Assembly (NCBI GenBank): GCA_905234145.1
Contig: CAJOGK010000002.1
Location: forward strand, 1 to 60,095
Origin: an uncultured Prevotella sp.
Lineage (GTDB): Bacteria > Bacteroidota > Bacteroidia > Bacteroidales > Bacteroidaceae
Direction of reading: 5' to 3'
Length of the DNA: 60,095 nucleotides
In this document: positions 1 through 60,095 of the stretch, piece after piece
Numbering within the stretch: the first letter of the stretch is position 1
Layout: each line of letters begins with the position of its first letter
Position numbers and translations under genes: made by a program
Notes under the pieces: generated by a model
What the model was told of the DNA's origin: nothing
Databases searched by the model: none
The model's input: the letters and a program-made list of their open reading frames with translations, nothing else

Positions 1-1
1 G

Positions 2-508
2 TATTCTGCCATCGCAGAGAAGAAGGTGTTCCAAGAGGCTGCTACCCACAGCGGAATTTCTTCGGGTGTAATCAAGGCTGCTTGGGATGCAGCAGGTGAA
101 GTAATCCGCACGTGGGCCACTGAGGGTCATAGCGTACCTCTGCCCGGTCTGGGAACCATGCGCTTTGGTGTGCGTTCGAAGGCAGTAGATAACCTCGACG
201 ATGTGAAGACGGGTCTGATTACCACGCGTCGAATTATCTTCACCCCGAATGTGGAGGTAAAGGACGAGCTGAAGAATACCGCTATTCAGATCACCTGCCT
301 TGATGAGGATGGAAACGTCCTGAAGCGTGTCACCTCTGGCGATAGTGGCAATATCGAGGAAGACGGTGGTGAGCACCAATCGTCTGAGAACCCCGACAAT
401 GGCGGTGGCACCGAGAACGGTGGTGATTCAAATTCAGGCAACCAGGGTGGCAATTCCGGTGGTGGCGGTGATGACAACGGTGGAAGTCAGAGCGGCGATG
501 ACGATTAA
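2..508 (+). CDS. HU-like DNA-binding protein, 5' end outside window
   Basis: The frame is open from base 2, so the true start lies upstream of the window. The segment around GVIKAAWDAAGEVIRTWATEG and the following PLPGLGTMRFGVRSKAVD resembles the Bacteroidales HU/HIG-type nucleoid proteins. The last 50 or so residues are a low-complexity Gly/Asn/Ser/Asp tail. Such genes commonly sit beside a smalltalk peptide, as here. Stop is TAA. Function beyond DNA binding is inferred from the family. Confidence 0.75.
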   Translation, partial: YSAIAEKKVFQEAATHSGISSGVIKAAWDAAGEVIRTWATEGHSVPLPGLGTMRFGVRSKAVDNLDDVKTGLITTRRIIFTPNVEVKDELKNTAIQITCLDEDGNVLKRVTSGDSGNIEEDGGEHQSSENPDNGGGTENGGDSNSGNQGGNSGGGGDDNGGSQSGDDD

Positions 509-580
509 GCAACGGGGGAGCTCTGAGGAAGGGCTCCCCAGCCTTTAAACAGAGTATTAACTATTAAAAACTAAACGATT

Positions 581-682
581 ATGACGAAGAAAGAAACCGT
601 AAAGTGGATTGTGCAGATCATTGCATCAGTAGCTACAGCTATTCTGACCGCGCTTGGTGCGACAAGCTGCATGGGTATCTAG
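581..682 (+). CDS. Smalltalk-family mini-protein (33 aa)
   Basis: A 33-codon frame beginning MTKKETVKWIVQIIAS and ending GATSCMGI, with one hydrophobic helix and a lipobox-like Cys near the end. This matches the short smalltalk proteins found next to HU-like genes in Bacteroides and Prevotella. It starts 72 bp after the HU-like gene. Its stop codon is TAG, one of four host genes here that use TAG for termination, which contrasts with the prophage. Confidence 0.7.
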   Translation: MTKKETVKWIVQIIASVATAILTALGATSCMGI

Positions 683-769
683 CCCAAAAGAAATGTGTGT
701 TGTGTGAGATTTTTCTAGATTGGTAAGTTTTTGAAATTGATTTTTGATTCATTTTTAGAGCGAATTGGA

Positions 770-796
770 GCGAGGAGCCTGTGAAGGTTCCTCGCT
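770..796 (+). terminator. Hairpin terminator after HU/smalltalk genes
   Basis: GCGAGGAGCC at 770-779 pairs with GGTTCCTCGC at 786-795 (one G-T pair) around a 6-nt loop, followed by a T-rich stretch. Confidence 0.65.
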
Positions 797-1372
797 TCGT
801 TGTTTTGAAAAAAATAAGGGCTATCCGTGCTGATTTACACTTCAAGCCCATTAACAGAGGATGTCCCTTTATTGTTGGAGTCTACCAAAATGGTGTTAAA
901 TCAACGTACTATGCCTTACGATCATAGCCATCCTCTATGTTTTTAAAAGAAAAGGATGTGGAACATTTCTACAAGTGCACCCAAAAATGGGCCTCGTGCA
1001 ATATATACCCAAACCTTACGGAAATGGGCATCCTTTTCATTTCGGGTGCAAAGATACGAAAAAACAATGTAAAGAACAACGGATTTTGGAAGATTAACGC
1101 AATTCGACCGTAAATAAAGGCAAAACGGGGAAGAACGAGGAAGTGCGAAAATGAGGGTAACGCAAAATATGGAGAATTGGTGAAGGAGTTAGGTTTCCAA
1201 ATCGTAACCCGAAACACGTCTCATTAGAGTGGTTAAACCCCAAAGCAAAATGGGGCAGAACACAGCACCTTTCACCGCCAGTTTTTTATTCCGCAAACTG
1301 CTACATTTTGCATAGCGATGGATAGTCCAAAAGACAGTAGTTTTGCAGCCAAAAAATAAAAAGGAATAAGAA
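797..1372. other. Non-coding stretch with no supported gene
   Basis: I see no credible gene here. It holds a perfect 10-bp inverted pair, GAAAAGGATG at 949-958 and CATCCTTTTC at 1029-1038, and a leftward -7-like box (TATCTTTG on the minus strand, 1049-1056) with no gene behind it. This looks like the debris of an older insertion. Confidence 0.4.
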
Positions 1373-1513
1373 ATGAGAAGTACATTCAACATTTTGTTCT
1401 ATGTGAACAAGAGTAAGGAGAAGAACGGTGTGGTTCCTGTAATGGGACGTGTGACAATTAACGGTACTCAGAGCCAATTCAGTTGTAAGGCTACCCCCTA
1501 TAGTGGCATTTGA
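1373..1513 (+). pseudogene. Tyrosine recombinase N-terminal remnant
   Basis: Begins MRSTFNILFYVNKSKEKNGV and continues with VMGRVTINGTQSQFSCK, which is the arm-binding N-terminus of Bacteroidales tyrosine integrases. The similarity stops after about 40 residues and the frame ends at TGA 1511. No SAM-like or catalytic domain follows. A -7-like TAGTTTTG lies just upstream. It marks an earlier mobile element, separate from the serine-integrase prophage. Confidence 0.7.
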
Positions 1514-1566
1514 ACTATTTTTGTTACATAAATGCTAATAAGTTTGTTACTTTGCTACTAATTTAT

Positions 1567-1574
1567 TAAATTTG
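1567..1574 (+). promoter_or_regulatory. Bacteroidetes -7 box for the XRE/BspA genes
   Basis: TAAATTTG followed by CACACGAAAC fits the TAnnTTTG -7 consensus of the Bacteroidetes primary sigma factor. It lies 37 bp before the XRE start. Confidence 0.6.
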
Positions 1575-1611
1575 CACACGAAACGCCTATAAATGATAGA
1601 TTTCTACTAAA

Positions 1612-1809
1612 ATGAAAGAGTATAAGCATTATAATCGCATTAAGTCTGTCTTGGCAGAAAAGAATAAGACAGGAACTTGGCTATCAGAACAGATGGGCCG
1701 CAATCTAGGAACTATATCACGATGGATGACCAATAAGGTTCAGCCATCCGTTGAAATCGCCAAGTATCTCGACGTGGATGTGAGGGAGTTATTGGTGGCA
1801 TCAAAGTGA
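1612..1809 (+). CDS. Small XRE-family HTH regulator (65 aa)
   Basis: A minimal helix-turn-helix domain: NRIKSVLAEKNKTGTWLSEQ then GTISRWMTNKVQPSVEIAKY form the scaffold and recognition helices of an XRE/Cro-type domain. There is no C-terminal effector domain. It sits 62 bp upstream of the interrupted BspA gene, so it may regulate that locus; this is inference from position. Confidence 0.75.
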   Translation: MKEYKHYNRIKSVLAEKNKTGTWLSEQMGRNLGTISRWMTNKVQPSVEIAKYLDVDVRELLVASK

Positions 1810-1871
1810 TTATCCCCATCTTTAGTGTTAAAGAATAATTATGTTTATTTCTAAACAATGATATTGATACA

Positions 1872-2726
1872 ATGAAAAAAGAAAAAGGGTTTTACATACA
1901 ACAATATCATAATAAGTGGAGAATTGGAGAATATTCATTCCTGAATGATGATAATAGTACTGTTCATTTTAGAGGATGGGAAGTTGGAAAAAATTGCATT
2001 CAAGCTTCGTGTTTTGAAACAAGTGACACTTACTTTGTAAATGCCATTAAAAAGAATCCTTTATTTCCTATTTCTATTGAATTATGGGAAAGGGTGAAAT
2101 CAATAATAACTAATCTTGTTCACGACATAAAAGATGCAGTTCAGATTCAGCCCTCCCATCCATTTGACATCAAATATGGGCAATGCTATTATTGCCTTAC
2201 TGAATGCAATTTAGACATTGGTCGCTTTAGATTACCATATGAACAACATATGCCACTCGTTGATAGTGCTTACATTTTGGATTTAAGGGAAGAAGATTGG
2301 TTTTTAAGTATTTTACAAGATAAAATGGGGCTTCCTGATTATGAAAATCTAATCCAATTAAATAATTGTATATATGATGATTGTATTAAACGAATAGAAA
2401 ACACAATTTCATTGTTATTGCATTCTATTACAACTTCTATTCCGAAAAGCAAAGAAAATATGGTGAAAGAAGATCTTTCGCTGCAAGATTATCTCAATTC
2501 CAAAGTTACAAAAGAGGAGTTAAAAAATGCATGGATGGATGAATTTAGAGTTAAATATAGTGCCGATAGAAAACGATTATTGGAAAATACGAATTGGCTT
2601 GAAGATTATAACATACAAGAAGGTACAAAAGTTATCTGTGACGATGCCTTTAGAAGGTGTGATGAATTGATTTCAATAAACATTCCAAATAGCGTAGTCA
2701 CACAAAACTTTTTATTATGCAATTGA
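1872..2726 (+). pseudogene. BspA-like LRR protein, 5' half (interrupted by prophage)
   Basis: Residues 1-250 are a non-repeat N-terminal region without a signal peptide. From about residue 252 (EGTKVICDDAFRRCDEL) a BspA/LRR_5-type repeat begins, then breaks off at INIPNSVV. The prophage junction is inside codon 276 (2697-2699); the last eight codons plus TAA are phage DNA. Joining base 2698 to base 34173 continues the frame as SVVTIGDNAFMICRKL, a normal repeat, giving 612 codons. The AT-rich composition differs from the core genes further right. In the lysogen this would make at most a 284-residue truncated product. Confidence 0.85.
2693..2724. other. attL: attL (left prophage junction)
   Basis: Host BspA sequence meets phage DNA at the core cgtagt (2693-2698), also present at the right end (34167-34172). 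The phage-side arm ATTATGCAATT is at 2714-2724 and is the exact inverse of the arm at 34145-34155. The dyad centre falls on GT (2697-2698), which is the likely crossover dinucleotide. Confidence 0.85.
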
Positions 2727-2792
2727 AATTAAACTCCTTTAACAGTTTATCGGGAAAGATGCCCGATTTTGTAATCTGGGAATTTACAAAAA

Positions 2793-2831
2793 TGAGCATA
2801 TACACATAAGATGTACGTGCGTATATGCTCA
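2793..2831 (-). terminator. Terminator-like hairpin at the left prophage end
   Basis: TGAGCATATAC (2793-2803) pairs perfectly with GTATATGCTCA (2821-2831) around a 17-nt loop, just beyond the stop of the last minus-strand phage gene. Confidence 0.6.
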
Positions 2832-2840
2832 CTGCTTACT

Positions 2841-3134
2841 TTATCCTATTGTTGGCTCTGTGTTGCCAAACAAAACTTCATTCTCAATGCTCCACGAAAG
2901 CAATATTGTAAATTCTGGCTCAACACCACCTGTTACATAACTGCCTTTGACTTCAATTAACTGTATGTCATCATCAGTTTCGTCAATCTCATACGGTGCC
3001 GCTTGAATGTATTTGACTTCAATACTTTTCAAGTCTGTTTTGACTTCTTTAGTGAGATACTTCAATAGCACTTCATTAACTGCCGCGCTGCATTGTACTG
3101 ACAATTCCCGAACGCTTAAATTTTCCAATTTCAT
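2841..3134 (-). CDS. Phage hypothetical protein (97 aa)
   Basis: I do not recognise a family. It starts MKLENLSVRELSVQC, is acidic in the middle (DETDDD), and ends TAA with no in-frame TAG. It is the last gene of the left minus-strand block and the one nearest the left attachment site. A recombination directionality factor is conceivable from position alone. Confidence 0.6.
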   Translation of the reverse strand: MKLENLSVRELSVQCSAAVNEVLLKYLTKEVKTDLKSIEVKYIQAAPYEIDETDDDIQLIEVKGSYVTGGVEPEFTILLSWSIENEVLFGNTEPTIG

Positions 3135-3229
3135 AATATTCGTTTTTTATAAGTTTATAATGTGAGCCGCAAACGTCACCGAGGTCATTATAAATCGAAC
3201 ACACCCATACCAACATTTTACGGCTCTGT

Positions 3230-3637
3230 TTATTCTTTCAGTTTTTCGATTTCTTGACGTAAACGCTCTATCTCTTTTTGTGCTTCTGTAACAAACTCCG
3301 CATCTGCTTTTTGCTGTTCGTTTAACTCTGCCATTTTCTTTTCAAACTCACTGTCATCAGTGATTAGATTCTGATAGTTTCTGATGTGATACTTTTTTCG
3401 TTGCTCGAATTTCTCCAGACGCTTGCTTGCTGCATCAAACAACTGCTGCACTTCTTTCAGTTCTTTTTCTTTGTCTTCTAATTGACGTTTGACATTGTAG
3501 CCTTTGACTTTCTCATATTGAGTGATAAAGTCTTCTATGTGTGACAAAAAAACGTCTTCTTTCATACCAGCGTTTCTTGCTCTCTCAAAGAGTTCACGAA
3601 AACGATTATACAAATATATTTCCTCTCTGAATATCAT
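3230..3637 (-). CDS. Phage coiled-coil hypothetical protein (135 aa)
   Basis: The start MIFREEIYLYNRF at 3637 overlaps the upstream gene's TGA as ATGA, which favours it over a GTG 12 bp upstream. Most of the protein from residue 50 on is a predicted coiled coil rich in Glu, Lys and Gln (heptads in KELKEVQQLFDAASKRLEKF). No TAG. Function unknown. Confidence 0.65.
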   Translation of the reverse strand: MIFREEIYLYNRFRELFERARNAGMKEDVFLSHIEDFITQYEKVKGYNVKRQLEDKEKELKEVQQLFDAASKRLEKFEQRKKYHIRNYQNLITDDSEFEKKMAELNEQQKADAEFVTEAQKEIERLRQEIEKLKE

Positions 3638-4116
3638 AAGTGTACGCACTGAAACTTAGTCTTAATGATTTCTACTTCTCCAGACGGCCCGTTTACTTCT
3701 ACACTATAGTCAAAATACATTGTATCGCCAGTATCGAAAACTAACGTCCACTTTCGTAAGTCTATCGCTTGCGCTTCCCACGAATCTTTTTGCTTGTCAG
3801 TATGAGTTTCAAATAATATGATTTCGTCTTCTTTGAAATTCGTTAGCAATTTTAAGAATAGACCATTGTCACCGCCAAGATGTGCGGGACCGTGTGCTTG
3901 AATTGTATCGGCTAAACAGTCATACTCTATTTGTCTGCATCGTTTGCCGTCTGCTGTTGTGCCGTATGTGATTTGTGGATTGCCGTTTGCTTTGCGGAAA
4001 TCATCAAAGTGACAGACTTCTTTCGGTGCTGTCTGGGTGCTGTCATCATCAGACTTTGAGCAACCGACAATGACTGCTGCAATAATGACTGCTGACAGAT
4101 ATACTAACTTTCTCAT
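3634..4116 (-). CDS. Phage-encoded lipoprotein (160 aa)
   Basis: MRKLVYLSAVIIAAVIVGCS is a type II signal peptide with lipobox Cys at about residue 19, followed by a SKSDDDS acidic stretch like Bacteroidetes surface-export signals. The mature part is unrecognised. The start at 4116 is chosen over an in-frame start 17 codons upstream because the signal peptide begins there and a -7 box sits 20 bp ahead. Its own promoter suggests expression in the lysogen, for example as a superinfection or conversion factor; that is inference. Confidence 0.7.
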   Translation of the reverse strand: MRKLVYLSAVIIAAVIVGCSKSDDDSTQTAPKEVCHFDDFRKANGNPQITYGTTADGKRCRQIEYDCLADTIQAHGPAHLGGDNGLFLKLLTNFKEDEIILFETHTDKQKDSWEAQAIDLRKWTLVFDTGDTMYFDYSVEVNGPSGEVEIIKTKFQCVHL

Positions 4117-4136
4117 ACTTGTTTGCTTTTGTGCTG

Positions 4137-4144
4137 CAAAGATA
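4137..4144 (-). promoter_or_regulatory. -7 box for the lipoprotein gene
   Basis: TATCTTTG on the minus strand, 20 bp upstream of the lipoprotein start. Confidence 0.6.
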
Positions 4145-4198
4145 CGAAAAAGTTTTGGAAAGAACACAGATAAATACTAAAAATCAAATTCAGACAAA

Positions 4199-4357
4199 AT
4201 GAAAAATGCAATTATCTTAATTCTGATTTTCTTGGCGTTCGTAAAGTTCCCAACGATTGCACTTGCTGTTGTTGGTACGCTCGCCGCAACTGTACTGCTT
4301 GCAATGCTTGGCGTTGTAAATTTAAAAATCAATTATAAGACTGATGACAATGTATAA
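4199..4357 (+). CDS. Small membrane protein (52 aa)
   Basis: Starts MKNAIILILIFLAFVKFPTI and continues with a second hydrophobic stretch, so it is nearly all membrane helix, ending in a short polar tail and TAA at 4355. It overlaps the following zinc-ribbon gene by a few codons. It lies divergent from the lipoprotein gene. Function unknown. Confidence 0.5.
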   Translation: MKNAIILILIFLAFVKFPTIALAVVGTLAATVLLAMLGVVNLKINYKTDDNV

Positions 4358-4568
4358 TTTTAACTGCTGCCCGATGTGCGGGTACAATGAGCCTTTAATA
4401 TGGCTGAACACTGACCAACTGTTTGACGATGGTGACAGTGACGATGACGCTTTAGTACATCACTATCGCTGCCCGCGCTGCGGGTGTGACATTGACGTTA
4501 CAGAGCCAGTGAAAGAAGACAAAGAAACGACTTTCAGAGAGTGTTGGGAGTCAGAAAAGAGTGTTTGA
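4344..4568 (+). CDS. Zinc-ribbon protein (74 aa)
   Basis: Two CxxC knuckles (CPMC near residue 9 and CPRC near residue 44) form a rubredoxin-like zinc ribbon with an acidic linker. The start may be 4344 or 4350. The last 18 bases overlap convergently with the methyltransferase gene on the other strand. Short restriction-alleviation-type zinc ribbons in phages look like this, but I cannot assign it firmly. Confidence 0.6.
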   Translation: MTMYNFNCCPMCGYNEPLIWLNTDQLFDDGDSDDDALVHHYRCPRCGCDIDVTEPVKEDKETTFRECWESEKSV

Positions 4569-5657
4569 CGTAACTGATTTTGTTTGCTGTTTCTGAATCA
4601 CTACATAATAAGTTTTTATGTTAGTGCCAGATTCAGAAAAAGCACCCTAATCAATTTCGTGGACTTCACCACAAACAGACTGCAAGAAATCTCTAAACTG
4701 CTGAGATTTCTTGTCTTGGCTGTGCTACCAATGCGGTGACATTATAGCAACTAATCTGCCACCATCAGACAAATGCTCATACATTCGTAATACGTGCGTA
4801 ATGTCTTGGTTTTTGCTGAACGGTGGATTTGCTATAATATAATCATACTTGACAGACAAGTCACTCTGTAAGAAATCATCACCTATAATATTGACGTGCT
4901 ACATCTTTTGCAGCACTTTTTTGTTTTCCTGCATTGCTTCGTATACATCAAACTTGACATTATCATTGATATGCTGTACTGCTTTTATCAGTGCTCCTTG
5001 TCCTGCTGATGGTTCCAATATCTTAGCATTGTCTTTGATACGTCCTAAGTGTTGTGCAACTTCATCTGCAACTGCTTTAGGTGTTGCAAAAAACTGAAAG
5101 TCTTTCTTTTCTTGCAGATAGTCTTTGCCACTGAGTAACTGTCTGAGCACATCGTTTGCATCTGTTGTATCTGAAAAGACAAAGCCTTGTGTCTTTCCGC
5201 TTTTCCACTTCCCGCCGACTGCTTCCAACTGCTTCTTAACTTCATCATAAATCTGTCTGTCAAGTTGCTCTGTCGGTAGATGTAAGACGTTATCATTGAC
5301 AGTGCATTTCTTCCAGACTGATTCAATGTCTTTCAGAGTCGCTTTTGGCTGTCCCTGCCTCTTTGATTTTTGCTTGTCTTTATAGTCTTCGTCTGTCATA
5401 CCCATAGAACGTGTATAGGCTTCTATTTGACTGTTGAAATACTCTGAACGGCGTGTTTCGTGTTTGATAAGTTCGACTATTCTGTCAATACCCTCTAAGT
5501 GCTCGACTGACTCAATGTTATAGTATATGTCTGTGAGTGAAACACCGCTGACGGCTTTGAGTTCCAAAGCAGACATAATTGAATGTAGTACACTGTCACT
5601 GTCGGAAACGTCCGATGCTCTGACAGTTAAATCGATGCTGATTTTATAGTCTTTCAT
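4551..5657 (-). CDS. Adenine-specific DNA methyltransferase with 3 in-frame TAGs (368 aa)
   Basis: The AdoMet motif ILEPSAGQGAL lies near residues 213-223. The catalytic motif NPPF (277-280) lies after the first TAG (4899-4901, codon 253). Two more TAGs follow at 4725-4727 (codon 311, after MSPHW) and 4647-4649 (codon 337, before GAFSESGTNIKT). That last segment is the usual C-terminal signature of this N6-adenine methyltransferase family. Standard-code translation would stop before the active site. Stop is TGA at 4551-4553. Likely protects phage DNA from restriction. Confidence 0.85.
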
Positions 5658-5687
5658 TACCGTATTTATTAAGTAAAAGACAGCCGA

Positions 5688-5981
5688 TTAAGACTGTCTC
5701 TTTTCTATTTCTGACTGCAAATCGTCTATTTTGACAACATCTGCTTTATTATTTGAAATATCAAATAAACCAAGACTATTACATTCTACAAATTTATCTT
5801 CTGAACTATCCCAAATCAGATAACCAACAATTATATATTCGTGAATACCACATACAAAACCAACTGTATTATCATCTACAGAAAAAATATCTACTTGTCG
5901 AATTATCAAATTGGGACATTTTTCGTTAAAATATTGTTTTATATAAACATCGATATACTCATTTTTATCTGTTAATATCAT
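5688..5981 (-). CDS. Phage hypothetical protein (97 aa)
   Basis: Starts MILTDKNEYIDVYIKQY. Alternating hydrophobic strands and several aromatic residues suggest a small beta-rich fold, but I recognise no family. No TAG; stop TAA. A -7 box lies about 35 bp upstream. Confidence 0.6.
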   Translation of the reverse strand: MILTDKNEYIDVYIKQYFNEKCPNLIIRQVDIFSVDDNTVGFVCGIHEYIIVGYLIWDSSEDKFVECNSLGLFDISNNKADVVKIDDLQSEIEKRQS

Positions 5982-6013
5982 AATCTGTAAAGTTTAAAAT
6001 GTTATACGTGCTG

Positions 6014-6021
6014 CAAAGATA
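6014..6021 (-). promoter_or_regulatory. -7 box upstream of the 5981 gene
   Basis: TATCTTTG on the minus strand, 33 bp before the start at 5981. Confidence 0.5.
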
Positions 6022-6059
6022 CAAATATTATCTGAAACTAATGCAGATAAAATGAAACT

Positions 6060-6470
6060 TTATACTTTATACTCATTTGTCACTGTCACCATCTTCAGCG
6101 GTTTGGCAGTGAAATACTTATAACTTATATAAGTCGGCTTGATGACTGCTTGTTTCACAATCCACTGTTTGTGTAGATGTGACGGTATCTCTGCCACTAC
6201 ATCTTCATCAAGGTGCTCAATTCCACGAGAGTCTATTTTCAAAATCACACATTTGTCAAGTAGAAACAACTGATTGCGGCATATATCATCTGCAACTGTA
6301 GTTTTAGCAATGCCCTCTGTGACTACACCATCACGAATAATTGCAGTTTCGTACTGATATGTGCAATTCTGAAAGACGAAAATCTCACCATCTTCGTTTG
6401 CTTGCAAGCCATTGTTAAGAATGCTTTGCAAGTTCTCTTTAGATGTGATATGATAGTAATACTTTCTCAT
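6060..6470 (-). CDS. Putative ADP-ribosyltransferase-fold protein (136 aa)
   Basis: The N-terminus RKYYYHITSKENLQSILNNG resembles the opening strand-helix of ART-fold proteins such as DUF4433/DarT and RNA 2'-phosphotransferases, where YHiT...l..Il..GL is typical. Later residues (CVILKIDSRGIE, then HLHKQWIVKQAVIKP) fit the central strands. Catalytic residues cannot be confirmed by eye. No TAG. It could act in host take-over or defence evasion; that is speculation. Confidence 0.45.
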   Translation of the reverse strand: MRKYYYHITSKENLQSILNNGLQANEDGEIFVFQNCTYQYETAIIRDGVVTEGIAKTTVADDICRNQLFLLDKCVILKIDSRGIEHLDEDVVAEIPSHLHKQWIVKQAVIKPTYISYKYFTAKPLKMVTVTNEYKV

Positions 6471-6481
6471 ACGATTTTGTA

Positions 6482-6507
6482 AGCACCCGCCACCGCTGAC
6501 GGGTGCT
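6482..6507 (-). terminator. Hairpin between two phage genes
   Basis: AGCACCCG (6482-6489) pairs with CGGGTGCT (6500-6507), just after the stop of the gene at 6521-7072. Confidence 0.5.
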
Positions 6508-6520
6508 CGTTAATGACACT

Positions 6521-7072
6521 TTAAGACTGTCTGCTTGTCTGATGCTTACGACCACGATGCAACGTATGACCGTACAGTCTGAGACTTCTGCCCTCCTGCT
6601 TCTGCTGCTCCGCTTTCAGTGCTTCGTACTTTTCAAACAACTCGGCGTGCTCGCTTTTGAAAGCGTTGACCGCTGCTTCTGCTTGCTGTGCTGCTTGCTC
6701 TGCTTTCTTACGTTCTGTCTCTCGCACTGCTTCCACTGTCGCTTGCAGTTGCTTGATGATTTCATTGACTGTCACGTCACGCACGTCTGCAAGTTCGCTG
6801 ATGACTGCAAAGCATTTCTCTGCTTCTGACTGCTTCTGCTTCGTCTTCGACTCTGCACCACGATTCAGACGCGCCTGACTGCGCTTAGACGCTTTCTCAG
6901 TATGAGCGTCAATCTGCTTGGCGAGGTCTTCCTCATCATCGTAACTGATGACATACACTCTGCCTGGCTTTTGCGCTCTGCACCACCACGCACTTAACTT
7001 GTTCCCGTACTCAGTTGGTAACTGACCCATTGCAGCCGCTAACTGCTGCTTGTTTTCAATAGTTTTTTTCAT
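6521..7072 (-). CDS. Phage coiled-coil hypothetical protein (183 aa)
   Basis: After an N-terminal segment that includes YGNKLSAWWCRAQKPGRVYV, the protein is a long Ala/Glu/Lys/Gln coiled coil (about residues 60-170) with a basic C-terminus. It begins two bases after the stop of the upstream gene, so the two are probably co-translated. No TAG, stop TAA. Function unknown. Confidence 0.6.
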   Translation of the reverse strand: MKKTIENKQQLAAAMGQLPTEYGNKLSAWWCRAQKPGRVYVISYDDEEDLAKQIDAHTEKASKRSQARLNRGAESKTKQKQSEAEKCFAVISELADVRDVTVNEIIKQLQATVEAVRETERKKAEQAAQQAEAAVNAFKSEHAELFEKYEALKAEQQKQEGRSLRLYGHTLHRGRKHQTSRQS

Positions 7073-7074
7073 AA

Positions 7075-7557
7075 TTACTTATTTTTAGAAATTAATAATG
7101 ATTTGAATACTTCGTATAAAGTTGGTACAATGATACTGTTTCCACCCTGCTTGTAGAGTTCTTTGTCTGTGTTCACAGTCCGCATCTTCTGCACGTCTTC
7201 ACTACTTACGCCCATAAACTTCAAATACTCTGCGGGTGTCAATCGTCTCATTCTTAGAAACTGATTCGCTTGCAGTTCTTTCACCGCTTGCAGTATCTTC
7301 GGACGTGCTGCATTACTGATTTTCTTTCCGTCAAGTCTGCCACATCTTATATACTTAATAAAATAACCGTTTATGTCATCTGTCGGGACTTGCTCACCGT
7401 TTTCAGTCTGCCAGACTTCTAACACCATCGGCGCGGGAAAATGACCCGTGCTGATTGCATAACGCCAATCTTTATTTTCGTACCCCGTTGCCATCAGCGT
7501 GGTAATGCTACCGTCTCGCTTTAGCGGTGTCAATGTTATCGTTTTAACTTTCTTCAT
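7075..7557 (-). CDS. Stand-alone C5-cytosine-methyltransferase-like C-terminal domain (160 aa)
   Basis: The C-terminal part, RRLTPAEYLKFMGVSSEDV then LYKQGGNSIIVPTLYEVFKSL, matches motifs IX and X of C5-cytosine methyltransferases. The region before it may be a target-recognition segment. The AdoMet motif I, the PC catalytic loop and the ENV motif are absent, and a TAA 12 bases upstream of the ATG blocks an extension. No partner half is visible nearby. Either a fragment fixed for another use or half of a split enzyme. Confidence 0.55.
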   Translation of the reverse strand: MKKVKTITLTPLKRDGSITTLMATGYENKDWRYAISTGHFPAPMVLEVWQTENGEQVPTDDINGYFIKYIRCGRLDGKKISNAARPKILQAVKELQANQFLRMRRLTPAEYLKFMGVSSEDVQKMRTVNTDKELYKQGGNSIIVPTLYEVFKSLLISKNK

Positions 7558-7624
7558 TGTTACTGCTTAACCGTGTTGCAGTTAGGGCTGATATATTATT
7601 AATATTGTTACTGTCTCTCTGGAA

Positions 7625-7654
7625 AGCAGAGCGGCTTTCGCAAGTGGCTCTGCT
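7625..7654 (-). promoter_or_regulatory. Leader hairpin of the left minus-strand block
   Basis: AGCAGAGC (7625-7632) pairs with GCTCTGCT (7647-7654) inside the roughly 150-nt leader between the minus-strand -7 box and the ATG at 7557. Could be an attenuator or a protein-binding stem. Confidence 0.4.
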
Positions 7655-7713
7655 ATGAGAATAAAAATTAACTTTAATTTATATCAATCAGAAATCACGC
7701 TTGATTTCGAGTG

Positions 7714-7721
7714 CAAATATA
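7714..7721 (-). promoter_or_regulatory. Leftward -7 box for the 7557-2841 block
   Basis: TATATTTG on the minus strand, divergent from the rightward box at 7804 and about 85 bp away. Confidence 0.5.
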
Positions 7722-7803
7722 GTATGAAAAAACATAAGTCGTATCACTTAGACCGAATGTTTAATAATTGTTAATTCCGTGTACTGTCCACAAAAATTTT
7801 CAT

Positions 7804-7811
7804 TAACTTTG
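7804..7811 (+). promoter_or_regulatory. Rightward -7 box for the 7835 gene
   Basis: TAACTTTG, 23 bp upstream of the ATG at 7835. Confidence 0.6.
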
Positions 7812-7834
7812 CGACCGAAAAAAGTGCATTTATT

Positions 7835-8674
7835 ATGAGTGTCAATTTCTTCAATATCGTCTATGAATGTTTGGCAAATGAGCCAGACTTTGTGGCTTCG
7901 ATGCTGTCATCAAGCAACAATCAATTAATCGGTCTTCAACTGAAAAACCATCCGTCAGCAAATATTTTTGTTCGTGACAGAAATAGTGCTGTCAGAGAAA
8001 TAGAAAGATTGAGAAAGTTGATGCTTACAGACAATGACTCGTTTCTCCGTGAGGCTCGTGACATATTAGGATATGATGGACTGTGCGAAATGTGCCGACA
8101 TAAAGCACCAGAAATGTATGATAGTGCCAAAGACTTTTTAGACTATTGTGAAGACAGCGGGCTTGATTGGTGCTACTTTTTTAAGAACTGCATACCGTTT
8201 ACTATTAGAGTTTCTGAGATTGAAATTGTTGAAACAGAAAAGAGAAAAGGCCGACCTAAAACAAACAAGTATTCTGCATCATTGGTTTATGACAGAAAAG
8301 TCGTACCGATACAGTTCAAACCACAAGAATTAGCAATATTTCTTTATTTTGTCACAGATACATTGGACTCTGCTGACAAAGACTCTTCGGCTCAATTTAT
8401 TAGTGCTGTTAAAACAATAATGAAACGATTGACAAGCAGAACACATGAAATTAATGACTCACGCGATAAGATACGAAAAGCAATAAGTGACACTAACAGT
8501 AAGATTATTGATGCTATTTCCAAACACGGTGTGACTGATGACAATGAAGATGCAGATAATATATTAAGGTGGTACACAATAAACACTACTAAAGACTATC
8601 AGTCTTATTATAAATTATCACTCCCTAAAGAGTGTATATCATTACCACCAGAACTAAAGAAAGACAGTCTCTAA
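7835..8674 (+). CDS. Phage hypothetical protein, possible regulator (279 aa)
   Basis: No family recognised. A basic KRKGRPKTNKY stretch near residue 138 resembles an AT-hook (the GRP core). Helical regions follow. It is the only long plus-strand gene in the left half, faces the early block across divergent promoters, and contains no TAG, so it is readable in the host code. These features fit a lysogeny regulator or a replication initiator, but the sequence does not decide. Confidence 0.6.
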   Translation: MSVNFFNIVYECLANEPDFVASMLSSSNNQLIGLQLKNHPSANIFVRDRNSAVREIERLRKLMLTDNDSFLREARDILGYDGLCEMCRHKAPEMYDSAKDFLDYCEDSGLDWCYFFKNCIPFTIRVSEIEIVETEKRKGRPKTNKYSASLVYDRKVVPIQFKPQELAIFLYFVTDTLDSADKDSSAQFISAVKTIMKRLTSRTHEINDSRDKIRKAISDTNSKIIDAISKHGVTDDNEDADNILRWYTINTTKDYQSYYKLSLPKECISLPPELKKDSL

Positions 8675-8695
8675 TGGCTGTCTTTCTTGCTTTAA

Positions 8696-11002
8696 TTACT
8701 GTGTGTCGTGGAGTGCTCGCCAATGTCTGCCACCCGCATAAGCACCAATGTAGATGTAAGTGTCATTACTCATTGATATATCTGCATTCAACTGGCAAAA
8801 GTAGTTATCATTCAAGTTGCTGTCAACTATAATAACGCCGTGCTCTGTATTGCTATATGGCACTACATAGACATTGCCGCCACTGTCATTGATGATAGTC
8901 ACTGTATATCCTACGGGCAGTCCTACAGTGTCACCGTCTGAGTCAGTGAAAGTCTCTGGCGGTAGAACAATCCAACTGTCTTGATAGTTGGATTCAGAGT
9001 CCATTGCACGCCCGATTACGTAACAAATGCCGCTGTCTCTCTGGGCATCGATTCTAAACGCCCATTTACTTGCATTTATATTGCCTATAAACTGATAAGT
9101 ATATAGATAAGGAGTCGTACCCGTTCCGACTTGAAACAGTGGTGTATAATTGTAAAAGGGAAACCAGACGGGCTTTACGTTTGGTGTCGTTCCTTTTATC
9201 TATGCTGCAACTTGAAAGTTCTGATTTTTAAATCCGTCTGGATTGTTCCAACGTATGCCGCTGAAACCATATCTCAACTGCAATTCGTCTTCGCTCGCCC
9301 ATATCAGTTTGTTTGCTCCCTAATGGGTGTAGAAACCATCACGCCCGATAAACGTCTGTGCGTTCTTTGCTGTCTGGCATCTGACATTTACTCTCAGATA
9401 TGCAGTGCCGCTTGCTGACTGACTGCTATAGACTCTTATCTTTAGTTTGTACGTTCCTGCACTCGGCGCCGAGTATCTGATGCGGTCTGACAGATTGCGA
9501 TAATTGCCGTAAGAGTCTGCTTTAGTTATTGTGACTTCATAATTCTTTGTCGAATCGTCAGGCAGTGTGATAATCGCTTTTAATGTCATTGTGTAAAATG
9601 TCGGGAAAGTGTTGCTCCCGCCACTGCTTGTATAGAACTGAGCGGAAAATTTATCTAAGTCAATAGTGTCGTACTGTGATAACGAAAAAGTTGTTTCGTT
9701 CGTTGTTAAGTCAAAGACTGTGACTGTGCCGCTTTTTGACAGATTCAGATACTAAAATGTATCATCTGCAATCGTGGTAATGTCTCCGACTGCATCACTC
9801 TATATATTGACTCGCGGCGTGTTCGTATTGTCATAGACAGTAAAGCCACTATTATTTGAGTCATAAAGATTCAGATTGCCATTGATGACAGTATTTGCGG
9901 CTGTCAGAGTGATTTTCTGATTGACAATGTCAATACCAGTAGGACCGAGACTGCTGTTAATACGTGCAATGATTGCGTCTTCGTCCACGCTCATTTGAGT
10001 GATTAAGTCTTCTACAGTGGTGCCGCTTGTGACTTTCAGATTACCGCGTATATTGTTGCCGTTTGCTGCAAACCACGTATATTTGTGGTTACTTAGATTA
10101 AAGTCATTGATTCCGACATACTGAGCGATTGACGGTGCTTTGATAGCCAGATCTGGTGACTTGTAAGCACTCAGAATGATTGCACTTTGTCTTTCATTGT
10201 CATCAGTTCCACGATAACCCAATTGCATAATTTCGTCACCGACTTCTGGAATACTTGTACCATCTTTCACAGTGTCAGATACGATGATATAATTGCAGTC
10301 TTTCGTCTCTCCGTCTATCGTTGTGCTGCCATCACCAACAGCCGTAACCAAACGCCAATAATATTTGTTGTTGACGTTGTGACTAATACCCGTCTGAGCG
10401 TTAAACGATTGACAGATTACTTGGTCATTGACTGCGAAATCATTGCTGATTGCTTTTTCTCTCTCATTGTCTTCTTTACGCCACCAGAGTTTGTAACCAC
10501 CGCTGACACTTTCGACTTTATCAACAATGCAATTCGCCACGCTTAATACTATAGTACCCCCGCAACTTTTCAGTTTATCAACTATCAACTCAAAAAAGTG
10601 TGCTGACCCAGTGACAGTGAGATTGTGAGTGTTTATGTTCTGACTGTCTAAGTTGTCAATACTTGCATCTATAGCAAATAAGTTTTTCCACTTCTTTGCT
10701 GCACTTCCAAGACTATACAAGTTGTTTTGTCTTGGCTCAATCGTCTCAGTACAGACATAATGTAAAGAACTGTCACCACCGACATTTAACGAGCCGTCAG
10801 CATAGACGCTGCCAACATCGTACAAGTCACCTTTGATGTCTTCTGTATCATCAAAGTATTGCCCCCAGATATTGACTGGGGCAAAACTGCCGCCCGTTGT
10901 GGTTGCAGAATTTGAGTTGCTGACTATTGTAGTATTTGCGCCGCTCTCTCTTAAAAATCTGTTTCTAAAGATGTGCGGAATAGTATTTGTTTCTATCTGC
11001 AT
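8696..11002 (-). CDS. Tail fibre / receptor-binding-like protein with 4 in-frame TAGs (768 aa)
   Basis: In the standard code this is three separate frames (9800-11002, 9320-9589, 8696-9004). All lie in one frame and are separated only by TAGs at 9800, 9752, 9320 and 9200 (codons 401, 417, 561, 601). The N-terminal part has fibre-like repeats (DASIDNLDSQNINTHNLTVT, and the phrase NLYSLGSAAKKWKNLF common in Bacteroidetes phage fibres). The C-terminal part is beta-rich with aromatic/Gly segments. Stop TAA. It lies downstream of the tail-tip gene, as expected for an adhesion device. Confidence 0.8.
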
Positions 11003-11011
11003 ATTATCAAA

Positions 11012-13522
11012 TTATATTTCGTTTGCTGAGAAAGTCACAGTGTTCTGACTCACATTGTACGTTGCAGTAGTCAGCACCATATTTCTTGCAGTGCCGCCCA
11101 ACGTTTCTGAAATCGGCTCGAATGGTGAAACACTACTGTTTTTGACTGTACGACCAAACTTGTACTTTGGGAGTCTGTAATAATTGACAAGTCGCTCCAC
11201 AAGTCTTTCTTCTGGCTTCTTACGCTGTGCTCCGAAAGTCAGAGCGTCAATATAGTAAAAATCATTGCTGCTGCTGTCTTTGCCGATTGCGTATGAATAG
11301 GATGTGGCCCACGTATTAGCAGAGTTCACTTTTAAAGTCACGTCTTCTAACTCAGTACAGTAGTCATCACTTACGACATTGCTGTATATCGTATCTGGGT
11401 CTGTCGTATTCTGATTGAATATGTCTGTACTTGAATTTGTCTTTGAATACTTGATTGACAAGTCTGAAATGTGTACTGCTTTGACTGTTGTGTCTGCTAA
11501 GTCGTTTCGTGGTTGCGGGTCCCTGCCGAGCAATTCCCCCCGATGAGTTGTCTGCGGTGCATACAGTTGAAATTGTAGTGAGCCGTAGAGCGTTCTGTCT
11601 TCTGGACATTTAACCGCCATACCATCAGAACTGTCAACGATGTTAAATCTGTAACTAACTGTATTAGTCAGGTCGTAATCTACATCGTAAATCGTTTCAG
11701 TAGTTTTATTGATGTGAACTAAAAAGAATCTGTCTTGCAGAATGATTTCGTAATAGTAATCAATACACATTGCAACGTGGTCACCATTGCCATTGACGTA
11801 GTAGAAATGATTGTTTCGTTTCGTCTTTCCTTTTTCTTTAGTGCCACTGTTAGCATTGTACTGCGATTCTGTCACATAAAGCCAATCACCGTAACTGTTT
11901 TTTATTCTGTACCAATTTTCCCAATCTCCTACTTTGTGTGTAGTTCCTGGCCCGCCTTGCAAAGCATAGCCGTGTATATTATCACTGCTCGTTGTGTAGT
12001 AACCGCGAGCGACTTTTGCATTATATACATCGTAACTTATCCATTCATCACCATTATAGTAGTCATTTCCGATTTTCAGTCTGCACGGCCAGAGCGTATT
12101 GTCTGGCCAATTGTCGTAACCAATATAGTCTGAGTCTGATGTCCAAGTCAGATTTGTACAACTTCCATAAGTCGCTGCAATATCGTACATTGACTTTACA
12201 ACTGAGTGAGCACGTAAATCAGTGCTCAATTTATAACGCATATTTAAAATCAAATAGCCACCATCAAGAATCATCGTCTTTGGCTTGTATAGAAACAGAT
12301 ACGGACTTGCACCCAGAAAACCACCGCCAGTCATAGTAACATACATTTTCCAATTAAGACTGCTTGGCTCTCCGTCTTCAAGTTTGTAACTGTCAACTCT
12401 CTGCCAGAAAACGCCGCTCTTTATAGTGTCACGGTTATAGACAGTCACTTCATCAATGTCATATTGGCCCGATGTGTCAAATGGATTGTTTTCAGTGCTT
12501 GGATGCAGATAAATCCAATTGCCTAATGACTTGAAAAATGCCGAGATAAGTTTGTAATCAATGCTGTCAAACGTATAGTCTTCTGTGTAGTACATATTTG
12601 GGTCGGTGTTCTGATTTACTAAGTCATCAGCATCTTCAAAATCTGGCAGGACTTCCGACAATGGATTATTCTGACTTATCACAGTTACTTTATTATATAC
12701 GCCATCGAGTGAAACGACTGCATCAGCATCAGACAAGCCAATCTGATTTGGTGTCCGTACTGTATAACTCAGAGACGTGTTTGTCTGTCGTACCCAACTG
12801 TCACTGCTATACGTATAGTGAGCGACATTATAAGTGCTATGCAGTTTGTCAGCACTGATGATATAATATGCAGACTTGTATTGTATCATCGTAAGTCCGA
12901 GATACAACAGCATAGCACTGACTACTTCACTTAATTTCTCTGGCTCTTCTTTTTCATCGAAGAAATTACGCTCTTTGATATACAGATTGTCTAAGATTGC
13001 ATCAGCACTGTCAAGGCTGATGCTGTTATCTACATACATATCTGTAATTACGTGCTCTGGGTCGGCTGCATCAATACAGTGAGAAAGAACGTCCATAAAT
13101 GAAAAGATTCCAACTGCATCTGCTTTATTGATGTACGTATAATCTATTTTGTCAAGTTGTGCAAGCGTATCGATACACTCTAAAGTAAGAGTGTCCCATT
13201 TCTAAACGTAACTTTGAGAGTATATATTCGGTGTTGCATAGCCAGCCCAAAACAAAGTGCTGTTTCTGTAGATTTTGACAAGTGTGTCGAAACGTCCACC
13301 GCTAAAAATGTTCGTGAGTAAATCTTCGGTAAAGATATTGATTGACGCTCCAGACGTTCTAAGCGGCTGAAAGATGCTGTCTGCACTATACTCAATAGAC
13401 ATTGCATCAGATAGCAATTTCACTTCTGATGCAGTGCCGTTTGTCTGCGTGTAAATTTCAAGTCTGAGACTGTTATTGTCTCGGTCTTTGAAATCGCTAT
13501 AATATCTCAAATAATAACTCAT
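11012..13522 (-). CDS. Tail tip / baseplate-like protein with 1 in-frame TAG (836 aa)
   Basis: Start MSYYLRYYSDFKDRDNNSLR at 13522. One TAG at 13202-13204 (codon 107) separates the N-terminal domain (SIEYSADSIFQPLRTSGASI) from the remaining 729 residues. The size and its position between tape measure and fibre fit a tail-tip protein. The segment after the TAG, KWDTLTLECIDTLAQLDKID, reads naturally as a continuation. Stop TAA at 11012. Confidence 0.75.
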
Positions 13523-13536
13523 ATCTTTACTGCTGC

Positions 13537-16044
13537 TTACATTTTCTTGTGGTGTCCTGCTGCTGACTGTATGCCCGTGTAGTTACGTAAGACTCCGTAC
13601 AAGTCAGAGCCTCTTACTTTAAATTCGACTGCTTGATAAGTGTTGCTGCTGTTTGATACTGAGCCACCGTCTAACAGTCTCATAAATCTGTTTTGGTCTG
13701 ATTGCGTTAAGACTGCTTCGCCGCTGTTGACTCTGATAATCTGATTGTCACCGACGTAAGAACCACCGCCAACGATACCACCTTGAGCGTAACCAGAAAG
13801 GCTGTGAATCTATGCAATTACACTCGAAATTTGGGCGAGTCCTGCAAGTGCAAATGCAGCCCACGCAAACGGCCCAAGTGTTCCCGCTTGTGCTGATGCA
13901 GTCGAATAGCCTTGAATCACGCTGGCGATTGCTTGTGCAATGATACCCGCGATATTGAGTTCTGGACTCTCGAAAGCACTCCCCAGACTGCTGAAAGCAC
14001 TGCCAGCACTGTTGACCATATCTGCAACTGTTCCCCACTTCTGAGCGTTTTCTTCAATCTTCTTGTTTTGCTCTGCATACTGTTTCGCTGTCTCGCTCAA
14101 CTCAGACTGCTTTGTCTTCGTGCTTTCGATTTCTTCACCAAGCAACTTGTAAGCATCTGCACCTTTTTCACCTAATTTTGCGTACTCTGCTTGTAAGTCC
14201 TGCAGTTGCTTAATCAGAGAGTCGTTAAAGTTCATTTGTGACTGAATATAAGACAAGTCACGCTCTGAGTTTGGCTTGTCGTTTCCGACTGCAACGTCAA
14301 AACTGCTGAAAGTCTGCTGACGTGCAATCTTATCGTTTTTCTCAGTGAGTGACTGCAACTGCTTTGCAATCTTATCTTCTGGCACATACAAGCCGAGTTC
14401 TATTTTCTTGCTTTCGATTGCTTTTGTCAAATCGTTGACTTTCTTCTAATAGTCAGAAGGTGTCAGAGTGATCAGGCCGTCTTTGTATTTCTTTTGTAAG
14501 TCTGACAATTGATTTTCCAAGTCTGACAGACTACCGCTTGCAAATGTTGGCTTATTAGTGTGAGTGTTGCTTGTCTGCTTGTTAGTAGTCTGCTGTACTG
14601 TCTTAGCGTTCTTAACTAACTGAGCCATTTGTCCGACTGTCTCGTTAATCTCTGCGTTAATATCGTTATAGTCGGACTGAATGTTTTTGAGCGTTTCGTC
14701 TGTTTCAGTGAGTTTCTTGTTTGCTTCTGCGGCACCCTTGGCAGTGTATTGCCAAGTACGTCCGCTATCACGTGTCTCTAAAGTTCCGAAATTTGCTTCA
14801 TAGTGACTGAAACTGTATTGTTTGTTTACACCACGCCCGTAATCAGTAGAAACGTCTGAGCCATTATATATGTCACCCTTTTTGACTGCACGCTGATTGT
14901 AGCGACTGAAATACTGCTGTTCTAACTCCAACGCTTTTGTATAGAGTCCTACCATTTTGGCACTTAAAGCGGCACTCTTTGCCCGCGCTTTAAATGCGGC
15001 CACAATCGCGTCTGTATTTCCGTTAAAGACGTTTTCTGCATCTTTCACATCTTTGACTTTTAAGCCAAGTTCGTCCAACTCTTTTTGATGTGTCTTTATC
15101 CACTGAACACGTTGCATATCAGACGTAAGAGATTTGTAAGATACTTGCAGTTCGGTGTATTTAGTCATCAGCTGTGCGTAACTGTTTGCAAGCGTAGATG
15201 TGTAAGACTTCTGTACGTCTTCCATCATTTCAGTCTTACGCTTTGAGTTTTCCAACTCTTTTTGACGCTTTTTCTCTGCTTCTGTCGCTTCATCAGACTT
15301 TGACGCAAAAGCGTACAGAGCCACACCCACTGCCGCTACCGCTGTTGCAAGTAAAACGTATGGATTTGCTTTCGCTATCGCATTAAAAGCGGCCTGCGCC
15401 ACTGTAGCGGCTTTCGTGGCGATAATTCCGCGCCCTTCTGCTGCTGTTCTGACTGAAATTGCAGCGGACAAGGCCAGTTCTTGCGTCTTACGCACTGACA
15501 GCATCAGACTGCTCTACATTTGTAAAGCATTAATGATTTTGACTGATGCTGCTGATGCAGTCTGAATCAGTATGAGTTTAGCAATTGCGCTTTGTAGTTT
15601 CTCTGTCTCGCCTCCCGCTAACTGAGTGACAGCGACCATTGCAGACATAGATGTCGAAACTGTACTGATGCCCTCTGTCAATGCGTCTGTCTTAAAACTG
15701 TCTGATGATAACTGCTTGATTTCTGCTGCTGTGTCTGCTATCTAATCTTTGAATTGGGCGGCTTTTTCTTTCGCCTCGTTCAACTGCTTTGCAAGTGCTG
15801 CACCAATATCAGACTTTTTCTGTTCGTCACTGAGATTAGCGTAGGACATTTCGAGCGAAATGACTTCTTTTGTCAGTTCGCTTAACTTACGCTTATAATT
15901 AGTGATTGAGCCAACAACTTTGCTAAAGTTCTGTGCTTGCTCGCCGACTGACTTTCCAAAGTCTTTGACTGCTTGTTTATCAGCGTTTATTTGCTGCTTT
16001 AGGTTGCCATCGTTGAGGCTCAAATCGACTTTTAAATTTGCCAT
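13537..16044 (-). CDS. Tail tape measure protein with 4 in-frame TAGs (835 aa)
   Basis: Starts MANLKVDLSLNDGNLKQQIN. Long helical regions are interrupted by hydrophobic segments (around ALSAAISVRTAAEGRG and the ANPYVLLATAVAAVGVALYA stretch). The C-terminus has the typical GGIVGGGSYVGDNQIIRVNS and GEAVLTQSDQNRFMRLLDGG signature. TAGs at 15742, 15514, 14446 and 13810 (codons 101, 177, 533, 745) break it in the standard code, and the C-terminal signature lies wholly beyond the last one. Stop TAA 13537. Confidence 0.88.
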
Positions 16045-16061
16045 ATCTTATGTGTGTTATA

Positions 16062-16438
16062 TTATACTTTGTTTGTCTCTGTCGGCTGTTGACTATTGAT
16101 GTAGTCTTCAAGTGCTTTTGACTGCTTCTGCATCTGTTCAAAATCGTCTTTGCTTAACTGTTCTTTGTCTGCATCGTCTTCGTCAAATGGGAGTCTGTAA
16201 ATATCTGTCAGTTTCAGTTTCTTTTTGCTGTTCATCTGGCAGTTTAAAAAGTTGCTTATACGCTGTGACTCCCAAAGTGAACGGTCTGCAAATTGTATGT
16301 TATCAAGTATGTCTGACAGTTCTGATAAGAGCATTTCATCAAGAAAGTACGGCACTGAACAAACCTTGTATTCAAAGCAAAGCAGACGAAAGTAATAATG
16401 TGCTCTGCACTTTATTTCTTTTTGCTTCGACTTACTTT
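16062..16438 (-). CDS. Tail assembly chaperone, frameshift extension (T part)
   Basis: This frame has no good start and enters in the -1 frame at the A9 run. The fused product would be about 227 residues: 103 from the upstream frame plus 124 from here (starting SKSKQKEIKCRAHYY). Placement between the major tail protein and the tape measure is where lambda G/GT-type chaperones sit. The extension contains the acidic FDEDDADKEQLSKDDF stretch. Stop TAA. Confidence 0.7.
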
Positions 16439-16744
16439 TTTTTTGCTGTCTGTCTGCTGTTCTGGCTCTGCTTTCTTTCTCAGATTCATAACGCTCTGCT
16501 GATAGTCGCTGTACCACTCTATAAAGTCATAGAAGACAGTCGGATTTTCCGAAATCCAATCAAGGAAATCATCAAATTTGAGTGTTTCGTCTTTCGTAAT
16601 CGCTACAAGCGTACAAAAGAAATACTGCAACCACTCAGATTCATTTTGAGCCGTAAAAGTTTTGCCCGTAGCATCTTCAAAGAGCATATCAGAGCGAAAA
16701 CTGAATTTCAGTGTAATTTCTTTGTTGTTATAATTAATTATCAT
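16412..16744 (-). CDS. Tail assembly chaperone, G part (110 aa)
   Basis: The start MIINYNNKEITLKF at 16744 is preferred over one 15 codons upstream because the phage start motif GATAAATACAGAAA lies 20 nt ahead of it. A beta-strand N-terminus and a helical middle are followed by Lys-rich SKKKVSRSKKK at the end, encoded by the slippery A-run. Stop TAA 16412. Confidence 0.7.
   Translation of the reverse strand: MIINYNNKEITLKFSFRSDMLFEDATGKTFTAQNESEWLQYFFCTLVAITKDETLKFDDFLDWISENPTVFYDFIEWYSDYQQSVMNLRKKAEPEQQTDSKKKVSRSKKK
16436..16444 (-). promoter_or_regulatory. -1 ribosomal frameshift site (A9 run)
   Basis: Nine A's on the minus strand are read as three Lys codons (101-103) in the G frame. Slipping back by one gives AGT AAG TCG, the T frame. 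Confidence 0.7.
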
Positions 16745-16764
16745 ATACAATTTTGAAACATTAA

Positions 16765-16778
16765 TTTCTGTATTTATC
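16765..16778 (-). promoter_or_regulatory. Phage start motif GATAAATACAGAAA (tail chaperone)
   Basis: Exact 14-mer on the minus strand, 20 nt before the start at 16744. Confidence 0.7.
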
Positions 16779-16799
16779 AGTAAAGTCAAAACACAAAAA

Positions 16800-16822
16800 G
16801 AGCGTCAAAGTCATTGACGCTC
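16800..16822. terminator. Hairpin after the major tail protein gene
   Basis: GAGCGTCAA (16800-16808) pairs perfectly with TTGACGCTC (16814-16822) around a 5-nt loop. Confidence 0.65.
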
Positions 16823-16853
16823 ACTTTAAATGAATTTACAACGATTACCCTTT

Positions 16854-17339
16854 TTAACTGTAAGACTTCGGTGTTGCGGGTGCTGTATCAAGCAGACGGC
16901 CCGAACCCGTAAATTCTACGTCCATAGTGGCAGTCTCTCCGTCATTGGCGGTGATTGATGCTGACGTAACGATTGCATCACCATATTTTACGAAACCGCT
17001 TGCACCAATACTCCAAGAAAGATTAGTTGATATGTCGGTTACGCTCTTGAGGCCGTCCTGCCAATTTGCTTCTGAAATAGTTGCAAAAGCGATTGTGTAA
17101 GGCTGGCCACTCTGAGCCATGCCCATAACTTTTGCTGCATTGTCTGTAGTAAAGAGCATTGAGCCGCTGCACGACCAATTAGAGCCAGTCGTTTCGACAA
17201 GTGGGTGTAGTCCCATATCTTTGCTACTTACTGTCTGAGTCTCGTTTGAAACTTGCAGACTGTTTGCGGTAGCGTGGCCGAATGCAACGTACTTAGTTCC
17301 GTTGTGATAAAACAATTGTAATTGATTACCCTTTGTCAT
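16854..17339 (-). CDS. Major tail protein (161 aa)
   Basis: Starts MTKGNQLQLFYHNGTKYVAF. The segment ETQTVSSKDMGLHPLVETTG followed by SNWSCSGSMLF matches phage major tail tube proteins of the TP901-1/Bacteroidetes type. It ends with an immunoglobulin-like tail (ITANDGETATMDVEFTGSG). It contains no TAG, as might be expected of the most abundant tail protein. Stop TAA. Confidence 0.8.
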   Translation of the reverse strand: MTKGNQLQLFYHNGTKYVAFGHATANSLQVSNETQTVSSKDMGLHPLVETTGSNWSCSGSMLFTTDNAAKVMGMAQSGQPYTIAFATISEANWQDGLKSVTDISTNLSWSIGASGFVKYGDAIVTSASITANDGETATMDVEFTGSGRLLDTAPATPKSYS

Positions 17340-17387
17340 AATATATTATGTTGTATTAATTTTAATATTTATTTCTGTTGTTCTGAT

Positions 17388-17396
17388 GTATTTATC
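17388..17396 (-). promoter_or_regulatory. Phage start motif variant (major tail gene)
   Basis: GATAAATAC on the minus strand followed by ATCAGAACAACAGAAA, 48 nt before the start at 17339; a degenerate copy. Confidence 0.45.
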
Positions 17397-17411
17397 ATCG
17401 TTTCAAAACGT

Positions 17412-17807
17412 TCAAAATGCAGTTACTTTCACATCAAATGAAAGACGCTGCACAAAGACATTTTCAATCTGGTCTTCAGTGCTTCCGATAAGTCTGATTT
17501 GACTGATGTAGATGTCATCGTCTTTATATGCTTTTTCTTCAAGCAACTCTCTGACTGCTTCTGCAATCTCGACTGTCTGGCCGTAGTCATCTGAGACACA
17601 TATAATATCGACTGTCGTACTGTCTTCATACCACCCATCTTTAGTGTAAGATGACTGTATGTTTCCATGCATGAAACTGATGTACGGAAATATCGTTGGT
17701 GCCAATATGAGCGGTCTGATGTTCTGCACTTCTACAAGTGCCGTGACCGCTTCTGATTCAGTCAGAAACTTATTGATATATTTGTTTATTGATAATGCGT
17801 TTTTCAT
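17412..17807 (-). CDS. Tail terminator/completion-like protein (131 aa)
   Basis: The start MKNALSINKYINKFL at 17807 lies inside the end of the preceding gene. The size and a DIICVSDDYGQTVEIAEAVR helix-strand pattern fit the DUF3168-type tail completion proteins that lie between HK97-gp10-like and major tail genes. No TAG; stop TGA. Confidence 0.6.
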   Translation of the reverse strand: MKNALSINKYINKFLTESEAVTALVEVQNIRPLILAPTIFPYISFMHGNIQSSYTKDGWYEDSTTVDIICVSDDYGQTVEIAEAVRELLEEKAYKDDDIYISQIRLIGSTEDQIENVFVQRLSFDVKVTAF

Positions 17808-17811
17808 CTTT

Positions 17812-18378
17812 TTACTTCGGTGCATTTTTTTCGATTAGAGACTTAATAACTCTATCAAGTGAGACTGTCAGATTTTGCATCGCGTTTTGTGCTTTCTGAA
17901 AGTAATTGAGTGCTTTTATACGTCCGAGTGGTTTTCCTTTCTTGTATGTTCTGCCGAGACTGTCTGTATATGCTTCTTTAGTCTCTCTTGCTTGTGTTCC
18001 TGCTTCAAAAAAGCGAGCGCGGTATGTGCCAGAGTCTTTTGAGCGAACACCTAAGACGTGTACTTTCGTACTGATATTGTCTCCCTCGACTTTGATTTTA
18101 CTGACTCTGACAGCATCAATGAGTTTATCTTTAAATCCGTGCTGACTGCTTCTGCTTGCTGCGGGTAGTGTCTGGCGAAAATAGTTTTTGGCAGTCTCTT
18201 TGTACTCTCTGGCTACTGTTCCGAGTGCTTTTGAGTACAAGTCGTGGCACTAATCAGACGTGAAGAAATCCAAAAGTCTTTCAGTTTCTTCACTGTCGCA
18301 ATAGATGCCTACATTCTGTTTGTTGTGTACGCTCTTACGCTTGCTATAACTGCTATGTCTTGACGCGAAATCACTCAT
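17812..18378 (-). CDS. HK97-gp10-like head-tail protein with 1 in-frame TAG (188 aa)
   Basis: Start MSDFASRHSSYSKRKSVHN at 18378. The TAG at 18250-18252 is codon 43. The segment downstream (KALGTVAREYKETAKNYFRQ, then GTYRARFFEAGTQAR) is the conserved core of HK97-gp10-type proteins. In the standard code only a fragment beginning at TTG 18240 would be seen. Overlaps the joining gene upstream by 8 bases. Confidence 0.8.
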
Positions 18379-18688
18379 TTACTAACTCTGTAACTAACGT
18401 TTGACTGTTTGCCCGCTTGTCTGGATTGATGCTGATGATACGATACAACTAATCGTAATACTTTATGCGGTCTGTCGTTCTGATATTATGATAGTATCTC
18501 ACAGTAAACTCAACAGTTTCAGCAAAGAACACTTCTTGCACATCGACTGTCTTACTGCCAGACATATATCTGACTGCTGCTTTCGTCTTGGCGTATGTCT
18601 GCCACGACTCTTTATCGATGCCGTACTAATCACGCTCTTTGACTGAGCGCAATATCTCAATATTTTCGTTTAAACTGCCTGCTCTCAT
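18371..18688 (-). CDS. Head-tail joining (adaptor) protein with 2 in-frame TAGs (105 aa)
   Basis: This gene is invisible in the standard code because TAGs at 18626 and 18449 (codons 21 and 80) cut it into short pieces. Read through, it starts MRAGSLNENIEILRSVKERD. Later EVFFAETVEFTVRYYHNIRT, DRIKYYD and LYRIISINPDKRANSQTLVT follow the phage head-tail joining pattern (IRYR..i...RI.Y.g..Y.I..i). ATG overlaps the connector's TGA; stop TGA at 18371. Confidence 0.82.
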
Positions 18689-19002
18689 ACTCCAAACGAT
18701 GTGTCAAATGCGTAACTTTTATATGGCTGTAATAGGTACTGATAAGCAAGCGGGATTTCACTTGCAGTTGCAAAACTGACTGACTCTCTGTTTGCGTAGA
18801 AATGGCCTACCAACAACAGTATAGCGTGTTTCACTGCGGGCGGTAATTTTCCGTCATCAGTGATTTCAGACAGTGGACGTGCAATGTGATTTTCGACTGC
18901 ATTTTCAGCGGCCAAACAGAGTGCTTTGATGTACTCGTCATCTTCCACCCACGTCTCATCGATGTTAAGATGTTTCTTTAAGATAACCTAATCAATATAC
19001 AT
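18685..19002 (-). CDS. gp6-like head-tail connector with 1 in-frame TAG (105 aa)
   Basis: Start MYID at 19002, TAG as codon 5 (18988-18990), then VILKKHLNIDETWVEDDEYI and LCLAAENAVENHIARPL. This matches gp6-like connectors, in which a LKxHLxID..xDDexI..l...A...ve pattern is typical. The phage start motif lies 18 nt upstream of the ATG. Stop TGA overlaps the next start as ATGA. Confidence 0.82.
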
Positions 19003-19020
19003 ACAATCAGACTTGTAACT

Positions 19021-19034
19021 TTTCTGTATTTATC
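19021..19034 (-). promoter_or_regulatory. Phage start motif GATAAATACAGAAA (connector)
   Basis: Exact 14-mer on the minus strand, 18 nt before the start at 19002. Confidence 0.7.
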
Positions 19035-19054
19035 TGAGTGCTGAAAACAAAAAA

Positions 19055-19084
19055 ACTCTCTTTGAAAAAGAATCCAAAGAGAGT
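19055..19084 (-). terminator. Terminator after the capsid gene
   Basis: ACTCTCTTTG (19055-19064) pairs perfectly with CAAAGAGAGT (19075-19084), flanked by A/T runs. It separates the capsid gene from the connector. Confidence 0.7.
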
Positions 19085-19130
19085 GAAAAAAATCATTTTC
19101 TACGCAAAATAAACTATGACCAATTTATAT

Positions 19131-20852
19131 TCAAGCCTTACCGAATGCGAAAGCGTCCTTACGAGCGCACTTCACATCTACATAAGCATTGATTACCAAA
19201 TTCACGGTGCCTGCACTCAGTGAGGCAGTGTCGCGCACTGTGTCAATCTGTACGTTATCCCAAGTACCAATGACCAGATTAGAGAAATCACCGTAAATCA
19301 TATTGACAGACGAATCGCAAAGATGACCAGTGCTGAATACTTCTGTACCGTCGATTTCACCGTTCTGCATAATCAGTTCTGTCGTTTTTGTTGACTTAGG
19401 CATTGCGCGGAGTTTACCACGTCCAGACGGACTAACTACATACTTACAGTTAGCGACATTCACGTTTGCATTCTCAACAGTAGCCTCCATCGCCGTCAGT
19501 GCTGCGAAATTCGAAACGTCTGCAATACTTGCATTTGCAACACCGTTAATCAGTCCAGCGTAAACGTCTGTGCTCTCTGCCTGACGTCCAAACACCTTGT
19601 CTTCAACAGCCGAATAGACTGCGGCTTCGATGTCGTTACGAATCATCTGTTCAATACCTACTGAATCTTGTGCAAGCAACTCCAATGAAACGGGCACTTT
19701 TGCAGTGATACGCTTCGGGGAAAGTTTGACTGATGTGATTGCACCGCTGCCGTCACTTGCATTTGCTGTCTCATCAGCGAAAGTTGCAGTGACAGCCGAG
19801 AAAACAGGCACTGTCACATTATTCTTGATGCCAGAGATAACGCGCACTCCCGCATCGGTCAAAACGTTCTTTGCACGGAGTGCTTCAAACGGAGTCCAAA
19901 TGTCAGTACCTACTACGTCAGTGCCTTCGTCAGACACAGTGTAAGCACGCATATCAATCTTGTTTGTACCGTTCTCAATAGCAGAACGGATTTCTTTAGT
20001 AAGTGAAAACTTTTCCATATTAGAAATATTTCTGTTAATTTTATCTTTTTCTTCGTCTTCATCAGTGTCAGTCTCGTCAGTGCTCTCGTCTGTCGGCTCT
20101 GTCTGTTCTGACTCTGCATCTGTATTATTTATCTGAGTGTCAGACGGCTCAATTTCGTCTTTCTTCTCGTCATCGTCATCAGCACGGTTTTCGTCTGATT
20201 CTGGCTCTGTCTGTGTCTGAGCCTCTTGCAGTTCCTTAATCTTCTGTTCCTGCTCGTCAATGATTGCTTTTAGCAATTCAATTTCTTGTAAGTCTGCATC
20301 GTTGTGCATTTCGTTGTTATCCATATTCTGTAATTCGTTTACTTTTTCAATTGCTCGTTTGCTGCACGTCGTTTCTTCGTAAGCTGGCTGATAGACGGGG
20401 CTGATGTCGTACAGACGTGAGATTTTGAAAATCTCTCTGACAATGATGCCGTCAGCGCGTTTCGTCCACTTTTCTGCACCGTCCTCGTTTGCAACAGTGA
20501 AAGCAAATGAAGACTGTGAGATTTCGCCGCGCTTGATGTGTTCAAGCAACTCGTCACCGTTTGCCGTCTGCGGTGCTTCAAACTCATAAAAGACACCGTC
20601 ATTGTCAACTTTCAGACGGAGTGAGCCAACACCGCGCTTACAACGTGCTAAGACAGTGTTTTCATTGTGATTCAGCAAAGCGAAAACGTCAGACGCTTTG
20701 ATTGTGTCTTCTGTGATTGCGCCCCGATGAATGATTTCAACGAAACCCATATTGAGAGACTCAGACTCAAAGCGTACTGCATAGCCGCTGACAGTCCGAC
20801 CACTTGCAGACTGTATCTCGGCTTTTCTGATTTCTTTTTGTGTGTCTTTCAT
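19131..20852 (-). CDS. HK97-type prohead protease-major capsid protein in one frame (573 aa)
   Basis: Residues 1-165 are an HK97-family prohead protease (SGYAVRFESESLNMGFVEII, GVGSLRL, EISQSSFAF). Residues 170-270 are a highly acidic linker (DDDDEKKDEIEPSDT), probably a scaffold. From residue 279 (MEKFSLTKEIRSAIENG) the HK97-fold major capsid protein follows (YVVSPSGRGKLRAMPKSTKT near its C-terminal part). A start motif variant precedes Met279, so the capsid may also be made separately (295 aa). There is no TAG in 573 codons. Stop TGA. Confidence 0.85.
   Translation of the reverse strand: MKDTQKEIRKAEIQSASGRTVSGYAVRFESESLNMGFVEIIHRGAITEDTIKASDVFALLNHNENTVLARCKRGVGSLRLKVDNDGVFYEFEAPQTANGDELLEHIKRGEISQSSFAFTVANEDGAEKWTKRADGIIVREIFKISRLYDISPVYQPAYEETTCSKRAIEKVNELQNMDNNEMHNDADLQEIELLKAIIDEQEQKIKELQEAQTQTEPESDENRADDDDEKKDEIEPSDTQINNTDAESEQTEPTDESTDETDTDEDEEKDKINRNISNMEKFSLTKEIRSAIENGTNKIDMRAYTVSDEGTDVVGTDIWTPFEALRAKNVLTDAGVRVISGIKNNVTVPVFSAVTATFADETANASDGSGAITSVKLSPKRITAKVPVSLELLAQDSVGIEQMIRNDIEAAVYSAVEDKVFGRQAESTDVYAGLINGVANASIADVSNFAALTAMEATVENANVNVANCKYVVSPSGRGKLRAMPKSTKTTELIMQNGEIDGTEVFSTGHLCDSSVNMIYGDFSNLVIGTWDNVQIDTVRDTASLSAGTVNLVINAYVDVKCARKDAFAFGKA
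20016..20045 (-). promoter_or_regulatory. Internal start signal for the capsid protein
   Basis: Minus strand GATAAAATTAACAGAAATAT then TTCTAATATG, where the ATG is Met279 of the protease-capsid frame. It resembles the phage start motif with a short insertion. Confidence 0.5.
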
Positions 20853-20855
20853 ATA

Positions 20856-22028
20856 TTATTTATCTGTATCTGATTTTATCGTATTTTGATTTACGTCACT
20901 GTACGAGACTGAAAGATTATCTGCACCGTCTTTGACATTCAAACCGAGCATTTCTCTGGCTTCGTTTCGTGTGATAATTCCTGCATTTGTGAGAGTCTGC
21001 AAGTAAGATGCTGTTGACTGCTTGTTAGTACGTAACAACTCATTTTCATCGAAATCAATAAAGATAGTCTCTCGCTCTGATGCAGACAGCATCTTTCTGT
21101 TTATTTCTTCTTCTACCAGAGTCAAAATTGGCTGAATACACTGCAATAAGAACTGTATATTTACTGACTCAATGTTTGAAATCTGTGAGCCGTCCAACAG
21201 TGGGAGTGGTACACAAAGAAAGCGTGCAACTTCTTCGATGTTGAATTTACGACTTTCATTTAGTTGTGAGTCAATCGGATTTGTCGAAAGTTGTATATAA
21301 TCTAAGTCGTAAGGAATAAACTTGATTAAGTTGCTTGATTTAGTCGTATTGACTTCACCCTATACAAGTTTCATCGCGTCTGATGCTTGCTTTCCAATCA
21401 GTGCCGTTTTCGCTTTCAAAAGTCCCGTAGTCATACCAGACTTGGCATAATAATCAAGTGCGGTGTTTTCGACATAGTTTGCAGTTTCAATGCTTCGTGC
21501 TGCATACTTTAGTACACTGATGCCGTTGATGCCGTCTTCACTGCGTAGATAGAAATGCAGAATGTCTTTCGGCTCGACTTTGCCGATATTGAGACACTGA
21601 TAATAAGTCTTTCGTGTCTTCTTATTGTAGTAAATCGTTACGTCTGTAGCAGGTACGTAAACAAGTTCGGTGATAATGCCGTCTTTCGCTCTGTTCAAGT
21701 AAACAAAGCCGTTGCCGTGTCTGAGCATATCAGAGACAGCACACTTTATCAGTATAAAACGTGTGAGCTGGCTGTTATTGATAGCAAACTTGATTGAGTG
21801 TGATTTCAGAGTATGTGTCTGGCTGTCTTCGTCTCGCTGCTTTACTTCAATGGGTATCTCTGCAAGTGTATTGCTGATTAACTCAATAGCACTGTAAATC
21901 GCTGACAGAGACATTGAGTTATTTGAGTGGAAATTTACCAAGTTCAAGCCACTCAGAGCGGTCTGGCAGTAATCGTCTGTCAGTGCTCGTTTCTCTTTAT
22001 TACGTTTGAAAATGTCGAAAAATGCCAT
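20856..22028 (-). CDS. HK97-like portal protein with 1 in-frame TAG (390 aa)
   Basis: Begins MAFFDIFKRNKEKRALTDDY. The portal features are SLSAIYSAIELISNTLAEIP (residues 40-60), LRHGNGFVYLNR and AKSGMTTGLL. TAG at 21360-21362 is codon 223. Beyond it, ESRKFNIEEVARFLCVPLPL and SNIESVNIQFLLQCIQPIL are the conserved C-terminal portal region. Standard code would cut the protein before this region. Stop TAA; the protease-capsid ATG follows at once. Confidence 0.9.
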
Positions 22029-22046
22029 ATCGAATATATGTACTTA

Positions 22047-22060
22047 TTTGTGTATTTATC
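22047..22060 (-). promoter_or_regulatory. Phage start motif variant GATAAATACACAAA (portal)
   Basis: One mismatch from the consensus, 18 nt before the start at 22028. Confidence 0.65.
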
Positions 22061-23732
22061 ACTGAGCCACAACGTCAGAAATCAATTGTGATACGTCAAA
22101 GCCTTGCACGCGGCTCAAATATGCGCCAAGTGCTTCTAATATGCTGATTACTGCATCAATCTTTTGTGCTTTCTGTGCTTTGTCTGGCTTGCAGTTCTCA
22201 TTGTGGTCTATCTTAATGCGGACGTTTGAAAAGCACCATCTTACTAACTCAGATACATCAATAATGACTTTACCACTAAGCAACAATCTTTCAAACTCTT
22301 TTGTTGGACGATTGAAATTACCGAGTGACTGACTGAACGGCTACATAGGCAATCCCTAAGACGTTGCATTTATAGCAAACTGCGTGGCGTTCCAACTATC
22401 ATAAGCAACACTTACTATATATGTGCTTTCATTCAGACTGAGCAAGTCGTTTAATATAATGTCATAGTCCACTACATTGTCAGGAGTCAATTTCAGTTCA
22501 CCGCTGCTTATAAACTTTCTGTATAGAGCACTATTAGGACTTTTCCCGATTGTGTCTTCTGGCAAATAAGCAATCGACTTGAAAACATATTTGTCCGGCC
22601 AAATTTCACGCTCTGCATCTGGTGGAAATAAGACGGTCCAACAAGTCAAGTCACTGACTGCGGCCAGATCAACACCGACAAAGCACTCACTATTCTTAAA
22701 GAGTTCTATATTAACTTTCTGCATTGACTTGACAATCTGATTGTCTGTTATCCACGTTTCAATTAGTGACTACTGCCAAACACCAAAGTTTTTACTGATA
22801 ACGTCTGTTGCATCTATTAGGCTTGATTCTGCCTAAAGAACTTGGTCCCGTAAATAGTCAATGCTGCAACTAATATGCAAATTCGGATTTGATTTCTGCC
22901 AGACTGTTTCTGAGTGCCAATCATCACCATCATCAAGCGTGTATATAAATGCTACAGTAGTATCATTTGTTTTTCTGCCTTGAATAACGTCTATTGCACT
23001 TTGACGAATCTGATAATAAGGACAAAGCGGATTCTTTCCCGCACTTGTAATAATGAATGACAGTGGGTTTTTCCTTGCTGCCTAAGACGTTGCTAACACT
23101 GCGAACAAATCCATTGTCTTTGCTTCGTGTGCTTCATCTTGGAAAAATACGAAACTATTGAAACCGTCCAATCTGGACGCATCAGAACTAAGTGCTTCAC
23201 AGAAACTTTTCGTCTTATCGTATTTCAGTTTTTTCAGTGTTGGTTTTAGATACTTCTGTTTTGGGTCCATACGACTTGCAATGTTTTTAACCATCTGAAA
23301 AAGTATGTCTGACTGTCTGGCGCTATTAGCAACGATTTGCACCTATGCTGCTTGCTCTCCGTCTGCAATCAGAGCGTAAAGCGAAAGTGCTGCTGCAAAC
23401 ATTGACTTTCCGTTTTTTCGTCCTACTTCAAGTATTGCGTGTCGGATGACACGTCTGTCAGTTCCAGAGTAGTAAAAGCCATAAACATAATAGACTATGA
23501 ATTTTTGAAATGGACTTAATATAAACGGGTTGCCCGCCCACTGACCTTCATATAGTTCTAACTTCTACACGAAATTAACAACACGGTCTGCTTTGTCTGC
23601 ACGAAACTCTATGTCTTTACGTTGCAACCATTTCAAATAACGACTGCACACGTCTTTGATGTACTGACAAGCAATGATTTTGCCAGAGAGTACGTCATCA
23701 GCATATTCGGTGTATTTTGGTGCAATCGTCAT
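22059..23732 (-). CDS. terL: Terminase large subunit with 7 in-frame TAGs (557 aa)
   Basis: ATPase Walker A GRKNGKS (104-110), Walker B FFQDEAH (D199, E200), and nuclease segment FVGVDLAAVSD (D355). TAGs lie at 23565, 23343, 23082, 22833, 22770, 22356 and 22341, as codons 56, 130, 217, 300, 321, 459 and 464. The two last ones flank GLPM, just before PFSQSLGNFNRPTKEFERLL, a conserved C-terminal signature. In the standard code it would be seven or eight pieces, none with both Walker motifs in a functional whole. All interruptions are TAG and the frame is otherwise intact. Stop TGA. Confidence 0.95.
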
Positions 23733-23740
23733 TCACAGTC

Positions 23741-24091
23741 TTAGTCACTTAGAAATTTTTCAGCGAAATCGTCATTGTCTGTTGCTTGATTTCCGCGTAT
23801 CATAGACTTTGCTCGCGGTGACAAACCAAACTCCGCAATAACTTTTTTCATTGCGTTGGTACAGTCCAACATAATTGTAAAGTACGGCGATTTACAAATC
23901 GTCTTACTGTTGTTAATTGTAGTCGTAATCTCTGAATCTTTCTGAGCGTCCGACGCTCTGAGATAACAACTGTATAAGTCCTCTAACTGTTGCAGTTGTG
24001 CCGACCATTCATCGGGTACGCTGCCGTAGTCTTCTTTGATGCGGCGTTTGACTGCGTTAATGTACTTTGTAACTCTTTTATCGTCTGTCAT
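23741..24091 (-). CDS. terS: Terminase small subunit, P27-like (116 aa)
   Basis: Sits 8 bp upstream of terL. It has TKYINAVKRRIKEDYGSVPD at the start and LYSCYLRASDAQKDSEITTT in the middle, with FGLSPRAKSMI near the end, the usual P27-type ending. No TAG; stop TAA. It binds the packaging site and loads TerL. Confidence 0.8.
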   Translation of the reverse strand: MTDDKRVTKYINAVKRRIKEDYGSVPDEWSAQLQQLEDLYSCYLRASDAQKDSEITTTINNSKTICKSPYFTIMLDCTNAMKKVIAEFGLSPRAKSMIRGNQATDNDDFAEKFLSD

Positions 24092-24162
24092 ATCAATATA
24101 TCTGTTAGTTTTGAACCACTCCTAAAAAAGTCCGCGTAAATCTTCAAGGGAATTTGGCGCGA

Positions 24163-24193
24163 GATGCCGTCTCACTTGGCTCTGAGTGGCATC
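24163..24193. other. Strong hairpin beside terS
   Basis: GATGCC (24163-24168) pairs with GGCATC (24188-24193), and inner CTCA with TGAG, next to a run of seven G's. Either a terminator or part of a packaging (cos/pac) site. It lacks the conserved arms and T-loop of a tRNA. Confidence 0.4.
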
Positions 24194-24206
24194 TGGGGGG
24201 GATTGT

Positions 24207-25121
24207 TTAAGTTTCGTTGACACTGTTTTCATCGTTTTCAAATCTCCAAATAAAACCGTATGCGGTCTGCTGCTTACCATTGCAACAGAAAGAAATGTGA
24301 GTCGTATTTTTCCCGACTGATTTTCCCGCTTCTGTCATACTGTCAAACACTTCAATCAGATTTCCGTCTAAGTCGTACTTACAGACTTTCTTTTTATCGT
24401 GTAACTTATTTGTGTTATACGGTGTCACTACACTATTATCATCTGCATATCTGAAAATTGAATCTTTGTACTTTGGTAATTTGTAGTTACAGACTGCTTT
24501 GATTTTCTTTCGTGGTGTTTGTGTTGCTTCGACTGCATCATCAATGTCATCATACTCTGCAATGAGATTGCCGTTTAAGTCGTACTGCTTGACTGCAATT
24601 TTTTCTTTCTCTTTAACTGTCTCACCGCTTTTAATGCGTGCAACTTCGTTACTGAATATCGCACCACCGACAAGTAGATTGTCACTGCTTAAACTGTGAT
24701 TCACTATAACTGTCTGCTGCTTGTCACTGATTAACTGTCTTTGTGAGTCAGTAAGAGTGAGAGAGTCGCTTTTGTAGTCAGTGAAATGTGAATCGTTCAA
24801 AGACAGCATATTATCAAAATCAATACTGATTTCTATGAGCTTGTCAATAGTGTCTGACTTTGGTATTACAGCATTAACAACGTGCTCTGCATCACTCAAA
24901 AGATTGTTACACAAATCAAGTTCGTCAAATGGGTGCTCTGTCAAATAGACTGATTTCATAAATCCGACAATATTCTTGGCAAAATTAATCTGATTATGAG
25001 TGCTGCTTTCTTGCTTCTTATAAGTACCACGCTGAATGCCCACAAACATCTTAATGCTGTGAATCTGCGAGTTATCCAACGCCAAGCCGTTGACTGTGAT
25101 AGATGCTTCTGAGTAGTACAT
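24207..25121 (-). CDS. NUMOD1-domain protein (304 aa)
   Basis: Two NUMOD1-type modules lie in the C-terminal half: VKQYDLNGNLIAEYDDIDDA around residues 178-235, and CKYDLDGNLIEVFDSMTEAG with TAYGFIWRF around 250-297. NUMOD1 modules are DNA-binding parts of homing endonucleases. The N-terminal 170 residues show no HNH or GIY-YIG motif I can see. The start motif lies 15 nt before the ATG. No TAG; stop TAA. Confidence 0.65.
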   Translation of the reverse strand: MYYSEASITVNGLALDNSQIHSIKMFVGIQRGTYKKQESSTHNQINFAKNIVGFMKSVYLTEHPFDELDLCNNLLSDAEHVVNAVIPKSDTIDKLIEISIDFDNMLSLNDSHFTDYKSDSLTLTDSQRQLISDKQQTVIVNHSLSSDNLLVGGAIFSNEVARIKSGETVKEKEKIAVKQYDLNGNLIAEYDDIDDAVEATQTPRKKIKAVCNYKLPKYKDSIFRYADDNSVVTPYNTNKLHDKKKVCKYDLDGNLIEVFDSMTEAGKSVGKNTTHISFCCNGKQQTAYGFIWRFENDENSVNET

Positions 25122-25136
25122 AAGACGCTTAACTGT

Positions 25137-25150
25137 TTTCTGTATTTATC
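25137..25150 (-). promoter_or_regulatory. Phage start motif GATAAATACAGAAA (NUMOD1 gene)
   Basis: Exact 14-mer on the minus strand, 15 nt before the start at 25121. It overlaps the TGA of the upstream HNH gene. Confidence 0.7.
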
Positions 25151-25574
25151 AAAACGCATAATGATATTTACGTCTGACTGCTTCTATACGCTTTTTCAAG
25201 TGCTCTTTTTCTTCGTCTGAAAGTGCTGATGTGTTGCCGTGAATGTAGCCGTGATTTCGTTTCGTCAGTGCAATCAGATTGTCAGCATCTAACAAAAGTG
25301 CAAGTGTCTGTGTCTCGCTGTAGCCAGAATTAAACGGACTGATTAAATGGTGTATGTCCTGCGCTGCTTCTACTCTGTCATTTAACAAAGATAGTTCGTC
25401 CAATGGGTGCAAACGTCTGTACTCGCTTCGTAACGCTTTCCATTGTGGTAACTGATAGTAAGACGCTCTTACGTCTGATGTGCTTATATACGTCTTTATT
25501 TCGTTGACAGACTGTTTCTATTGATGCAGCCGTCTTTGTCTATTCACATCTGCTAAAGTCACTATCTTAGGCAT
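25149..25574 (-). CDS. HNH endonuclease with 1 in-frame TAG (141 aa)
   Basis: Start MPKIVTLADVNRQRRLHQ at 25574, then TAG (25518-25520, codon 19), then KQSVNEIKTYISTSDVR. The HNH core follows: RVEAAQDIHHLISPFNSG and DADNLIALTKRNHGYIHG (H-H...N...H). Small HNH proteins next to terminase genes assist DNA packaging in many siphophages, and this one is near terS. Stop TGA. Confidence 0.78.
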
Positions 25575-25578
25575 AACT

Positions 25579-26181
25579 TCAAAAGAGTTTCGTTAGTTTC
25601 CCGTCAATGGTGACAAACATACTGTCTGCAACAGCATCAGCAATCGACATTCTGACTTTTTCTCTCACTTCATCTGATTGAGCGTGTAAGCGGTCGTAAT
25701 AGAAACCACTGCACTTGTATTTCTTAGAATGTCCGCCAGACAATATACGACTGAGTGTTGGGCTTGGTATATTTGTGTGTTTTCTCGACTGATAGAACTA
25801 TACAGAGTCATCATCATAAACGAGATAGAGCATTCTGTCTTTCTCCCTGCCGCGATAACGTCTATGCTTGCAGTTGTCTCTATGTGACAGCCAGCGTAAG
25901 TTTGTCACATCGTTGTTTGTGGTGTTGTGGTCTATGTGGTCACATTCAGCACCGTCAAAGTAACTGTCAAACTTGAATGCGAGCAACACTAAAAACCCAC
26001 GCTGCACGCAATGATAGCGGCCATCGTCACCAATCAGAGTATTATAAATGTAACCAGACTGACCAACTCTGTCGCTAATACGATTGAGTTTGATTGCCTC
26101 GTCTGTGATAGTGATACGGTAAAGACTGCCAAAGTCATCTACCATATAACGGCTAAAATTAGTAATAGTTTGTAACGTCAT
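25579..26181 (-). CDS. HNH homing-endonuclease-like protein with 1 in-frame TAG (200 aa)
   Basis: HNH motif AECDHIDHNTTNNDVTNLRW at about residues 79-98, then LSHRDNCKHRR. TAG at 25798-25800 (codon 128) is followed by a tail with PSPTLSRILSGGHSKKYKCS, which looks like a DNA-binding segment. Start motif 21 nt upstream of the ATG. Stop TGA at 25579, four bases before the next start. Confidence 0.75.
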
Positions 26182-26202
26182 AGTCTTGGTGATAAGTTTG
26201 AT

Positions 26203-26216
26203 TTTCTGTATTTATC
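26203..26216 (-). promoter_or_regulatory. Phage start motif GATAAATACAGAAA (HNH gene)
   Basis: Exact 14-mer on the minus strand, 21 nt before the start at 26181. Confidence 0.7.
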
Positions 26217-26221
26217 AAAAA

Positions 26222-26248
26222 GGGAAAAGTCCAAAATTGAACTTTCCC
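26222..26248. terminator. Imperfect hairpin
   Basis: GGGAAAAGT pairs with ACTTTCCC with one bulged A, between the 26310 gene and the HNH gene. Confidence 0.45.
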
Positions 26249-26309
26249 CAAAACGTTTAAATTTACAATTCTATCATCAAAATTTCGAAAAAATTAAAGT
26301 ACCATCATA

Positions 26310-27413
26310 TTATTTATCTGTGATATTCGGCACCGAAAACATATTTGAACTAACACTGCTAAGAGCCTGAGTCAAATTGGTAAACTGTTCATCAAGTTTA
26401 CTTCCGATAACTTGATTGTGAAAGTTCATACGAGCGTCTATCTGTGCCATGAGATTATCGACTTTGATACGCTCTATCTCTCTCAATGTTTCAGTCTGAT
26501 TGTCTATCTGTTCACTTACGTCATTAATACGCGCAATCACTTCTGATGACCGTATTTCGATTTCGTCCGCAATCTCATCGACTGCATCGTCAATGTGGTC
26601 GTGGAGTTCTTTGACTTCTTTGTAATCAGTTCGGGTGTACTTCTGTTCTGACAAACCAAACTCAGACATATACTTTCTTGCAGTCCTCTCACCACAACGC
26701 CACCACTTCATAACTGCTTCTTTCTTTTCAGTCTGAGTCATACCATCTTCAAAACAAGAAATTAAGTCATCAGCACACGTCGGACGCTTTTTGAATGACT
26801 GTCGTGTTCGCTTGTCGGGAGTGTAACCAAAACCGTACTACACTGCAATTTGTTCATAATACGAAATGTCTAAGTCGTAGATTCTTTGTACTGTCTGCCA
26901 CAAGTCTTTGACGTTGACAATCCATTTGTCACCGTCAAACGCTTTAATATAGTAAAACATTGTATGTAAGCAAGTGAAAATGATATGCTCTTTAGTTAGA
27001 CTGCTAACATCGTATTTTGAAAATGTCATCGAAAGTATCACGTCATTAAATTCAACGTAACCCTAATAGTCGTAATTACGAAAGTGAGTCTTTCCGATAA
27101 CAAATGTTGTATGATAGCGACTTTGAATTATATCGTCAATCGTTACACTTTTTGCTGATGTAAGATGAAAGCGAGTTGCCTTGTTAAATCCGTTATGAAT
27201 GATAACAGGGTAATCATCGACAAGCGACTTGTCAATTTCATCAATTTTAGAGTCTTTGTCCTTTGTTCTGCCCCACCAATTGTAATATACATCTGATGGC
27301 TTTTTCGCTTCGTCTAAGACATCATCAATGAATGAGGCAATCTCTTTACAGTTCGTTTCAGATGCCAGTTTGCTTTTTCCTAAAGGATTCGATAATAATT
27401 TTAAAATTTTCAT
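26310..27413 (-). CDS. Phage hypothetical protein with 2 in-frame TAGs (367 aa)
   Basis: Three standard-code pieces (27063-27413, 26838-27041, 26310-26741) share one frame and are split only by TAGs at 27063 and 26838 (codons 117 and 192). N-terminal MKILKLLSNPLGKSKL, a middle WQTVQRIYDLDISYYEQ, and a C-terminal coiled coil (EIADEIEIRSSEVIARINDV). The piece KKEAVMKWWRCGERTARKYM resembles a small HTH or packaging-type helix pair. Family not recognised. Stop TAA. Confidence 0.65.
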
Positions 27414-27552
27414 TTTTGTTATTTATGTATTATTTTTAGTAGGAGTTTGTGACGCTCCTTTATATATATATCGCGGAAATTTCCAAAACTTGGTAAAAAC
27501 GAAAAAAAAATTTTTTTGAGCATCAAAATAATAAGAAATAACGAGCATTCAA

Positions 27553-27607
27553 ATGTGGCAATAATGTGGCAAAAAATGTGGCATTTGATGTGGCAAAAAA
27601 TGTGGCA
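27553..27607. repeat. Iteron array: five ATGTGGCA copies
   Basis: ATGTGGCA starts at 27553, 27564, 27576, 27588 and 27600, spaced 11-12 bp, so about one helical turn. It lies in an AT-rich block beside an A/T run (27500-27517). Such phased arrays are typical of replication origins or multi-site operators. Confidence 0.75.
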
Positions 27608-27643
27608 AAATTAAATTGTCTATAGATAATTAGATATTTTGTA

Positions 27644-27666
27644 AGCGTCCCCCAGAAAGGGACGCT
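27644..27666. terminator. Perfect 8-bp hairpin
   Basis: AGCGTCCC (27644-27651) and GGGACGCT (27659-27666) around a 7-nt loop. Confidence 0.6.
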
Positions 27667-27693
27667 AATACAAAATAGAAAAATCTTCCGCCC

Positions 27694-27727
27694 GACCGCT
27701 GTCCCCTTTATTGGGGACCAGCGTCGG
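27694..27727. terminator. Long GC-rich hairpin
   Basis: GACCGCTGTCCCC pairs with GGGGACCAGCGTC with a small offset, around TTTATT. Confidence 0.55.
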
Positions 27728-27789
27728 CGTCAGATTTCAAAACGAATAATCAAATAATCGACATACTCAACTGTAATGATACCAAAAAA

Positions 27790-27813
27790 AGAGTGTACCA
27801 ATAAGCACACTCT
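27790..27813. terminator. AGAGTGT hairpin, copy 1
   Basis: AGAGTGT (27790-27796) and ACACTCT (27807-27813), preceded by an A-run and followed by AAAATTT. Confidence 0.6.
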
Positions 27814-27930
27814 AAAATTTACTAAAATATCAAAAATGAAAATATAAATTCATTATATTTATCTACATATTTACTGATTCATTATTCAGTTGGTTTTCAA
27901 TCCTTACTCACTCCTTACTTATTCAAAAAA

Positions 27931-27954
27931 AGAGTGTACCATATAGCACACTCT
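27931..27954. terminator. AGAGTGT hairpin, copy 2
   Basis: Same stem as copy 1 with loop ACCATATAGC, preceded by seven A's. Confidence 0.6.
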
Positions 27955-28017
27955 AACCAAAAATAAATTTCCAATATATAATAAAATGAAATACTTCACT
28001 CTATTTATCTACAAAAA

Positions 28018-28041
28018 GAGTGCAACGAAATCGTTACACTC
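28018..28041. terminator. GAGTG hairpin, copy 3
   Basis: GAGTGCAACGA (28018-28028) pairs with TCGTTACACTC (28031-28041) with one mismatch and almost no loop; related outer stem. Confidence 0.55.
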
Positions 28042-28098
28042 CCAAAATCAAATTCTTACTTTATAATAAAATGGATACAAAATAGATTTCTTCTTTCT

Positions 28099-28479
28099 TT
28101 ATTCAATTACTATATCGTCATAATCATCATACGGATAGTTAGTGAAATTCAACTCTCCCGTACTACTGTCATAAGTGTATTTGTCATCTGGTACATTGAT
28201 TCTTAATTCACCTGTACTACTGTCATGGGTTGCAGTGTACCACTCATCATTTTCTGCATCGTATTTATCAAAAAAGTACATAGTTCCACCATTAGCAATC
28301 TCAATGAAATGCTCACCAAGTTGATGAAAAATCAATCTGCCTGGTGTTTCATCAGTTATTTGCTCAATTGGTGTTGGTGTAGATGGCACAAAAGCCACTC
28401 TCGGTAACCACACATCATCACCAAATTTATAGTCTCGATACGCTTGCTCTGACTCAAAGCATCTTATATGGTGTCTCAT
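28099..28479 (-). CDS. Phage hypothetical acidic protein (126 aa)
   Basis: The start MRHHIRCFESEQAYRDY at 28479 is chosen because the phage start motif lies 19 nt before it; an in-frame TTG further upstream is less likely. Contains GGTMYFFDKYDAENDEWYTA and repeats of THDSSTGEL / TYDSSTGEL near the C-terminus. These are like short beta modules in tail or fibre accessory proteins. No TAG; stop TAA. Confidence 0.6.
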   Translation of the reverse strand: MRHHIRCFESEQAYRDYKFGDDVWLPRVAFVPSTPTPIEQITDETPGRLIFHQLGEHFIEIANGGTMYFFDKYDAENDEWYTATHDSSTGELRINVPDDKYTYDSSTGELNFTNYPYDDYDDIVIE

Positions 28480-28498
28480 TCTTACATCATCATTATCT

Positions 28499-28512
28499 TT
28501 TCTGTATTTATC
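28499..28512 (-). promoter_or_regulatory. Phage start motif GATAAATACAGAAA (28479 gene)
   Basis: Exact 14-mer on the minus strand, 19 nt before the start at 28479. Confidence 0.7.
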
Positions 28513-28550
28513 CGCAGTCTGTAAGTCGAAATCTTGACTCTCCAGACACA

Positions 28551-28565
28551 AATAAATACTGAAAC
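28551..28565 (+). promoter_or_regulatory. Phage start motif variant AATAAATACTGAAAC (28585 gene)
   Basis: Two differences from consensus, 19 nt before the start at 28585 and divergent from the copy at 28499. Confidence 0.6.
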
Positions 28566-28584
28566 ATATACCACTTTAGAACAA

Positions 28585-28923
28585 ATGAAAAACGTAATTC
28601 GAGGACTTGACGATTTAGTCTATCGCTTGCAGATAGAACGTGCTGACGGTACTGAGTTTCTTTTGTCTGATTTCGCTGCTTTCGACATTGCTGTCTTTAC
28701 TGATGACTGTGCAACTTGTTATATCATCGAAAGTGAGTACATCGATTCCGAAGAAAATCTGATAAGAGTGCCCGCAAATAAAATTGAAAATCTACTGAAT
28801 GACGGTATCATTAGACTGCAACTGTTGACTGCAACTGATGACTTAAACTTTCCAGACGGTGACTACAATTAGACAAACATTGTTGACACTTGCTATTACT
28901 TAAAAACAATCAAGGACAAATAA
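28585..28923 (+). CDS. Phage hypothetical protein with 1 in-frame TAG (112 aa)
   Basis: Start MKNVIRGLDDLVYRLQIERA fits the motif 19 nt upstream; an earlier in-frame ATG at 28534 overlaps the divergent gene. TAG at 28870-28872 (codon 96) is followed by TNIVDTCYYLKTIKDK and TAA, three bases before the fibre gene. The DGDYN-TAG-TNIVDTCYYL reading looks continuous. Small beta-rich proteins ahead of fibre genes occur in Bacteroidetes phages; function unknown. Confidence 0.65.
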
Positions 28924-28926
28924 GTT

Positions 28927-30825
28927 ATGAATACAAAGAAAAAGAATAATTGTAATTGTGAAGACAATATCATCAGAATCATTGTTTCTGAGACTCCAAA
29001 GACACGGACTCTGGATAAAGTAGAAACGGCACTCTCTATGATTGACGCTTCTGTCAAAGCAATCACCGATGAAGCAATTGCAACGGCACTTGATACGTCA
29101 TCTATTCAGACTTTATGGAGTCAGTTTGAAGAGTTCGATCTGGTTACGTCCAGAGCATTGACAGAACTTGATGACCGAATTGATACACTTGACGCTTCTT
29201 TACAGTCATTGTCTGTTGAGTCTATCGCTGGACTCTCAGACGATATTTCGACGCTGAACACAAAGACTGATGACATCAGTACACGTCTATCTGAGTTTAT
29301 TGCTGACAGTTCAAGTGCTTCACGTCCGTACATCGAAGACATAAGCACCCGAGTAAAGTCAAACGCTGATGCTATCACAAAGAACACTACGGACTTGTTA
29401 GACGTAAGCACTCGACTGTATCATACAATCAGCAACGTTGCTGACAATGCCACTAACATTGCAGACGTATCACTCTCACTACAGACTACCGCGTCAAAAG
29501 TCTCAGACATCAGCACACGTCTTTCAACTAACATCGGAAACTGTGAGACTGTCACGTTGGACGTTTCCAATTTGAAAACGCTGACTGCTAATCATACAAC
29601 AGAACTAAACAAGCACGATGCAAGCATTTTGGGGCTTTCTACCGCTTTAGAGACTTCTGACAGTAGTATTTCAAACATCAATGCTTCAATAGCGGCCCTC
29701 GGCTCCTATTTCACGTCTGTAGATGCTTCTATCAGTGACATCAGCACCAGAGTAAAGTCAAACGCTGATGCAATCAGTAACAATGCAAGTGATACTGCTG
29801 ACATCAGCACTCGACTTGCAGAGCATATCATTGACTATACAAACGTTAGCCAGAAAGTGACTGATATAAGCACCAGAGTAAAGACAAACACTGATGCAAT
29901 AGCAGACGTGAGCACTCGACTTGCTTCTAATCTCACAACTTTGTCAAGTGCTGTTGCTGACAATGCCGCCCGTGTTGCTGATGTATCTTTGAGCACTCAG
30001 ACAAACACTGCTTCTGTTGCAGACGTAAGCACTCGACTTGCAGCACATCTAAACGACCATGACAGCACTGTCGCTGATGTTTCAGCATTGAAGACGCTGA
30101 CTGCATCACACACATCAGAACTGAACGGCCACGATGCAAGCATTTTGGCACTCTCTGCCGCTGTTGAGTCAGTAAATGCAAGTATCAATCTATTACGCCA
30201 AGCAGACGCGGCTACAGACGCCAAAATCGTTCTATATGATACGTCTGTACGCTCTGACATCAGTACGCTTGAAAGCACACTGACAGCACATCTAAACGAC
30301 TTCGATGTATCTGTCAGAAATCATTTCGTTTCGCTTGATGATTCAGTCTCTTACTTGACAGTAGAGCGAAACCGCCTTGATGCTTCTATCACCAATCTGA
30401 CTAACTACATCGATACGACTGTCACACAGATTCTTTCGACTGATAGAGCACGTATAAACGCGATTGAAAGTCTGGCTGTAGATACGTCTGCATACGTCCA
30501 CGACACACTACTTGCTTACGGCATTCATTTAGACAGTTCGCTCAATCAGTATGACAGTCACTTAGATGCTTCTTTGAATCAGTATGACAGTCACATTGAC
30601 GCTTCTTTGAATGAGTATGACAGTCACTTAGATGCTTCTTTGAATCAGTATGACAGTTATATTAATGACACTCTAAATCAGTTTGGTGCTCACTTAGACA
30701 GTTCACTCAGTCAGTATTATACTGCTTTTGATGAAAGAGACGTAGTCATTGCCAGAGCATTGAGCCAGCACGATGCTTCGATACTTGATTTGATAGCCCG
30801 TGTGACTGCCCTTGAAAACGCATAA
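28927..30825 (+). CDS. Long coiled-coil repeat fibre protein (632 aa)
   Basis: Built of repeats such as VADVSTRLA, DISTRVKSNADAI and near the C-terminus DASLNQYDSHLDASLNQYDS (at least five copies with variation). This is a trimeric coiled-coil shaft of a tail or head fibre. No TAG in 632 codons. Starts 3 bp after the upstream gene's stop; stop TAA followed by a terminator. Confidence 0.75.
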   Translation: MNTKKKNNCNCEDNIIRIIVSETPKTRTLDKVETALSMIDASVKAITDEAIATALDTSSIQTLWSQFEEFDLVTSRALTELDDRIDTLDASLQSLSVESIAGLSDDISTLNTKTDDISTRLSEFIADSSSASRPYIEDISTRVKSNADAITKNTTDLLDVSTRLYHTISNVADNATNIADVSLSLQTTASKVSDISTRLSTNIGNCETVTLDVSNLKTLTANHTTELNKHDASILGLSTALETSDSSISNINASIAALGSYFTSVDASISDISTRVKSNADAISNNASDTADISTRLAEHIIDYTNVSQKVTDISTRVKTNTDAIADVSTRLASNLTTLSSAVADNAARVADVSLSTQTNTASVADVSTRLAAHLNDHDSTVADVSALKTLTASHTSELNGHDASILALSAAVESVNASINLLRQADAATDAKIVLYDTSVRSDISTLESTLTAHLNDFDVSVRNHFVSLDDSVSYLTVERNRLDASITNLTNYIDTTVTQILSTDRARINAIESLAVDTSAYVHDTLLAYGIHLDSSLNQYDSHLDASLNQYDSHIDASLNEYDSHLDASLNQYDSYINDTLNQFGAHLDSSLSQYYTAFDERDVVIARALSQHDASILDLIARVTALENA

Positions 30826-30843
30826 AACACACTTAACTAAGAC

Positions 30844-30870
30844 AAGCCGCTCACTGACTCTGAGCGGCTT
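30844..30870 (+). terminator. Intrinsic terminator after the fibre gene
   Basis: AAGCCGCTCA (30844-30853) pairs perfectly with TGAGCGGCTT (30861-30870), followed by a T-run. Confidence 0.85.
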
Positions 30871-30890
30871 TTTTCACTCAATACGTCACT

Positions 30891-30904
30891 GATAAATACA
30901 GAAA
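30891..30904 (+). promoter_or_regulatory. Phage start motif GATAAATACAGAAA (holin-like gene)
   Basis: Exact 14-mer, 17 nt before the ATG at 30922. It follows a terminator, so the motif may include a promoter as well as a translation signal. Confidence 0.7.
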
Positions 30905-30921
30905 CTTTCAGATATTATCAA

Positions 30922-31185
30922 ATGCAAAACCCATTTTCTGACAGACACATCAGAAAGACGCTCTCTGTACTCGCTTTCTTCGCCGCAATCATCTTTTCTG
31001 TGATTGCAATGTTTACGCCTCCACTGGCGATAATAGATGCAAGTGTGCTTTGGTTCACGTCTCAACTGTTTGTGTTTATAAGTGCTTTGCTCGGCGTTAA
31101 TATGAATGTAGATTTCGGCAATAAGACAATTTCTGTCTCCGAAAAAATGAGTAAATCAGAGACAGAAAGTAACGCCGATAAATAA
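30922..31185 (+). CDS. Holin-like small membrane protein (87 aa)
   Basis: Two membrane helices (LSVLAFFAAIIFSVIAMFTP and VLWFTSQLFVFISALLGV) and a polar charged C-terminus. Size, topology and place after the fibre gene suit a holin. No endolysin gene is recognised beside it. No TAG; stop TAA. Confidence 0.5.
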   Translation: MQNPFSDRHIRKTLSVLAFFAAIIFSVIAMFTPPLAIIDASVLWFTSQLFVFISALLGVNMNVDFGNKTISVSEKMSKSETESNADK

Positions 31186-31214
31186 CAAAAAGAAAATAAT
31201 CAATCAAAAAAACT

Positions 31215-32390
31215 ATGCCAAACAACAATTCTTTTTCAATTACACGTAAATTCTGGAGTCCAAGCGTTACGTCTCAGTTTTGCGTCTGCCCGATTCCTTT
31301 TCACTTCGACACATATCGTGGCTGTTCTTACGGCTGTCTGTTCTGCTTTGCCCGTGACTTCATTGAGTTCACCAGACGCAATCAGGACGAAAGCAAGCGT
31401 AAGCAATCATACTTAGAGGGCAATGACTCGAAAGGACTGCAAAGGTGGATTGATAAAGTATTAGCGTCTGACAGTTACGACTACACGAAAGCAGAGACAG
31501 TTGCATTTAAAGAACGCATACCCGTAAAGATTGGTGCAACTGCCGACCCGTTCCCGATAATCGAAAAAACAGAGCGTATCACATACGACTGTCTGAAAGT
31601 GTTTCAAAAGTACGATTATCCCGTACAGATAAGCACTAAAAACCCCGAAATCTTTCTGTCATACGCTTCTGATTTCATAGGTGCCAACATTGCTTTGAAT
31701 GTTTCTTGCTCATTCATTGACGATGACATTGCACGTTAGATTGAATGTGCTGCAATCAGTCCGACCAGACGTTTTGCTGCAATCAAGAAACTATCTAAAA
31801 TGGGCTTTAAAATCACTGCACGTTTGCAGCCGTTTATATTGCCATACAGTGAGCAAGTTGCAGAAAGATTTGTGAAGACTTTAGCAGACTGCGGAGTCTG
31901 GGCGTTTTAGACAGAGGGCTTAAAGATACGTGTGTGTATGTCAGACAAAGAAAAAGCCGTTTACAGTCGTATTGGTGACGTTCTTGGCTTTCACATTATT
32001 GACTATTTTAAACGCTTTGGAATGATTGAGTTTGGCGATTATGTCTATAACTCGACTGACAAACGCCGTATGCTGAAACTGTACTCTGATTTAGCGCAAA
32101 AATATAATATCAAGTTTTTCAATGCAGATAACTTTCTTGATGATGGAAAGTACGGCTGCGGCTGTGAGTGCTGCGGTACATCGTTTCTGCGGAATCATAA
32201 AATCTGGGGCGGTTGCAGACGCGCAACAGTTTACAGTGAAAGTGCTGTTTAGTCATCTACTGAGTTCGGCAAATGTTTAGTCAATTTCACACGTAGTAAA
32301 GCCAGTGAAAATAAGACTATCGCCGAAGTGACAAAAGCGTATAACAGGAAAGACGCTATACCATACCCGATTATCACTCCGCTTTTCTGA
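31215..32390 (+). CDS. Radical SAM protein with 3 in-frame TAGs (391 aa)
   Basis: The CxxxCxxC cluster motif RGCSYGCLFCF is near residue 37-47, and PVKIGATADPF is typical of the spore-photoproduct-lyase-like (COG1533-type) branch. TAGs at 31737, 31908 and 32250 (codons 175, 232, 346). The middle piece TEGLKIRVCM after VWAF is recognisably part of the same barrel. A Cys-rich C-terminal part (YGCGCECCGTSFLRNHKIWG) may bind a second cluster or zinc. Stop TGA at 32388. The role in the phage is unknown. Confidence 0.8.
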
Positions 32391-32451
32391 TGATAAATAA
32401 AGTGTCTCAGACAAGTGCTTTCTTGCTCGCTTGTCTTCTATTATATATAAA

Positions 32452-32480
32452 ATAGGTGCAACCGTTCTGGCTGCACCTAT
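32452..32480. terminator. Terminator for the integrase and radical SAM genes
   Basis: ATAGGTGCA (32452-32460) pairs perfectly with TGCACCTAT (32472-32480). It lies 25 bp past the integrase TAG stop. Confidence 0.75.
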
Positions 32481-32504
32481 CACTTTTCTCACTTGCTCTG
32501 CTTG

Positions 32505-34085
32505 CTATGCTTTAAACTCTCTGTTGTAGCCTTCTACGTTTGTGACATCAATACCGTATTCGATGTTTGTACCCATATACAATTTAGTGCCGCAGCCGTG
32601 TCCGAAACTAAAGAAAGTTTCACTGAGTTCACTGTTTTTCTTTCGAATAGTCCAATACTTAACACCGTCTTTAACTTCAACGTCAACACGCTCGACAAGT
32701 GCATGGACTATTTCATATATTTCAGAGTGTGTCATATCTTTCACACTGACCATAGTGTTTAAATAGTCAAGTTGCTTAACACCGATTTTCTCTCTGCTGC
32801 TTTCAAGTTCGCGTCTGCGTGTTTCGAGTGCTTCTTTCTTGTCTAACAGTTCTTTTTCATCTGCTTTCGCTGCACTCATTTTCTTGTCTCTCGTCTGGCG
32901 GTCAAATTCACCCTCTTCATAGTTTTCAAGTATTCTATCTACTTTGCCGCTGATTTTCTCCAACTGCTTTTCGATTGCCATTATCTTAAATGGAATTTCT
33001 TTCAGTTCTTTTTCGATTTTGTCACGGCGTGCGCTGTCATCTTCTACAACGTCTTTCGCGTACCATACACTTACAGTTTGAACTAAAGTTGCATCCATCC
33101 AACGTGCATTGATGTGCGCTGCATTGTCGCAATACAATGCTTTGCCATCGATTGAAATACCACTCTGCAAGTATTCTGCTTTGTGTCCGCTGCAAACGTA
33201 GTTACGACCAACTAATCTGTAGTTTCTTCCGCAGTCTGGGCACTTAATCAGTCTTTCACCAAGTGACATTTTTCTTTCCTTGCCGCTTGATTTCGTGTTT
33301 GCCTTGCGTACTGCTTGCGCTTGCTCAAATTTCTCGTCACCGACAATTTTTCTGTACTGTTCATCTTCAATGAACTTACTGACACGGCTACGGGTGTAAG
33401 TCTTAGACTTTCTGCAAGCAATACCCATTTCGTTCATATAGTTTGCAATTGCTTCGTTGCCCTGCCCTTCAATGTACTTGTCAAAGATAGTATTGATGAT
33501 ATTAGTCTTTGCTTCGTCAACGATGATTTCTTTCTTGTCATTGAGCGTATAACCATACTTGACACTGCCACCCGTGAAACGTCCCTCCTGCTTTGCTCTA
33601 CGCTTACCGTTTGCAAAGCGTTCTTTTTTTATAATCATTTCTTGCTGTGCCATCACACCCATAATGTAGATAAGCAACTGTGCGGCCATCGAAAGACTGC
33701 CGTCACGCTCAAAAAGACGAATATTAGGAGTGTCACACACCAACTGAATTTTCTGCTCGGTCAACCACTGCACTACAGACGAAATAACGTCCATACGTCT
33801 GCCGAGACGTGAAATCTCAAAAACATAGACTGCGTTAATAGTCGGGTCGGCTGCAATTGCTTCTTTCAACTGATTAAGTCCCTCACGTTCTTTCTCGTTT
33901 CGCTTGATAGCAGACTCTTTGTTTGAAATCTCAATCAGATTTTCTTTCTTGTACCCGTCGGCAATTGCTACGGCGGTCATTCTGCGGACTTGTTCTGTAT
34001 AGTCCTGCGACTCCGTTGAAACACGAGCAAAGATGATGGCCTTGCTGTTGTTCTCGCTGCTGTTTTTGATGTTCTTTGTACTCAT
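32505..34085 (-). CDS. Large serine integrase, standard code (526 aa)
   Basis: Resolvase-type N-terminal domain with catalytic Ser23 in FARVSTESQ, then SRLGRRMDVIS. A recombinase domain follows, then a zinc ribbon (CPDCGRNYRLVGRNYVC) and a coiled coil (about 360-425). The frame contains no internal TAG, and its own stop is TAG (32505-32507), just before a terminator. If this TAG were read, about 76 residues would be added up to TAA at 32277, translated through the terminator hairpin. It catalyses phage integration at the BspA site. Confidence 0.93.
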   Translation of the reverse strand: MSTKNIKNSSENNSKAIIFARVSTESQDYTEQVRRMTAVAIADGYKKENLIEISNKESAIKRNEKEREGLNQLKEAIAADPTINAVYVFEISRLGRRMDVISSVVQWLTEQKIQLVCDTPNIRLFERDGSLSMAAQLLIYIMGVMAQQEMIIKKERFANGKRRAKQEGRFTGGSVKYGYTLNDKKEIIVDEAKTNIINTIFDKYIEGQGNEAIANYMNEMGIACRKSKTYTRSRVSKFIEDEQYRKIVGDEKFEQAQAVRKANTKSSGKERKMSLGERLIKCPDCGRNYRLVGRNYVCSGHKAEYLQSGISIDGKALYCDNAAHINARWMDATLVQTVSVWYAKDVVEDDSARRDKIEKELKEIPFKIMAIEKQLEKISGKVDRILENYEEGEFDRQTRDKKMSAAKADEKELLDKKEALETRRRELESSREKIGVKQLDYLNTMVSVKDMTHSEIYEIVHALVERVDVEVKDGVKYWTIRKKNSELSETFFSFGHGCGTKLYMGTNIEYGIDVTNVEGYNREFKA

Positions 34086-34134
34086 AACTCTTAATATTTA
34101 AACGGTTTAACTTAAATTTTATTGTTTCTGAGTG

Positions 34135-34142
34135 CAAAGATA
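34135..34142 (-). promoter_or_regulatory. -7 box for the integrase
   Basis: TATCTTTG on the minus strand, 49 bp before the integrase ATG and about 25 bp inside the right end, so its upstream part reaches into the attachment site. Confidence 0.6.
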
Positions 34143-34144
34143 CT

Positions 34145-34172
34145 AATTGCATAATTAAAATGTTTACGTAGT
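34145..34172. other. attR: attR (right prophage junction)
   Basis: Phage arm AATTGCATAAT at 34145-34155, core cgtagt at 34167-34172, then host BspA sequence resuming in frame at 34173. Confidence 0.85.
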
Positions 34173-35184
34173 AACCATAGGCGACAATGCTTTCATGATT
34201 TGCCGCAAATTATCTAAGATTATAATACCTGAAAGTGTGAAACACATTGGCAAAAACGCATTCAGTTACTGTAGCAGTTTCACTTCCATAAGTATTCCTA
34301 GTAATATAAGCGATATTGGAGACTATGCTTTTGCTTTCTGTGAAAGTCTAAAATCAATTATAGTTGACAAAGGTAATTTTAATTATGACTCGCGTAACAA
34401 TTGTAATGCAATCATAGAAACATCTACTAATAAACTAAAATGTGGGTGTAAAGCTACCATTATCCCAGAAAGTGTGACAAGTATCGGGATAGGAGCTTTT
34501 TACGGATGCGATGCAATAACTTCTATTTTTATTCCGAAGAGCATTACTTTTTTTGAAGAGAGTGCATTCGAAAATTGCCATAATTTGGCTTCCATTACTT
34601 TTCCTCATGGTTTGGTTATTATTGGAGAGAGAGCATTCCTAAATTGCGAAAATCTAACTACCATTAATATTCCTAATGGTGTATCGAATATTGGCGAAAA
34701 AGCTTTCGCAGGCTGTAGTAAGCTAAATTCAATCGTTGTGGAAGAAAGTAATGATTGTTATGATTCTAGGGATAATTGTAATGCAATTATTGAAACATCT
34801 ACTAATACAATAATATGTGGATGTGCAGGAACATGTATTCCCCTTGGTGTTGCAAGCATTGGAAATGGTGCATTTTACAATTGTTGGAATCTAATAGACA
34901 TTACTATTCCCCATGGTGTGAAAAGCATAGGTAATGATGCTTTTTATGGTTGTGAAAGTTTGACTTTCATTGTCATTCCAAATGGATTAACATTTATCGG
35001 CAATAATGCTTTTGAATGTTGCTTTAATCTGTCATCAATCTACATTCCAGATAGTGTGACCAGCATAGGAAAAAATGTTTTTGGGTTTTGTGATAATCTG
35101 ACATCTATCTTTATTCCCTCAGGATCAATTGATAAGTTTGTAAAATTATTGCCTGAATATAAAGATAAACTTATAGAACAATAA
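34173..35184 (+). pseudogene. BspA-like LRR protein, 3' half
   Basis: The reading frame starts at the junction (VTIGDNAFMICRKLSKIIIP). The first ATG is 34195. Tandem LRR_5/BspA repeats (IPxSVTSIGxxAFxxCxxL) run to the C-terminus. Two internal units contain a YDSRNNCNAIIETSTN / YDSRDNCNAIIETSTN insert ending in CGC, typical of BspA proteins. Ends KLLPEYKDKLIEQ and TAA. With the 5' half it encodes 612 residues. The downstream paralogue of 604 residues supports this length. Confidence 0.85.
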
Positions 35185-35224
35185 GATGTATATATTTTTC
35201 TATACTTGTTTTGATAAATGATTA

Positions 35225-36238
35225 ATGAATGACAAATGTATGAGTATTAAAGATTTAATCCAGGAAGTGTTTAGGCATCAAGATTTGTGGGACTATTACT
35301 CAGATGATCTATTCAAAATTATGGACCTTGAGGATTCTGTGAAATGCAAAGAATTTATTAATCGATTCTTTTCTGTCTCAGGTAAAGCTGGATGTTTAGT
35401 TGATATTGTTGAGATCGATGACCTTTTAAAAAAACATCCTGAGAGATGCCAACACATTGTTTATGTATTTCTTTTGGGAATTGGCATTTATAACAAGAAT
35501 GCTAAAATTAAGAAACTTATTGATGAGAAGGTAAAACTTTATTCACAAAAGTACAAATGCGAATCTGATGTGAATTTTATATTTATCTGGTTTTTGTGTT
35601 GTCTTTTTCATGATCTTGGCTATATCGAAGAGAATTCTCTAGATCTCGATTGGGAGTTCTCATACAAAGATATTGGCAAGTGTGAAGGTGTTCCTATAAT
35701 GTACCGTTATAAGATTAAGAAATATTTAGAATACAGGAAAAAAGAATGCCAAAAAGTAGATCATGGAATTTATGCTGGTGTATCCATGTATAAAACATTA
35801 TGTGCTGTAAGAAGTAAACAAGAAAAAGAATGTGACAACAATACCAAATTAAGTTGGGAAGAGAATCTGATTTATATATACAACATTGCATCATGGATAG
35901 TTTTATGTCACAATATCTGGATAACAGGTAATCCTGACAAATATACAGAATATGGTTTGCAAGATTTATTAGACAAACCATATCCTATAAAATTGAACAA
36001 GTCACCATTGTTTTTCTTCTTTTGTCTTATTGATTCTATTGAACCAATTAAGAACATTAAGGATTTCGCTTTGCTTAGAGACATAGATATTGACATCTCA
36101 GAAGATAGTATTAAGATATCTTCATACATTACAAATGATCTCAATGAAAATTATCTAAATTCTGTCTATGGAATGGGAGACTGGTTGACTATAACCCATC
36201 GGGATATGAATTCTGTTTTTATTAATCTTAACAACTAG
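35225..36238 (+). CDS. HD-domain-like protein (337 aa)
   Basis: A candidate HD metal site: LFHDLGY near residue 133, DHGIYAG near 180, CHNIW near 226, and CLIDSIEPIKN near 265 (H...HD...H...D). I infer a phosphohydrolase, but no second domain is seen. It lies between the two BspA-like genes, AT-rich like them, so the three may form one acquired cassette. It ends in TAG, one of the host genes that use TAG as a stop. Confidence 0.55.
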   Translation: MNDKCMSIKDLIQEVFRHQDLWDYYSDDLFKIMDLEDSVKCKEFINRFFSVSGKAGCLVDIVEIDDLLKKHPERCQHIVYVFLLGIGIYNKNAKIKKLIDEKVKLYSQKYKCESDVNFIFIWFLCCLFHDLGYIEENSLDLDWEFSYKDIGKCEGVPIMYRYKIKKYLEYRKKECQKVDHGIYAGVSMYKTLCAVRSKQEKECDNNTKLSWEENLIYIYNIASWIVLCHNIWITGNPDKYTEYGLQDLLDKPYPIKLNKSPLFFFFCLIDSIEPIKNIKDFALLRDIDIDISEDSIKISSYITNDLNENYLNSVYGMGDWLTITHRDMNSVFINLNN

Positions 36239-36296
36239 GGGACTTCCAATAACATGTCACCTTGATAGCTCTCATAATGTAATAACAGACAATAAT

Positions 36297-38111
36297 ATGG
36301 CACAGTATAGTTTCTTAAAAATCAGCGAAGACGGGAAAAATATAATAAAATGTGACAATGGAGTAACGGGCCACATTGATATTCCTGTTGGTATAACGCA
36401 TATTAGTTCTGAGGCTTTTGAATATTGTAGTGGTATTGAGTCTATCTCTATACCCAATACAATCAAGTCTATCGGTAGAGATGCATTTTGCGGCTGTCAC
36501 AATTTAAGAGATGTTTATATTTCTGATTTATCTGCTTGGTTAAACATTCGTTTTGATGGTTCTTGTACATTTGATGGATTATCATATCCACAAAGTATGG
36601 CAAATCCCTTGTGGTATGCAGAGCGTTTATTTTTAAATAATGAAATAGTCGAAGATTTAGTTATACCAGAAGGAATAGAATCAATTTGTGATTATGCATT
36701 TTGCTTATATGAGGGGTTAAAATCAATAACTTTCCCCAAAAGTATGACCACAATAGGACACGGGGCATTCTTTCGCTGCAACCTTGAGTCTGTACAATTC
36801 TTCGACAATCTCCATTTTGTCGGATTTCATTCTTTCCAAGAATGCAAAAACTTGAGACATGTGTCATTTTCAGATGGAGCATCTACTATTGATTATTGTA
36901 TTGGAGAATACGCATTCAAAGGATGTATTAATCTAAACTCCATCTGTTTACCTCAGTTATTTACTGTTATTGGTCAGTCTGCGTTTGAAGACTGTGAGAA
37001 ATTGGAGTTCGTAGATATACCAAGTGTTAAAGAACTTGGCCATTCTTGTTTTAAAGGATGCCATGTGTTGTCCTCTATTGAATTACCTCCATCTTTAATC
37101 AGAATTGGTGCTGGATGTTTTTATGACACAGCTTTGTCTTATATTAGAATTCCTAAAAGCGTAAGTGATATTTATCCTTTCGCTAATATGAATATTTATA
37201 TTGACGTTGAACTTGGGAATGAAAACTATATTTCGATAGATGGAAGTTTGTATAATACAAAATACGACCGACGCGGAAAAATGTTGATTAAGTATTTCTG
37301 TTCCAGTCCTAATGTATCGATAAAAGATGTTCGTCATATAGGGTATAATGCTTTCTCTGGATGTAAATTATTAAAGTCAATAATCATAGATGGACCTGTT
37401 GATAGTATTGGGTCTGCATTTCGTGGATGTGAGAATTTAGAAGAAGTTATTCTACCAAATGGAATAACTCGCATAGACGGTTTTGATGGATGTAAGAAAC
37501 TATCAAACATCGTAATTCCAGAAAGTGTGGTGGTAATTGGAGAAAGGGCCTTCAAAGATTGTACTTCTTTAAAAAAGATAGTTCTTCCATCTCAACTTAT
37601 TCGAATAGAAAACTCCGCATTCTTTGGATGTACAAATATGGTTGAAATCGTAATGCCTAATAGTATTGAAGAAATAGACGATTGCGCCTTCAAGGGCTGT
37701 AAAACTCTGACTCTTATTAATATCCCCCAAGGGGTGAAAAAGATTGGTTCAGAGGCTTTTTGCGGATGTACAGAGTTAATAAATATCTCCATTCCAGATA
37801 GTGTTACAAGCATCGGGGGATTAGCTTTCGGGAATTGTGCCAATCTTTCTTCAATCAAAATTCCTTCTAGTGTTACAAATATAGGTTATTGTATTTTCCG
37901 TTGGTGCAACAACCTGAGTGAAATTAGTATTCCAGAAGGATCAAAAACAAAATTTGAAAAGTTATTAGCACTTTATAAAGACAAACTTGTGGAACAAGGA
38001 GGAACGGTAGGTGTTGTGCAAACACCTACCGTGCCTCAAACCCTTTGTACATCGGCATTTCAGCCTATTGACGATAGGAGGGTAGGTCTTTTCATTATTT
38101 CTCGAGGATAA
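36297..38111 (+). CDS. BspA-like leucine-rich-repeat protein (604 aa)
   Basis: Almost wholly LRR_5/BspA units such as IPNTIKSIGRDAFCGCHNL and IPDSVTSIGGLAFGNCANL. A variable segment lies near residues 290-345 (YPFANMNIYIDVELGNENYI). No signal peptide is visible. The C-terminal KLLALYKDKLVEQ matches the end of the interrupted paralogue; about 30 residues follow. Its 3' end overlaps the convergent GH28 gene by 17 bp. Confidence 0.8.
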   Translation: MAQYSFLKISEDGKNIIKCDNGVTGHIDIPVGITHISSEAFEYCSGIESISIPNTIKSIGRDAFCGCHNLRDVYISDLSAWLNIRFDGSCTFDGLSYPQSMANPLWYAERLFLNNEIVEDLVIPEGIESICDYAFCLYEGLKSITFPKSMTTIGHGAFFRCNLESVQFFDNLHFVGFHSFQECKNLRHVSFSDGASTIDYCIGEYAFKGCINLNSICLPQLFTVIGQSAFEDCEKLEFVDIPSVKELGHSCFKGCHVLSSIELPPSLIRIGAGCFYDTALSYIRIPKSVSDIYPFANMNIYIDVELGNENYISIDGSLYNTKYDRRGKMLIKYFCSSPNVSIKDVRHIGYNAFSGCKLLKSIIIDGPVDSIGSAFRGCENLEEVILPNGITRIDGFDGCKKLSNIVIPESVVVIGERAFKDCTSLKKIVLPSQLIRIENSAFFGCTNMVEIVMPNSIEEIDDCAFKGCKTLTLINIPQGVKKIGSEAFCGCTELINISIPDSVTSIGGLAFGNCANLSSIKIPSSVTNIGYCIFRWCNNLSEISIPEGSKTKFEKLLALYKDKLVEQGGTVGVVQTPTVPQTLCTSAFQPIDDRRVGLFIISRG

Positions 38112-39591
38112 TCTTTACGTTCTCCTGTTTGATGTTCGTGCAGTTGGTGAAAACGGCATCCTGCTTGGCGCGGATAGTGATGTTCTTCAGGTTGATACCA
38201 TCCATAGGCATCTCGGGAAGGCCATTGAACTCCATAGCGCGACCTGCACCACTGCAAACGACATCCTGAATATCGATATTTCGGAAGATAGGCGTAGTCT
38301 CGTCGACGGGCATCTTCGTGGTGTTGTCGGGATTGTCGCCATCAGCCAACATCTCGGCTACCGACTTGCCACCATAATACATATTAAAGGTGATGGCATC
38401 GGTCTTGATATCCATCATAGAGATATCGCTGATAAAGATATTCTCTACGATACCGCCACGACCACGCGTGCTCTTAAAGCGAAGACCTACATCGGTGCCC
38501 AAGAACTGACAACGGCTGACCTTGAAATTCTTTACGCCACCACTCATCTCGGAGCCTACGACGAAACCGCCATGACCAGCAAACACAGTGCAACCATCGA
38601 CCACGACATTCTCACAAGGCACGCCACGACGACGACCATCGGCATCCTTTCCGCTCTTAATACAGATACCGTCATCGCCTGCATCGAACTTGGAATTGAC
38701 AATCAGCGCATTCTTACACGACTCTAAATCGAGGGCATCGCCATTCTGCGCATAAGCGGGATTGCGCACGAGTACATTATCGATAATCACATTCTCGCAC
38801 ATAAGGGGATGGAGGTTCCAAGCAGGAGAGTTCTGGAAGATAACACCCTGGAGCAACACATTTTTACAACCTACAAGACTGACCATCACAGGACGGAGGA
38901 AGCGATGGATAGCCTCGAACTCGGCATCGGTCTTTGCTGTAGGCACATTCAGACTGGCGCCTACTTCACCCTTGGCATAGCTCTCAGAAGGCACCCAATA
39001 GCCCTTCTTAACCTCAAGACCACCCGAGGCCAAGAGCTGTTTCCAATGGGCATCGGTTACCTTGCTCTTCTTTACCGGGCGCCAATACTGGCCATTGCCA
39101 TCGATAGCGCCCTTACCGGTAATGGAGATATTGGTGGCACCATTAGCAGAAAGGGGCGACTGACAGCGACGGGTATCGAGACCCTCGAACGACGTCTTGA
39201 TAATAGGATAGAGCGACTCGTCGGCAGCAAACTGGATAACGGCACCCATCTCCAAATGGAGGTCGATATTGCTCTTGAGTACAATAGGACCGGTAAGCCA
39301 AACGCCAGCAGGCACGATAAGATGGCCCCCACCCTTCTGTACAAGTGCATCGATAGCCTTGGCAAAGGCATCGGTAGAAAGCTGGGCGCCCGTAGGATCG
39401 GCACCAAACTCGCTCAAACATACCTTGGTATCAGGAATAGATGGGGCTTTTACCTCGGGCATGGCGAAAGGCAGGTTCTGAGTGTACTTCTTGTAGGGAT
39501 TGTCGCACTTATTGCAATGTGACTGATTCAGAGCACTAGCTGTTACTGCGAAAGCAACGAGGGTCAATACGGTGCAAATTAGTTTTTTCAT
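38095..39591 (-). CDS. GH28 polygalacturonase-family glycoside hydrolase (498 aa)
   Basis: A signal peptide (MKKLICTVLTLVAFAVTASA) directs export. The parallel beta-helix carries GH28 motifs NGDALDLESC, DAGDDGICIKSG (catalytic Asp pair), GHGGFVVGSEMSGG and LRFKSTRGRGG (RxK). Likely acts on pectin-type galacturonans in the periplasm. Divergent location from other carbohydrate genes; no SusC/D partner in the window. Confidence 0.9.
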   Translation of the reverse strand: MKKLICTVLTLVAFAVTASALNQSHCNKCDNPYKKYTQNLPFAMPEVKAPSIPDTKVCLSEFGADPTGAQLSTDAFAKAIDALVQKGGGHLIVPAGVWLTGPIVLKSNIDLHLEMGAVIQFAADESLYPIIKTSFEGLDTRRCQSPLSANGATNISITGKGAIDGNGQYWRPVKKSKVTDAHWKQLLASGGLEVKKGYWVPSESYAKGEVGASLNVPTAKTDAEFEAIHRFLRPVMVSLVGCKNVLLQGVIFQNSPAWNLHPLMCENVIIDNVLVRNPAYAQNGDALDLESCKNALIVNSKFDAGDDGICIKSGKDADGRRRGVPCENVVVDGCTVFAGHGGFVVGSEMSGGVKNFKVSRCQFLGTDVGLRFKSTRGRGGIVENIFISDISMMDIKTDAITFNMYYGGKSVAEMLADGDNPDNTTKMPVDETTPIFRNIDIQDVVCSGAGRAMEFNGLPEMPMDGINLKNITIRAKQDAVFTNCTNIKQENVKIILEK

Positions 39592-39611
39592 ACGTCTTTT
39601 TGTTTTAGTAA

Positions 39612-40061
39612 TTAGTTTGTTTTTATTTCATTTAGGGGAATCATCACGAAGTCACGCTGATGCATGAGGGGATGAGGAATTTTCAGGTCGGGCTCATCGA
39701 TGGTAAGATTATCGTAGAGCAGGATATCGATGTCAATAGGACGATCTTCGTATTTACGATTTACGGATTTCTTGGACGAGCCAAGCGCTTCGCGAGTCCG
39801 ATTTAGGGATTTCCTGCGGCCTAGTTCGCGCTCGATCTGCTGGGTGGCCTTTAGCACCTCGCGGGGGGCAAGCGTCGTTTCGCAGAGGATGACCCCATTG
39901 AGGAAAGTGTTGCTGGATTCGAAGCCCCAAGGCTCGGTTTCTATAAACGAAGAGCGGCGAATTACTTCGCCCACTCTTTCATTGATCAAGGATATCGCCT
40001 GTTCGAGATGCTGGTGTCTGTCACCGAGATTACTCCCAAGGCCTAAGTACACACGATGCAT
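39612..40061 (-). CDS. folK: 2-amino-4-hydroxy-6-hydroxymethyldihydropteridine diphosphokinase (149 aa)
   Basis: VYLGLGSNLGDRHQHLEQAI, then RPIDIDILLYDN and PHPLMHQRDFVMIPLNEI are the HPPK motifs. The ATG at 40061 (MHRVYLG) overlaps the queA stop as TAATG, indicating translational coupling; an upstream in-frame start would run into queA. It pyrophosphorylates the pterin in folate synthesis. Confidence 0.93.
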   Translation of the reverse strand: MHRVYLGLGSNLGDRHQHLEQAISLINERVGEVIRRSSFIETEPWGFESSNTFLNGVILCETTLAPREVLKATQQIERELGRRKSLNRTREALGSSKKSVNRKYEDRPIDIDILLYDNLTIDEPDLKIPHPLMHQRDFVMIPLNEIKTN

Positions 40062-41125
40062 TAATCGTCGAGGATTAAGAGTGCATCGCCATAACAACCG
40101 AACTTATAGCCCTCTTTCAGGGCGCGCTGATAGCAATTGTATACCAAGTCGTAACCTCCGAATGAACACTGGCTCATCATCATGGTGGACTCGGGATGAT
40201 AGAAATTAGCCACCAGCGAGTTGGCAAGATTATACTCGTAAGGCGGGAAGATAAACTTATTAGTCCATCCCTCGAACTCCTTCAGCATGCCATCGGTACC
40301 AACAGCTGACTCCGTGGCACGGGCTGTGCTGACACCTACGCAACAAACACGATGACCACCACGTTTAGCAGTATTCACGATATCGCAGGCCTCCTTAGAG
40401 ACAAACATCTGCTCTGATGACATCTTGTGCTTGGTAAGGTCTTCCACCTCGATAGGATCGAAGCTGCCAAGTCCACAGTGCAGGGTGATAAAAGCAAAAT
40501 TAACGCCCTTAATCTCCAGGCGCTTCATTAGCTCACGGCTAAAGTGCAGACCAGTGGCAGGGGCTGTAACGGCACCCTCCTTAGAAGCGTAGATGGTCTG
40601 GAAGAACTCCATATCTTCTTCATTAGCCGCGCGCTTGTCGATGATATAGCGAGGCAGGGGGGCTGCACCCAGTGCGAAGAGCTCGCGCTTGAACTCATCG
40701 TGAGGACAATCGTAAAGGAAACGCAATGTGCGGCCACGACTGGTGGTATTATCAATGACCTCGGCTACCATCGGACCGTCGTCTTCGAAGAAAAGCTTAT
40801 TGCCAATACGGATCTTACGAGCTGGTTCTACAAGCACATCCCACAAGCGGAGATCGGGATTCAACTCGCGCAAGAGAAACACCTCGATCTTGGCATCCGT
40901 CTTCTCCTTTGTGCCATAAAGACGAGCGGGGAACACCTGGGTATCATTGAAGATAAGGGCGTCGTCTTCATCAAAATAGTCGAGAAGGTTTTTAAACAGG
41001 AGATCGGTCTCGATGCGCCCACTCTTACGATGGGCTACCATCAAACGACACTCATCGCGATGGTAATTGGGCGCCATGGCGATCTGATCTTCAGGAAGTT
41101 TAAATTTAAACTGTGATAGTTTCAT
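40061..41125 (-). CDS. queA: tRNA preQ1(34) S-adenosylmethionine ribosyltransferase-isomerase (354 aa)
   Basis: Conserved QueA segments: FKLPEDQIAMAP, ALIFNDTQVFPARLYG, VTAPATGLHFSREL, CCVGVSTARATES. Full length. It makes epoxyqueuosine on tRNA. Part of a minus-strand operon truB-queA-folK. Confidence 0.95.
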   Translation of the reverse strand: MKLSQFKFKLPEDQIAMAPNYHRDECRLMVAHRKSGRIETDLLFKNLLDYFDEDDALIFNDTQVFPARLYGTKEKTDAKIEVFLLRELNPDLRLWDVLVEPARKIRIGNKLFFEDDGPMVAEVIDNTTSRGRTLRFLYDCPHDEFKRELFALGAAPLPRYIIDKRAANEEDMEFFQTIYASKEGAVTAPATGLHFSRELMKRLEIKGVNFAFITLHCGLGSFDPIEVEDLTKHKMSSEQMFVSKEACDIVNTAKRGGHRVCCVGVSTARATESAVGTDGMLKEFEGWTNKFIFPPYEYNLANSLVANFYHPESTMMMSQCSFGGYDLVYNCYQRALKEGYKFGCYGDALLILDD

Positions 41126-41148
41126 TATGTTATTTACGATTTACGAAT

Positions 41149-41853
41149 TTACGATTTATCTTTCAACTGCTCTTCCAGCCATTGTGGGAACTCATCGAAC
41201 GTGAGGCACTGGTCGAGGGTGACATCGCCCACACGGGTGCGACACAAGGCCGTAAGGAAGGCTCCACTGCCCAAGGCCTGACCGATATCGCGGGCCAATG
41301 AGCGGATGTAGGTACCCTTGCCGCAAACCACACGGACAGACAGCTGCATCTTCTCGGCATCGAAAGCCGTGAGTTCTATCTCGTCGATATGGATGGACTT
41401 TGCTGCCAATTCCACATCTGCCCCGTTGCGAGCCAACTCATAGGCTCTGTCGCCAGCCACCATACAGGCGGAATAGAGGGGCGGGCGCTGCATGATATCA
41501 CCCACAAACTGCGGCAAAGTGGCGAGAATCAACTCGCGGGTGATGTGCTTCGTGGGATAGGTATAATCTACCGTATGCTCCATGTCGAAACTGGGCGTAG
41601 TAGCTCCCAGCTGAAGGGTAGCCGTGTACTCCTTGGTATGGAGCTGCAGACTCTCAATCTGCTTGGTGGCCTTTCCCGTACAGAGAATCAGCACACCTGT
41701 GGCTAGAGGATCGAGCGTACCCGCATGGCCCATCTTCACACGCTTTACATGCAATCGCTTTGACAGCACATAACGGATATGAGCCAATGCACCGAAACTT
41801 GACATTCGGTATGGCTTATTAATATAGATGTACGCGCCCTCAAGGAAATTCAT
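41149..41853 (-). CDS. truB: tRNA pseudouridine(55) synthase (234 aa)
   Basis: Catalytic motif [20 protein letters not shown] with its Asp, and [15 protein letters not shown]. The compact length without a C-terminal extension is normal in Bacteroidetes. The ATG overlaps the uppP stop by 4 bases. Confidence 0.95.
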
Positions 41854-42653
41854 CGTGCCAGCTTGTAGATCAATACTGCAGCACCTACGAGGGCACAGTA
41901 ATAGCCAAAGTAGAGAAGCTTACCTTTCTTCACGATGTTGATCATCAACTTGCAGGCGAAACAGCCAGAGAGGAAGGCGGCAACGAAGCCTATTGCCAAG
42001 GCAAAGATGTCGATATTTCCACCCAGCGCCTCTTCGCCCTTTACGGCCTTGAGGATATCGAGCAGGGCCTCACCCAAGATAGGAGGTATCACCATCAGGA
42101 ATGAGAACTGAGCCAACTTTTCCTTCTTATTGCCAAGCATCAGACCAGTGGCGATGGTAGAACCAGAGCGCGAAAGGCCTGGCAGCACGGCACATGCCTG
42201 AGCCACACCGATGACAAAGGCATCCCACAGAGAGATATGCTCCTTCTGACGGGGCTTGGCCAGATAAGAGAACGTTAGCAGCACGGCTGTAACAAGGAGC
42301 ATGACGCCCACAATCAGCAAGCCCGAGCCGAATGCCTCTTCAACCTTATCCTTAAAAAACAGTCCCACAATACCCACGGGAATCATAGAAACGAGGATGT
42401 TGAGCGCATACTTTGTCTCAGCATTCATCTGAAACTTAAACAATCCTTTCAGAATCCAGTCGATTTCTTTCCATAGAATCACAAGGGTAGAGAGAACCGT
42501 AGCTACATGTACAGCTACAGTGAACTCCAGATTATCGGCACCATTGATACCGAAGAAGGTGGAGATAATTGTCAGGTGACCGCTGGAACTAACGGGCAGA
42601 TACTCCGTCAGTCCCTGGATCAATCCCAGTATTAAAGCTTGTATCCAATCCAT
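41850..42653 (-). CDS. uppP: Undecaprenyl-diphosphatase (267 aa)
   Basis: BacA/UppP motifs [13 protein letters not shown] (residues 17-29) and [15 protein letters not shown]. About seven or eight membrane helices. Recycles the lipid carrier for cell-wall synthesis and can give bacitracin tolerance. Confidence 0.95.
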
Positions 42654-42691
42654 AATTATATTTACGATTTACAAATTTACAATATTTCGAT

Positions 42692-42916
42692 TTACGATTT
42701 TGGTTTACGCACTACAGCATAAATCATGAAGACAAAGCCAAAGAGGCATACCACTGGGGCTATCTTCGTACGACGAACACTAAAAATATCGGGCTCAAAC
42801 ATCGTATCGGTAGAGCTAGGACCCACCATCAGCAAGAATCCCAGCACAACGATAACCATGCTGACTGCCAACAATATAAAATTGACTTTGTCGAATGCGA
42901 AATCTTTCTTATCCAT
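42692..42916 (-). CDS. DUF3098 small membrane protein (74 aa)
   Basis: Two membrane helices flank a FEPDIFSVRRTKIAPVVC segment. DUF3098 genes commonly lie between ftsX and uppP in Bacteroidetes, as here. Function unknown. Confidence 0.85.
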   Translation of the reverse strand: MDKKDFAFDKVNFILLAVSMVIVVLGFLLMVGPSSTDTMFEPDIFSVRRTKIAPVVCLFGFVFMIYAVVRKPKS

Positions 42917-42965
42917 TTTTTACCTTTTTACTTTTTTACCCTTTTACTTTTTTACCTTTTTACCT

Positions 42966-43844
42966 TTATATCCTATACAGTTCTCCCGGTGTCATGCGGA
43001 GGAATTTATTAACAGAAATGTACGAGCATAAGGCTGTAATCAGCAAGCCAAAGAGCAATACAGCCACACCCGTAATCACCAACTCACGCCAAGTCAGGAT
43101 GGTAAGTATATTGGGCTCATAATAATAGAGTCCGTACACACTGAAGCCCAGCACAATGATGGCGATAAAAGCTGCAATAATACCGATGGTAAGCGCCTGA
43201 GCCATAAACGGGCGACGGATAAAGCCCCACGAGGCGCCCACCAGTTTCATGGTGTGGATAATAAAGCGCTTAGAGTAGACACTAAGGCGCACCATATTAT
43301 TGATGAGCGTGAACGATACAAACGTGAGCAACAGAGCCAGAACCAGCAATAGGAGGTTCACCTTCGTAAGATTGCGGTTTACACTATCCATCAAGTCCAC
43401 CTGATAAGCCACATCGGCCACCTTGGGGTTTTTCCTAAGCTCCTTAGCAATCCATTTCAGCGAATCGCGATTGGCATAATCCGCATGCATCTGGATTTCC
43501 AAGGTAGCAGGGAAAGGATTCACACCCAGAAACTCTGAAGGATCGGAGCCCATAGCCTCTGTTTGCTCTTTCAGTGCCTGATCGCTACTGATGTAGTCGA
43601 TGTTCTTAGAATACGGACGATGATAGAGGTCGCGACACAGCAATTTGGCATTATTGACACTCACATCATCGCGAAGCATAACTGTAACGGTAATATTCTC
43701 CTTGACCCATTCCGACAAATTGCGCGAAATGAGCACGGAAAATACAACCAAACCTAAAAGTACCAGCACCATGGCCGTGCTAATACAGAGCGTCACCTTC
43801 TGTACGCCGCGCCGGCTGCCAGCGTTCTTTTTGCGTCTATTCAT
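42966..43844 (-). CDS. ftsX: Cell division protein FtsX (292 aa)
   Basis: An N-terminal helix, a periplasmic domain (residues 55-150), then three helices of an FtsX permease. The start MNRRKKNAGSRRGV at 43844 is preferred to one 19 codons upstream because the -7 box (43878-43885) lies within that upstream stretch. Works with FtsE in division and wall hydrolase control; ftsE is not in this window. Confidence 0.9.
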   Translation of the reverse strand: MNRRKKNAGSRRGVQKVTLCISTAMVLVLLGLVVFSVLISRNLSEWVKENITVTVMLRDDVSVNNAKLLCRDLYHRPYSKNIDYISSDQALKEQTEAMGSDPSEFLGVNPFPATLEIQMHADYANRDSLKWIAKELRKNPKVADVAYQVDLMDSVNRNLTKVNLLLLVLALLLTFVSFTLINNMVRLSVYSKRFIIHTMKLVGASWGFIRRPFMAQALTIGIIAAFIAIIVLGFSVYGLYYYEPNILTILTWRELVITGVAVLLFGLLITALCSYISVNKFLRMTPGELYRI

Positions 43845-43877
43845 GAATTTACGTACGTAAAAATCGATTTTGGCTGC

Positions 43878-43885
43878 AAAGTTAC
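43878..43885 (-). promoter_or_regulatory. -7 box for the ftsX operon
   Basis: TAACTTTG on the minus strand, 33 bp before the chosen ftsX start. Confidence 0.6.
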
Positions 43886-43959
43886 ATATTTTTTTAGACA
43901 TAAGAACATAAGGACATCATTTTTTTTGTTTCTTTTGTGCTTTTGTCTCGAAAAAAGAC

Positions 43960-43967
43960 TACCTTTG
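43960..43967 (+). promoter_or_regulatory. -7 box for the radical SAM gene
   Basis: TACCTTTG, 8 bp before the ATG at 43976, so the transcript is nearly leaderless. Confidence 0.6.
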
Positions 43968-43975
43968 CGCCCGAT

Positions 43976-44752
43976 ATGAGTACAATTATTTATCCTTCAC
44001 CGATTTTTGGGCCCGTACACAGCCGTAGGCTGGGCATCTCGCTCGGTATCAACCTGCTTCCTGCCGATGGTAAGGTTTGCTCGTTTGACTGTATCTATTG
44101 TGAATGTGGTTTCAATGAAGACCACCGACCCAAGTTACCCCTGCCTACGCGCGAAGAAGTGGCAGAAAAACTGGAAAAGAAACTGCAGGAGATGGTGGCA
44201 GACAACCATTTGCCCGATGTATTGACATTTGCAGGCAATGGGGAACCTACCTGCCATCCGCATTTTGCTGAGATTATTGGCGATACCATCCGCCTGCGCA
44301 ATCAGTATTGTCCGAAGGCAAAGGTAAGTGTGCTGAGCAATTCTACGATGATTCACCGTCAGGAGGTGCACGATGCCCTGATGCTTGTAGACAATAACAT
44401 CCTAAAGCTCGACACCGTCGACCCTGTATATATTAATAAGGTAGACCATCCTAACGGCACCTACGATGTAGACCTCATCATAGAAAGACTGAAAGCCTTC
44501 AAGGGACATGTGATTATCCAAACCATGTTTATGCGTGGCGAGTGCCAAGGAGAATCGGTAGATAATACGGGCGAGGCGTATGTAGGCCCATGGCTGAAGG
44601 CGGTAAAAGAGATCCATCCGCAACAAGTGATGATTTACACCATCGACCGCGAGACACCAACGCAGGGATTACTGAAGGCCACCCATGAGCAACTGGATTT
44701 TATCAGAGACAGAGTAATAGCAGCAGGCATTCCCTGTACAGCATCCTATTAA
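43976..44752 (+). CDS. Radical SAM protein, COG0731-like (258 aa)
   Basis: Cluster motif CSFDCIYCECGF (CxxxCxxC) near residue 30-40, then GEPTCHPHF and a conserved HPQQVMIYTIDRETPTQG. Start MSTIIYPSPIFGPVHSRR. The -7 box lies 8 bp ahead, which excludes an upstream ATG at 43937. The reaction is unknown; Wyb-like/COG0731 proteins are widespread in Bacteroidetes. Confidence 0.8.
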   Translation: MSTIIYPSPIFGPVHSRRLGISLGINLLPADGKVCSFDCIYCECGFNEDHRPKLPLPTREEVAEKLEKKLQEMVADNHLPDVLTFAGNGEPTCHPHFAEIIGDTIRLRNQYCPKAKVSVLSNSTMIHRQEVHDALMLVDNNILKLDTVDPVYINKVDHPNGTYDVDLIIERLKAFKGHVIIQTMFMRGECQGESVDNTGEAYVGPWLKAVKEIHPQQVMIYTIDRETPTQGLLKATHEQLDFIRDRVIAAGIPCTASY

Positions 44753-44757
44753 AAAAC

Positions 44758-44783
44758 TAATCCCTGCCAAGCGGCAGGGATTA
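44758..44783. terminator. Bidirectional terminator
   Basis: TAATCCCTGCC (44758-44768) pairs perfectly with GGCAGGGATTA (44773-44783), serving convergent genes. Confidence 0.85.
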
Positions 44784-44788
44784 ATTCT

Positions 44789-45568
44789 TTATTTGCACAT
44801 AATACCTCGTTTACTATTCTGGAGGAAATCGATGATGTTCCGGATTTCAGGTCCATCGGGCACCTGATCCTTAATCTGATTGATCACATCAAACACGCTG
44901 GTCTTTCCGTGGAAGAGCAGACGATAAGCGTTGGCGATATGCTTCTGCACCTTGGGATCGATCTCTGCATAGTTCAACATCGTGGTGTTGGGTCCACCAT
45001 AAGTCATAGGAGAGCCACCAGCAATCACGTAAGGGGGCACATCGTGGGAGAAGGCGCAACCAGCCTGAATCAGGGAGAGGTCGCCAGCACGGGTGTTGGC
45101 ATTCTGGATAGCACCTGAAGAGAAGATGACACCATTGCCTATTTCACAATCGCCAGCAATCTTGGTACCATTACCAAACACGCAGTTGGTACCTATGACG
45201 GTATCGTGGCTGATATGCGTACCCTCCAAAATGAAGTTATGATTACCAATCACAGTGCAACCATCTCTATTCGTACCACGGTTAATGACCACATTTTCAC
45301 GAATCACATTATTATTGCCTATCTTCACGTACGACTTGGCACCAAGGTAGTTGAAATCCTGGGGCAAGGCAGCAATCACACTGCCCTGATGGATTTTGTT
45401 ATTGTTGCCAATACGTGAGCCGTCGCAAATCGATACAAAGGGGAAGATGATACAGTTATCACCTATCTCCACATCGTCTTCGATATAAACGAAGGGGAAT
45501 ATCTTACAGTTATCGCCAATCTTAGCTTTGGGGCCTATCTCGGCTCTGGGGGATATTTCGCTTGCCAT
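44789..45568 (-). CDS. lpxA: Acyl-ACP--UDP-N-acetylglucosamine O-acyltransferase (259 aa)
   Basis: Hexapeptide-repeat left-handed beta helix, with EGTHISHDTVIG (catalytic His) and NANTRAGDLSLIQAGCAFSH, and the helical C-terminal domain. First step of lipid A synthesis. Confidence 0.93.
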   Translation of the reverse strand: MASEISPRAEIGPKAKIGDNCKIFPFVYIEDDVEIGDNCIIFPFVSICDGSRIGNNNKIHQGSVIAALPQDFNYLGAKSYVKIGNNNVIRENVVINRGTNRDGCTVIGNHNFILEGTHISHDTVIGTNCVFGNGTKIAGDCEIGNGVIFSSGAIQNANTRAGDLSLIQAGCAFSHDVPPYVIAGGSPMTYGGPNTTMLNYAEIDPKVQKHIANAYRLLFHGKTSVFDVINQIKDQVPDGPEIRNIIDFLQNSKRGIMCK

Positions 45569-45603
45569 ATTATTTCATTGAAAATTGAACATTGAACATT
45601 GAA

Positions 45604-46983
45604 CTATTTCGCTCCGCCTCCAAGGGCCTGATAGAGATTTACCACCGACTGCATCTTATTGAACTGGTCGGTTACCTCATTGATTTGGGCATTCAGCAGA
45701 TTACTCTGGGCTGTGATTACCTCAAGGTACGTTGTATTGCTGGATGACTCCATCAACTTCCTGGTGTCCTCGACATTCTTCTGGAGTACAGCCACGCGCT
45801 TGGCATCAAGTTCCGACTTGTCATTATAAGAATTGTAGGCTACGAGGGCATTCGACACCTCATTACCAGCCTTATAGATGGCATTCTGCCAATTATTATA
45901 GGCCTGTTCATACTTATCCTTTGCCACTTTCAAACCGGCCACGATCTGTCCGTGCTGGAAAATAGGCTGTACCAAAGAACCGACAGCGTTCAAGAGCCAC
46001 TTACCAGGATTTACCGTACCACTATTATTGGTAAAGGCTGCTGTTCCCGTCACGGTGATACTTGGATAGAAACGGCTGCGAGCGGTCTCAACATCGTAGA
46101 AGCACTGAGCGAGGGTCATCTCGTATGAGTGAACATCGGCACGGTTTGCCAGCATCTGAATGCCTACACCCGTAGAGAATTCCGAAGGCAGGCTCTGACC
46201 CGCAAAGGTGCCACGAGGAATCGTCTGACCAGGCTGTCCGAGTAGCAGAGAAAGCGAGTTCTCAAGCTCACGCACTTGGCGCTGGAGGTCGATCTTCTGT
46301 GTCTGAACCTGATAGTAGGCAGCCTCAGCACTTTGCACAGCCGTAGAGCGATAGCCCGCACGATTCTCATGCATGAACTGCATCTTTTCCCAAGTCTCCT
46401 TCGTCAACTGCTCCATATCGGTAACGATCTCCACCTGACGGTCGAAGGCCAGCAACGAATAATAGAGGTTGGCGATGCCGGAGATGACATTGCACTTTAC
46501 CACCGTCTGATAATCCTTGGTGGCGATCAGCTGCATCTGGGCAGAACGCTTGACGGAAAGCAGGTTGCCAAAGAGGTCGATATTCCAGCTTGCAGAGACA
46601 GGCAGAGAATAAGACTTTGTAGCAGCTGCACCATCGAAGGAAGACAGCGTACCTTGTGGAGAAATAGCGACTGAAGGCAGGAAAGCCAACTTCGCAATCT
46701 TCAGGGCCTCATTCACCATGTGGACATTAAGGGCTGCATTCAGCAAGTCGGGGTTATTATCGAGTCCCTGCTGAATAAGCGCCTGCAGCTGAGGATCGGT
46801 GAAGATACTACGCCAAGGCAAGTTACCAAACGATGTGGTATCAGTTACTGCGAGCGTATCAGTCAGAGAGAACGGATCACGCACAATGCCGTCCGCGTTC
46901 ACCTCTGGACGCTCGTATTTGTTATAGAGTCCGCAGCTCGACAGCAGCAGGGCTGCGGACATGAATATCATTATCTTTTTCAT
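45604..46983 (-). CDS. RND efflux outer membrane factor (459 aa)
   Basis: A lipoprotein signal (MKKIMIFMSAALLLSSCGLY) and paired OEP repeats of the NodT/OprM type. Third gene of the MFP-RND-OMF operon. Ends in TAG (45604-45606), so TAG is a functional host stop. Confidence 0.9.
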   Translation of the reverse strand: MKKIMIFMSAALLLSSCGLYNKYERPEVNADGIVRDPFSLTDTLAVTDTTSFGNLPWRSIFTDPQLQALIQQGLDNNPDLLNAALNVHMVNEALKIAKLAFLPSVAISPQGTLSSFDGAAATKSYSLPVSASWNIDLFGNLLSVKRSAQMQLIATKDYQTVVKCNVISGIANLYYSLLAFDRQVEIVTDMEQLTKETWEKMQFMHENRAGYRSTAVQSAEAAYYQVQTQKIDLQRQVRELENSLSLLLGQPGQTIPRGTFAGQSLPSEFSTGVGIQMLANRADVHSYEMTLAQCFYDVETARSRFYPSITVTGTAAFTNNSGTVNPGKWLLNAVGSLVQPIFQHGQIVAGLKVAKDKYEQAYNNWQNAIYKAGNEVSNALVAYNSYNDKSELDAKRVAVLQKNVEDTRKLMESSSNTTYLEVITAQSNLLNAQINEVTDQFNKMQSVVNLYQALGGGAK

Positions 46984-46984
46984 A

Positions 46985-49900
46985 TTACTTTTCCGGGATA
47001 TAATCTACTGGTTTTTTATGAGCATACTGAGCCAATTCTGCTGCTACCTCGGAATTCTCCTCATCCTCGAACTTCAGCGGACTGATCTTCTCCTGGATAG
47101 CCTGGAAGATAACAAACAGCGTAGGAACAACGAAGATTTGGAGAATAGTACCAATCAACATGCCACCCACAGCAGCAGCTCCCAGCGTCTGGTTACCATT
47201 CTTACCTACACCAGAAGCAAACATCATTGGCAACAAACCAATAACCATAGCCAGAGAGGTCATCAGAATAGGACGCAGACGAGCGGCAGCACCAAGAACA
47301 GCCGACCAAGTGATAGCCATACCCGTCTGGCGACGCTCCAAAGCGAACTGCACAATCAGGATCGCATTCTTAGCCAACAATCCGATCAGCATGATCAGCG
47401 AAATCTGCATATAAATATCGTTGGAATGACCGAAGATATTCGTAAACAGGAAACAGCCAGCCAAACCAAACGGTACAGAGAGTACTACCGACAAAGGCAG
47501 GATGTAAGACTCATACTGAGCTGACAGAATCAGGTAGATGAACACGAAGCACAGCAGGAAGATAATAGCCGTAGAGTTCGTGGCCTTAGCCTCCTCACGC
47601 GTCAGACCAGAGAAGTCATAGGTATAACCTGCAGGCAGAACCTGCTCGCCAACCTCCCTGATAGCCTGCAATGCCTGACCAGTAGAATAACCGCTAGCCA
47701 CTGTACCTGTTACATTAATAGAGGTGAACAGGTTGAAACGGTTGATGTTCAGAGGTCCATAAACGCGCTCCAAATTGCAGAACTCCTTCACAGGAGCCAT
47801 ACCGCCTGGCGTGCGTACAAATATACTATTCAGAGACTCAGGCGTCATACGTGACTCGGGAGTGCCCTGAATCATGACTTTATAGAGCTTACCAAACGAG
47901 TTGAAGTTTGAGCCGTAGAGTCCGCCATAATAACCCTGAAGGGTCGTGAGCACAGCTGTAGGTGAGATACCTGCCTGCTTACACTTGGCCACATCCACAT
48001 GTACCATATACTGCGGATAATTCGGGTTGTAAGAAGTCTGGGCTGCCTGGAACTCGGGACGCTTATTGAGTTCGGCCAAGAACTCCTTCACGATGCCGAA
48101 GAATCTGTTCAGGTCGCCACCCGTACGGTCTTGCATTACGAGCGAGATACCACTGTTGGCAGAGAATCCAGGAATCATTGGGGGCGAGAAGGCCAGTATC
48201 TGGGCATCCTTGATATGAGCCGTCTTGATAAAGATCTGGGCAACGACACCCGTGGCATCGTAAGGATTGAGGAAGAAGCGATAGATACCATCACCTTCCC
48301 ACAAGCCACTGATTTTCCACCACAGTCCCTTCTGACGCTCACCGAAGTCCTTCAGCTTGATAATGAAAGTACCCTGGTCGGAACCTGCACCTGCGATAAA
48401 GTTGTAACCCTGCACCATCTCACGGTTCTTGACAGCTGGGAGTTGCGACAGGATAGAGTCAACCTGCAACACCACCTGTCTGGTACGAGACTCTGAAGTG
48501 GCAGGAGGCATCGTAATGGTACAGAACAGCGTACCCGTATCCTCATCGGGCACCAGACCAGTCTTCGTCGTAAACATCGTGATACCCAGTACAACGATAC
48601 CTATCAGCACCGCAGCAATGATAGCCAGCGGCTTGCGCACCAGCTTCTCAAGGATCTTCTTATATTTACCGATGGTCGTATCGAAAGCCACGTTGAACGA
48701 CTGATGGAAACGGTCGAGGCGTGACAGTTTCTTCTGATGCCCCTCTGCATCGTGGGGTTTCAGGAAGATGGCACAGAGTGCAGGCGACAGCGTCAGGGCG
48801 TTCAGTGCCGAGATGATGATTGAGATAGCCATCGTTACACCGAACTCACGATAGAATGTACCAGAAGTTCCACCGATAAACGATACCGGCACGAACACAG
48901 CTGCCATCACAAGGGTAATTGAGATGATGGCACCGGAGATCTCGTTCATGGCATCGATAGAGGCCGTGAGCGATGACTTATAACCCTGATCCAACTTGGC
49001 GTGCACGGCCTCCACAACCACGATGGCATCGTCCACCACGATGGCAATGGCCAGCAGCAAGGCGGAGAGTACAAGCAGGTTGATAGAGAAGCCCATCACA
49101 TTGAGGAAGAAGAATGTACCGATCAGAGATACTGGCACGGCAATCAGAGGGATGAGCGTAGAACGCATGTCCTGCAAGAAGACGTAAACTACAAGGAACA
49201 CCAGAGCCAGCGTCATGAAGAGCGTGAATACCACCTCTTCGATTGATGCGTAGAGGAACTCTGTTACATCGTAGTTGATCTTATACTCCATACCCGGTGG
49301 CATCAGTTTCTTCTGATCTTCAAGCTCAGCCTTTACCTGCTTGGCAATCTCGTTGGCATTCGAACCAGCCACCTGCTGTATCATGGTCATTACCGATGGT
49401 ACGCCATTGTTCTTCATCGATACCGAGTAGCCCTCACCACCCAACTCAATCTTGGCCAGGTCCTTCAGTTTCAGCGTTTGTCCGTTGGCATCGCTCTTAA
49501 TGATGATGTTACCAAACTCCTCGGCTGTACGGAATCGACCGGTATAACGCATTGAATACTCGTAAGCCACATTTGGAGCCTGCTCACCAAACTTACCAGG
49601 TGCAGCCTCGATATTCTGTTCTGCAAGAGCAGCTGTAATGTCTGCAGGAATCAGGTTATGCTGCTTCATCACATCGGGCTGCAGCCAGATACGCATAGCG
49701 TAGGTCTTTGAGCTGAATCCCGAAGCATCACCTACGCCCTCGATACGCTTCAGCGCAGGCACGATGTTAATGGCGTTATAGTTGGTCAGGAACTCATCGT
49801 CGTAACGACCGTCGGAAGTCAGCGAGTACATGAGAACCTGCGATGACTGACGCTTGACGACGCGCACACCAATCTGGTTAACCTCGGAAGGCAGCAAGGC

Positions 49901-50245
49901 CTGAGCCTGGCTCACACGGTTCTGCACGTTTACAGCACACATGTCAGGATTGATGCCCTGACGGAACGTCACCTGTATCATGGCCGAACCCGGCGAAGCG
50001 GTAGAGGAGATAAAGTCCATACCTTCCACACCGTTGATACTTTCCTCAAGAGGCGTTACAACGGCATTCTTCACCGTCTCTGCATCAGCGCCAGGATAGC
50101 TGGCGATTACCATGATGTTAGGCGGTGCGATATTCGGATACTGCTCGATAGGAAGCGAGACCAGTCCGATAAAACCCAGCAGCACGATGAGGATAGAGAT
50201 CACCGTTGACAGCACCGGGCGTTTGATAAAATGTGTAAATGTCAT
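46985..50245 (-). CDS. RND multidrug efflux permease, HAE1 family (1086 aa)
   Basis: Starts MTFTHFIKRPVLSTVISILI, then YPNIAPPNIMVIASYPGADA, the GLLAKNAILIVQFA and VDDAIVVVEAVHAKLDQG segments. Twelve membrane helices and two large periplasmic loops. One base separates its stop from the OMF start. Confidence 0.95.
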   Translation of the reverse strand: MTFTHFIKRPVLSTVISILIVLLGFIGLVSLPIEQYPNIAPPNIMVIASYPGADAETVKNAVVTPLEESINGVEGMDFISSTASPGSAMIQVTFRQGINPDMCAVNVQNRVSQAQALLPSEVNQIGVRVVKRQSSQVLMYSLTSDGRYDDEFLTNYNAINIVPALKRIEGVGDASGFSSKTYAMRIWLQPDVMKQHNLIPADITAALAEQNIEAAPGKFGEQAPNVAYEYSMRYTGRFRTAEEFGNIIIKSDANGQTLKLKDLAKIELGGEGYSVSMKNNGVPSVMTMIQQVAGSNANEIAKQVKAELEDQKKLMPPGMEYKINYDVTEFLYASIEEVVFTLFMTLALVFLVVYVFLQDMRSTLIPLIAVPVSLIGTFFFLNVMGFSINLLVLSALLLAIAIVVDDAIVVVEAVHAKLDQGYKSSLTASIDAMNEISGAIISITLVMAAVFVPVSFIGGTSGTFYREFGVTMAISIIISALNALTLSPALCAIFLKPHDAEGHQKKLSRLDRFHQSFNVAFDTTIGKYKKILEKLVRKPLAIIAAVLIGIVVLGITMFTTKTGLVPDEDTGTLFCTITMPPATSESRTRQVVLQVDSILSQLPAVKNREMVQGYNFIAGAGSDQGTFIIKLKDFGERQKGLWWKISGLWEGDGIYRFFLNPYDATGVVAQIFIKTAHIKDAQILAFSPPMIPGFSANSGISLVMQDRTGGDLNRFFGIVKEFLAELNKRPEFQAAQTSYNPNYPQYMVHVDVAKCKQAGISPTAVLTTLQGYYGGLYGSNFNSFGKLYKVMIQGTPESRMTPESLNSIFVRTPGGMAPVKEFCNLERVYGPLNINRFNLFTSINVTGTVASGYSTGQALQAIREVGEQVLPAGYTYDFSGLTREEAKATNSTAIIFLLCFVFIYLILSAQYESYILPLSVVLSVPFGLAGCFLFTNIFGHSNDIYMQISLIMLIGLLAKNAILIVQFALERRQTGMAITWSAVLGAAARLRPILMTSLAMVIGLLPMMFASGVGKNGNQTLGAAAVGGMLIGTILQIFVVPTLFVIFQAIQEKISPLKFEDEENSEVAAELAQYAHKKPVDYIPEK

Positions 50246-50272
50246 ATTTTACCTTTTTACTTTTTTCCCTTT

Positions 50273-51451
50273 TTACTTTTTCATCGCTCCTACGATATCA
50301 CCAGCACTCATAGCCGTAGCCTGGTCCTTAATCTTCTGCTGATACTTCTCAGGAGTGATAGGCACAATCTCCATACCATCAGACAACTTGGTAATACCGT
50401 TGGTAACATACTTGTCACCGGTCTTCAGACCCTCAAGCACGATATAGTTACTACCATCGTTCTGAGGATCAACCTTAATCTCGCTATACTTTACCTTATT
50501 ATCCTTATCAAGGATATAAACGAACTTCTTATCCTGCACCTCAGACACACAACCCTGAGGAATGATAATAGCCGATGAGTTGCTATGAGGGATCATGATA
50601 GCACCAGAGCCACCGCTCTTCAGCACTTTGTCGGGATTAGGGAATACAGCGATCATCTGAACACTACCTGTTGCGGCATCAATCACACCACTCATCTTTG
50701 TAACCTTACCCTCAAGACCATACTGAGTACCATCTGCCAACTTCAACAGAACAGCAGGCATCTCCTCAATAGCACCATTCAGGCCACCTGCATTCTTACC
50801 CATAGAAAGCACATCCTTCTCCGTCATTGAGAAGTAGACCTCCATCGAACTGATATTTGAAACGGTGGTCAAAGTGTTGGAAGCACTTACAAGCGTACCT
50901 ACCTTAAAGGGCAATGAGCCAACCACACCTGCTGCAGGGCTTTTAACAAAGCAGAAACTCAGCATCTCCTTTGCAGAAGCAAGACTAGCCTCTGATGCTG
51001 CCAAGCTGGCCTTAGCTTGCTCGTAACTATTCACAGCCGAACGGTACTCAAAGTCACCAATCACACCGTTTTCATGCAGTTTCTGAGAATTCTCATAATT
51101 CAATTTGGCCGTATTGCATGTTGCCGTAGCTGTTTTTACAGAAGCTTCAGCCTGGCGTACCTGCGCCTGATAGGTTACATTATCCAGTACAAAAAGTACT
51201 TGCCCGGCACTGACTGTCTGACCTTCTTTCACGTTAATCTGAGTAATGAAACCCTGAACTTTCGGATGAATCTCCACATCCTGCACACCTTTAATCACAG
51301 CAGGATAGGTAGACTGCATGGTTGTACTTGAAGTACCCACTGTCACTACAGGAAACTCATTGTCGCCAAACGTAGGGCGACCACCACTACCACCGCATGA
51401 TGCTAGCATCAATGCCGTAGCAGCCAACAATAAAATCTTGCTCTTTTTCAT
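50273..51451 (-). CDS. RND efflux periplasmic adaptor (392 aa)
   Basis: Lipobox ALMLASCGG at residues 12-20, lipoyl/barrel-sandwich domain (VKGVQDVEIHPKVQGFITQI), an alpha-hairpin, then a beta-barrel domain. First gene of the operon. Confidence 0.93.
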   Translation of the reverse strand: MKKSKILLLAATALMLASCGGSGGRPTFGDNEFPVVTVGTSSTTMQSTYPAVIKGVQDVEIHPKVQGFITQINVKEGQTVSAGQVLFVLDNVTYQAQVRQAEASVKTATATCNTAKLNYENSQKLHENGVIGDFEYRSAVNSYEQAKASLAASEASLASAKEMLSFCFVKSPAAGVVGSLPFKVGTLVSASNTLTTVSNISSMEVYFSMTEKDVLSMGKNAGGLNGAIEEMPAVLLKLADGTQYGLEGKVTKMSGVIDAATGSVQMIAVFPNPDKVLKSGGSGAIMIPHSNSSAIIIPQGCVSEVQDKKFVYILDKDNKVKYSEIKVDPQNDGSNYIVLEGLKTGDKYVTNGITKLSDGMEIVPITPEKYQQKIKDQATAMSAGDIVGAMKK

Positions 51452-51493
51452 ATTTTACCTCTTGTATTGTTTTTGTTTCAATTAAACTAAAGC

Positions 51494-51526
51494 CCGAGAA
51501 CTCAGCGACTAACGATGGGTTCTCGG
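51494..51526 (-). promoter_or_regulatory. 5' stem-loop of the efflux operon transcript
   Basis: CCGAGAAC (51494-51501) and GTTCTCGG (51519-51526) form an 8-bp stem at the expected 5' end of the mRNA. Confidence 0.5.
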
Positions 51527-51530
51527 ACTG

Positions 51531-51538
51531 CAAAGGTA
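51531..51538 (-). promoter_or_regulatory. -7 box for the efflux operon
   Basis: TACCTTTG on the minus strand, about 80 bp before the adaptor start. Confidence 0.65.
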
Positions 51539-51586
51539 CGCAAAATATATCTTTAGATATATACGCTTAAAATGTTTTTAACATTT

Positions 51587-52663
51587 TTATAGTTTTATAT
51601 AGATTTTCTTTCGGTATAAAACGTATCCTATTGCGAAATTAAGCAGTACAAAATAGAGGGCGTAAGTCAATGATGCCCACTTCAGTGGAGCGATGATGGC
51701 ATGAATACCATTATAAACAACTTCCGACACACCAATATTACCTAGCAGAATCGCCAGAAGCTCGCTCGAAACATAGAGAGCAAGGGCATTTACACCAAAT
51801 ACATGGAAGAAAGTAGTCCAACTCGATTTCTTCTGAATATCAATGATATACATCAGGAAAGCCTGCAAAAGTGAAGCTAAACCACAGGTTACCATCACAT
51901 AGCTAGGACTCCAGATGCGCTTGTTCAAAGGCAGGCCGTAAGTAAGCAGATAGCCACCAATCACAAGAATCGTACCGATAACGAAAAGGGCTATCACCTT
52001 CTGCTCAATGGTCTCCTTCTTACGAATCTGCATGCCACAATAGAAACCAAGCAGCACATGGGCTACAGAAGAAATGGTGCCCATCAGACCTTCTGGATCA
52101 ACGGGACTCTTATGATAAATGTGGTCATAACCGAAGAGGTTCAAATCTACCTGTGCCAAGATGTTCACACTCGCATCCTCCACATAGCCATTGCCAAACA
52201 CAAGGATGGCCGTATAGATAACCAGCAGACAGATAATCACAGGAACAGTGTACTTATGATTACAGAACAGGGCAAAGAGCGACACAATACCATAGCAAAG
52301 CGCGATTCGCTGCATAACAGCCCAAATACGCAGATGACCAAAACAAAGCAAGTCACCCTCGATGGCATGATCGAACCAGTTGATGAATAAGCCGATGACA
52401 AAAAGCAGTACCGTGCGCTTGATAATACGACGCACCACTGGAGGCGTGGGCTTAAACTCCGACTTCACCAGCGAGAGATAGCACGAGATTCCCATGATGA
52501 AGAGGAAGAAGGGGAACACCAGATCGCAGGGCGTCATGCCATTCCACTTGGAGTGTCCAAGCATTTCAAAAGATTCACCCCATCCGTTATTCACAAGAAT
52601 CATGCCTGCGACGGTAATACCGCGCAGGATATCGAGGGATAGAAGACGTTGACTACTTGCCAT
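51587..52663 (-). CDS. Heparan-alpha-glucosaminide N-acetyltransferase-like membrane protein (358 aa)
   Basis: Begins MASSQRLLSLDILRGITVAG with the LDxLRG motif, and FPFFLFIMGISCYLSL, features of the HGSNAT/NagX family (DUF5009). About ten helices. It lies 40 bp downstream of the GH89 gene, so the two are probably co-transcribed. Confidence 0.8.
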   Translation of the reverse strand: MASSQRLLSLDILRGITVAGMILVNNGWGESFEMLGHSKWNGMTPCDLVFPFFLFIMGISCYLSLVKSEFKPTPPVVRRIIKRTVLLFVIGLFINWFDHAIEGDLLCFGHLRIWAVMQRIALCYGIVSLFALFCNHKYTVPVIICLLVIYTAILVFGNGYVEDASVNILAQVDLNLFGYDHIYHKSPVDPEGLMGTISSVAHVLLGFYCGMQIRKKETIEQKVIALFVIGTILVIGGYLLTYGLPLNKRIWSPSYVMVTCGLASLLQAFLMYIIDIQKKSSWTTFFHVFGVNALALYVSSELLAILLGNIGVSEVVYNGIHAIIAPLKWASLTYALYFVLLNFAIGYVLYRKKIYIKL

Positions 52664-52703
52664 TTTTCTAAGGATTATTAATTTTCTAAGGAATATAGGA
52701 AGA

Positions 52704-54920
52704 TTATTGGGCTTCCATTAAAGTGATGGCCTCTTTGGCCACATCGACGGGAGAGCCCTCGGGAGCTGCACTATAGGGATTTTGTTGGAGCGTCCAAGGC
52801 TCTTCCATTGCATAATAGTCGAGCTGCACTTCCTGAGGCAGAGCCATCTGGAAGAGTTCCGCAGCCGTCTTGGTAGCATTCGGACCTCCACCTAAGAGTT
52901 CAGGCTGAGGAGCGGTCTGAGCCTTCATCTGTGCAGCAAGGGCATCAAAGTAGGCTTTCCAACGTACATAGTAAAAGTCTTTCAACAAGCCTTGCCACTC
53001 TTTATGGGCATAGTCGCGCAAACCGCCTGTATCGGCACAATAGCGATTGCCCCAAGTGGTAATCTGTACACGGGCATTCCATTCATAGAGTTTCTTCTCC
53101 TCGGGCGTAGCACCGGCATTCACAGCATCCTGCGTCCAATGACCTACACGGAATTCTGAACGCGTACCCAAGAGTTTATCCTGCATCAACAGCATTTGGA
53201 GGAATCGAGCCGCATCTTTATCAAATGCTTTTCGTGCAAAGCCTTTGTAATCGGCGATGGTATGCTGATACTGCTGACGAGCCTGATCTGCGAGTGCCTG
53301 ACGGGTAATATCCACAAGATCGTACTCGAAGTTATTGTTGCCACGATACTTCTCTGCCACACTATTCATCAAGCGTGCAGCCTCCTTTGTATCTGCAGGG
53401 TCGTAATAATTCTTCATCTTAGACCAAGATGACGCCTGGAAGTTATTCAACGAAGGACGTCCACAGAAGATACTCTCGTGAGGGCCCTGCTGATTATTGC
53501 CTGCAGGACAGTTATAGATGCTCTGAGCAAGAATCATCCAAGCCTTTTCGATAGCAGGATCCTCCACACCATAGCGCGCCTTCACATATTCCTTCAGCCA
53601 AGCCTCCTTGGTAAATTTCTCAGGGCGCCAGGGCAACTCACTCATCAGTTCGAACATCACAGGATTGTTTTCAGAGCCTTCCATCGTAAAGCCGATACCC
53701 TTACAATTTTTCTTCGATACATAGAAGTTATCTAGCAACTGATCCATTCGGCCATGCAGACCTACATTGGCCCCAAAGTTCTCAAGCAAACAGAACAGCC
53801 AATCGTGCTGCTTATAACCCACATCACGCTTCCAAATGCTGGGGATACCAAACATGGGGCGACACTCTGAGAAGAGATCAAGCACAAGCAGATCACCTGC
53901 CTTCATACCGTCGACCATCGCAGGGCGAGGATTCTCTGTCCAACCCTGAATCACCCAGACAGCATTTGGATTCACACGTTTCATCGCCTGCATCATAGCC
54001 TCACCAGCCTTTGCATAATCGATAGAGGGATCGTCATTACTCTCATGGAAAGGATCCATCGAATAATAATCAGCCTTACCGAAGAGTTTGGTGAGCTCAT
54101 TATAATATAAGGTGGCGATTTCGGCAAAGCGAGCATCCGTAGGCAGAAGGTTTGCTGGACGCTGGAAACCGTTCCAAAGGCCAGCATCGGCTACATTCAG
54201 ACCCAACTTTGACTTTGCATCGTGAGGCACCATGCCGCAGTAGCCTGGCAATACGGGATGCATATCGAGTTGCTTCATACGAGCCAGAATCTGCTTCTGG
54301 AGGTTCTCCTGACGGGTGTACCATGACAGTGGCAGTGGACCACCCCACCCTTCCAGGTTATTCATCTCCCACCAAGCGAGGAATGCAGGACCAGCGATGA
54401 ATTCGCCTACTTCTTTTTCTGTATAACCGAGTTTCAGCAACATGTTACGCCATACGCACTCTTCGCCCACAATGGCCAGTGGCAGGTTAATGCCATGCAG
54501 CGCCATCCAGTCGATTTCCTGTTCCCAACGTTTCCAGTCCCAAAACGCCATGGAATAAGAGAAGGTGCAGTAGTTAAAGTCATAGCGCAGGCCGAGATCA
54601 GTCTCATGGCGCTCTTTCTTAGTAACCGCAGGCAGCACAGCAGGCAACTTTGCCTGCATCTGATTCCAAGAGAGGTGAATGCCCGCATAGTACTTTAGGT
54701 ACCAGTTTACACCCGAGGCGATGTTCACCCAGTTATTTCCTCTCACCACGACCTTCTTGCCTTGTTGGTCAAGCTCGAAGAAATCCTTCTGACTCTTAAC
54801 CTTTTCTATTTTAAACTTGGCAGAAGCGCCCTTGTCAATTCGCTCCAACAAATCGTCTACAGGATTTGCCCACATCTGCATTGACAGCAGAATTCCGATA
54901 ATAGTTAGCAATACTCTCAT
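52704..54920 (-). CDS. Alpha-N-acetylglucosaminidase, GH89 (738 aa)
   Basis: A signal peptide (MRVLLTIIGILLSMQMWA). GH89 core: NYCTFSYSMAFWDWKRWEQE, DWMALHGINLPLAIVGEECV, YYSMDPFHESNDDPS (catalytic Glu region), WVIQGWTENPRPA. Full length with the C-terminal helical domain. Releases terminal alpha-GlcNAc from glycans. Confidence 0.93.
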   Translation of the reverse strand: MRVLLTIIGILLSMQMWANPVDDLLERIDKGASAKFKIEKVKSQKDFFELDQQGKKVVVRGNNWVNIASGVNWYLKYYAGIHLSWNQMQAKLPAVLPAVTKKERHETDLGLRYDFNYCTFSYSMAFWDWKRWEQEIDWMALHGINLPLAIVGEECVWRNMLLKLGYTEKEVGEFIAGPAFLAWWEMNNLEGWGGPLPLSWYTRQENLQKQILARMKQLDMHPVLPGYCGMVPHDAKSKLGLNVADAGLWNGFQRPANLLPTDARFAEIATLYYNELTKLFGKADYYSMDPFHESNDDPSIDYAKAGEAMMQAMKRVNPNAVWVIQGWTENPRPAMVDGMKAGDLLVLDLFSECRPMFGIPSIWKRDVGYKQHDWLFCLLENFGANVGLHGRMDQLLDNFYVSKKNCKGIGFTMEGSENNPVMFELMSELPWRPEKFTKEAWLKEYVKARYGVEDPAIEKAWMILAQSIYNCPAGNNQQGPHESIFCGRPSLNNFQASSWSKMKNYYDPADTKEAARLMNSVAEKYRGNNNFEYDLVDITRQALADQARQQYQHTIADYKGFARKAFDKDAARFLQMLLMQDKLLGTRSEFRVGHWTQDAVNAGATPEEKKLYEWNARVQITTWGNRYCADTGGLRDYAHKEWQGLLKDFYYVRWKAYFDALAAQMKAQTAPQPELLGGGPNATKTAAELFQMALPQEVQLDYYAMEEPWTLQQNPYSAAPEGSPVDVAKEAITLMEAQ

Positions 54921-54930
54921 TCTTATTATC

Positions 54931-56367
54931 TTATATCAGATTCATTTGTTTTGCTTTTGCCATCAGAAGTTCCATCAGGGGTTCACGCGCATTCTCCACC
55001 TTATTGTCGAGGACGGCATCCTTCAGATATTGCTTTAGAATACCTACTTCACGACTAGGCTTAAGATGGAACATCTCCATAATCTCATTACCATCAATGA
55101 CAGGTTGTAGCAACCTCACATAGTCTTTTTCCTTCAAGTCAGTGAGTTTTTCTCGCACCATACGGAAATTCTCGAGGAACAGTTTCTTGCGCACCTCATT
55201 TTTCGACGTGATATCCGCCTCACAAAGCAACATCAGGTCTTCGATATCCTCGCCTGCATCGTTCAACAAACGGCGCACGGCAGAATCCGTCACCTCATCG
55301 TCGGCGATGGCTATCGGACGCATGTGGAGGTCGACGAGCTTCTGCACATATTTCATCTTCATATCCATGGGCAGCATCAGCCGACGGAAGATCTGTGGCA
55401 CCATCTTGGCACCTATCAAATTATGGTTGTAGAAAGTCCAGCCTATGCTCGGATTCCAGCGCTTTGATTTGGTCTTGCCGATATCGTGCATCAAAGCAGC
55501 CCATCTCAGCCAAAGATTATCCGACTTAGAAGCTACATTATCCAGTACCTCCAGCGTGTGATAGAAATTGTTCTTGTGCGCACGACCATTTTTCTGCTCC
55601 ACAATGTCGAGAGCTGCCAATTCTGGCAGAATGATGTTCAGCAAGCCACAACGCTGCAGGTCTACGAACCCTCTTGATGGCATAGGTGACAATATGATTT
55701 TGTTCAGTTCGTCCTTTATCCGCTCACCACTCACAATCTTAATTCTGTCGGCCATCCTTTCGAGCGCCTCAAATGTTTCGTCCTCCATCTGGAAGTTCAG
55801 TTGGGTAGCGAAACGGATACAGCGCATCATGCGCAGAGGGTCGTCGCTAAAAGTGATGCCAGGTTCCAGAGGGGTAGCGATAATACCATCTTCAAGATCA
55901 GCCAAGCCATTAAACGGGTCTACCAGCTCGCCAAAGCGGTCTTTATTCAGACAGATGGCCATCGCATTGATGGTAAAGTCGCGACGATTCTGATCATCCT
56001 CCAAAGTTCCGTCTTCCACAATGGGCTTGCGCGAGTCGTGGCTATAGCTTTCTTTACGGGCACCAACAAATTCCACCTCGTATTCCGTGCCCTTCTGACG
56101 GAATTTTACCTGAGCCGTGCCAAAGTTCCTAAACACACTCAGGTGTGCCCTCTTACCCACCATCCGTTTCAGTTCTTCAGCCACAGAGATACCACTGCCC
56201 ACTACCACCACATCAATATCGTTGGAGGGGCGTTCCAGGAAGATATCCCTTACGTAGCCACCCACAACGTAGCACTCCAGCCCAAGGTGGTCTGCAGCCT
56301 CACTGATCTGGTGGAAGATGTCCTGATCGAGAATCTCTGAGAGTTCGTCGTCGCTATATAGTTTCAT
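54931..56367 (-). CDS. CCA tRNA nucleotidyltransferase/poly(A)-polymerase family with HD domain (478 aa)
   Basis: Nucleotidyltransferase motif CYVVGGYVRDIFLERPSNDI with the DxD site, RRDFTINAMAI, and an HD site LMHDIGKTKSKRWN at about residue 296. Likely the CCA-adding enzyme. Confidence 0.88.
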   Translation of the reverse strand: MKLYSDDELSEILDQDIFHQISEAADHLGLECYVVGGYVRDIFLERPSNDIDVVVVGSGISVAEELKRMVGKRAHLSVFRNFGTAQVKFRQKGTEYEVEFVGARKESYSHDSRKPIVEDGTLEDDQNRRDFTINAMAICLNKDRFGELVDPFNGLADLEDGIIATPLEPGITFSDDPLRMMRCIRFATQLNFQMEDETFEALERMADRIKIVSGERIKDELNKIILSPMPSRGFVDLQRCGLLNIILPELAALDIVEQKNGRAHKNNFYHTLEVLDNVASKSDNLWLRWAALMHDIGKTKSKRWNPSIGWTFYNHNLIGAKMVPQIFRRLMLPMDMKMKYVQKLVDLHMRPIAIADDEVTDSAVRRLLNDAGEDIEDLMLLCEADITSKNEVRKKLFLENFRMVREKLTDLKEKDYVRLLQPVIDGNEIMEMFHLKPSREVGILKQYLKDAVLDNKVENAREPLMELLMAKAKQMNLI

Positions 56368-56389
56368 TAGTTCGTCTTACTTGAGGGTG

Positions 56390-56397
56390 CAAAGATA
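56390..56397 (-). promoter_or_regulatory. -7 box for the CCA-enzyme gene
   Basis: TATCTTTG on the minus strand, 22 bp before the start at 56367. Confidence 0.6.
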
Positions 56398-56460
56398 CGA
56401 AAAAATCCCCATAGTTCCATGATTTTCCCGATATTTTTTGGCATTCTCGCCTTTTCATTG

Positions 56461-56468
56461 TAAATTTG
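56461..56468 (+). promoter_or_regulatory. -7 box for the AGCS symporter
   Basis: TAAATTTG, 33 bp before the ATG at 56502. Confidence 0.6.
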
Positions 56469-56501
56469 CACCGCAAAAGCGCTCACCAGATATGTAAGGA
56501 T

Positions 56502-57860
56502 ATGGAACCTATTAACGATTTTTTCTCTTTCCTGAGTTCATTCCTATGGGGATGGCCCATGATTATTTTGCTTTTAGGCACCCACGTTTTTCTCACGTTT
56601 CGATTGCGCATTCCACAACGTAAATTGATTACAGGCATCAAACTTTCTATCAAGAAAGATGCTTCTGCCGAGGGTGAGGTCAGTCAGTTTGGTGCTTTGG
56701 CCACGGCCCTTGCCGCCACCATTGGCACTGGTAATATCGTTGGTGTAGCTACGGCCGTAGCACTTGGAGGCCCTGGTGCTGTATTATGGTGCTGGTTAAC
56801 AGGTATCTTTGGCATGTCAACGAAATATGCTGAGGGACTGCTGGCGGTGAAATATCGTGTCAAGTCTAAAGATGGTCGCATGTATGGCGGTCCGATGTAC
56901 GCGCTTGAGCGCGGACTGAATATGAAATGGCTTGGAATCCTGTTTGCCATCTTTACAGCACTGGCATCTTTTGGCATCGGCTGTACCGTTCAGGCCAACT
57001 CCATCGCACTGATGGCGCAGGAAACCTTTGGCATCCCCACATGGATTGTCGGCATCTTCGTTTGTCTGCTCACGGCCCTTGTTATCTTAGGCGGTGTGAA
57101 GGCGATAGCCAAAGTTTGCATGTTCCTGGTGCCTTTCATGGCCATATTCTACGTGCTGGGCTGTATTGTTATCCTCTGCTTCAATGCTCATTACGTTTGG
57201 CCAGCCATCCAATTGATCGTGAATTGTGCCTTTAATCCATCAGCTGCGGGTGGCGGATTTGTAGGTACCACTGTGATGATGGCCTCTCGCTATGGCATTG
57301 CCCGAGGATTGTTCAGCAACGAGAGCGGTTTGGGTAGCGCACCCATCGTAGCCGCAGCAGCCCGGACACGCAATCCAGTACGTCAGGCGCTAGTATCAAG
57401 TACAGGCACTTTCTGGGATACTGTCGTTATCTGTGCCCTTACCGGACTGGTACTTGTAAGCAGTATTATCGCTTATCCTGATATCTCTTTTGCCGATGGT
57501 GCCGCCCTCACCAAGGTGGCCTTCAGTAAGATTCCTTATATCGGTGCACCACTGCTCACATTTGGCACGCTTACCTTTGCCTTTAGTACCATCCTAGGCT
57601 GGAGTTATTATGGCGAGAGTGCTGTCAACTACCTGGAAGGTCGTCACACCAACCGATTCTATCGCGTCCTTTATATCGTCGCTCTGTTCTTTGGTTCCAT
57701 CATCAGTCTCGATATTATCTGGAACATTGCCGACTGTATGAATGCTTTGATGGCCATTCCAAACCTGATCGCTCTACTGCTACTCAGCGGTGTGGCCGCT
57801 AGTGAGACTAAGAAATACCTGTGGTCGAACCGTCTTGACGAGGAGATGACAGAAGAATAG
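56502..57860 (+). CDS. Sodium/alanine symporter, AGCS family (452 aa)
   Basis: Start MEPINDFFSFLSSFLWGWP; an ATG 12 codons upstream overlaps the promoter. AGCS motifs GALATALAATIGTGNIVGVA, ARGLFSNESGLGSAPI and GWSYYGESAVNYL. About eleven helices. Ends in TAG (57858-57860). Confidence 0.93.
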   Translation: MEPINDFFSFLSSFLWGWPMIILLLGTHVFLTFRLRIPQRKLITGIKLSIKKDASAEGEVSQFGALATALAATIGTGNIVGVATAVALGGPGAVLWCWLTGIFGMSTKYAEGLLAVKYRVKSKDGRMYGGPMYALERGLNMKWLGILFAIFTALASFGIGCTVQANSIALMAQETFGIPTWIVGIFVCLLTALVILGGVKAIAKVCMFLVPFMAIFYVLGCIVILCFNAHYVWPAIQLIVNCAFNPSAAGGGFVGTTVMMASRYGIARGLFSNESGLGSAPIVAAAARTRNPVRQALVSSTGTFWDTVVICALTGLVLVSSIIAYPDISFADGAALTKVAFSKIPYIGAPLLTFGTLTFAFSTILGWSYYGESAVNYLEGRHTNRFYRVLYIVALFFGSIISLDIIWNIADCMNALMAIPNLIALLLLSGVAASETKKYLWSNRLDEEMTEE

Positions 57861-57885
57861 AAATCCCTAAACATCCGAACCCATC

Positions 57886-58239
57886 ATGAAGAAATCATTC
57901 TTTATTGCCCTTGTAGCCATCGTGTTGCTATCGGCTTGTGGCGAAACAAAGACGCGCCAAGAAATCAATCGTCGAAAGGCTGCTCTTAAAGAGCACCAGG
58001 AAACGGAGTTGAAAAACGCCCAACTGGAGATGACCATTACCGATAGTCTGCTGCAGGTGGCCAACCACCAACTCGACTCTATGCAACAAGCCGTCGATGC
58101 GCATAAGAAGGCACTGAAAGCCACGCCTGAGGAACTGACTGCACTCACCCGACAACGCATGAAGCGCGACTCGCTCAGAACCCAGTTTGAAACCCTGGGC
58201 ATGAAGATACGTTATATCCATCAGAAAATGAAAGAATAA
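57886..58239 (+). CDS. Coiled-coil lipoprotein (117 aa)
   Basis: Lipobox LLSACGE at residues 14-20, then a helical Gln/Lys/Glu-rich coiled coil to the end. Located 25 bp after the symporter stop. Confidence 0.7.
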   Translation: MKKSFFIALVAIVLLSACGETKTRQEINRRKAALKEHQETELKNAQLEMTITDSLLQVANHQLDSMQQAVDAHKKALKATPEELTALTRQRMKRDSLRTQFETLGMKIRYIHQKMKE

Positions 58240-58277
58240 AAAAAGCAAAAAATGTGCTTTATATCAGCCATTTTTTG

Positions 58278-58285
58278 TACCTTTG
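58278..58285 (+). promoter_or_regulatory. -7 box for the DUF1599-DoxX-tpiA genes
   Basis: TACCTTTG, 8 bp before the ATG at 58294. Confidence 0.6.
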
Positions 58286-58293
58286 CACGCGAT

Positions 58294-58839
58294 ATGACCA
58301 ATATGGAAAAGACTAATGCTCAATTTGAGCAGGCTTTGGCAGAATGCCGGGCACTGTTCGAGAAGAAGCTTCATGACTATAAAGCCTCTTGGCGCATTCT
58401 GCGCCCTACTGCCCTCACCGACCAACTCTTCATCAAGGCGAAGCGTATCCGCTCGCTCGAAATCAAGCAAGAGTCGTTGGTGGGCGAAGGCATTCGTCCT
58501 GAGTTTATTGCACTCATCAACTACGGCATCGTAGGCCTTATCCAACTTAGCAAGGGATTTGCCGATACCGTCGACATTTCCAATGAGGAGGCCATGCGCC
58601 TCTATGACCAGTTTGCACACGAGGCACTCGAACTGATGAAACGCAAGAACCACGACTATGACGAGGCTTGGCGCTCTATGCGGGTAAGTTCGTATACCGA
58701 TCTTATCCTCACTAAGATTGAGCGTATCAAGGAAATCGAGAACCTGAAGGGCGAGACGCTCGTTTCCGAGGGTATCGATGCCAACTATATGGACATCATC
58801 AACTATTCGGTCTTTGGCGTAATTAAATTATCGGAGTGA
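58294..58839 (+). CDS. DUF1599 protein (181 aa)
   Basis: Two repeats of a D-Y-[KD]-x-[AS]-W-R unit: [20 protein letters not shown] and [20 protein letters not shown], each followed by I...RI..lE. The start may also be 58303. DUF1599 genes precede the DoxX-like gene and tpiA in many Bacteroidetes. Confidence 0.85.
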
Positions 58840-60095
58840 GAAAAATCGCCGTCAATGTCTGTCGCCTGGTGCTCGCCCTGACGCTTATCCTCTCAGGATT
58901 CGTTAAGGCTGTAGATCCGCTGGGCACACAATATAAGATACAAGACTATCTGACGGCAATGGGTCTGGGGGGCTATGTGCCCGACTTCATCACACTTTCA
59001 GCCTCTGTACTGCTTTCAGCAGCCGAGTTTATCATCGGCATCTGTCTGCTTTTTGCCATCCGCAGGCGATTGGTTTCCAAAATCCTGCTGCTCATGATGG
59101 CTTTGATGACGCTTCTCACACTTTGGCTGGCTTTGGCCGACCCCATCCACGATTGCGGATGCTTTGGCGATGCCTTGGTGCTCACCAACTGGCAAACGTT
59201 GTGGAAGAACGTGGCAATACTCGTTGCGACCCTCGTTGTGTGGAAATGGCCACTCGATATGGGAAGACTTATCAGCGAATCAAACCAGTGGATTGTCAAC
59301 AACTATTCGGCTGTGTTTATCCTCTTCATCGCTGGTCATAGTCTCTACGCCCTGCCACTGTTCGACTTCCGCCCCTACCACATCGGCACCAATCTGCGAG
59401 AAGGCTGGCAGCAGATGATGGAGGGAGAAGATTCACCCTACGCTGACCTTTTCATAGAGGATATCGACGAGGGCGAAGACATTACAGAACAGATACTCAA
59501 CGATAAAGGCTACACCTTTTTATTAATAGCCCCACACATTGAGCAGGCCGACGACTCACAGTTCGACGAGCTCAACCTGATGTACGACTACAGTCGCGAT
59601 CATGGTTACCCCTTCTACTGTCTGACGGCCAGTTCTAAGAAGGCCATCGATCGCTGGAGCGACATGACGGGTGCAGAATATCCTTTCTGTCAGACAGACG
59701 ACATCACGCTCAAGACCATCATCCGTTCCAATCCCGGGCTCGTGCTGCTCAAGGATGGTATCATCATTCAAAAGTGGAGTCACAACGCCCTACCTGATGA
59801 GACAGAATTGAACGGTAATCTTGAGGACATCGAACTCGGGCAATTACCCTCCGATAATGCAGCAAGCAAGATCCTATGGGTGCTCACGTGGTTTGTGTTG
59901 CCCTTGGTTCTGCTCACCATCGCCGATCGTTTGTGGACATGGACCCACTGGATACGAAGTAAAAAATATATTAATAACAACCCTTTAAATAAAGAGAAAA
60001 GAATTATGAGAAAGAAAATCGTAGCAGGAAACTGGAAGATGAACATGAATCTCCAGGATGGTATCGCTCTTGCAAAGGAGCTGAATGAGACTTTG
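58836..60095 (+). CDS. DoxX-like membrane protein with thioredoxin-like domain, open into tpiA
   Basis: The GTG start overlaps the DUF1599 TGA. Four N-terminal helices of a DoxX/MauE-like domain ([32 protein letters not shown]). A soluble thioredoxin-like region follows, with [20 protein letters not shown]. Then a last helix ([20 protein letters not shown]). The frame shows no stop after it and continues through 60006 into the TpiA sequence to the window end. BT_3928-type proteins have this layout but are usually separate. Confidence 0.75.
60006..60095 (+). CDS. tpiA: Triosephosphate isomerase, 5' part
   Basis: [20 protein letters not shown] is the conserved TIM N-terminus, with Asn and Lys of GNWKMN in the active site. 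It is truncated by the window. The ATG is preceded by a purine-rich AAAGAGAAAAG, and may be used as an internal start even though the frame is open from the upstream gene. Confidence 0.9.

What the first reader, a model, noticed from the sequence alone, without database searches (positions are those of the whole stretch)
2699..34172. Prophage with TAG reassigned to a sense codon
Fourteen phage genes are broken in the standard code, and all 32 breaks found are TAG. No TAA, TGA or frameshift occurs inside them. Read through TAG, terL, portal, tape measure, connector, joining protein, gp10-like, fibre, methyltransferase and radical SAM regain family-typical lengths and motifs. TAA and TGA still act as stops. 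Amber recoding, often TAG to Gln, is known in Lak and some crAss-like phages of gut Bacteroidales; here it is an integrated, small siphovirus-like phage in a host that itself stops at TAG.
Basis: partly seen in the sequence, partly recalled or inferred. Interest (0 to 1): 0.95.

Follow-up and report, generated by a model that had tools for sequence, protein, structure and literature searches.

The report
Gut prophage reading TAG as glutamine

Summary
A 31.5-kb prophage lies between two CGTAGT cores (2693-2698, 34167-34172) inside a host leucine-rich-repeat gene. I count 34 in-frame TAGs in 16 phage genes (reader: 32 in 14), plus one at the integrase end. Against proteins of standard-coded relatives, all 16 internal coding-strand stops seen in at least 3 alignments are TAG. 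Sequence after the first TAG shows low dN/dS in 22 of 23 calculable comparisons, and relatives most often have Gln there. Six TerL relatives share the trait; the same TerL family holds another TAG clade, a TGA clade and many standard-coded phages.

Recoded prophages in standard-code hosts are already reported, and about half of published code-15 phages lack a recognised suppressor tRNA, so the kind is known. This case is a prophage with both ends in hand and no recognisable tRNA; 11 relatives' records (fragments) have none and 39 tRNA matches in the 85%-complete host assembly include no CTA anticodon. Three phages of the other TAG clade carry one and use TAG for 22-37% of Gln codons, against 4-9% here. 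TerL needs seven readthroughs, so weak leakiness should not suffice. The decoder is likely supplied in trans; untested.

The parts
2693..2698 (.). left attachment core CGTAGT
   Evidence: Direct reading; the host LRR frame runs into it from the left
34167..34172 (.). right attachment core CGTAGT
   Evidence: Direct reading; the LRR frame continues to its right
1872..2726 (+). ORF with the left piece of the interrupted host leucine-rich-repeat gene (host part to about 2698)
   Evidence: ends ...AFRRCDELISINIPNSVV and then runs into phage DNA; no Pfam hit on its own
34173..35184 (+). right piece of the interrupted host leucine-rich-repeat gene
   Evidence: LRR_5 E=1.2e-71 for 34195-35184; frame open from 34159
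22059..23732 (-). TerL, 557 aa, 7 in-frame TAG
   Evidence: phrog_9 E=5e-134; TerL_ATPase and TerL_nuclease
23741..24280 (-). TerS, 1 TAG
   Evidence: phrog_83 E=5e-9
20856..22028 (-). portal, 390 aa, 1 TAG
   Evidence: Phage_portal E=9e-65 over profile 1-321/321 when read through; first piece alone 1-175/321
19131..20852 (-). protease-major capsid fusion, 0 TAG
   Evidence: Peptidase_S78 and Phage_capsid; 0 TAG in 8 of 8 window-clade records
18685..19002 (-). head-tail adaptor Ad1, 1 TAG
   Evidence: phrog_40
18371..18688 (-). head closure Hc1, 2 TAG
   Evidence: phrog_25
17812..18378 (-). conserved tail/connector gene, 1 TAG
   Evidence: 81-95% identical in close relatives, 42% in L212
17412..17825 (-). 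tail terminator-like, 0 TAG
   Evidence: phrog_347 E=2.5e-4
16854..17339 (-). major tail protein, 0 TAG
   Evidence: phrog_1407
13537..16044 (-). tape measure, 835 aa, 4 TAG
   Evidence: phrog_339 E=7e-10
11012..13522 (-). tail module gene, 836 aa, 1 TAG
8696..11002 (-). tail tip/fibre-like gene (by place), 4 TAG
4551..5657 (-). methyltransferase, 368 aa, 3 TAG
   Evidence: N6_Mtase E=1e-6
3634..4332 (-). unknown gene, 1 TAG
25149..25574 (-). unknown conserved gene, 1 TAG
25579..26181 (-). HNH endonuclease, 1 TAG
   Evidence: HNH_3 E=4.5e-7
26310..27413 (-). unknown conserved gene, 2 TAG
28534..28923 (+). unknown conserved gene, 1 TAG
31215..32390 (+). radical SAM protein, 391 aa, 3 TAG
   Evidence: Radical_SAM E=1.1e-5, 26.1 bits against a cut-off of 29.5; rSAM_PA0069 E=2e-19, below cut-off
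32505..34085 (-). large serine integrase, 526 codons without TAG, ending at a TAG
   Evidence: phrog_95 E=1e-54; Resolvase, Recombinase

Best explanation
This is a complete amber-recoded temperate phage in which TAG encodes glutamine, integrated in a host that stops at TAG, and the tRNA activity that reads TAG is likely supplied from outside the prophage. Shown: both attachment cores; in-frame TAGs in 9 of 13 packaging, head and tail genes and no other supported internal stop; low dN/dS after the TAGs in 22 of 23 calculable comparisons; Gln as the commonest aligned residue in relatives; no tRNA gene recognised in the prophage. Inferred: in the lysogen the host's RF1 would end translation at the first TAG, so portal, TerL and tape measure would not be completed, while the integrase (526 codons, no TAG) would be. 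On induction a UAG-reading tRNA would be available and the late genes would become readable. TerL holds seven TAGs, so a per-site efficiency e gives e to the power 7 of full-length protein, and an efficient decoder is needed. I favour a decoder coded elsewhere in the cell (an unassembled host locus or a co-resident element); that step is untested.
For: Unbiased stop test: 16 of 16 internal coding-strand stops supported by at least 3 alignments are TAG. Amino acid: Gln ranks first over 22 TAG columns (mean BLOSUM score 1.31, Glu 1.28) by a method that names all 60 sense codons with at least 8 columns correctly. In six relatives' records a window TAG faces a Gln codon in 38 of 83 non-TAG comparisons (Glu 16), a relative's TAG faces a window Gln codon in 21 of 59 (next Thr 8), and 15 comparisons are TAG in both. 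dN/dS after the first TAG: TerL 0.11-0.14, portal 0.04-0.07, TerS 0.13-0.17, Ad1 0.06-0.10. TerL of L038, L039, L040, L152, L153 and L212 holds TAG and no other stop; window, L038, L039, L152, L153 and L212 form one clade (SH-aLRT 96-100). No decoder seen: ARAGORN 0 in the window; Rfam no tRNA up to E 5 and, for 24000-34300, E 10; model of three CTA phage tRNAs with filters off, best 11 bits against 49-57 for three tRNAs not used to build it. Host: no CTA anticodon among 39 tRNA matches. Contrast: CTA tRNA in L099, L174 and L177, whose records have a TAG share of Gln codons of 22, 23 and 37%, against 4.2-9.4% in 8 window-clade records.
Against: Over all relatives Gln beats Glu only narrowly, and 9 of 34 TAGs had no aligned relative residue. 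In the subset of closely similar genes a relative's TAG faces window Ala 5, Ser 3 and Gln 3 of 11 (window TAG faces Gln in 13 of 20). dN/dS was 0.43 for the tape measure against L039 and not calculable in 6 comparisons, and dS is often above 1. The relatives also show 10 TAA/TGA in 23,362 aligned codons. The host assembly is 85% complete; the relatives' records are fragments. High TAG share also occurs in held pieces where no suppressor was seen (L178 38%, L093 31%, L180 23%) and L212, in the window clade, has 16%; L062 has 4%, so share does not track a visible tRNA cleanly; lower share may mean younger recoding. MCP is TAG-poor also in the tRNA-bearing phages (1, 0, 1). TAG is not significantly uneven among genes (permutation p 0.14), so a late-gene switch is not shown; 0 TAG in the integrase has a chance of 20%. 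The CTA model missed the TCA tRNA that ARAGORN sees in L127, so its silence is not proof. No CTA tRNA lay among the 30 best matches in 299 genus genomes, which speaks against a common chromosomal suppressor.
Confidence: 0.5

Rival explanations
1. TAG is Gln, but the suppressor tRNA is encoded in the prophage in a form that the searches miss (intron-split or very divergent).
For: PMC7886860 (passages read) offers this for crAss-like phages without a detectable suppressor. About 8.5% of the prophage is non-coding, with one 685-base gap at 27414-28098 that is 73% identical to L264 over about 600 bases. The CTA model missed a real TCA tRNA in L127.
Against: ARAGORN, Rfam, a cloverleaf scan that scores three known CTA tRNAs 19-21, the prophage 15 and background up to 17.5, and a dedicated model with filters off find nothing; none of 11 relatives' records holds a tRNA.
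Confidence: 0.27
2. The phage neutralises RF1 and the host's own tRNA-Gln then reads UAG as a near-cognate codon, so no suppressor tRNA is needed.
For: It would explain both Gln and the missing tRNA. That RF1-deleted E. coli reads UAG partly as Gln is recalled, from no call. The phage methyltransferase 4551-5657 has weak, below-cut-off similarity to the release-factor methyltransferase PrmC.
Against: No gene was recognised as an RF1 antagonist; the same methyltransferase matches N6_Mtase better and an rRNA methyltransferase model more strongly than PrmC.
Confidence: 0.17
3. Ordinary leaky readthrough of UAG makes enough full-length protein.
For: TAG share of Gln codons is low and MCP is TAG-free in 8 of 8 window-clade records.
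Against: TerL has seven TAGs, so even 30% per site gives about 0.02% full-length protein; TAG is not enriched before C (16 of 127 TAG against 224 of 1136 CAG, Fisher p 0.056 in the opposite direction). That C favours readthrough is recalled.
Confidence: 0.04
4. A decaying prophage with nonsense mutations, or sequencing error.
For: Fragmentation under the standard code.
Against: The supported internal stops are TAG only; conserved frame and low dN/dS after TAG; the same pattern in independent records.
Confidence: 0.01

Closest known systems
Recoded prophages in standard-code bacteria (PMC10746230 passages read, citing its ref. 23, which I take to be Borges et al. 2022, not held and recalled; PMC12454387 passages read: 38 of 10,742 pig-gut prophages)
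   Same: Integrated phage with an alternative code in a host that uses the standard code
   Different: Here both attachment cores were found and the sequence between them has no recognisable suppressor tRNA; I could not check this in the published prophages
Code-15 phages at large (PMC11210395, two of three parts read)
   Same: TAG=Gln; 375 of 715 predicted code-15 phages encode a CTA suppressor, so 340 do not: lacking one is common
   Different: A prophage bounded on both sides, with a clade of relatives compared for tRNA and TAG use
Crassvirales and Lak phages (PMC7886860, PMC9523058 passages read; Lak from abstracts)
   Same: TAG=Gln or similar recoding, hosts in Bacteroidales, switches between TAG, TGA and standard code at short distance, suppressor presence not always matching recoding
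   Different: A 31-kb temperate siphovirus-type phage with HK97-type protease-capsid, tape measure and serine integrase
Second TAG clade and TGA clade of the same TerL family found here (L099, L174, L177; L045, L181 and others)
   Same: Related TerL, recoded genes
   Different: L099, L174 and L177 carry CTA tRNAs; TCA-anticodon tRNAs sit in the record of L181 and in L127

Membership tests
Code 15 (TAG=Gln) phage | Reading TAG as sense restores long genes; TAA and TGA reading does less | tested here: met
Code 15 (TAG=Gln) phage | TAG sites correspond to Gln in homologues | tested here: met
   narrow over all relatives, Gln commonest in the nearer ones (38 of 83, 21 of 59)
Code 15 (TAG=Gln) phage | Phage-encoded CUA suppressor tRNA (375 of 715 by PMC11210395: common, not required) | tested here: not met
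Code 15 (TAG=Gln) phage | Gln at TAG shown by mass spectrometry | not testable with these tools
   done for two crAss-like phages in PMC9523058, not here
Integrated temperate phage | Integrase, attachment repeats, interrupted host gene | tested here: met
   an empty site was not found, only the right flank being searched
HK97-type siphovirus | HK97-type capsid with protease, portal, TerL, tape measure, major tail protein | tested here: met
Crassvirales / Lak phage | Genome of about 90 kb or more (size recalled) | tested here: not met
   31.5 kb between attachment cores
Standard-code host | TAG used as stop and RF1 present | tested here: met
   3 of 19 host genes in the window end in TAG; release factor with PAT motif

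The most novel reading that the evidence does not exclude
A whole lineage of temperate phages uses UAG as glutamine without carrying any decoder, and relies on the host to switch its own genetic code (RF1 taken out and near-cognate tRNA-Gln, or a borrowed suppressor), so that the code itself acts as the lysogeny-lysis switch.
Probability: 0.25. Interest if true: 0.88.

Novelty: new member of a known kind. Interest (0 to 1): 0.56.

Why it matters
Recoded phages are usually explained by a phage-borne suppressor tRNA, yet PMC11210395 finds one in only 375 of 715 predicted code-15 phages. A prophage with both ends in hand, no recognisable tRNA and seven TAGs in TerL makes the open question testable: who reads UAG? 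The TerL family assembled here, with standard, TAG- and TGA-recoded members, some with and some apparently without a matching tRNA, is a natural series for studying how a code change starts and what it costs.

Tried and rejected
Chance and error were rejected. The P of 1e-26 is biased, because ORFs were delimited with TAG=Q, and is not used. Database proteins were not used to score TAG columns: one entry equals the window's own TerL with Gln at the TAGs, so such databases may already translate TAG as Gln. A late-gene-only pattern was tested and is not significant. Context after TAG is suggestive only (purine 76 of 127 against 552 of 1136 after CAG, p 0.019); relatives are not independent. DNA matches of the head-packaging block in phage records: none. 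Empty site: only the right flank was searched, in 150 genus genomes, with short LRR-like matches. Non-coding conservation: the gap at 16518-16853 may be an overlapping tail-chaperone frame, not tested. The TerL tree used 114 of the 185 rows: rows under 400 residues, 11 duplicates and rows under 330 bits were left out; quick method. The ARAGORN scan was given 26 recoded loci and found 7 tRNAs, 3 of them CTA and 1 TCA. Literature searches; Borges et al. 2022 is not held.
Full report
What was checked. The window is the first 60,095 bases of an 85.5-kb contig (C2) of a 3.11-Mb, 144-contig, 85% complete assembly. The host genus has more than 398 species in the held set. One TerL locus of the same genus (L232) duplicates a record of an uncultured Prevotellaceae bacterium (L098), and loci of the same family duplicate Phocaeicola paurosaccharolyticus and Prevotellaceae records; I infer a Prevotella-like Bacteroidales host.

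Boundaries. CGTAGT occurs at 2693-2698 and 34167-34172. Left of it the frame 1872-2726 ends in a leucine-rich-repeat motif; right of it the same kind of repeat continues into an LRR_5 gene. So the prophage, with a large serine integrase beside its right end, is inserted in a leucine-rich-repeat gene, and the sequence between the cores is the whole phage genome unless the assembly is wrong. An empty site was not found; only the right flank was searched, in 150 genus genomes.

The TAG codons. Sixteen phage genes hold 34 in-frame TAGs: TerL 7, tape measure 4, 8696-11002 4, methyltransferase 3, radical SAM 3, Hc1 2, 26310-27413 2, and one each in nine others. The integrase is open for 526 codons and then meets a TAG; a relative (L039) has a TAG at a similar place and another (L250) a Q-rich tail there without TAG, so that TAG may be a stop, a Gln, or both. 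The unbiased test used ORFs of relatives judged standard by their TerL: 16 of 16 internal coding-strand stops supported by at least 3 alignments are TAG, the only other supported coding-strand stop being the portal's own end; 18 TAA/TGA lie on the antisense strand, two of them in 4 alignments and the rest in 1; 8 further TAG with 1-2 alignments were not listed by strand.

Which amino acid. Scoring aligned residues by BLOSUM62 names all 60 sense codons with at least 8 columns correctly and puts Gln first for TAG (22 columns), narrowly before Glu. 25 of the 34 TAGs had any aligned residue. In six nearer records Gln codons face a window TAG in 38 of 83 cases (CAA 19, CAG 19; Glu 16) and a window Gln faces a relative's TAG in 21 of 59; 15 are TAG in both. 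Against this, in the most similar genes a relative's TAG faces Ala 5, Ser 3 and Gln 3 of 11, while a window TAG faces Gln in 13 of 20. At three radical SAM columns database relatives show Gln in 13, 26 and 3 of 39, but such databases may translate TAG as Gln and are given no weight. After the first TAG, dN/dS is 0.04-0.24 in 22 of 23 calculable comparisons with L244, L039 and L250; the exception is the tape measure against L039 (0.43), 6 comparisons were not calculable because dS was saturated, and many of the others have dS above 1.

Relatives. A scan of TerL in 184 loci plus the window finds 17 with TAG only (window included, two of them duplicate records), 10 with TGA only, 1 with a TAA and 157 with none. 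In a quick tree of 114 rows the window, L038, L039, L152, L153 and L212 form one TAG clade whose next neighbour L155 is standard; another TAG clade (L046, L048, L093, L174, L177, L178, with L160 near), a lone TAG phage (L180) and a TGA clade lie elsewhere with standard-coded phages between. Counted against the TGA rows only, at least two changes of the TAG label are forced by starred branches; whether gains or losses is not settled.

The decoder. No tRNA is found in the prophage by ARAGORN, Rfam, a cloverleaf scan or a covariance model built from three CTA phage tRNAs with filters off. Records of 11 relatives, from 4 to 43 kb and all classed linear, hold none (6 of the 16 records, 5 of the 10; the other five are distant). 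The CTA model finds nothing above 14.6 bits in the relatives searched, but it also missed the TCA tRNA of L127. In the host assembly 39 tRNA matches include no CTA anticodon; three (C77, C46, C35) are truncated or partly degenerate copies. In the other TAG clade L099, L174 and L177 carry CTA tRNAs; L178, L093, L160, L048/L100 and L180 show none in the pieces held. The 30 best matches to the CTA model in 299 genus genomes are all tRNA-Gln(UUG), which fits a Gln identity. TCA-anticodon tRNAs sit in the record of L181 and in L127; L127 is 83% identical to the TGA-recoded L045 TerL over a 284-codon piece but was too short for the tree.

How hard the code is used. TAG makes up 4.2-9.4% of Gln-type codons in 8 window-clade records, 16% in L212 and 22, 23 and 37% in the three CTA-tRNA phages. 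But L178 (38%), L093 (31%) and L180 (23%) are also high with no tRNA in the piece held, and L062 is low (4%), so the contrast is suggestive. The capsid gene has 0 TAG in 8 of 8 window-clade records and in L271 and L278, but it is TAG-poor in the tRNA-bearing phages too (1, 0, 1), which points to a general cost of UAG in an abundant protein. Within the window prophage TAG is not significantly uneven among genes (p 0.14).

Mechanism. The sequence shows that most late proteins cannot be completed in the host's normal code. It does not show when or how the code changes. TerL's seven TAGs make weak leakiness insufficient. I put a decoder supplied in trans first, a hidden phage tRNA second and RF1 removal with near-cognate tRNA-Gln third; these steps are inference.

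What is known. PMC10746230 (passages) states that some prophages use an alternative code inside standard-code bacteria; PMC12454387 (passages) reports 38 of 10,742 pig-gut prophages; PMC9523058 (passages) shows TAG=Gln by mass spectrometry in two crAss-like phages; PMC7886860 (passages) notes that suppressor presence and recoding do not match perfectly and suggests a host-encoded or divergent suppressor; PMC11210395 (two of three parts read) finds a CTA suppressor in 375 of 715 code-15 phages, so lacking one is common; PMC10879173 (abstract and one section read) links suppressor tRNAs to theta ribozymes. So this is a new member of a known kind, with its ends and its relatives worked out.

Noticed in passing
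L045, L088, L094, L166, L167, L168, L181, L221 (TerL): A TGA-recoded group of related phages (TerL with 4-6 in-frame TGA); a TCA-anticodon tRNA sits in the record of L181 and in L127, whose TerL piece has one TGA.
   Followed up: partly
window 27550-27612: Five copies of ATGTGGC in about 60 bases in the longest non-coding gap of the prophage, possibly a regulator binding array.
   Followed up: no
window 27780-28045: Three similar hairpins (GAGTGTAC...GCACACTC type) next to A-runs, which look like minus-strand terminators.
   Followed up: no
L036:270-334, L037:283-345, L034:266-339: Truncated or partly degenerate tRNA copies in the host assembly (two with a shortened anticodon arm, one tRNA-Asp copy with a foreign 3' end), perhaps scars of integrated elements.
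   Followed up: partly
window 4551-5657: The recoded phage methyltransferase has weak, below-cut-off similarity to the release-factor methyltransferase PrmC and to rRNA methyltransferase models besides N6_Mtase.
   Followed up: no
window 16062-16789: Two overlapping minus-strand frames between major tail protein and tape measure, the usual place of a tail-assembly chaperone made by frameshift (recalled); the upstream part is conserved in relatives.
   Followed up: no
window 35225-36238: Between two leucine-rich-repeat genes lies a host gene of 337 aa with no Pfam match that ends in TAG.
   Followed up: no
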